Below, in pieces: positions 1 through 34,199 of a stretch of DNA of 34,199 bases. The notes under the pieces were generated by a model. That model was not told the origin of the DNA. It was given only the letters and a program-made list of their open reading frames with translations, and did not search any database. The stretch lies in the NCBI GenBank assembly GCA_014376985.1, contig JACMQM010000338.1, positions 1-34,199 of the forward strand. The letters run 5' to 3'. A program made the translations under genes and the position numbers. Source of the DNA: Cytophagaceae bacterium. Lineage in GTDB: Bacteria; Bacteroidota; Bacteroidia; Cytophagales; Cytophagaceae. The first letter of the stretch is position 1, and each line of letters begins with the position of its first letter.

Positions 1-1108
1 CCACCGCCTTATCCACTTCCGCTTCCGTATTCATTCTGCTAAAAGAAAAACGCAGGTAACCTGAATCAGGGTTGGCACCGATGGCTTCTAAAACGTGTGA
101 ACCGATTTGTGTACCGCTGGTGCAAGCGCTGCCTGCTGAAGCGGCGATGCCATCAATGTCGAGGTTAAACAATAACATATCGTATTCATCACCGGGAGGA
201 AGATTGATGTTGAGTACGGTATATAAACTTTTATCCAAGTCTCCGCAAAGCCCGTTGAACGTGATGTTTGGGATATGTGATTGAATTTGGCTGATCATGC
301 GTTCCTTTAAACCAAGAATATGATTTTTGTCATGATCCAAATTCGCGTAGGCTAACTCCAATGCTTTCGCCATGCCAACTATTCCGGGCACGTTCTCTGT
401 ACCTGCACGCCTATTGCGCTCTTGAGGACCGCCATATAATATGGGTTTTAACGACGCCTCTGCATTGACATACAAAAAACCTACGCCTTTGGGACCATGA
501 AATTTATGCGCCGAGCCGACAAGGTAGTGAATGGGTAATTTTTGCAAATCAAAACGATAGTGTCCCATCGTTTGCACGGTATCTGAATGAAAATAGGCTT
601 CGTTCTCTTTGCACAATGCCGCAATGCGTTCGATGTCGTTCAGGTTGCCGATCTCGTTGTTCCCGTGCATAAGGCTTACCAAAGAAATCGGGTTATTGTT
701 TAACAAGGCTTCAAGGCATTCCATATTTAGCGCGCCTTGCTGATCCACTTCTACTTTGCTCCATTCAAAATCAAGGTAGTCGTTCTGCAATTCTTCAATG
801 GTATGCAACACGGCGTGATGTTCCAAGGGTGAAGTGATGACATGGCTCAGTTCATAGGTATGAATGCAACTGAAAATGGCCATGTTGTCAGCCTCTGTAC
901 CGCCCGATGTAAAAAAGATTTCGGAAGGAGACGTATTTAAAATATCTGCGATCGTCTTTCTCGCTTTGTCAATAGCCGCGCGCGTTTCTCTGCCATAATT
1001 GTGTATGGAAGAAGGATTGCCAAACTTATGGGTGAAATAAGGCATCATGGCTTCGAGCACACGCTCGTCCATGGGTGCGCTGGCGGCATTATCGAGGTAG
1101 ATTGGCAT
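1..1108 (-). CDS. Cysteine desulfurase, IscS/NifS family (3' end truncated by window edge)
   Basis: Reverse-strand reading from CAT at 1106-1108: MPIYLDNAASAPMDERVLEAMMPYFTHKFGNPSSIHNYGRETR...FFTSGGTEADNMAI...SAHKFHGPKGVGFLY...; PLP-lysine motif and NPSS-H motif of NifS-like enzymes. Missing from the ORF track because it has no stop inside the window. Confidence 0.93.
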   Translation of the reverse strand, partial: MPIYLDNAASAPMDERVLEAMMPYFTHKFGNPSSIHNYGRETRAAIDKARKTIADILNTSPSEIFFTSGGTEADNMAIFSCIHTYELSHVITSPLEHHAVLHTIEELQNDYLDFEWSKVEVDQQGALNMECLEALLNNNPISLVSLMHGNNEIGNLNDIERIAALCKENEAYFHSDTVQTMGHYRFDLQKLPIHYLVGSAHKFHGPKGVGFLYVNAEASLKPILYGGPQERNRRAGTENVPGIVGMAKALELAYANLDHDKNHILGLKERMISQIQSHIPNITFNGLCGDLDKSLYTVLNINLPPGDEYDMLLFNLDIDGIAASAGSACTSGTQIGSHVLEAIGANPDSGYLRFSFSRMNTEAEVDKAV

Positions 1109-2501
1109 TAATCGTTTCTAAGATTTCGCGAAGATCGCCCATGATTTTTTTCGCCAGGTGATCTGCTGTGGCCATCGAAGAAGATTCTGAATAGATACGA
1201 ATGATCGGCTCTGTATTCGACTTTCTCAATTGCACCCACTCTTGGTCAAACTCTATTTTCACTCCGTCTTCACTATTGATCGGTTGTTTGCTGTAACGTT
1301 TTTGCAATTCTAAAATCACTGCGTCAGCATCAATATCGTCTGTTAATTCGATTTTGTTTTTTGATATCTGATATTGAGGATAAGTTCCTCTCAGCATAGA
1401 AACCTGCTTGCCGTACAAGGCGAGGTGAGACAAGAACAAAGCAATACCCACTAATGCATCACGTCCATACTGCAATTCCGGATAAATGATACCACCGTTT
1501 CCTTCTCCCCCGATCACAGCTTTAGTTTTCTTCATGGCAGCCACTACGTGTGCTTCGCCCACCGGTGAGGCCATATACTTCTGACCGGCTTTCTCTGTGA
1601 TGTCACGCAAGGCACGGGTAGAAGAAAGATTAGATACTGTATTACCTGGTGTATGTTTTAAAACATAATCTGCTACTGCTACTAAGGTGTACTCTTCACC
1701 GAAAGCAATGCCATCTTCTTTGATAAAGCACAAGCGATCTACATCCGGATCTACTACGATACCTAAGTCATACTGACCACGTTCGATTTCAGAAGAAATA
1801 AAAGTTAAATTTTCTGGTAACGGTTCCGGATTGTGAGGGAAATTACCGTTGGGTTCACAAAACAGTTTGGTGACTTGTGTCACGCCCAATGCTTCCAGTA
1901 ACATAGGAACGGCAATGCCACCTGAAGAATTTACGGCATCCACCACCACTTTGAAGTTACGCTTGGCAATCGCTTCTCTGTTCACCAAAGGCAACGCCAA
2001 AATCGCTTCGATGTGTCTTTTGAGCGCTTCGTTGTCTTTGTCTAGCGTATAGGTGCCTAGTTTTTTATATTCAGCAAAACGAAGTTTGGCATTCTTAGTA
2101 TATTTATTTACCTGGCTTCCCTGTTTCTCTGTCAACACTTCTCCAGCCTCATTCAATAACTTCAAGGCATTCCAGTTGCCCGGATTGTGGCTGGCTGTAA
2201 TCACAATACCGCCTGCCGCTTCTTCGTGTTTTACTGCATACTCCACCGTAGGTGTTGTAGACAATCCCAGGTCGATCACATGGATCCCTAGACTGCGTAA
2301 AGTGGAAGACACCAGTTGAGTAACCAGTTCTCCTGAGGGACGGGCATCTCTGCCAATCACTACTTTTGCTGTTTCATTTTTTTCCAAAAGCCACATCCCA
2401 AAAGCGGATGCGAATTTTACTACATCCTGAGGGGTTAGATTATCTCCTACCGTACCGCCTATGGTGCCTCGAATCCCTGAAATAGATTGTATAAGTGTCA
2501 C
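1089..2501 (-). CDS. glmM: Phosphoglucosamine mutase / phosphomannomutase family
   Basis: 470 aa; SGIRGTIGG N-terminus, active-site TASHNP, metal-binding DPDVDRL, GEGNGG, RKSNTEPIIRIY. Confidence 0.88.
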   Translation of the reverse strand: MTLIQSISGIRGTIGGTVGDNLTPQDVVKFASAFGMWLLEKNETAKVVIGRDARPSGELVTQLVSSTLRSLGIHVIDLGLSTTPTVEYAVKHEEAAGGIVITASHNPGNWNALKLLNEAGEVLTEKQGSQVNKYTKNAKLRFAEYKKLGTYTLDKDNEALKRHIEAILALPLVNREAIAKRNFKVVVDAVNSSGGIAVPMLLEALGVTQVTKLFCEPNGNFPHNPEPLPENLTFISSEIERGQYDLGIVVDPDVDRLCFIKEDGIAFGEEYTLVAVADYVLKHTPGNTVSNLSSTRALRDITEKAGQKYMASPVGEAHVVAAMKKTKAVIGGEGNGGIIYPELQYGRDALVGIALFLSHLALYGKQVSMLRGTYPQYQISKNKIELTDDIDADAVILELQKRYSKQPINSEDGVKIEFDQEWVQLRKSNTEPIIRIYSESSSMATADHLAKKIMGDLREILETINANLPR

Positions 2502-2595
2502 TGCTGTTTTATTTTAGTCCCCTGTCCAAAAACCTGAAATAATTTGTAAGTTGAACAGTCAAATTTAACTATTTTATAAGATTCCCAACACGATT

Positions 2596-2672
2596 GATGA
2601 GAAAATAGAAAAGAGAGAGGAGAGAGGAGACTTAAATTCTCATTTCTCATCTCTCTCTTTTCTCATCTCTCC
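2596..2672. repeat. Heptamer-phased inverted repeat, GAGA type, between divergent genes
   Basis: Left arm GATGAGA-AAATAGA-AAAGAGA-GAGGAGA-GAGGAGA (2596-2630); right arm TCTC steps at 2638/2645/2652 and 2654/2661/2668; perfect 13-nt core AGAAAAGAGAGAG (2607-2619) / CTCTCTCTTTTCT (2651-2663). Confidence 0.8.
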
Positions 2673-2685
2673 ACCTACTATTATT

Positions 2686-3477
2686 ATGAATAAGCCCTCT
2701 TTAACCGAAACCCTTGAGTCCTTCGCCAATGTCCTCAAAATAATGGACGAGCTGCGTGAACAATGCCCGTGGGACAAAAAACAAACCATTGACAGCCTTC
2801 GCTATTTAACCATTGAAGAGACCTTTGAGCTTTCTGATGCCATTGTAGAAAAAGACATGGAGGAAATCAAAAAAGAACTTGGGGATATTTTTTTACACCT
2901 GATTTTCTACAGTAGAATCGCATCGGAAACCAATGACTTTACCATCAAGGATGTCATGGACAGTCTGTGCGAAAAGCTGATCCGACGTCATCCCCATATT
3001 TATGGCGACGTGAAAGCGGAAGATGAAGAAGCCGTAAAAAGAAACTGGGAGCAGATCAAACAAACAGAAAAGGGCGGCAACAAAACCATCCTTGCCGGTG
3101 TTCCAAAATCTCTGCCTGCTATGGTCAAAGCCATACGCATTCAGGAAAAAGCAAGAGGTGCTGGTTTTGACTGGGACAATAAAGACCAGGTATGGGATAA
3201 AGTAAAGGAAGAACTGGATGAATTTGAAAAAGAAGCCAATGCCCCTGAAGTCAATAAAGAAAAAATGGAAGATGAACTTGGGGATATTTTTTTCTCTATC
3301 ATCAATTACTCTCGCTTCATTGATATCAATCCCGAAGATGCCTTGGAACGTACCAATAAAAAATTCATCAAGCGTTTTACTTACTTAGAAGAACAAGCTA
3401 AAGCAGTAGGAAAGAAGTTGCACGACATGACGCTGGATGAAATGAATGCGTATTGGGAAGAAGCAAAGCAGAAATAA
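2686..3477 (+). CDS. mazG: Nucleoside triphosphate pyrophosphohydrolase MazG (two MazG domains)
   Basis: LREQCPWDKKQT, EETFELSDAI...ELGDIFLHL and second EELDEFEKE...ELGDIFFSIINYSRF. Confidence 0.95.
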   Translation: MNKPSLTETLESFANVLKIMDELREQCPWDKKQTIDSLRYLTIEETFELSDAIVEKDMEEIKKELGDIFLHLIFYSRIASETNDFTIKDVMDSLCEKLIRRHPHIYGDVKAEDEEAVKRNWEQIKQTEKGGNKTILAGVPKSLPAMVKAIRIQEKARGAGFDWDNKDQVWDKVKEELDEFEKEANAPEVNKEKMEDELGDIFFSIINYSRFIDINPEDALERTNKKFIKRFTYLEEQAKAVGKKLHDMTLDEMNAYWEEAKQK

Positions 3478-3481
3478 AGCA

Positions 3482-3534
3482 AGGAGTGAGGAGGAACGAG
3501 CTAGGACAATCTTTTCTCCTAGCTCATTTCTCCT
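3482..3534. repeat. Heptamer-phased inverted repeat between convergent genes (possible bidirectional terminator)
   Basis: Left AGGAGTG-AGGAGGA-ACGAGCT-AGGACAA (3482-3509); right TTCTCCT-AGCTCAT-TTCTCCT (3514-3534); arms 3489-3506 and 3517-3534 pair at 15 of 18 positions. Confidence 0.75.
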
Positions 3535-4562
3535 TTTTGTTCACTGTATCTTTCCCACTTCTCCAACGCCAATCTAAAATCTTCCGGCAACTCGGACTCA
3601 AACTTCATAAATTTTTTGGTAGTGGGATGGATGAACCCAATGGACTTCGCATGCAGCGCTTGCCTAGGAAGGAGTTCAAAACAATTGTCTACAAATTGTT
3701 TGTACTTCGAAAACACCGTTCCTTTTACAATACGGTCTCCTCCGTAAGTGGCATCATTGAACAAAGGATGACCGATATGTTTCATGTGCACGCGGATCTG
3801 GTGCGTGCGCCCTGTCTCCAGGTTACATTGAATCAGGGAAACGTATTGCAAATCCTTTAATACTTTATAATGGGTCACGGCACGTTTGGCTTGTTCTTCG
3901 TCCTCATACACGGCCATGATCTTGCGATCCCTCATGCTGCGCGCGATCGGCGCATTCACTGTCCCGCTCGGAGGATTAGGAACTCCCCAGGCAATGGCAT
4001 AATACGTACGTTCAATGCTGTGGTCAAAAAACTGTTTACCCAGAAAACTCATGGCATATTCCGTTTTGCCAATCACTAATAAACCGGATGTATCTTTATC
4101 GATACGATGCACCAAGCCCGGACGAATTTCTCCGTTAGAGGAAGGTAAATTATTCAAATGGTACGATAAGGCATTCACCAAAGTACCTGTCCAGTTGCCA
4201 TGCGCAGGGTGTACGACCATGCCCGCAGGCTTATTGACGATTAGTAATTCCTCGTCTTCGTAAATAATATTCAGCGGAATATTTTCTGGAACGACAACAT
4301 CTTCTCTCGGAGGATGTGGCAGAGAAACAATAATGACATCACCCGGTTTGACCTTATAGCTTGGCTTTACTCCATGGTCATTGACTTTCAGCGTTTCCGC
4401 ATGAATGGCATTTTGCAATTTATTGCGCGTGGCATTCTGAATCCGATCCATCAAAAACTTATCGATGCGGATCATGCTTTGCCCTTTGTCTACCACAATG
4501 CGGTGGTGTTCAAACAACTCAACATCGTCTTCAAAATCCGGTATTTCCTCGGAGGTACTCAT
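3519..4562 (-). CDS. RluA/RluD family pseudouridine synthase with S4 domain
   Basis: S4-like RIDKFLMDRI N-terminus, GLVHRIDKDTSGLLVIGKT catalytic motif, LETGRTHQIRVHMKHIGHPLFND. Confidence 0.94.
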   Translation of the reverse strand: MSTSEEIPDFEDDVELFEHHRIVVDKGQSMIRIDKFLMDRIQNATRNKLQNAIHAETLKVNDHGVKPSYKVKPGDVIIVSLPHPPREDVVVPENIPLNIIYEDEELLIVNKPAGMVVHPAHGNWTGTLVNALSYHLNNLPSSNGEIRPGLVHRIDKDTSGLLVIGKTEYAMSFLGKQFFDHSIERTYYAIAWGVPNPPSGTVNAPIARSMRDRKIMAVYEDEEQAKRAVTHYKVLKDLQYVSLIQCNLETGRTHQIRVHMKHIGHPLFNDATYGGDRIVKGTVFSKYKQFVDNCFELLPRQALHAKSIGFIHPTTKKFMKFESELPEDFRLALEKWERYSEQKGEMS

Positions 4563-4594
4563 TTACTCTTTTTCCATGGCAATATAAGGAAAAA

Positions 4595-4718
4595 TGGTGA
4601 GCGGTGAACAGTGAAGAGTGAGAGTACATACAATTCTCTATTTTAATAATATTGCTATCTTGCAGTAAACCGTTGCGAAGAGCAAACTGCTCACCGTTCA
4701 CTCTTCACTACTCACCAA
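4595..4718. repeat. Heptamer-phased inverted repeat, GTGA type, between divergent genes
   Basis: GTGA at 4597, 4604, 4611, 4618 (exact 7-nt steps); TCAC at 4691, 4698, 4705, 4712 (exact 7-nt steps). Confidence 0.9.
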
Positions 4719-4719
4719 A

Positions 4720-5643
4720 ATGTTGCTCCAAAGCCATACTCTTCCTCCAATAAACATTACCAAGCTTAACCATCCGCTAACTGACAACTTATACCTCGCC
4801 CGGCTGGATCTCTTACCTTATCCAGCAGGAGGCAATAAATGGTTCAAACTGAAATACAATTTGTTAGAAGCGGAGCGATTGGGTATCAAACAAATCATTA
4901 CGTTTGGCGGAGCTTATTCCAATCACTTATATGCGACTGCGGAAGCAGCGGATTATTGGGGTTTTAAAAGCATTGGAATTGTAAGGGGGGAAGAACATTT
5001 TTCTTTGAACGATACGCTTCAACACTGCGTCAATAAAAGCATGCAACTTTTTTATATGTCTCGGGAAGAATACCGTAGAAAAAGCGAACCAGAGTTTATA
5101 CAACGTTGGATGTACGAACAAGGAATTCCAAACGGATATATGATTCCAGAAGGAGGCAGCAATACATTGGCGGTGAAAGGCATGCAGGAACTGATTGACC
5201 TGCTCCCCTCCGATACAGACATTATCGCTACGGCTTGCGGCACAGGCGCTACCATGGCCGGATTGATTGCGGGTGCAAAAACTCATCAGGAAGTCTGGGG
5301 GTTTCCCGGGCTAAAGGGAGCTGATTTTTTGGTCAACGATATCCAATCGCTACTTTCTGAATGTCACAATGTATCCGATAAAAAGTGGAGGCTTCTACTA
5401 GATTATCACCTGGGTGGTTATGCTAAATTACCGGACGAACTTTTGTCTTTTATACATCGATTTAAAAAAGAACAAGGCATTACCTTAGATCCCACTTACA
5501 CCAGCAAATTGCTTTTCGGATTATTTGATTTGGCGGATAAAAATCTGCTTCCTAAGGATAAAAAAATCGTTGCACTCCACACAGGAGGACTACAAGCCTG
5601 GGGTGGATTACCGGAAAAAAAACGTATATTTCTCTCTGAATAA
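4720..5643 (+). CDS. 1-aminocyclopropane-1-carboxylate deaminase / D-cysteine desulfhydrase family PLP enzyme
   Basis: PAGGNKWFKLKYNL PLP lysine, TFGGAYSNHLYATA, ACGTGATMAGLI, LHTGGLQAWGG. Confidence 0.9.
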   Translation: MLLQSHTLPPINITKLNHPLTDNLYLARLDLLPYPAGGNKWFKLKYNLLEAERLGIKQIITFGGAYSNHLYATAEAADYWGFKSIGIVRGEEHFSLNDTLQHCVNKSMQLFYMSREEYRRKSEPEFIQRWMYEQGIPNGYMIPEGGSNTLAVKGMQELIDLLPSDTDIIATACGTGATMAGLIAGAKTHQEVWGFPGLKGADFLVNDIQSLLSECHNVSDKKWRLLLDYHLGGYAKLPDELLSFIHRFKKEQGITLDPTYTSKLLFGLFDLADKNLLPKDKKIVALHTGGLQAWGGLPEKKRIFLSE

Positions 5644-5653
5644 AAAATCGACA

Positions 5654-7021
5654 ATGTCTGTAAAATCATACATCGAATCCAACAAAGACAGATTCCTGGA
5701 AGAGCTGAAAGAGCTCTTGCGCATTCCTTCTGTAAGCGCCGACAATCAATACAAAGCAGATGTATTGCGTGCCGCTGAAAAAGTAAAAGAGTTTTTATTA
5801 CAGGCAGGTGCAGACAGCGCCCAATTATATCCTACCGCCGGTCATCCGATTGTGTATGGAGAACAACTCATCGATCCCGCTTTACCTACCGTTTTGGTTT
5901 ACGGACATTACGATGTACAACCGGCTGATCCGCTTAATTTATGGGACAGCCCACCTTTTGAACCGGTCATCAAAGACGGTAAGATATTTGCTCGCGGCGC
6001 AAGCGATGACAAAGGTCAGATGTTCATGCACATCAAAGCGCTCGAAACATTAAACCAACAAGGTAAATTACCTTGTAATTTAAAATTCCTAATTGAAGGA
6101 GAAGAAGAAGTAGGTAGCAATAACTTAGAGCAGTTTCTAAAAGACCAAAAGGAATTATTGAAAGCAGACATCATCCTCATTTCAGATACCGGTATTTTAT
6201 CCAATGAAAATCCATCTATCACAACGGGATTGAGAGGATTGAGTTATTTGGAAATAGAAGTCACAGGCCCTTCAAGAGATCTTCACTCCGGTATGTACGG
6301 TGGAGCAGTGGCTAATCCTATACAGGTATTAGCACAGATGATTACTTCATTGAAAGATGAAAACAATCACATTACCATTCCCGGATTCTACGACGATGTG
6401 CAGGAAGCTTCTGTGGAAGAACGTCAGCGCATGAGCGAAGCGCCTTTTGATTTGGAAGCTTACAAAGCATCTTTAAAATTAAAAGACGTCTCCGGAGAAA
6501 AAGGATACAGTACGTTAGAACGTGTGAGCATAAGACCAAGCTTAGATGTCAACGGCATCTGGGGCGGTTACACCGGAGAAGGTGCGAAGACGGTGTTGCC
6601 ATCTAAAGCATTCGCGAAACTGTCTATGCGTTTGGTACCTAATCAATCTTCAGAACAAATCACGCAATTGTTCAGCGACCATTTCAAACGCATTGCTCCG
6701 GCTTCGGTAGAGGTAATCGTTAAACCTCATCATGGTGGAGAACCGGCGCTTACATCCCTGACTTCAGACGGATACAAAGCAGCAGAAAAAGCATTTGAAA
6801 CTGTTTGGAACAAAAGACCGATTCCCATGCGTGAGGGAGGAAGTATTCCGATTGTGAGTTTGTTTAAAAAAGAGCTGGGTCTGGATACCGTATTGTTAGG
6901 CTTTGGGTTACACAGCGATGCCATTCACTCGCCCAATGAAAACTACCATTTATTCAACTTCTTTATGGGTATCGAAACCATTTGTGAGTTCCATAAACAA
7001 TATGTTCGGTTGAAAAAATAA
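5654..7021 (+). CDS. M20 family dipeptidase/metallopeptidase
   Basis: VYGHYDVQPADPLNLWDSPPFEP, GRGASDDKGQ-like ARGASDDKGQ, EGEEEVGS; ORF opens at 5525 but homology-like start MSVKSYIESNKDRFLEEL is at 5654, 10 bp after the upstream stop. Confidence 0.95.
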   Translation: MSVKSYIESNKDRFLEELKELLRIPSVSADNQYKADVLRAAEKVKEFLLQAGADSAQLYPTAGHPIVYGEQLIDPALPTVLVYGHYDVQPADPLNLWDSPPFEPVIKDGKIFARGASDDKGQMFMHIKALETLNQQGKLPCNLKFLIEGEEEVGSNNLEQFLKDQKELLKADIILISDTGILSNENPSITTGLRGLSYLEIEVTGPSRDLHSGMYGGAVANPIQVLAQMITSLKDENNHITIPGFYDDVQEASVEERQRMSEAPFDLEAYKASLKLKDVSGEKGYSTLERVSIRPSLDVNGIWGGYTGEGAKTVLPSKAFAKLSMRLVPNQSSEQITQLFSDHFKRIAPASVEVIVKPHHGGEPALTSLTSDGYKAAEKAFETVWNKRPIPMREGGSIPIVSLFKKELGLDTVLLGFGLHSDAIHSPNENYHLFNFFMGIETICEFHKQYVRLKK

Positions 7022-7029
7022 ACTATTTA

Positions 7030-7045
7030 TAACAGTCCACTGTTA
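7030..7045. repeat. Short perfect dyad TAACAGT-CC-ACTGTTA upstream of dsbD
   Basis: 7-bp arms, 2-nt spacer, read directly. Confidence 0.5.
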
Positions 7046-9183
7046 TGTTTCTACTTATGATAAAACGCATCTCCCTATTTATAATGTTACTCTTCAGCAT
7101 CCTGGCCTGTAAGAGTGAAGCACAAAAATTAACGCCCGCAACCTGGAAACATTCTCTGTCCAAAAAAGAAGTATCCATTGGTCAAACGGTCGATCTTATT
7201 TTTGAAGCCGACATTGAAGACACCTGGTATTTGTATTCTTCTGATTTCGATCCGAACCTGGGACCGAATTTAACTGTCATTACTTTTGAACCTAACAGTA
7301 CCTACAAATTGGTGGGTAAGTTAAAACCCATCGGTGCAAAGAAAAAATACGATGACATCTGGGGAGGTGAGTATACGTATTTTAAACACAAAGCACTTTT
7401 CAAACAAACAGTAAAAATACTGTCGGAGCAAGTTGTCATTAAAGGATCTTATACTTACCAGGTTTGTACGGAAGTAGACGGGCGATGTGTAACGGGAGAC
7501 GGTGAATTTGAATTCAAAGATTTTGTTGTTACAAAAGCAAACGGTTTTTCTTCTACAGAAATTGCTCCTGATAAAATTAAACAGACCGATTATAACACCA
7601 TTGCTCAACCTCCTTTAGACAGCAATGAAAAAACGGTGGCGGCTACCAATGCCTCTGTCATAAATAAACAAACACGGAAACCATTGGTTTTAAAAAAACG
7701 CGGTGACAGCGACAGTAAAAATAAAAGCCTGGCCTATTTTATGTTCATCGCTTTCTTAGCCGGTATTGCTTCCTTGCTTACACCCTGCGTGTTTCCTATG
7801 ATTCCAATGACGGTAACATTTTTTACCAACAACAGTAAACGCAAACACCATGCAGTGGCGAAAGCCATTGTCTACGGTATATCCATCATTCTTATCTATA
7901 CGTTGATTGGTGTAGTAGCAGCGCGTATCAATGGACCGGCATTTGCCAATTTGTTGAGTACTCATTGGATACCCAATTTATTATTCACAATTATCTTTGT
8001 CTTCTTTGCCCTTTCTTTTCTTGGGATGTTTGAAATCACTTTACCATCAGGCTTCGTGAATAGCGTAGATCGCCAGGCGGATAAAGGCGGATACTATGGT
8101 GTCTTCTTCATGGCCTTTACAATCGTGTTGGTTTCGTTTTCCTGTACAGGTCCTATTGTCGGTACCATATTAGTAGAAGCAGCGGGAGGAGAATTGAGAA
8201 AGCCTATTTTAGGTATGTTGGCTTATTCTTCTGCCTTCGCTATTCCATTTACATTGTTCGCTTTGTTTCCGGAATGGTTGAACTCTCTTCCTAAGTCAGG
8301 TGGCTGGTTGAATGTAGTGAAAGTGACTTTCGGTTTTATCGAATTGGCGCTGGCCTTTAAGTTCTTAAGCGTAGCAGATCAGGTTCAACATTGGGGTATA
8401 CTGGACAGAGAAGTTTATCTTTGTTTCTGGATTGTGATCTTTGCATTACTTGGTTTTTATTTATTGGGAAAAATTCGTTTGTCGCACGATAGCCCAGTAG
8501 AAAAAATAAGTGTGATTCGATTGATGCTTGCTACGGTTACTCTTGCCTTTACTGTTTACCTTATCCCTGGCTTATGGGGAGCACCTTTGAAAGCCATCTC
8601 CGGTTATATGCCACCGATGACTTCGCAAGATTTTAACCTTACACTCACCAACACAGCCATCATGACGGCTGAAAGGGATTCTGAAAAAAGCTTGTGTGAT
8701 ACCATTCCAACATACAGTGACGTATTTAAATTGCCTCATGGACTAAATGGTTATTTTGAATACAAGCAGGCCGTCGCTTGTGCAAAAGCAAAGAACTTAC
8801 CCTTGTTCATTGACTTCACCGGTCACGGTTGTGTCAATTGCAGAAAGATGGAAGCCAATGTCTGGTCTGATCCGCAAGTATTAAAACGATTGAAAGAAAA
8901 TTATGTGGTCGTTGCACTTTATGTAGATGATCCTACCAAAGTACCGGAAAATGAATGGATCACTTCTGCTTTTGATGGAAAAGTGAAAAAATCTATCGGC
9001 GCCATCAATGGGGATATACAAATAACACGTTTCAATAATAATGCGCAACCGTATTATATTTTATTGGATCCAAAAACAGAACAATTGCTAGCCAATCCTG
9101 TCGCCTACAATCCAAACATACCGGAGTTCATTGATTTTCTTGACGAAGGGAAAACCAACTTTGAATTGTTGAGAAAGGAATAA
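7045..9183 (+). CDS. dsbD: DsbD family protein-disulfide reductase (N-terminal domain, TM domain, C-terminal thioredoxin)
   Basis: TPCVFPMIPMTV, SCTGPIVGT TM cysteines; DFTGHGCVNCRKMEANVW thioredoxin CxxC. Start may be 7057 (MIKRISLFIMLLFSILAC, lipoprotein-like signal). Confidence 0.93.
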   Translation: MFLLMIKRISLFIMLLFSILACKSEAQKLTPATWKHSLSKKEVSIGQTVDLIFEADIEDTWYLYSSDFDPNLGPNLTVITFEPNSTYKLVGKLKPIGAKKKYDDIWGGEYTYFKHKALFKQTVKILSEQVVIKGSYTYQVCTEVDGRCVTGDGEFEFKDFVVTKANGFSSTEIAPDKIKQTDYNTIAQPPLDSNEKTVAATNASVINKQTRKPLVLKKRGDSDSKNKSLAYFMFIAFLAGIASLLTPCVFPMIPMTVTFFTNNSKRKHHAVAKAIVYGISIILIYTLIGVVAARINGPAFANLLSTHWIPNLLFTIIFVFFALSFLGMFEITLPSGFVNSVDRQADKGGYYGVFFMAFTIVLVSFSCTGPIVGTILVEAAGGELRKPILGMLAYSSAFAIPFTLFALFPEWLNSLPKSGGWLNVVKVTFGFIELALAFKFLSVADQVQHWGILDREVYLCFWIVIFALLGFYLLGKIRLSHDSPVEKISVIRLMLATVTLAFTVYLIPGLWGAPLKAISGYMPPMTSQDFNLTLTNTAIMTAERDSEKSLCDTIPTYSDVFKLPHGLNGYFEYKQAVACAKAKNLPLFIDFTGHGCVNCRKMEANVWSDPQVLKRLKENYVVVALYVDDPTKVPENEWITSAFDGKVKKSIGAINGDIQITRFNNNAQPYYILLDPKTEQLLANPVAYNPNIPEFIDFLDEGKTNFELLRKE

Positions 9184-9186
9184 AAA

Positions 9187-9260
9187 TTAGTGATAAATGG
9201 TAAGTGAGAAGTAGAAATGCTTGTGACTTACACTTACAGCTTACCACTTATCGCTTACAA
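9187..9260. repeat. Heptamer-phased inverted repeat, TAAGTG type
   Basis: Left TTAGTGA-TAAATGG-TAAGTGA-GAAGTAG (9187-9214); right CTTA at 9227, 9233, 9240, 9247, 9254 (last three steps exactly 7). Confidence 0.8.
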
Positions 9261-9267
9261 CTGCTTC

Positions 9268-10197
9268 ATGAAATTAAACATCCTCAAACACGAAACGCTC
9301 CACACCATCCCCTCCGGCTCCGGCATTGAATTGGTCAATGGGATCATCTATATCATCGGTGACGACAGTGAAGTTTTATATGGATTGAATCATGAATTAA
9401 GAGTGATTCATCAGGTAGAATTGTTTAAAGCAGCAGAAAAAAAAGGCGGTAGAATTCCCAAACCATTGAAAGCAGATTTTGAAAGCATGGTGTCCTTTGA
9501 CATCAATGGTTATCCGCATTTGTTTGTTGCCGGTTCCGGTTCTGTGCTGCCACAAAGAGGCATGGGGTATTTGGTAAAGCTCCCTACTTCTTACAGTAAA
9601 AAACACATGGTATGGGAGAAAGACCTTAACAGTTTATACCGACTCATTACCAGTCATCCCGATTTCGAAAGTCCTGAGCTCAATATTGAAGCCTCTTTCA
9701 TCGCCAAGGATCATTTCTATTTCATCAACAGAGCCGGCGAACAATTGATTCGTTACCCGCTTCCGGAAATGATTGAGTTTTTACAAGGACATACGGAAAG
9801 CACTCCTTTTCCAGAAATTTTCTTACTCGAGCTTCCTGCTGTAAATGATCTGACGTTCGCTTGTTCCGGTGCTTGTTATTTCAATGACACGGTATACATC
9901 ACTGCTTCTTGTGAAGACACGGACAACGCTTATGATGACGGTGAAATTTTAGGTTCCGCTATTGGGACCTTTTCTTTGGATGCTTTGCCAGAAAGAGGAA
10001 GAGAAAAAAACGCATCGAATAAAATCAAAGTAGATAACATGACACTCATTCTTGGAAAAGATTCAACGTCTATGATCTCTAAATGGGAATCCATTTGCAT
10101 CTACGAACAAGATAAAGACGGCACACTGGCTGCGCTGGCTGTTGCCGATCCTGACGATGGAACTTCGGAATTGTTTTTATTGGAAATTAATTTGTAG
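9268..10197 (+). CDS. Conserved hypothetical protein, probably beta-propeller-like
   Basis: Start chosen at 9268 (MKLNILKHETLHTIPSGSGIELVNGIIYIIGDDSEVLYGLN) because 9217-9267 of the ORF is the heptamer repeat; repeated GIELVNGIIYIIGDD-type strands. Confidence 0.75.
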   Translation: MKLNILKHETLHTIPSGSGIELVNGIIYIIGDDSEVLYGLNHELRVIHQVELFKAAEKKGGRIPKPLKADFESMVSFDINGYPHLFVAGSGSVLPQRGMGYLVKLPTSYSKKHMVWEKDLNSLYRLITSHPDFESPELNIEASFIAKDHFYFINRAGEQLIRYPLPEMIEFLQGHTESTPFPEIFLLELPAVNDLTFACSGACYFNDTVYITASCEDTDNAYDDGEILGSAIGTFSLDALPERGREKNASNKIKVDNMTLILGKDSTSMISKWESICIYEQDKDGTLAALAVADPDDGTSELFLLEINL

Positions 10198-10224
10198 TTG
10201 TTGGTTGTTGGTTGTTGGTTGAGG
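10197..10224 (+). repeat. Tandem heptamer GTTGTTG x3 plus GTTGAGG
   Basis: GTTGTTG at 10197, 10204, 10211; GTTGAGG at 10218; starts at the last base of the upstream stop codon. Confidence 0.85.
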
Positions 10225-10228
10225 AGCT

Positions 10229-10250
10229 GGCGCAAGTTTTAACTTGTGCC
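10229..10250. repeat. Hairpin GGCGCAAGTT-TT-AACTTGTGCC
   Basis: 10-bp stem with one G.T pair, 2-nt centre. Confidence 0.65.
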
Positions 10251-10325
10251 TAAAGTCACATAGAGCATTTGCTCGGGGAATTGATAAACTAAACGGATGA
10301 ATTTTATACTATTCGTTTCTTTAAT

Positions 10326-10419
10326 TGGGTGTCAGGTCTTTCGACCTGACAATGATGGGATAAAACACGATCTTCTTTACTAAACACATGCCGTGTCACG
10401 CCGAAATACCTGACACTCA
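10326..10419. repeat. REPIN-like 94-bp element, copy 1
   Basis: TGGGTGTCAGGTC-TTTC-GACCTGACA left hairpin; right end ACCTGACACTCA is inverted left end (11/12). Confidence 0.75.
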
Positions 10420-10439
10420 TAAAAATTTATAACCATACC

Positions 10440-11900
10440 ATGCGCCTAATCCTCTGTCTTATTTCTTGTCTTGCTTATCAAGTAAATGCACAGGTCACCC
10501 TTTTCCAATTTCAGCAAGCGCCCTTTAAAGAAGCACCTTACAGCCCCTCCAATCAAGAGCTGATTCTTTCAGAAGAATTTGAATACTACACCTTGTTCAA
10601 AGAAGGAGATTCTGTCTACACCAGCAATGGACAAGTAAGTCCCTCGAAAAGCAATCACGATTATATTGTTTTCCTGCCGGGATGTTCTGCCAAAAAAGCT
10701 TCGCTCTTTGTTTCTCACGAATGCAACGATACCAGCAGCGTATTGGGTGATGGAGGTGGAGGCACTATTTTCACTATCCGTAAAAAAGATTACGAGTGGA
10801 AACGCACCGGACAATTTGAAGCCGTAGATTTTAGTTCTGTAGGCGGTACGTATGACAATTGCGGTGGCATTTACCTTGCAAAAACAAAACAGATTCTTTC
10901 CGCAGAAGAATTTCCTCCGGAAAACAATACTAAATTGCACAAGGAAGGAAAAGGTTTCCAGGACACTTCTGATTTCAACGGCTTGAAGCGCTACGAAAAC
11001 ATGGGATGGATGGTCGCCATAGATGCGACTTCCAAAAGCGCCGTGAAGAAATTATATGCCCTGGGTCGTTTCTCTCATGAATCAGGCTGGCTCAGCAAAG
11101 ATGGGAAATCGCTTTATATGACAGATGACCATGCACCATCTGTTTTTTTTAAATTCGTAGCAAAAACTCCTTATATTTTTGATAAAGGAACCCTTTACGC
11201 TTACGATCAATACAACACCACTAATCATTGGATTGCTTTACCCGGAGTCATGGACTCCTTAGTCATCATACGAGACATCGCTTTGCGGAAAGGAGCTACT
11301 GTGTTCGCGCGAATGGAATGGATGACAGGAATCGATGATAAGCTCTTCATCACAGAAACAGGGACAATTCCTATGTCTTTGGCAACACATGATTTACAAA
11401 AGAAAAATTTTGCCCAACATCTTCAAGGCAAAATACAGAACGATACCTTAATTTACCCTGAGGGTGCGCTGTTGGCTTTCGATTTAAAAACAGAAGAATT
11501 AAAAGTCAGACTAGCCGGAGGAAGAGGTTCAAAAGACACCACAAAATATTTTTCTAACCCTGATGCCTTGACAGCTTTCAAAAGCAACGGCAGAACATGG
11601 CTCATCATCTGTGAAGACCAAATTAAAGAGCCACACGACGGCAACGAAGTCTGGTGGCTCGACGCCGGTATCCAAAACCCCAGAGTCGATAGTTTGTATA
11701 GATTTCTTGTGGCGCCAACCAAAGCAGAACCTACCGGAGTCTGCTTAAGCAATGACAGAAAAACACTTTTTTTGAATATTCAGCATCCTTTCGGGGAAAA
11801 TACGCCACCCTTCAATAGGAGTTGCACCATCGCCATCCGTTCCCGAAGTTGGAAAGCGACTTACAAAGGAGGAAAGGGAGTGAATGTTTCTTTCTGGTAA
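10440..11900 (+). CDS. DUF839 / PhoX-like secreted protein
   Basis: Signal peptide; GGTYDNCGGIYLAKTKQILSAEE, HESGWLSKDGKSLYMTDDHAPSVFFKFVA, PEGALLAFDLKT, ISNPDALTA-like region typical of DUF839. Confidence 0.82.
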   Translation: MRLILCLISCLAYQVNAQVTLFQFQQAPFKEAPYSPSNQELILSEEFEYYTLFKEGDSVYTSNGQVSPSKSNHDYIVFLPGCSAKKASLFVSHECNDTSSVLGDGGGGTIFTIRKKDYEWKRTGQFEAVDFSSVGGTYDNCGGIYLAKTKQILSAEEFPPENNTKLHKEGKGFQDTSDFNGLKRYENMGWMVAIDATSKSAVKKLYALGRFSHESGWLSKDGKSLYMTDDHAPSVFFKFVAKTPYIFDKGTLYAYDQYNTTNHWIALPGVMDSLVIIRDIALRKGATVFARMEWMTGIDDKLFITETGTIPMSLATHDLQKKNFAQHLQGKIQNDTLIYPEGALLAFDLKTEELKVRLAGGRGSKDTTKYFSNPDALTAFKSNGRTWLIICEDQIKEPHDGNEVWWLDAGIQNPRVDSLYRFLVAPTKAEPTGVCLSNDRKTLFLNIQHPFGENTPPFNRSCTIAIRSRSWKATYKGGKGVNVSFW

Positions 11901-11946
11901 ATCAAACTCTTTGTTACATGAATGAGCTTTGAAGCGCTGATTTTAT

Positions 11947-11954
11947 TATTTTTG
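11947..11954 (+). promoter_or_regulatory. Bacteroidetes -7 box TATTTTTG, 7 nt before the mfd GTG
   Basis: Exact TAnnTTTG match; TTG at 11929-11931 upstream (15-nt gap, slightly short). Confidence 0.4.
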
Positions 11955-11961
11955 TACCGGC

Positions 11962-14900
11962 GTGAAGTTAAGAGACCTTTTATCTATTTATAAAAACGAT
12001 TCTTTTTGCAAGGACATCCAAAGCAAACTGGAAACGAAAGCAGACTGCAAGTTGCAACTTAACGGTTTGACGGGAAGCGCACAGGCTATTGTTGCTGCTG
12101 CTTTAACAAGCGAAACAACTATTTCTTTTTTTATACTTCCAGAAAAAGACGAAGCACACTTTTTCCAAAACGATCTGCAAACCTTGTTGCCGGATACGCA
12201 GGTATTGATGTTTCCCGCTTCTTATAAAAAATCATACCAACACGAAGAAATAGATAACGCCAATATATTATTGCGCGCAGAAGTGCTGACAAAGTGCAAC
12301 GATCCCAAAGCTCATTGCTGCATTGTCACGTATCCTGAAGCCTTAGGAGAAAAAGTAATCAATAAAATATCATTGGTCAACAATACCTTCAAAGCAGTGA
12401 AAGGAGAAGCACTCGATCTTTCTTTCATGGAAGAGTTTTTGGCTTCTTATGATTTTGAAAAAACAGACTTCGTCTTTGAAGCCGGTCAATATGCGGTGAG
12501 AGGCGGTATCATTGACGTGTTTTCTTATTCTAATGATTATCCTTACCGCATCGAATTGTTCGGTGATGAAATTGAAAGCATCCGTTCTTTCAATCCGGAT
12601 TCTCAACTCTCGATCGAGAACCATGATTTCATTACCATCATTCCCAATATACAAACGAAGTTACTGCAGGAACGCAGAGAAAGTATTGTAGAGTACTTGC
12701 CTGACGCTACTAATTACTGGATCAAAGAAGGTGAATTGGTAAAAGGCATGATCGAAACCGGTTTCGAAAAATCAACGGCTTTCTACAACAAACTCTTCAA
12801 AGAATCCGGCGGCTCTACTTTAGTGACTGACCCATCTATTCTGTACGTAAGTGCAGAAGAATTGACATCATTGTTTGTCACCAGAAAAGTAGTGCAACTT
12901 GGCAAATACCCTTTGTTCAAAGCCACGCAGGAGTATACCTTCAAAACAAAAATACAACCTTCCTTCAATAAGGATTTCAAACTGCTGGCAGAAGATCTAT
13001 CAGAGAAAACACATGCCGGTTATACCGTCTGCATTGCATCAGAATCTCTTAAGCAAGTTGAACGCTTAACGACGATCTTCGAAGAACTTGATCCTTACCT
13101 GCAATTCAATACTACACCCTTCACGTTGAAAGAAGGATTCTACGACGAAGACCGGAAATTGCTGATCTATACGGAGCATCAATTGTTTGAGCGTTTTCTG
13201 CGTTACAAAACCAAAGAGAAACATTCCAAATCAAAAGCCATCACCTTAAAGGAATTGAAGAATCTTCAATCGGGTGACTACATCACGCACGTGGATTACG
13301 GCATTGGGCGCTTCGCCGGTTTGGCAAAAACTGAACGCGACGGTTATTCGCAGGAATTGATTCGTTTGGTATTCAAAGACGATGATATTTTGCAAATCAG
13401 TATTCACTCCCTCCACAAAATTTCCCGATACAGCGGTAAAGAAGGCGGGCCTCCGCAAATGAGTAAACTCGGTACCGGAGAGTGGGAAGCTAAAAAATCA
13501 AAAGTCAAGAAACAGGTTCTCGACATTGCAAAGGACCTCATCAGATTATATGCCAAACGGAAGACCGCGCCTGGTTTTCAATATACACCGGATTCCTTTT
13601 TACAAGCCGAGTTGGAATCTTCTTTCATCTACGAAGACACGCCGGATCAAGCCAAAGCAACAGCTGATGTAAAAGCGGACATGGAGAAACCGCACCCGAT
13701 GGATCGATTGGTTTGTGGTGATGTAGGTTTTGGCAAAACAGAAATAGCCATACGCGCCGCCTTTAAAGCCGTATGTGACGGCAAGCAGGTTGCCGTGTTG
13801 GTGCCGACTACCATTCTGGCGATGCAGCATTATAAAACGTTTCATGAACGTTTATCTAATTTTCCTTGCCTGATTGAATACGTAAACCGTTTTAAAAGCA
13901 CAGCACAGATCAAGGAAACCATGCAGCGTGTGAAGGAAGGAAAAACAAACATCCTCATCGGTACACACCGCATCATCGGAAAAGATGTACAGTTCAAAGA
14001 CCTTGGATTACTTGTCATTGACGAGGAACAAAAATTTGGTGTTACAGTAAAAGACAAACTAAAAGAGTTTAAAGTCAACGTCGATACGTTAACACTCACA
14101 GCAACACCCATTCCAAGGACCTTGCAATTCTCTTTGATGGGTGCGCGTGACTTGTCCATCATCGCTACACCACCGGCCAACAGACAGCCGGTAACTACAG
14201 AAATTCATTCTTACGATGAAGAAATCATTCGTGATGCCGTAATAAAAGAACTCAAACGCAACGGTCAGGTATTCTTTGTGCACAACCGCATCAAAGACAT
14301 TGATGGCATTGCGAATAATTTATTGCGTCTTGTTCCCGATGCTAAAATCGGTATAGCCCATGGGCAGATGGAAGGAGACAAACTGGAAAAAGTAATGATG
14401 CAGTTTGTAGAAGGAGAATTCGATATTCTTGTTTCTACCAACATCATAGAATCCGGTTTGGACATTCCGAATGCGAATACCATTATCATCAATCATGCCC
14501 ACATGTTTGGCTTATCTGACTTGCATCAGATGAGAGGCCGCGTGGGACGATCGAATAAAAAAGCCTATTGTTTTCTGATTACTCCACCACCAACTACTTT
14601 ATCCGGTGATTCAAGAAAACGTCTTGGTGCGTTGGAAGAATTTTCAGATCTGGGAGACGGCTTCAAAGTAGCCATGCGCGACATGGACATACGCGGTGCC
14701 GGAAACTTATTAGGTGCAGAACAAAGCGGATTCATTACAGACATCGGTTTTGAGATGTACCATAAATTGCTCGATGAAACCATCATGGAGCTTAAAGAAA
14801 CGGAGTTTGCCGAATTGTTTGAACATGACATAAAAGCCAATGAACTCCGCAAGTTGGTGCAAGACTGCGTCATTGAAACGGATCTTTCCATTTTAATTCC

Positions 14901-15336
14901 GGATACTTACGTCAACAATATTTCTGAGCGATTGAGTTTGTACACGCAACTTGATAACATCAAAGACGAAACCGCGCTGGCTGAATTCTTCACCAGCATG
15001 GTAGACCGCTTCGGACCATCACCACGAGAGGTATTAGATTTGATAGAAACCGTTCGCATGCGTTGGATGGCCGAAGCTTTAGGATTTGAAAAATTGACCA
15101 TTAAGAACAGTGGTATGCGTTGCCAGTTTGTACCGGGCAACAACGAGGCATACTTCAAGTCGGATGTGTTCGGCAAGATCTTAACCTTTGTACAAAGTCA
15201 TCCTAAACGTTGTCGATTGAAAGAAGCGCCGAACAAGTTGCTCTTGATTGTTGATAAAATATCCGGCATAAACGCGGCAAAAGATTTTCTTAGAGAACTT
15301 AGTGGGGTGAAACAATCGTTGAATGTGAAAGCGTAG
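11962..15336 (+). CDS. mfd: Transcription-repair coupling factor Mfd (GTG start)
   Basis: 1124 aa; UvrB-like N-terminus, CarD/RID (GDYITHVDYGIGRFAGL), helicase motifs GDVGFGKTEIAIRAAF, DEEQKFGV, TATPIPRTL, QMRGRVGRS, C-terminal TRCF domain. Confidence 0.98.
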   Translation: MKLRDLLSIYKNDSFCKDIQSKLETKADCKLQLNGLTGSAQAIVAAALTSETTISFFILPEKDEAHFFQNDLQTLLPDTQVLMFPASYKKSYQHEEIDNANILLRAEVLTKCNDPKAHCCIVTYPEALGEKVINKISLVNNTFKAVKGEALDLSFMEEFLASYDFEKTDFVFEAGQYAVRGGIIDVFSYSNDYPYRIELFGDEIESIRSFNPDSQLSIENHDFITIIPNIQTKLLQERRESIVEYLPDATNYWIKEGELVKGMIETGFEKSTAFYNKLFKESGGSTLVTDPSILYVSAEELTSLFVTRKVVQLGKYPLFKATQEYTFKTKIQPSFNKDFKLLAEDLSEKTHAGYTVCIASESLKQVERLTTIFEELDPYLQFNTTPFTLKEGFYDEDRKLLIYTEHQLFERFLRYKTKEKHSKSKAITLKELKNLQSGDYITHVDYGIGRFAGLAKTERDGYSQELIRLVFKDDDILQISIHSLHKISRYSGKEGGPPQMSKLGTGEWEAKKSKVKKQVLDIAKDLIRLYAKRKTAPGFQYTPDSFLQAELESSFIYEDTPDQAKATADVKADMEKPHPMDRLVCGDVGFGKTEIAIRAAFKAVCDGKQVAVLVPTTILAMQHYKTFHERLSNFPCLIEYVNRFKSTAQIKETMQRVKEGKTNILIGTHRIIGKDVQFKDLGLLVIDEEQKFGVTVKDKLKEFKVNVDTLTLTATPIPRTLQFSLMGARDLSIIATPPANRQPVTTEIHSYDEEIIRDAVIKELKRNGQVFFVHNRIKDIDGIANNLLRLVPDAKIGIAHGQMEGDKLEKVMMQFVEGEFDILVSTNIIESGLDIPNANTIIINHAHMFGLSDLHQMRGRVGRSNKKAYCFLITPPPTTLSGDSRKRLGALEEFSDLGDGFKVAMRDMDIRGAGNLLGAEQSGFITDIGFEMYHKLLDETIMELKETEFAELFEHDIKANELRKLVQDCVIETDLSILIPDTYVNNISERLSLYTQLDNIKDETALAEFFTSMVDRFGPSPREVLDLIETVRMRWMAEALGFEKLTIKNSGMRCQFVPGNNEAYFKSDVFGKILTFVQSHPKRCRLKEAPNKLLLIVDKISGINAAKDFLRELSGVKQSLNVKA

Positions 15337-15396
15337 TAAGCCATTTAAAATATTTCGTTTCTTTAAACGTCTTTATTCTTATTGTCAAACTTTTTT

Positions 15397-15490
15397 TGGG
15401 TGTCAGGTCTTTCGACCTGACACTGCCGGACCATAGTAATGACGATTCGTTTTCATAAATACAGTATCAGGTTGAAAAACCTGATACCCA
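15397..15490. repeat. REPIN-like 94-bp element, copy 2
   Basis: Left hairpin TGTCAGGTC-TTTC-GACCTGACA (15401-15422); right hairpin GTATCAGGTT-GAAA-AACCTGATAC (15464-15487) then CCA; same 94-bp length as copy 1. Confidence 0.8.
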
Positions 15491-15502
15491 AAACATCATT
15501 TC

Positions 15503-17254
15503 ATGAATAAAAATCCATCGAAAAAAAACAAAGTCACCATTGGTAAAGCTTTTAAAACCATCATCTGGCCAAGAAGAAATTTAATTGCACTAGGTCTTCT
15601 ACTGATCATCATCAGTCGTTTAGCAAGTTTGGTTTTACCATGGGAAAGTAAAATACTTATCGACGAAATCATTCCCAATCAAGATAAGGATGGGTTAAAT
15701 GTTTTGCTGTTAAAAGTAGGCGGGGCTATAACGCTTCAAGCGCTCAGTGCTTTTTTACTCACACGTTTATTAAGCGTAGAAGCACAATTATTAATTTCCA
15801 AACTACGTGTACAAGTACAAAGAAAAATACTTTCTTTACCCATCAGTTATTTCGACAATAATAAGTCCGGGGCTCTAGTATCCCGTATTATGAGTGATGT
15901 AGAAGGTATAAGAAACTTAATCGGTACAGGTTTAGTGCAACTCGTAGGAGGAACATTAACAGCTATTTTATCTTTATACTTTCTGATTAAGATCAGTCCG
16001 TTGATGACCTTGTACGTTTTTTTACCCGTATCCATATTTGCTTTTATCGCGATGAAAGCCTTTGGATATATCCGTCCTATCTTCAAAAATCGCAGTGTCA
16101 TCAATGCTGAAGTCACGGGGAGACTAACAGAAACATTGAATGGTGTGCGCGTGATTAAGGGTTTTAATGCCGAGCATCAGGAAAACAATATTTTCAAAAA
16201 AGGTGCGGAACGCTTATTTGAGAATGTTAAAAAGAGTTTGACCTCTACGGCCATACTCACCAGTTCTTCTACGTTTCTTCTGGGTATGGCGACTCTAGGC
16301 ATCATAGGTATCAGTGGATATAAAATGATTGATCACCACATGAGCTTAGGGGACTTCTTATCCTTCACTATGTTTTTAGGGTTTATGATTGCACCCATTG
16401 TACAAATGAGTGATATCGGTAGTCAAATGACAGAAGCGTTTGCTGGTCTGGATCGCACGGAGGAAATCATGAACATGGATCCTGAAGACGATGCAGCTGT
16501 TAGAACTATAGAACTGAAAGAAATCAGCGGTAATATTATATTTGACAATGTTTCTTTCGCTTACCAGGAAGGAAAAGAAGTCTTGCACAATGTCAGTTTC
16601 AATGCCTCCTCAGGCTCTGTGACTGCGCTCGTAGGAACATCCGGTTCCGGTAAATCCACCATTGCCGGATTGGTGGCTACTTTTTTAAATCCTGATTCCG
16701 GTTTGATTACATTAGACGGTATCGATTTATCCAAAGTAAGTTTGACCAGCTACCGTCAACATTTAGGTGTGGTATTGCAAGATGATTTCTTGTTCGAAGG
16801 AACCATTCGCGAAAACATTTTATTCCCAAGACCCAACGCTACGGAAGAACAATTGCTTGCTGCGGTGAAGGCAGCTTACGTCAATGAATTTACCGATCGT
16901 TTCGAAGAAGGTTTAGAAACAGTGATCGGAGAACGAGGCGTTAAGCTTTCCGGAGGACAACGTCAGCGCATTGCTATTGCCCGTGCCATTTTAGCAGATC
17001 CAAAAATCATCATCCTGGATGAAGCAACATCTAATCTGGATACAGAAAGTGAATCGTTGATTCAAAAAAGTTTGGCAGAGTTGATGAAAGGAAGAACAAC
17101 CTTTGTTATTGCTCACCGCTTGAGCACGATTCGCCAGGCCTCGCAGATATTAGTGATTGAAAGTGGCCGAATACAAGAACAAGGTAAACACGAAGAGCTG
17201 ATTGAAAAGAAAGGCCGTTACTTTGAATTGTATACTTATCAGGCGAGAATATAA
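15503..17254 (+). CDS. ABC transporter, fused permease/ATP-binding exporter type
   Basis: Six-TM-like N-terminus, Walker A GTSGSGKST, LSGGQRQR signature, Walker B IIILDEATSNLD, H-loop AHRLST. Confidence 0.95.
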   Translation: MNKNPSKKNKVTIGKAFKTIIWPRRNLIALGLLLIIISRLASLVLPWESKILIDEIIPNQDKDGLNVLLLKVGGAITLQALSAFLLTRLLSVEAQLLISKLRVQVQRKILSLPISYFDNNKSGALVSRIMSDVEGIRNLIGTGLVQLVGGTLTAILSLYFLIKISPLMTLYVFLPVSIFAFIAMKAFGYIRPIFKNRSVINAEVTGRLTETLNGVRVIKGFNAEHQENNIFKKGAERLFENVKKSLTSTAILTSSSTFLLGMATLGIIGISGYKMIDHHMSLGDFLSFTMFLGFMIAPIVQMSDIGSQMTEAFAGLDRTEEIMNMDPEDDAAVRTIELKEISGNIIFDNVSFAYQEGKEVLHNVSFNASSGSVTALVGTSGSGKSTIAGLVATFLNPDSGLITLDGIDLSKVSLTSYRQHLGVVLQDDFLFEGTIRENILFPRPNATEEQLLAAVKAAYVNEFTDRFEEGLETVIGERGVKLSGGQRQRIAIARAILADPKIIILDEATSNLDTESESLIQKSLAELMKGRTTFVIAHRLSTIRQASQILVIESGRIQEQGKHEELIEKKGRYFELYTYQARI

Positions 17255-17315
17255 GAAAAGAGAAATGGGAGATGAGAAATGTATATGTTTTCTCCTTTCT
17301 CTTTTCTCCTCTCTT
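17254..17315. repeat. Heptamer-phased inverted repeat, AGAAANG type, between convergent genes
   Basis: Left AGAAAAG-AGAAATG-GGAGATG-AGAAATG (17254-17281); right TTTTCTC-CTTTCTC-TTTTCTC-CTCTCTT (17288-17315), all exact 7-nt steps. Confidence 0.9.
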
Positions 17316-17316
17316 G

Positions 17317-18228
17317 TTACTTACTTCTCAGTGCAAATCGAAACAACTTATGTGGTGTACCAATATACAAGGTATTCCCTTCGATACATAAATTATTGAC
17401 GATAGCAGGAATTTTAATCATCCCCAGTTTTATTCCTGCTGAGGAAAAAATCCGAACACCGGTTTCTGTAGCGAGAAAAACATTTCCGCGCTTATCCGTT
17501 TTTATTCCATCAGCATTTTCTGAAATAAAAATTTCACCGTTTTTAAATTTTCCATCTTCCAGTTCGTAACGCTTAATCATTTTCTCTTCCGAAAAACTAG
17601 AACTCACATAGACGTAACGACAGTCTGGAGAAAAACAAAGTCCGTTAGGATAAGTAAAATCGGAGGATACTAATTCTAATGTGTCGTTGAACCAACGGTA
17701 TATCCCTGCTATAGGCTGCGCTGCATCGGGATTAAGCTTTTGAGGAGATAATCCGTAGGGAGGGTCTGTAAAATAAATACTTCCATCAGGAGCTACTATC
17801 AAATCATTAGGACTGTTCAATCGTCTCCCTTGAAAACTATCCACAATTTTTTCAATGACACCTTCTTTATTCAATCTAACAATGGCGTGGTTACCGTGTT
17901 GACAAAAAACAAAATTTCCGTGCAAGTCATAGGCAATACCATTAGAGCCCACATGATTGGAATCTAATGAGGTAGGTAAACCATTCAATCCACTTTCATG
18001 CAAAAACACTTCTGTTCCTTGCTGCTTGCTGTGTTTGTAAATTTTATTTCTTACCAGATCACTGAAAATAAGATAGCCGCCTTTATGCCATAACAGTCCT
18101 TCTATGAAACCAAAGTCTGACGCCATGAGCACAGGATTGGCGGACATCCTCAGGATATGTGCTATATCCGGATGATACACCTCAATAGATTTACTCCAAG
18201 CCAACTCCATCAATAACTTCCCGTTCAT
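17317..18228 (-). CDS. SMP-30/gluconolactonase/LRE family protein
   Basis: EGLLWHKGGYLIFSDLVRNKIYK, GSNGIAYDLHGNFVFCQHG, LNSPNDLIVAPDGSIYFTDPPYGL. Confidence 0.92.
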   Translation of the reverse strand: MNGKLLMELAWSKSIEVYHPDIAHILRMSANPVLMASDFGFIEGLLWHKGGYLIFSDLVRNKIYKHSKQQGTEVFLHESGLNGLPTSLDSNHVGSNGIAYDLHGNFVFCQHGNHAIVRLNKEGVIEKIVDSFQGRRLNSPNDLIVAPDGSIYFTDPPYGLSPQKLNPDAAQPIAGIYRWFNDTLELVSSDFTYPNGLCFSPDCRYVYVSSSFSEEKMIKRYELEDGKFKNGEIFISENADGIKTDKRGNVFLATETGVRIFSSAGIKLGMIKIPAIVNNLCIEGNTLYIGTPHKLFRFALRSK

Positions 18229-18247
18229 CCTTGTTGGTTTATGTGTT

Positions 18248-19738
18248 TTACTCTTTTACCCACACGGATACAGACCCACCATTCACTGTAAATCTTGCCC
18301 AACCGTCTTCATTAATGTTAATTTCTTCTGGTCTGTTTCCAGTAGCATCTCTGAAAGTTTTACCTGCATGTCTCTGTCCAACTTCCATGTCTTTGTATCC
18401 TTCACTGCCATTGGTTAGGACTACAGCACATCCGGAATTTTCAAATTCATCAACTCCATCTCTTGTCCAGCCAATTGTATTCGGATGGTCGAAATAATCT
18501 CTTTGTTGACCATACGCCTGATAGCGTCTTACTTTTACCATTTCATACAAACCAGGCACAGCAGTCAGTTCCACTTCATGATCCTGACCATCTTTTCCTT
18601 TATCGGTATATTTTGCTCCGTATAAAGAAGTATAAAATACACAAGGAATACCTTGCTCTCTCAACAAAGTAATCGCATTAGCTATCGGCTTAAACCAATA
18701 ATCCACCGGCGATTCAAGCATTTGCAAAGGTTGTGTATCATGATTATCTACAAATGAAATACAGCGATCTGGAGATTTTTGCATCCATGTATTGTCAAAC
18801 AACTGACGCATATCGTATTGATCGCCTTTTAGTGAAGCTTCCGTAAAATGATAATGCAAGGGTACGTCAAACATTTGTACACGGCCTTGTGACACTTCCT
18901 TATAATGAAGCAATTCACCCAAATCCTGCGTCCAGTGTTCCGCTACATTTAACAAGGGTTTGTCGCCGGCGATGTAATGTGTATGATCCAACAATTCATT
19001 GATCGCATGAGGGTTCATGTGTTTGATCGCATCCAGGCGAATGCCGTCAAACTTGGTGAGATCATAATACCAGCTCAACCATTTTTTCAATTCTTCTTTT
19101 ACAGCAGAATTTCTAAAATCAATGTCGCAACCCATCAGGTAATCGTAATTTCCGTTTTCTCCTCCTAAAACAGATTCATCCCAATTGTCTCCATATTCAT
19201 CATGAACAATTCTATAAAAGTTATCATTGTTGCCTAAATCATCTTTATCATTTACTCCACTGAAACTTTGAAAATCCCAGATGTATTCTGAATATTTTCC
19301 TTTTCTTCCCGGAAATGTAAACTTGCTCAAAATCTCTCGCTCATAAGGCTTGCCAACTTTCTTCAAACGATCGTGTGGGTCTTGATTTTGCACCAATACT
19401 TTTTCTGTTTCATCAGCACCCATTTTATGATTGAGCACCACATCAACGATTACTTTTAATTTATGTTTGTGCGCTTCTTCAACGGCGCTTACATATTCGT
19501 CTTTGGTACCGTATTTTGTTCTAACATTTCCCTGTTGATCAAATTCGCCGAGATCCCATAAGTCATACACGCCGTAGCCTACACCGCCGTCACAGGCTTT
19601 GTAAGCTGGAGGTAACCATAAAGCTGTTATGCCCATCTCTTTTAATCTGGCAGCTTCTTCTTTTAATTTGTTCCATAAACTTCCATCGGCAGGATAATAC
19701 CAATGAAAAAATTGCATGATGGTTTCGTTAGGATTCAT
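18248..19738 (-). CDS. Alpha-amylase, GH13 family (no signal peptide, likely cytoplasmic)
   Basis: KFDGIRLDAIKH (nucleophile), LLNVAEHWT (acid/base), SFVDNHDTQP. Confidence 0.95.
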   Translation of the reverse strand: MNPNETIMQFFHWYYPADGSLWNKLKEEAARLKEMGITALWLPPAYKACDGGVGYGVYDLWDLGEFDQQGNVRTKYGTKDEYVSAVEEAHKHKLKVIVDVVLNHKMGADETEKVLVQNQDPHDRLKKVGKPYEREILSKFTFPGRKGKYSEYIWDFQSFSGVNDKDDLGNNDNFYRIVHDEYGDNWDESVLGGENGNYDYLMGCDIDFRNSAVKEELKKWLSWYYDLTKFDGIRLDAIKHMNPHAINELLDHTHYIAGDKPLLNVAEHWTQDLGELLHYKEVSQGRVQMFDVPLHYHFTEASLKGDQYDMRQLFDNTWMQKSPDRCISFVDNHDTQPLQMLESPVDYWFKPIANAITLLREQGIPCVFYTSLYGAKYTDKGKDGQDHEVELTAVPGLYEMVKVRRYQAYGQQRDYFDHPNTIGWTRDGVDEFENSGCAVVLTNGSEGYKDMEVGQRHAGKTFRDATGNRPEEININEDGWARFTVNGGSVSVWVKE

Positions 19739-19762
19739 AGCGGTGGTTAATAAAGAATAAAT

Positions 19763-20626
19763 TTAAGATTGAGGAGCAGCCATGATCCCTTGTTGTTTAT
19801 AAGCATTAATGATATCAAGCAGCGCAAGATGGCGGCCTTCCATAAAGCTTGATTTCTGATGAAAAGGAATCCAGCACCAGATAACTAGTTTCACTACTTT
19901 ATCACCCATCTCTGTATAGAAAATTTGAACAGGTTTATTCTTAGTAAGAAAATCTAACGCTTTCAAAGCTTCTTTCATAACGGACACTACTTTATCCAGG
20001 TCCTGTTCTACGGGAATGGTAAACGTAAATTCTACTCTTCTATCCTCACTGCGTGAGTGATTAATAATCGGTTTTTGGAAAATGTCTTTATTCGGCAAGA
20101 TCAAATGCAATCCTGATAAGTATAAATAGTAGTAATTCTTAGTTGTATATCTTCCACTGTTCCTACAAAACCATTAGTTTCTAATACTTACCCCCACTTC
20201 AAACGGCCGTTTAAAAATCATAAATATGCCTGAGATAAAATTGGCCGTCAAATCTTGAAACGCAAAACCCAATGCCAATCCTATAATACCTGCGCCGGCA
20301 AGTAAAGCAGATACGGCTTGATTTAGATTTAATATTTTCAGCACAATGAATAATCCTATGATGACGATGAGCATAGAAGCAACTGCACTGAATAGTCTAC
20401 TTATAGATTCTTTACCTGAAAGCTTGTTCAGAATTTTATAACTAATGCTCTTTATGAATTTGCCCAGAAAAATAAACACCAGCAGAACAATGGATGCCAG
20501 CACAATATTCGGAAGCATTGAAATAAAGGCAATACCCCAGTGTGATAATTTGTTAAAAATAATACCTGTCCAATTATTAAAATCAAATTTCATAAGAATC
20601 CATTTATCAATAACTTCCCCCATCAT
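19763..20626 (-). pseudogene. MscS family mechanosensitive channel interrupted by two compensating frameshifts
   Basis: ORF 20174-20626 ends ...GLALGFAFQDLTANFISGIFMIFKRPFEVGVSIRN*; ORF 19763-20110 begins LHLILPNKDIFQKPIINHSRSEDRRVEF; the gap encodes LETNGFVGTVEDIQLRITTIYTYQD in another frame. Confidence 0.85.
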
Positions 20627-21244
20627 GAGATCTGATGTGGATGGATTTTTACAATTATTATGCCCTTCACCTTTCTATAGGCATAGAGGATTGTTTGAAC
20701 TTGTATTGAAACTTAGTAGTGATCAATAAGCACTAAGCCAAAGCAGTACTAAAAAAGAGTATTGACTTCCTTTATTCTTCATTGCTGTCGCATTATATAA
20801 AAATCCTATTGTAGATATTGATACCCTCTTTGGGCAAAAAAAATTTGTCAAAATTAGTTGATAAACTCTGTTTTAGCCCACCAATAAAAAGCTATTTATG
20901 AGCTGTTGAGTTAAAAATTACTTGTCTTTTTATGATTTACTATAAAATGTAGACACAATAGGTAGTTTTTTAAACCTATTTTTAGAAAAAAACAAATAAA
21001 TACCCTTTCAGAGCCTCATTAATAGGGTACATTTGTGTGTGTAATAAAAAAATGTATAATAACTTATTTTAAAAAATATTTTTGTGTCGTTTAAGTGCTA
21101 AAACATATTCGACACTTTTGAGTGAAAGTTATTTTTTTAAACTTAATCTCAGCTTTTATGTCTATACTTATGCTGAGTAACCGTATTGATTTACTTCAAT
21201 ACTTCTCATTATCAGTTAGTTAAGTCCAAAAAATGGATTACCTT

Positions 21245-21276
21245 TTGGGTTTACAGGGAATCAATCATCATATTTG
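21245..21276 (+). promoter_or_regulatory. Weak Bacteroidetes-type promoter candidate upstream of beta-helix gene
   Basis: TTG (21245) and CATATTTG (21269-21276, one mismatch to TAnnTTTG). Confidence 0.25.
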
Positions 21277-21308
21277 TTCATTAAAATCTTTATCGCTCGT
21301 TTAAACAT

Positions 21309-24300
21309 ATGAAAAAACGCTACACCCTTTTTACCAGCAATTTCATAAGTATGTTTTTTTCAATAAGTTGTGCTTTTTTAACCGTTTCTACGTGTTTAGG
21401 AGCCGCTTATAATGTCAATATAAATACTGATATCGGAGCTGGCGCTGGTCTTACGGGAGACTTACGCTATTGTATTACTCAAGCCAACGCCATTGCCGGA
21501 CCACATACCATCGTTTTCACAACCGGAGCAACCACTATAACCTTAGGTAGTGCATTGCCTGTCATTGTTAGACAAATTTCGATTACCGCTACTGTTGGAA
21601 CAATTGTGATTAATGGCAATGCAGCGGTTAACAATATTTTCCAAATCAATACAGCAGGTGCAAATTCTATCATCGACGGCTTGGTTTTGAATCGTGCTGT
21701 TGTAGCTCAAATAAATTTACAAACCGTAACAGGTGTAACGATTCTTAACTGTTATTTAGGAACAAATAACGCAGGAAATACGATTGCTACTTCCAATCCG
21801 CAATTTGGTATCAATATGGATTTCTCGAGTAATAATTTTATCACCAATAATGTCATCTCCGGAAACTCTATCCATGGAATATTGGTAAATAATACGAGTA
21901 ACACCAATACGATCAGAGGCAATAAAATTGGTTGTAATCTTTTGGGAACAGGTTCTATCCCCAATTCTGTCCATGGTATTGAAATCAATAACAACAGTAT
22001 TAACAATATTATTGGCGGAGCAGCATTAGCTGATCGGAATATCATTTCTGGAAATACCGTTATTGGGCTTTCTATTGTTGGCGCATCGAATGGAACACAA
22101 ATTATAAACAATTACATAGGTATTAACCTGGCTGGAACCGCAGCGCTTTCAAATGGCCTTAGTGGGATATCCATTACAAATTCACCTCCCTCAGCTATCA
22201 CTAACAATGTGGTTTCCGGAAATAATTTTCATGGTATAGAATTAAATTCCAGTGCAACAACCATAACAGGGAACAAAGTTGGAGTAAACGCAGCGGGAAC
22301 AGCTATTGTAGCAAACACACAGATGGGTATTAGAGTAAACGCTTCTCCTAATACAATTATAGGAGGCTCAGCTCTAGGACAAGCTAATACTGTTTCAGGC
22401 AGCGGGCAAGATGGTATTCGAATCGAAGGCGCTTCGGATGATGTTTCTATTCTTGGTAATTTCATAGGTACTAATTCCTCTGGAACTGCCGTCATAGCCA
22501 ATGCGCTAAATGGTATTAATATTATTAATTCCAATAGACCAATTGTCGGAGGTGTGGTTGCCGGAGAAAGTAATGTGATATCAGGTAATGGAGATGTCGG
22601 CCTAAGGTTTGAAAATAGTTCTAATGCGTCTGTTCGTGGTAATTTTATTGGAACAAATAATTCTGGAACAGCCGTTATACCCAACAACCACGGTATATAC
22701 GGAGGGACCTCAGGTGGAGGTGCTACCGCTAACGTCACCATAGGTGGAAATACTGCAGCCGCAAGGAACATTATTTCAGGTAACAATATCAAAGGCATTT
22801 ACTTTCAAAACGGTTGCAATGATTTAGTTATAGAAGGAAACTATATAGGCACAGATGTGAATGGAGTAGGATCTGCTGCAATTTTTGGAAATGGGGACGA
22901 TGGCATCTTTATTTTCGGTAGTTGTTTAAGACCTAGAATAGGAGGAACAACTGCTGGTCAACGAAATGTCATGTCAGGCAATGGAAGACTCTGGCCTTCT
23001 GCCTCTACTCCCAATGGCACAGGCATAAATATTCAAAACGGAGTAAACAATGCTGTCATCACTGGAAATTATATAGGTATTGCTGCAGATGGAACTGCGA
23101 GGGGAAATAAAGAAAATGGTATTACATTATTCAATGGTTGTGACAATGCGCTAATCGGTGGCTCTACGGCTACAACAAGAAACATCGTTTCCAATAATCC
23201 TTTTCAAGGTATCAATATTCAGTCTTGCAATGCTCCCGTAGTTATAGGAAACTATTGCGGGACAGATATTGCCGGTACCGGTATAATGGGAAATGGATCT
23301 TCAGGCATCTTGCTTCTTTTTTCCACCAATGCAATAATAGGCACCACAGCTACTGGTGAAGGCAATGTACTTAGCAACAACGGTCAGCTTGGTTTGCATA
23401 TCATAGGAGGTTTCGGCCATATTGTTTATAACAATATGATTGGTGTAGCAAACGATGGAACCACAGCTAGAGGAAATAAAAATGGAAATGTTTATATCTT
23501 AGGTCTTTCTGGAGGAGGAGCAAATGCAGGTAGTAATAACACTATTGGAGGAATAGGCGCCAATCAATCCAACATCATAGCCTATTCAACAAATACAGGT
23601 AGTAATGGATCATTTGGAAATGGATTTGGAATAGGTGTAGCAGCTCAGGACAATACAGCAGGAATTAACAACCTTTTTAGAGGTAATAAAATATTCTGCA
23701 ACGCAGGTCTAGGTATTGACCTAAACTTTGCCACTGTCTTTGGAGGTGGTAATGGTATAGGTAACAATAGTAAAACAGCGCCAGCCATTACCGCTGTTAG
23801 CTCTACCTCTACAACGGGTTCTGGGACCAATGGAGAAACCATACATGTTTACTCTAATGTAACTTGCACAACCTGTCAGGGCGAAACTTACCTAGGCTCT
23901 GCTGTGGTGGCCGGCGGTGTATGGACCGTAACACACGTCTCTGTTGCTGTTCCTTCCAACAATAGTGCTACCGCAACAAATGGTACACAAGGTACTTCTC
24001 AGTTCACCTGTAACTTCGTTTTACCAGTTGAGTTAATTTCATTCAAAGCGAAAGCACTTGGAAACGTTGCTTTGTTGAACTGGTCAACAGCCATGGAAAA
24101 AAACAATGCGGCTTTCGTCATAGAACGAAGTAAAGACGGTAAAACATTTGAATCCATTGGAAATAAAGCCGGTCAAGGGACGACCTTATCTGTTACCAAT
24201 TACGAATTTGCAGATGAGCATCCTTATAACACGTTAGTTTACTATCGCTTGAAACAAATAGACATTGACGGTACATCGACCTATTCATCTATCCAAGCAG

Positions 24301-24554
24301 TTTATTTTGAAAGTGCTACAGATGTCTATCTTTTCCCTAACCCGGCAACAGACGAATTAAATATTGTTTTGAATAGCGATGAACTTTATGACATCCATGT
24401 ATACAGCAACCTGGGTGTAGAAGTACAACATTTGAGTACAACGAAAAACAATAACACATATACCATTCAATTAACTAGTTTGGCTTCCGGTTCTTATATC
24501 ATCGTGCTAAGCAGCGCCAGTAAACAAATCACTAAACAATTCTTAGTGTATTAA
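21309..24554 (+). CDS. Secreted right-handed parallel beta-helix repeat protein with T9SS type A sorting domain
   Basis: Repeated N-IxGNxIGTNxxGT...NGIxIxxx...IIGG...RNxISGN units; C-terminus VYLFPNPATDELNIVL...GSYIIVLSSASKQITKQFLVY. Confidence 0.92.
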   Translation: MKKRYTLFTSNFISMFFSISCAFLTVSTCLGAAYNVNINTDIGAGAGLTGDLRYCITQANAIAGPHTIVFTTGATTITLGSALPVIVRQISITATVGTIVINGNAAVNNIFQINTAGANSIIDGLVLNRAVVAQINLQTVTGVTILNCYLGTNNAGNTIATSNPQFGINMDFSSNNFITNNVISGNSIHGILVNNTSNTNTIRGNKIGCNLLGTGSIPNSVHGIEINNNSINNIIGGAALADRNIISGNTVIGLSIVGASNGTQIINNYIGINLAGTAALSNGLSGISITNSPPSAITNNVVSGNNFHGIELNSSATTITGNKVGVNAAGTAIVANTQMGIRVNASPNTIIGGSALGQANTVSGSGQDGIRIEGASDDVSILGNFIGTNSSGTAVIANALNGINIINSNRPIVGGVVAGESNVISGNGDVGLRFENSSNASVRGNFIGTNNSGTAVIPNNHGIYGGTSGGGATANVTIGGNTAAARNIISGNNIKGIYFQNGCNDLVIEGNYIGTDVNGVGSAAIFGNGDDGIFIFGSCLRPRIGGTTAGQRNVMSGNGRLWPSASTPNGTGINIQNGVNNAVITGNYIGIAADGTARGNKENGITLFNGCDNALIGGSTATTRNIVSNNPFQGINIQSCNAPVVIGNYCGTDIAGTGIMGNGSSGILLLFSTNAIIGTTATGEGNVLSNNGQLGLHIIGGFGHIVYNNMIGVANDGTTARGNKNGNVYILGLSGGGANAGSNNTIGGIGANQSNIIAYSTNTGSNGSFGNGFGIGVAAQDNTAGINNLFRGNKIFCNAGLGIDLNFATVFGGGNGIGNNSKTAPAITAVSSTSTTGSGTNGETIHVYSNVTCTTCQGETYLGSAVVAGGVWTVTHVSVAVPSNNSATATNGTQGTSQFTCNFVLPVELISFKAKALGNVALLNWSTAMEKNNAAFVIERSKDGKTFESIGNKAGQGTTLSVTNYEFADEHPYNTLVYYRLKQIDIDGTSTYSSIQAVYFESATDVYLFPNPATDELNIVLNSDELYDIHVYSNLGVEVQHLSTTKNNNTYTIQLTSLASGSYIIVLSSASKQITKQFLVY

Positions 24555-24585
24555 TCTTATCCCTTTTTTCCGCTAAACAAAACAG

Positions 24586-24615
24586 AAGGCCGGTAGTAAT
24601 TATACCGGCCTTTTT
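24586..24615 (+). terminator. Intrinsic terminator after beta-helix gene
   Basis: AAGGCCGGTA-gtaatta-TACCGGCCTTTTT, perfect 10-bp stem. Confidence 0.88.
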
Positions 24616-24748
24616 CTATGATCACGCTTATGAACAGTCAATGCTTTCTGTAAACTCTTAGATGAACGATGTATTGAGCAACTGAACTATCATGTTTCGC
24701 AGATGTATACAATACCAAGATGTGTTAGAAAAATATGCCAATTAGAAA

Positions 24749-26386
24749 TCAACGCTTGATGTATAAGTTTCCTTTGTAAGTCTGCTCACCATACTTTATA
24801 AAATAGTAATAAGTGCCAACTGGTAAATTTCCTCCATCCCAGTCGTTGCGGTAATTTTCCTGATGGTATACAATTTGATGCACAGCGTTAAAAACAGATA
24901 CCTCATTCTGAACAGAAGGATCCAGATTCTCGATATAAAATGTTTCATTATCACCGTCTCCGTTTGGAGTAATGAGTTCGTAAATGACAGGTTTTCCGTA
25001 TACTAAATTATTAATAATTTCAGATAGCTCACTGATTAAACAACTACCTTCCTTTACTCGCATTCTATAGGTTCCGAATTCAGCAGATGTAAAAGGAGAA
25101 ACCGTGATAGAAGCGGTATCGAACAACTGACCATTTGGTGTAGCCCATTGATAACTCAGATGCGTACTAAATGGAACAGAGAGGTGCAGATCTTTACCTT
25201 CACCTGGTTGTAATTCCCTTGTAACTTCTAAGGTAGGTAATGGATAATAAGGAGAAACTGTAAGTTGAAGATACAAGGTATCTGCCCTATATATAGTATC
25301 TGCCGGCGCAGTAACTCGTAATGGCAACATGCCTGGTTTACGCAGATTAACGCTTTTATCAGGATTGATGGTAGCTACTGTGGTATCTAACGAAACGATG
25401 GATACACCTCTTCCCGCTGTGCCTGTAGTAAGCGCTTCTAAAAAATTATTGAACGGACAATAAATTATTGTGCTACTTAAATAAATAATTGTTTGAGCAA
25501 CAAGCGCTTTAACATTCAACCCAATGTAGCCTGATCTTAGTACCAGTCCTGGAAATATAGGATTCGCCATTTCGCAAAAGTAAAGCCGGCTGTCCGATAC
25601 TTGACCGCTTTCAATACGCATCATGGATTGATTGGTGTTTATTAGTCTTGGAGAATCGGGGAGATAAGAAGTATCATTCCATTGCCATTTCCATTGGTAA
25701 AAATTATTGGAATCACCACCCGCCAATGGTGCAACATCAGGAAAATTAATAGAGTCTCCTTCATGCACTACAAAATACCGGTACGGCAGCATGGGTTGCT
25801 GTGGACTATAGCTGTATGTATTCAAAGGTTTACTAAGCAAAGGAGCCAAGTCGTCAAAATTAAAATGGTTATCTCCTACATATAAATTTTTAAAGTTAGG
25901 GCTCGGTATCGACATGAAATCCGGCATCTCCGTCATTTCATTATAATAGATACTGATCAGTTCTATATTTGTCAATTTACTAAAATCAGCTCCTGCTTCA
26001 ACTCCGGTCAACGCATTACCGGTTAAATACAATGTCCTTAAAGAAGACAGCTCCACCATGCATTTTGGTACTGGACCTATCAATAGGCAGCCAGATAAAT
26101 TAAGAAAAAGGAGTGAATCAAGCGCACATATTTCAATGGGAATAGTGTCATTAATAAGTACATCCAAATCTAATGAAATGACTCTGTTATCCTGCACCTG
26201 TATTCCATGCCATGTAGATACATTACCATTCAGCCACGTGGTATCGCTGGCTAATGCAGGTATCTTATTGTACAGGGCCACTAAAGCTAATGAATCCTGT
26301 TTGATTACCTGAGCTGTTGCTTTTGGAAAACAGATCATGAGAGAAACGCTAAAAAAAATACACCGAATGAAATGCTTTGTGCGCAT
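24749..26386 (-). CDS. Secreted LRR/Ig-like protein with gliding-motility-associated C-terminal (T9SS type B) domain
   Basis: LRR-like N-terminus (LLFLNLSGCLLIGPVPKCMVELSSLRTLYLTGNALTG); C-terminus ITPNGDGDNETFYIENLD...NDWDGGNLPVGTYYYFIKYGEQTYKGNLYIKR. Confidence 0.9.
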   Translation of the reverse strand: MRTKHFIRCIFFSVSLMICFPKATAQVIKQDSLALVALYNKIPALASDTTWLNGNVSTWHGIQVQDNRVISLDLDVLINDTIPIEICALDSLLFLNLSGCLLIGPVPKCMVELSSLRTLYLTGNALTGVEAGADFSKLTNIELISIYYNEMTEMPDFMSIPSPNFKNLYVGDNHFNFDDLAPLLSKPLNTYSYSPQQPMLPYRYFVVHEGDSINFPDVAPLAGGDSNNFYQWKWQWNDTSYLPDSPRLINTNQSMMRIESGQVSDSRLYFCEMANPIFPGLVLRSGYIGLNVKALVAQTIIYLSSTIIYCPFNNFLEALTTGTAGRGVSIVSLDTTVATINPDKSVNLRKPGMLPLRVTAPADTIYRADTLYLQLTVSPYYPLPTLEVTRELQPGEGKDLHLSVPFSTHLSYQWATPNGQLFDTASITVSPFTSAEFGTYRMRVKEGSCLISELSEIINNLVYGKPVIYELITPNGDGDNETFYIENLDPSVQNEVSVFNAVHQIVYHQENYRNDWDGGNLPVGTYYYFIKYGEQTYKGNLYIKR

Positions 26387-26601
26387 GAGTAATAGTCTAC
26401 AACAACAAATATAAAATCAATTTCTCTAAATTAGTAATATTAGATGAACGCTAAAAACAGGTTGTATTAAATTCTAAGTGAATATCCAAATAAAAAGTAT
26501 AGCAGCTAATTCTCTACAGCCCCTCTATTGATATAAGGTACAGTTAAATATACTTAGATACTTTGTGAAAAAATATTCACAATTACGTAGTATATAAAAA
26601 T

Positions 26602-26632
26602 TTACTTTGTAAAGTTAAAAATTACCTTGTAA
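26602..26632. promoter_or_regulatory. Two direct-repeated dyads TTAC-N3-GTAA, 20 bp apart
   Basis: TTACTTTGTAA at 26602-26612 and TTACCTTGTAA at 26622-26632 in the divergent intergenic region. Confidence 0.4.
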
Positions 26633-26883
26633 ATACATAAACAAAATAAATAAAAGTTAAAAGTGCTGTGGATAAATGCCTTAAGAGGTTGGTTCAAAAC
26701 CGATTTAAGCCGTTTTTCGAATTTCTTCTTATTTAATTTTTCACTTTCGTTTTTATTATGAAATTATCAATTTAGCGATTATTGAAGTATTTTCTTTATG
26801 AATGATTAAGAATGCTTCATTTTAAAATGTACACGTAAAGGAAATATTAAAGAAGAACTTAGGAAGCTAAAAAAGTATTTCTA

Positions 26884-26906
26884 ACCCATCGGAATGGGTA
26901 ATTTTT
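26884..26906 (+). terminator. Terminator-like hairpin with no annotated upstream gene
   Basis: ACCCAT-CGGA-ATGGGT followed by AATTTTTT. Confidence 0.5.
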
Positions 26907-26973
26907 TCATGTTTGTGTTTTATTCTTACATTTCCAAAAACCGATCGGCTTCACTTTTGGCTTCTACGAACTC

Positions 26974-27000
26974 TTGATTATTGTTTTAAAATTACCTTTG
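26974..27000 (+). promoter_or_regulatory. Bacteroidetes-type promoter TTG-N16-TACCTTTG
   Basis: TTG 26974-26976, TACCTTTG 26993-27000 (exact TAnnTTTG), about 135 nt upstream of the ATG at 27136. Confidence 0.5.
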
Positions 27001-27135
27001 CCTCAATTTATCTTACCGTTCCCTCGATCCTTCTTTGGTATGGAAAATCAAAGGCTTAAGTTCGAAACATTGTTTGATGCGAATTAAACACTTCTCAATA
27101 AACACACTAACTGTTTACAAAACTTGATTTTTAAC

Positions 27136-29703
27136 ATGAAACCAAAATTTAACTTACTGGTGCTTATTTTTTTCTTTATAAGTATCCATGCTATCGCGCA
27201 AAAGCCGGTATTGAACATTCCCGTCAAAGCCTATGTAGAACTTACATCGGCAAATTACTTCGGTGGCAAGCTGGCCATACAGGATTCGATTACGAAACAG
27301 TTTCAACGCATGAATCAATATTATAATGCGGAAACACGCTTTACACACACCTATAATTTTTACATCAGCTCTTTCCAATTTTATACAGACAATGGCAACA
27401 ACGACAGCACCAACTATTACAATGGGTTAGTCACCGGTTTCTTAAAAATTGTCTACGATAATTTTGTTCCTTTTGACATGAAAGGCTATAACTCTTACCT
27501 GCATACCATTCACTATTGTCACGACGGAGTAAACGGCAAAAGCGGTCACATGTTCGGCCGCATTCCAAACAAAGGATTGTTCCATGAATTCGGTCATTCC
27601 AGAAGTGCCATTGACATTTACGCAGTAAATATAGACGGCTCACAAAATCAGGTCGCTACCGGACTGGGTTTCAGAACTCCTTATAATTCCATTATGAATG
27701 ATCTGTATGTAGAATCAGGATGGGACACGCATTCCATCTACCTTATGAATACGACAGCGACTACTTATGGCGTAGGTCCGTTTACAGGCGCTCAGCACGA
27801 TGCCATTGTCAAAGGCGCCTTTCCGCAAAACATTAGCATCAGGGTAAAAGACGCCACGGGAAATGCCGTGCCGAATGCCACTGTAAAATTGTATGGTGTC
27901 ACTTGGTACATGAGCAATGACTTCGCTCAGAAACTTACTACTGCCAATGCCGCAGTAAACACGACGACCAATACAAGTGGCATTTTAAACTTTACCAGCA
28001 CCAATAATCCGTTTAATACTGCCTTCACCGGAGAAGCGCCTACACAATACATTAGTTTCTTTGTCGCGGTGACTGCCAACGGACAAACACGCTATGACTG
28101 GCTGACTATTTACGATGTCCAAAGCAGTAAAGCAGCCGGATTGACTACACATTACCTGGATGTGGTGATAAAAACAGCCACCCTTGCCGCGCCTAACAAA
28201 AAACCGCTGGCTGACCTTGCAGTGACCGGAGATGGGCAGTACAGGACTTTTCCTTCCAATATCTGGCTGGTGACCGGTGCCTTTGATCTTGATAACGCGA
28301 TAACGAGCGTAAAAATGTACGATGGTAGTACACTGCTTGGCAACGCAAATTTTGAACCGGATGCCTTTCGCTATGCCTACCAATTGCTCAATCTCCCGGT
28401 AGGCACCCACAGCATCAAAGCAGTAGTTACCGATGCCTCAGGCAGCGTTGCCGAAACGCTTCCTATTTTGATGACCATCGTTCCTCCTGCTCCATCAGTG
28501 TCTCTTACCGCTCCGCTGGATAACAGCAGTTTCTTTTACGGAACAGCCATCACACTGAACGCTTCGGCGGCAGCAGGGTCTGGAACCAATACAAAAGTAG
28601 AATTTTACAACGGCAACATAAAATTGGGTGAAGACGCGACTTCTCCTTACAGTTACAACTGGACCAATGCGCCTTTGGGTACAACGCAAATTAGCGCAAG
28701 AGCTTACAACAGTGCAGGATTTTCGGCCGTTGCCAATGCTTTAAAAATTACTGTGAACCCCGCCAATACCTGCACAGATCCGGTATGGAACAGCGGCACT
28801 GCTTATGTAAACGGTGACAAAGTTTCTTACCTGGAAAAAAAATACCAGGCCAACTGGTGGACGCAAAACAATCCTCCAAACACCAATAGCGGTGCGGGTA
28901 TGGCGTGGACAGACTTAGGCAACTGCGGATCAAGCGGCAATGCAGCCCCTACGGTTTCCCTCACCGCCCCGTCCAATAACCAAAGCTATACCGCTCCTGC
29001 CACGGTAAACATCACAGCCAATGCGGCAGACAGCGACGGATCCATTTCCAAGGTGGAATTCTACAACGGATTATCCCTGATCTTTTCCGATAACACTTCT
29101 CCTTACACTTATTCCTGGACCAGTGTTGCCATCGGCACCTACGTACTCAAAGCCATTGCTTACGACAACCTGTTAAATACCACGACTTCATCTGTCGTCA
29201 CCATTACGGTATCAGCAGGAGGCACTTGCACAGCCGTGCAATGGAACGCGGGCAATGCTTCTTATATCAACGGTACAATCATTAAAAACACCGTAGGCGG
29301 TATAGTGAAAAGATACCAATGCACCGTAGCCGGCTGGTGTCAGTCTGCGTCTGCCTATTACTACGAACCGGGAAACGGAACAGCCTGGACTTCCTGCTGG
29401 AATGATTTGGGGTCCTGCACATCCAGGTCTGCTGCCGACCACAACGCCACCGAAACAATAGCTTTTGAAATCTATCCGAACCCGGCAAATCATCGCGCAA
29501 CGATCACTGCGGCATTGACAGGAACGCTTGTGACCCTTTATCTCATCAATCAAATGGGCACAGAAATCCTAACCAAAGAAATAAACGTCGGAAGCACCGG
29601 TCTTACAGATGAATTGGATCTTAGTGGACTTATGCCGGGTATCTATACCCTAAAACTCAGCGCAGGTGAAACCGTTCTTTACAAACGATTGCTTAAGAAT
29701 TAA
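27136..29703 (+). CDS. Secreted multidomain protein: putative zincin (HEFGH), bacterial Ig-like domains, chitin-binding-like module, T9SS type A sorting domain
   Basis: Signal peptide; GLFHEFGHSRSAIDIY; two PxVSLTAPxN...KVEFYNG Ig-like domains; PVWNSGTAYVNGDKVSYLEKKYQANWWTQNNPP CBM5/12-like; C-terminus FEIYPNPANH...GIYTLKLSAGETVLYKRLLKN. Confidence 0.85.
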   Translation: MKPKFNLLVLIFFFISIHAIAQKPVLNIPVKAYVELTSANYFGGKLAIQDSITKQFQRMNQYYNAETRFTHTYNFYISSFQFYTDNGNNDSTNYYNGLVTGFLKIVYDNFVPFDMKGYNSYLHTIHYCHDGVNGKSGHMFGRIPNKGLFHEFGHSRSAIDIYAVNIDGSQNQVATGLGFRTPYNSIMNDLYVESGWDTHSIYLMNTTATTYGVGPFTGAQHDAIVKGAFPQNISIRVKDATGNAVPNATVKLYGVTWYMSNDFAQKLTTANAAVNTTTNTSGILNFTSTNNPFNTAFTGEAPTQYISFFVAVTANGQTRYDWLTIYDVQSSKAAGLTTHYLDVVIKTATLAAPNKKPLADLAVTGDGQYRTFPSNIWLVTGAFDLDNAITSVKMYDGSTLLGNANFEPDAFRYAYQLLNLPVGTHSIKAVVTDASGSVAETLPILMTIVPPAPSVSLTAPLDNSSFFYGTAITLNASAAAGSGTNTKVEFYNGNIKLGEDATSPYSYNWTNAPLGTTQISARAYNSAGFSAVANALKITVNPANTCTDPVWNSGTAYVNGDKVSYLEKKYQANWWTQNNPPNTNSGAGMAWTDLGNCGSSGNAAPTVSLTAPSNNQSYTAPATVNITANAADSDGSISKVEFYNGLSLIFSDNTSPYTYSWTSVAIGTYVLKAIAYDNLLNTTTSSVVTITVSAGGTCTAVQWNAGNASYINGTIIKNTVGGIVKRYQCTVAGWCQSASAYYYEPGNGTAWTSCWNDLGSCTSRSAADHNATETIAFEIYPNPANHRATITAALTGTLVTLYLINQMGTEILTKEINVGSTGLTDELDLSGLMPGIYTLKLSAGETVLYKRLLKN

Positions 29704-29707
29704 TCGA

Positions 29708-30045
29708 TAGAATTAGTGCTTTAGTTCGACTTTCCAATATTTAAAACCAGAATTACAAGCTCTCGTATACAAGCTGATATACCTCTAAGACTGAGTGCAG
29801 TGGGTGTCCAGGAAAAGAGCGAATGGAAGAAGACCCTGTCTAGCATTAACAACGTGCTGTTTGAAGGATCCGTTGGGTCTTCTTTCATTGGTTTTGGTGG
29901 CGCCCTTTTCTTTTGTTTCTTTTCTTTTGGGCGAGCAAAAGAAAAGAAAGAGGACAGGATGAAAATGGAATTCATTATTAAACTCGTCCGAGAGGGGAAC
30001 ACTACCCTCTTTAGTAATTGAAGGCGAATTAAATCACTAATTCTA
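29708..30045. mobile_element. MITE-like element, 338 bp, imperfect 25-bp TIRs, 8-bp target duplication TTAATCGA
   Basis: Left TIR TAGAATTAGTGCTTTAGTTCGACTT (29708-29732), right TIR reverse complement TAGAATTAGTGATTTAATTCGCCTT (30021-30045), 22/25; TTAATCGA at 29700-29707 and 30046-30053. Confidence 0.85.
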
Positions 30046-30065
30046 TTAATCGAAAAAGCACTTAA

Positions 30066-30100
30066 TAAAAAACTCCAGCTTTAACGGGCCGGAGTTTTTT
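30066..30100 (+). terminator. Intrinsic terminator
   Basis: AAAAACTCC (30068-30076) ... GGAGTTTTTT (30091-30100). Confidence 0.85.
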
Positions 30101-30247
30101 ATTAACAATTTCTTTTACTCACTTAAGTATTCACTACACTATTTAACTCTATGATTTCAATGCCGATCCTCTCCAATCTATTATTGTTTCTGCGCTATGC
30201 CTTTTCATTTTAAAAAGTTGCGGTTAAAATTAAAAGTAAAACTTGAG

Positions 30248-30364
30248 CGGTCTTAAGCAATTAGGAAGGAGGGGATTTTGCCTGTAAATAAAACAAGTAA
30301 TTTTATTAAACTAATGTAATGCAGGTTATGCTTCCCTAACAAAAAATGTTTAAACTTAAGACCG
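30248..30364. repeat. Nested inverted repeats, 117 bp
   Basis: CGGTCTTAAG (30248-30257)/CTTAAGACCG (30355-30364) perfect; inner TTAGGAAG (30261-30268)/CTTCCCTAA (30331-30339). Confidence 0.55.
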
Positions 30365-30416
30365 TCTCTTAATCATGTTTTCAAAATCTAGCATCCTCTC
30401 ATACTATTCATTACAC

Positions 30417-30773
30417 TTATTTCATTTTGGAGCTGCAGACAATCTCGTCAAAACCTACCGCCACCACTTTATCCTTCTTCTCCACCACCGGCCTTTTGAT
30501 GATACTCGTATTCGTTAGCATCACAGCGATCGCCGCTTTTTCATTCGTCACCGAAGCTTGTGTTTTTTCGTCGAGTTTTCTCCAAGTCGTGCCTTTCTTG
30601 TTGAGTAATACTTCCCAACCCACCTGATCAGACCAGGCTTTCAACTTACTTTCTGTAATGCTTTGAGTTTTATAATCGTGAAAGTCAAAAGCGATCTTAT
30701 GTGTTGTAAGCCAAGTCAGGGCTTTCTTTACGGTGTCGCAATTTTTGATGCCGTAAACAGTGAGGTTGGACAT
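30417..30773 (-). CDS. ArsC/Spx family protein (YffB-like)
   Basis: LTVYGIKNCDTVKKALTWL, SIIKRPVVEKKDKVVAVGFDE. Confidence 0.92.
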   Translation of the reverse strand: MSNLTVYGIKNCDTVKKALTWLTTHKIAFDFHDYKTQSITESKLKAWSDQVGWEVLLNKKGTTWRKLDEKTQASVTNEKAAIAVMLTNTSIIKRPVVEKKDKVVAVGFDEIVCSSKMK

Positions 30774-30782
30774 ATTGAAAAG

Positions 30783-30852
30783 GTAATGGTGAAGAGTAAA
30801 GGGTGAGCAGTGAAGAGTAAACCGTAAATCTTACTTACTATTCACTCTTCAC
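30783..30852. repeat. Heptamer-phased inverted repeat, GTRA type
   Basis: GTGA/GTAA at 30789, 30796, 30803, 30810, 30817, 30824 (six exact 7-nt steps); TYAC at 30835, 30842, 30849. Confidence 0.92.
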
Positions 30853-30856
30853 AAAA

Positions 30857-32338
30857 TTAATCTAATACGTTAGAACCAGGATTACTTTCAGAATCGCTTT
30901 TATTCAACTTACTATTCTTCTTTCCATAAGCGAAGTACACCACAAAACCAACAGCCATCCAAACAAACAAACGGATCCAAGTGTCTAAGGGTAAAGCGTA
31001 CATCAGGTAGCAGCAAACAATGATACCCATAATCGGAACAAAAGGAACCCAGGGTGTTTTGAAGGCACGTGGCAAATCGGGACGTGTTTTTCGCAGTACT
31101 AAAATACCAATACACACCAATACGAACGCAAGCAAAGTGCCAATACTGCACATTTCACCTACTATGGAAACCGGCACAAAAGCAGCGAAAAGACTTACCA
31201 GTCCGGCAAATAATAAATTGGATTTCCACGGGGTTTGAAACTTAGGATGTATGTCAGAAAACATTTTAGGAATCAAACCGTCTTTTGACATGGAAAAGAA
31301 AACGCGTGATTGTCCCAATAGAAGTACAAGAATCACAGAAGAATAACCTGCTAAAATAGCCATGATGATCAACTCTTGCATGAAGCCATAGGGAGTAGCC
31401 GCAATGGCAAGGGCTACAGGTGCTGCTTCGTTTTTAAAGTTTTGATAATTTTCCAAACCAGTCATGACATGCGCAAACAATACATATAAAATGGTACACA
31501 CAATCAATGAACCCATGATACCGATGGGCATATCACGCTGCGGATTCTTCGCTTCCTGCGCAGCAGTGGATACCGCATCAAATCCAATAAAGGCAAAGAA
31601 GACTACTGCAGCACCGGTCATAATGCCCGTCCAGCCAAAGTTTTCAAAGGCGCCGGTATTTTCCGGAATATAATTGGCATAGTTGGCCTCGTCAATATAA
31701 CTCCAGCCCAAAACGATGAATACTACGACTACCGTGAGCTTCAGCGCTACAATTACCGCATTGAATCTCGCAGATTCCTGTATACCTCTAATCAAAATCA
31801 GTGACATCAATACCGTGATAAAAACAGCCGGTAAATTCATGATACCGGATATTTCCTCCCCATTCACCTTTACCGTCTCAAACGGTGACATCATCCAACG
31901 ATAGGGGATATGGGCCACATGCCACTTTTCTAATAATTTAATCAAATACCTGGACCAGCTAATGGCCACGGTTGCCGCACCCACTGCGTATTCCAAAATC
32001 AAATCCCATCCGATTGTCCAGGCGATCAATTCACCCATCGTTGCATAAGAATAGGTATATGCACTTCCGGCAACAGGGATCATGGAAGCAAACTCTGCGT
32101 AGCACAAACCTGCAAAGGCACAACCTGAGGCAGCTACGATGAAAGATATAGTCACCGCAGGACCTGCATTGTTCGCAGCCGCTATTCCGGTTAATGAAAA
32201 CAAACCGGCTCCAATAATGGCTCCTACACCTAGCAAAATCAAACTAAAGGCGGTTAAGCTTTTCTTTAACTTTGCTCCTTCATCGCTTTCTTTGAGGATG
32301 TTTTCAATGCTTTTTGTTTTGAAAAAGGGATTGGACAT
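30857..32338 (-). CDS. APC superfamily amino acid permease
   Basis: LLGVGAIIGAGLFSLTGIAAANNAGPAVTISFIVAASGCAFAGLCYAEFASMIPVAGSAYTY; multiple TM stretches. Confidence 0.95.
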   Translation of the reverse strand: MSNPFFKTKSIENILKESDEGAKLKKSLTAFSLILLGVGAIIGAGLFSLTGIAAANNAGPAVTISFIVAASGCAFAGLCYAEFASMIPVAGSAYTYSYATMGELIAWTIGWDLILEYAVGAATVAISWSRYLIKLLEKWHVAHIPYRWMMSPFETVKVNGEEISGIMNLPAVFITVLMSLILIRGIQESARFNAVIVALKLTVVVVFIVLGWSYIDEANYANYIPENTGAFENFGWTGIMTGAAVVFFAFIGFDAVSTAAQEAKNPQRDMPIGIMGSLIVCTILYVLFAHVMTGLENYQNFKNEAAPVALAIAATPYGFMQELIIMAILAGYSSVILVLLLGQSRVFFSMSKDGLIPKMFSDIHPKFQTPWKSNLLFAGLVSLFAAFVPVSIVGEMCSIGTLLAFVLVCIGILVLRKTRPDLPRAFKTPWVPFVPIMGIIVCCYLMYALPLDTWIRLFVWMAVGFVVYFAYGKKNSKLNKSDSESNPGSNVLD

Positions 32339-32511
32339 AGCTTTTGTTTGCGTACAACTCTAAAAATAGTAATTTTTTGGAGAAAGTGGTGGGGTTTTCT
32401 CGGAAGGTTAAAGATAGTTTATATATCGATGGTTTGCCTGGGATTTACTCATCAGGTTAGAACGATAGAAATAATAATAGACTGAATGTAAAGTATTGGG
32501 GCGTTCCCTTC

Positions 32512-32703
32512 GGGCCGGGCTTTCGCCACTCGCTTTCCCGCCATTCAATCTTGAGTGGCTAGTTCTTCCGGATTGGCGGGAAGAGCTCAGACAATGGCTC
32601 AATCCCTAACGCAGCTATTCAAACCTTGTGTTAGGGATCGAGTGGAAAGCCCGAAGCGCGTAGGTTTTAGCGCATGGGCGGACTTGGAGCAAGAGCCCGG
32701 CCC
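32512..32703. repeat. Multi-stem structured intergenic element
   Basis: Stems: GGGCCGGGCT (32512)/AGCCCGGCCC (32694); CGGGCTTT-CG-CCACTCG (32516)/CGAGTGGAAAGCCCG (32639); CCCGCCA (32537)/TGGCGGG (32574); ATCCCTAACGC (32602)/GTGTTAGGGAT (32628). Confidence 0.75.
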
Positions 32704-32873
32704 CGCCATCATCCTTAAAATAACGTTTTAAGTTCGTAGGTGGGGAAACACCCAAAACCTTACCAGAAAATTTACTTTCATCAAACCCATTTAAACTCCA
32801 TCACTCCATACTATTCCTGTTATCATCCCTAACTTTATAAAAATAATCATTCACTCCTTTCCTAAAATATTCC

Positions 32874-32881
32874 TACCTTTG
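32874..32881 (+). promoter_or_regulatory. Bacteroidetes -7 box TACCTTTG upstream of ABC-F gene
   Basis: Exact TAnnTTTG, 28 nt before the ATG at 32910; no clear TTG at the expected -33 spacing. Confidence 0.4.
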
Positions 32882-32906
32882 TCCCCTGATTCTACTCTTT
32901 CCCTGA

Positions 32907-34199
<1,293 letters not shown>

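Follow-up and report, generated by a model that had tools for sequence, protein, structure and literature searches.

Paired intergenic heptanucleotide arrays, possibly inherited in place and evolving in concert, in Bacteroidota

Descriptions of heptameric repeats between genes go back decades; the STRR of heterocystous cyanobacteria, for instance, are heptanucleotide tandem arrays located in such gaps. The GGGAATC and GGGGA(C/T)T heptamers of Xanthomonas and Nostoc are degenerate, tandem and mostly intergenic, and number hundreds per genome (PMC4692102). In Xanthomonas, 70 to 75 convergent inverted heptamer pairs are found per genome; the G-rich strand is the coding strand just past stop codons, often overlapping them, and the non-coding strand just ahead of start codons, divergent gaps are under-represented, and sites are common to species while sequence and length vary (PMC4692102). 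The P6b stem of the Nostoc trnL group I intron is made up, on both strands, of degenerate 7-nt repeats belonging either to class I (TDNGATT) or to class II (NNTGAGT), and has shifted repeatedly between these motif classes with pairing kept (PMC4476775). In Beggiatoaceae, cyanobacteria and some Bacteroidetes, TAACTGA direct repeats form 7-nt intergenic arrays adjoining start or stop codons, and “other heptamer direct repeats” have been recorded in gaps of Gramella and Aequorivita (PMC4679880).

The window analyzed here comprises 34,199 nt (contig JACMQM010000338.1, positions 1 to 34,199) of a Cytophagaceae bacterium. The host belongs to an uncultured genus of Bacteroidota. A preliminary description, made from the letters of this window, had located six two-armed gaps and a one-armed array in it, and these coordinates hold: lag 7 is the best of lags 4 to 11 at 7/7 sites, with p = 0.001 at each (1,000 dinucleotide shuffles). 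The inverted repeat is significant at the six two-armed sites (p ≤ 0.003), and the one-armed array at 10195-10221 has no inverted partner (p = 0.97 for the inverted repeat). In these tests, the arms were delimited at 3489-3509, 9187-9204/9240-9257 and 30803-30820, the one-armed array at 10197-10221, and the remaining arms as listed below. No Rfam family was matched in the window at gathering score. The parts are as follows.

2595-2633, plus strand: 5' arm of purine-rich heptamers (NNNGAGA), upstream of mazG in the divergent gap between PGM (minus) and MazG (plus)
2635-2673, minus strand: 3' arm paired with 2595-2633, same heptamer family read on the minus strand
3482-3509, plus strand: 5' arm of family F (GAGTGAG GAGGAAC GAGCTAG) in a convergent gap, with its onset 4 nt past the MazG stop codon
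3514-3534, minus strand: 3' arm of family F, partly decayed, with the RluD stop codon (3519-3521) inside the arm
4595-4622, plus strand: 5' arm of family A (GTGAGCG GTGAACA GTGAAGA GTGAGAG) in the divergent gap between RluD and a PALP enzyme
4690-4717, minus strand: 3' arm of family A, paired with 4595-4622
9187-9218, plus strand: 5' arm of family G (TAAGTGR) in a codirectional gap, directly past the stop codon of a DsbD-like gene
9226-9262, minus strand: 3' arm of family G, ending 4 nt short of 9266, where a DUF6929 gene probably starts
10195-10221, plus strand: one-armed GTTGTTG array, starting at the TAG that ends the DUF6929 gene
17251-17279, plus strand: 5' arm of the AGAAANG/GAGATGA type in a convergent gap, overlapping the stop codon of an ABC transporter gene
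17289-17317, minus strand: 3' arm paired with 17251-17279, reaching the stop codon of an SMP-30-like gene
30783-30820, plus strand: 5' arm of family A (GTGAAGA GTAAAGG GTGAGCA GTGAAGA) in the codirectional (minus) gap between ArsC and an amino-acid permease
30835-30852, minus strand: 3' arm of family A, paired with 30783-30820

Some ORFs extend at their ends into arms. The stop codon of RluD (3519-4562, minus strand) comes from the gene's own arm. The listed ORF start at 9217 falls between two arms, and the likely start is at 9266.

An intergenic excess of lag 7 over shuffled controls, which the preliminary description had proposed looking for, was found in samples of this genome (G000) and of three congeners; about 0.6 to 0.7 Mb was covered per genome for G000, G002 and G003, and 0.28 Mb for G001. 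The four species are ~80 to 88% identical in aligned DNA here. With a lag-7 score of ≥12 defining an array-bearing gap, arrays were present in 10 of 91 gaps in an unselected sample of this genome, compared with 0.7 expected, and in 7/137 gaps of G001, 20/147 of G002, and 35/147 and 26/177 of G003. Across the four sampled genomes, 7 and its multiple 14 are the main lags clearly in excess in intergenic gaps; other lags are near expectation, and lag 7 is not raised in coding sequence.

The motif had been thought to differ at each locus, and this is so in part: about eight heptamer families, in three loose groups, recur at many loci, and the GTGA motif alone has 103 matches in this genome. Within a family, some positions are fixed and others free (e.g., GTGA-R-N-R), a feature that would suit binding sites for a DNA- or RNA-binding protein of the cold-shock, RRM or ribbon-helix-helix type, or G-quadruplexes, with a regulatory function. 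Both ideas have precedents, namely cold-shock proteins with TAACTGA binding, proposed for Beggiatoaceae (PMC4679880), and G-quadruplexes, proposed for Xanthomonas GGGAATC (PMC4692102). Nevertheless, a regulatory function of this kind appears improbable, because a single protein would not tolerate motifs that vary from locus to locus and are altered at orthologous sites. Furthermore, the listed sequences of families B, C, D, E, G and H have no GGG run yet follow the same positional rule, so that quadruplexes are not the general reason. In this respect, the arrays differ from the Xanthomonas and Nostoc kind with its quadruplex-capable G-tracts: each of those genomes has one such motif, whereas here there are ~eight families per genome, and the two arms of a gap drift or switch motif jointly. 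Short tandem units with free positions also look like templated addition, as if a telomerase-like or other reverse transcriptase wrote the heptamers; we give this almost no credence, given that RVT_1 was not found in G001, G002 and G003 (88 to 92% complete), though G002 and G003 are array-rich.

The distance from an arm to a stop codon is short (median, -2 nt; n = 90) and that to a start codon longer (median, 30; n = 42), so that the claim of arms set tightly against both kinds of codon stands for stops and needs correcting for starts. The G-rich strand is coding past stops (sense-G, 71; sense-C, 18) and non-coding ahead of starts (sense-C, 35; sense-G, 5). The same polarity is seen at 77 other Bacteroidota loci (13 versus 1 and 8 versus 3), and TAACTGA repeats share the C-type orientation before starts (PMC4679880). 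Convergent, codirectional and divergent junctions, which the preliminary description had treated alike, are unequally occupied: arrays are found in 38/137 convergent, 52/396 codirectional and 8/166 divergent gaps, the last being avoided. This gradient, together with a T-rich 3' flank (43% T), would be expected if the arms formed the stem of a bidirectional terminator of convergent genes. We consider this very unlikely, because the arms do not replace the terminator: a terminator-like hairpin is present in 24/43 convergent gaps with arms compared with 49/88 without, and the arms often flank an ordinary terminator-like hairpin. Moreover, they are present in divergent gaps too, such as those at 2595 and 4595 in the window.

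The relationship between the arms within a gap was then quantified. An inverted copy in the same gap was found for 87 of 191 arrays, compared with 7 for direct copies, 1 in shuffled controls and ~9% in other gaps. Independently called arms match in 55 of 56 gaps, against 33 to 50% between gaps. Thus, mirrored arms sharing one motif per gap, as described for the window (6/7 sites), are borne out, and these data support the suggestion that some process or selection keeps the arms alike. The G-richer arm comes first and the C-arm second in 56 gaps, the reverse being seen in 3, and the G-rich strand leads in 88 of 92 elements. Intergenic 7-nt arrays, convergent inverted pairs with the G-rich arm first, stop/start polarity and avoidance of divergent gaps are all shared with the Xanthomonas and Nostoc heptamers. 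The mirrored architecture, initially thought to have no described equivalent, has one in the convergent inverted GGGAATC pairs of Xanthomonas, which obey the same positional rule (PMC4692102). By contrast, TAACTGA is a single motif with nearly all repeats direct and one inverted case in the best-studied genome (PMC4679880). Mirrored pairs are likewise rare in a Trichormus variabilis sample (plasmid A, 300 kb) taken to represent STRR, where lag-7 arrays occupy 7/164 gaps, with 0.3 expected, and one is mirrored.

Such pairing raises the alternative that a long stem, in RNA (intercistronic or at the 3' end) or as a DNA cruciform, is useful and selected, with any pairing heptamer serving. The match of the arms despite motif change argues for this, as does P6b of Nostoc, where the motif was replaced and the stem kept (PMC4476775). 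P6b is a 7-nt-unit stem that switches motif class in a like manner, without the present arrays being members of it: it is a single site in a self-splicing intron, whose RNA structure is an obvious target of conservation, whereas here there are dozens of intergenic sites and, with no Rfam match in the window, no intron. In addition, a terminator is present in 4/56 codirectional gaps with arms, compared with 77/323 without; as arm-bearing codirectional gaps seldom hold one, many may lie inside transcripts. On the other hand, G-U relative to A-C pairs show no enrichment beyond composition (50:28 within gaps; 350:218 between gaps), and a G-U excess in codirectional stems, considered as a pairing signal, vanished against between-gap pairing. 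Arm lengths within a gap are uncorrelated (rho, -0.21), loops between arms extend up to 186 nt, and many arrays are partnerless. Selection for a stem is thus a doubtful explanation, albeit one to be taken seriously.

Orthologous gaps tend to bear arrays in more than one species. In this genome and G002, 8 gaps are occupied in both, 2 + 2 in one only and 30 in neither (p = 1.5e-5); for G002 and G003, the corresponding numbers are 6/0/0/11 (p = 8e-5). Related motifs are found at orthologous gaps in 14 of 19 loci (74% versus 29%; permutation p = 1e-4), where 19 is a minimum for the number of independent loci, since clustering on 20-mers in common lumps together some that carry identical B arrays, and one listed locus (L273 17870/L223 12614, T-rich) is probably not a true heptamer arm. 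At 11/11 loci, the two arms of a gap are more like each other than either is like its orthologue (p = 0.001), 9 of which have clear heptamer arms, the other two (GAGTATAGAG; AAAAGGAAAA) probably not being true heptamer arms; this comparison selects paired arms, which inflates the “within” similarity. Both arms have changed together at nine well-defined loci, twice around a clearly conserved terminator. Elsewhere the motif drifts inside its loose group. Loci with complete motif replacement are few; those of the 19-locus set stay within families C/E and F, and there is one B/A case besides. In the comparison of orthologous gaps that the preliminary description had proposed, motifs thus change while period and pairing persist. 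Facing heptamer runs are themselves already known; the matched motif change in both arms is the new twist that needs explanation.

These comparisons also bear on the idea of a mobile element (MITE, REPIN or other) inserting as a hairpin bounded by heptamers. In its favor, the same families are seen at many loci, and RAYT-kind Y1 transposases are numerous, at 11, 8 and 8 in the array-rich genomes compared with 3 in array-poor G001. However, orthologous terminators are retained while the arms around them belong to different families, an outcome that one-piece insertion could not produce. The initial view that the arrays do not fit transposition of one sequence is upheld. Additionally, no target-site duplication is seen (mean longest match, 2.97 versus 3.03 at random), and the loops are not homologous. 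REP/REPIN sequences with RAYT are likewise intergenic, inverted and multicopy, with a G-tagged orientation, yet in this genus the REPs are palindromes of their own, located next to their RAYTs and often in the loop between heptamer arms. At 20 Y1_Tnp/RAYT loci, the cognate palindromes are other sequences and the RAYT genes are not flanked by heptamers on both sides, and RAYT/REP is disfavored as the mobilizer of the heptamers. Altogether, only a slim chance is left to a mobile origin.

We tentatively favor, at somewhat short of an even chance, the explanation that the paired arrays pass from species to species at fixed sites and evolve concertedly through slippage and arm-to-arm homogenization. 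In its favor are the lag-7 and lag-14 excess, the inverted copies and matching arms of single gaps, the fixed order and polarity of the arms, the shared occupancy and related motifs of orthologous gaps, and the likeness of partner arms, which is greater than that of orthologous arms. Arrays would lengthen and shorten by replication slippage in 7-nt steps, a variant arising in one arm would pass to the other by conversion or brief template switching between the inverted copies, and slippage would afterwards scramble the order of units. In E. coli, it is established that inverted arms can become more alike through template switching (PMC7202029), and such switching has been proposed for natural RNA stems (PMC8794818). 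On pure arrays, to which the register test was confined because a version including inner terminators was driven by those terminators, unit order is weakly mirrored (0.879 versus 0.851; p = 0.01), a small effect; the weakness would follow from slippage scrambling the order after copying, and, together with the independence of arm lengths, is as expected of slippage following copying. Arms formed by slippage and homogenization would need no function. Arrays may be tolerated beside stop codons because little is damaged there, and most families hold a stop codon per unit, so that, 7 not being a multiple of 3, three units close all frames. Loop inversion between orthologues, looked for as a sign of recombination between arms, gave no signal. 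Several observations weigh against this proposal. No single copying event was caught, the species (~80 to 88% identical) being too distant for single events, and the weak register fits equally well with arms that merely share a family. Snap-back template switching, suggested in the preliminary description, is not supported in the form nucleated at the terminator hairpin: the symmetry axes of the arms and of the inner hairpin are unrelated, which excludes the simplest snap-back geometry. Finally, slippage and template switching leave unexplained the spread of eight families to many loci, the complete replacements and the fixed polarity.

A broader reading, which we consider rather unlikely, is that an undescribed, motif-independent process linked to replication or repair operates in several phyla. 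It would build 7-nt tandem arrays outward from stop codons and keep inverted pairs identical across up to ~180 nt. On a change of motif, both arms would take on the new one around an unaltered core (e.g., a terminator). The length of seven would then reflect the footprint of the machinery, with the sequence being irrelevant.

The occurrence of the same positional and pairing rules for motifs free of G-runs in another phylum ties the rule to the 7-nt step and to the mirrored layout rather than to any single motif. With orthologous gaps available in four species, why the step is 7, and whether mutation or selection makes the arms alike, can now be answered by strain comparison or a reporter. The mirrored gaps also offer a natural setting in which to measure template switching between inverted repeats.

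The window (C193) belongs to a metagenome assembly of 3.88 Mb in 389 contigs (94% complete; G000), and its MazG is 92 to 96% identical to that of three Bacteroidota assemblies (L062, L063 and L064; Cytophagaceae and Chitinophagaceae bacterium), namely the congeners G003, G002 and G001, respectively. Neither Rfam families nor tRNAs were found across the window. The genes that flank the heptamer-bearing gaps are ordinary housekeeping genes, here phosphoglucomutase, MazG, an RluD-type pseudouridine synthase, a PLP enzyme, a DsbD-like protein, DUF6929, an ABC transporter, an SMP-30-like protein, an ArsC-like protein and an amino-acid permease. Every site of the preliminary description holds (forward-strand coordinates):

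2595-2673, heptamer array
3482-3534, heptamer array
4595-4717, heptamer array
9187-9262, heptamer array
10195-10221, one-armed array whose first bases are a TAG stop codon
17251-17317, heptamer array
30783-30852, heptamer array

The best lag is 7 at all seven sites (p = 0.001 each, 1000 dinucleotide shuffles), an inverted repeat is present at six of them (p ≤ 0.003, dinucleotide shuffles), and Tandem Repeats Finder assigns period 7 to five of these sites. At 3519-3540, the RluD frame enters a heptamer arm and terminates at the TAG within a GAGCTAG unit, adding four residues (GEMS); G002 rluD has a TAA just ahead of the arm, a stop lost in the window RluD. Between mazG and rluD, G001 has an acyltransferase-like gene, judged by eye (L064, 10840-11920), where the other species have heptamer arms only.

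The intergenic lag-7 excess, proposed earlier as a check, is present in the sampled sequence of all four genomes. Among simple ORF-based gaps, with the G000 and G002 samples picked for the GTGA motif left out, arrays with a score of at least 12 were found in 10 of 91 gaps in unselected G000 sequence (0.7 expected), 7/137 in G001 and 35/147 in G003; samples drawn later gave 20/147 (G002) and 26/177 (G003). Lags 3-6, 8-13 and 15 were at or near expectation in the sampled gaps, and no rise at lag 7 was seen in coding sequence. Across 77 other Bacteroidota loci, 32 of 714 gaps carried lag-7 arrays versus 5.3 expected (30/712 once masked sequence was removed).

The motif had been described as different at each locus; instead, about eight roughly defined families each recur at multiple loci:

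Family A, GTGA-RNR
Family B, GTTRTTA
Family C, CTGARAA
Family D, GTKRTCA
Family E, CTGARAT with GAGATGA
Family F, GAGCNAG/GAGGNAC
Family G, GTKRTAA
Family H, GTSGTTA/GACGTTA

These form three loose groups (B with D, G and H; C with E and F; and A alone). The GTGA type is common in G000 and G002 but scarce in G003; G001 lacks it, and 55 more distant genomes have almost none, so the family mix differs between species. Heptamers of families A, E and F, taken across the four species, can be read as GAGXNAX' (GAGCNAG, GAGGNAC, GAGTNAA, GAGANAT), with positions 4 and 7 complementary in 71/76 units; this frame was chosen post hoc, and at the level of families the observations number only about four.

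Of the strongest arrays, one per gap, 63 of 135 have an inverted copy elsewhere in their gap and 3 a direct copy; inverted copies numbered 1 when the remainder was shuffled and ran at ∼9% when other gaps were tried. Later samples gave 24/56 inverted, 4 direct and 0 shuffled. Independently called arms of one gap match in 41/42 cases (33% between gaps) and later in 14/14 (50% between gaps). The G-richer arm lies to the left of the C-richer arm in 42 and 14 gaps, and the reverse order occurs in 1 and 2. The median arm is 29 nt and the median loop 18 nt, with the longest loops reaching 186 nt. At L260 8370 (G002), the 5' arm belongs to family D (GTGGTCA) and the 3' arm to family H (GTGGTTA); a single family-defining position separates the two, making this pair a possible intermediate. 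A mirrored GTCAGGA-type pair, also with the G-arm first, occurs on Trichormus variabilis plasmid A (L227, 43054-43145).

Placement follows the genes. Arrays lie a median of -2 nt from stop codons (n = 90) and 30 nt from start codons (n = 42); read in the direction of the nearest gene, G-type arrays follow stops (71 versus 18 C-type) and C-type arrays precede starts (35 versus 5 G-type), a polarity shared by the other Bacteroidota loci (13 versus 1 and 8 versus 3). All three junction types are occupied, as first described, but not equally: in samples not selected for motif, arrays were found in 38/137 convergent, 52/396 codirectional and 8/166 divergent gaps, although the G002 sequence among them comes from contigs that were originally encountered via the motif. 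Codirectional gaps of the four genomes contain a terminator-like hairpin in 4/56 cases with arms versus 77/323 without, as though arms often lay within operons.

Orthologous gaps were compared among the four species; the analysis as a whole used MAG contigs and crude gene calls, with several tests run on overlapping samples. G000 and G002 share arrays at 8 gaps, with 2 and 2 singly occupied and 30 empty (p = 1.5e-5); for G002 and G003 the counts are 6, 0 and 0, and 11 (p = 8e-5), and for G000 and G003 shared occupancy has p = 0.016. Motifs at 14/19 orthologous loci are related (74% versus 29%; permutation p = 1e-4); at the other five, a family F member stands opposite a C or E member. The suggested change of motif between orthologous gaps is borne out upstream of mazG (window, GAGA-type; G002, GAGATGA; G003, CTGAGAA; G001, none), and the gap after dsbD holds families G, B, B and D across the four species. 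In convergent gaps, an inner terminator can stay conserved while both flanking arms switch family. For example, G002 L146 7399 and G000 L054 333 share AAAGCCTGCTAGA(A)ATCTAGCAGGCTTT, and G003 L168 5756 and G000 L210 8796 share GAAAGCC(T/C)TTGTTAA...TTAACAA(A/G)GGCTTTC, each between arms of changed family; in two more convergent pairs the terminator position is kept and its sequence changed. Arms within a gap resemble each other more than they do orthologous arms at 11/11 loci (p = 0.001), nine with clear heptamer arms. Concerted evolution typically leaves this pattern, although the choice of paired arms inflates it. A nested palindromic element, CCCCTAAATCCCCTGAAGGGGACTT...AAGTCCCCTTCAGGGGATTTAGGGG, is present in the L062, L063 and L064 orthologue of window 4563-4719 and at L205 9564, and is absent from the window.

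Unit order is weakly mirrored between arms (identity 0.879 versus 0.851 with units permuted; n = 32, p = 0.01). The arm symmetry axis bears no relation to the inner-hairpin axis, modulo 7 or otherwise, terminator-like hairpins occur in 56% of convergent gaps both with and without arms, and no target-site duplication was found at the heptamer elements. The alternative left after these tests is selection for pairing, whatever the sequence, against which the two arm lengths are uncorrelated and arm pairing has no G-U enrichment beyond composition. Because neither arm lengths nor wobble pairs bear signs of selected stems, we prefer, tentatively and at somewhat less than an even chance, that arrays change by slippage in 7-nt steps and that inverted arms are homogenised with each other, a copying that we infer.

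RAYT genes, having their own, separate palindromes, are disfavoured as mobilisers of the arrays, and a reverse transcriptase, which was not found in the array-rich congeners, is disfavoured as their writer. REP-like palindromes in the window (10229-10280, 15399-15425 and 10400-10480; GGCGCAAGTTTTAACTTGTGCC..TAGAGCATTTGCTCGGG; GGTGTCAGGTCTTTCGACCTGACA) recur as flanks of RAYT-type Y1 transposase genes at other loci of the genus (L237, L239, L240, L247, L252 and L253), and each genome harbours several RAYT/REP systems with different palindromes.

The mirrored architecture, for which the first description knew of no equivalent, is already known, because the degenerate, mainly intergenic GGGANTN heptamers of Xanthomonas form 70-75 convergent inverted pairs per genome and obey the same positional rule, being in coding orientation directly downstream of stops and in non-coding orientation directly upstream of starts (PMC4692102). 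There too, divergent gaps are under-represented and sites are kept between species while sequence varies; quadruplexes were discussed and no regulatory role was found (PMC4692102). The trnL P6b stem of Nostoc consists of either of two 7-nt motifs and has shifted repeatedly from one to the other (PMC4476775), and TAACTGA arrays are present in a few Bacteroidetes (PMC4679880). No earlier description of multi-family, jointly changing arms was found in the literature searched, which was mostly outside the subscription journals. What is new here is that each genome carries several families, the majority of them lacking G-runs, and that both arms change jointly at conserved sites.
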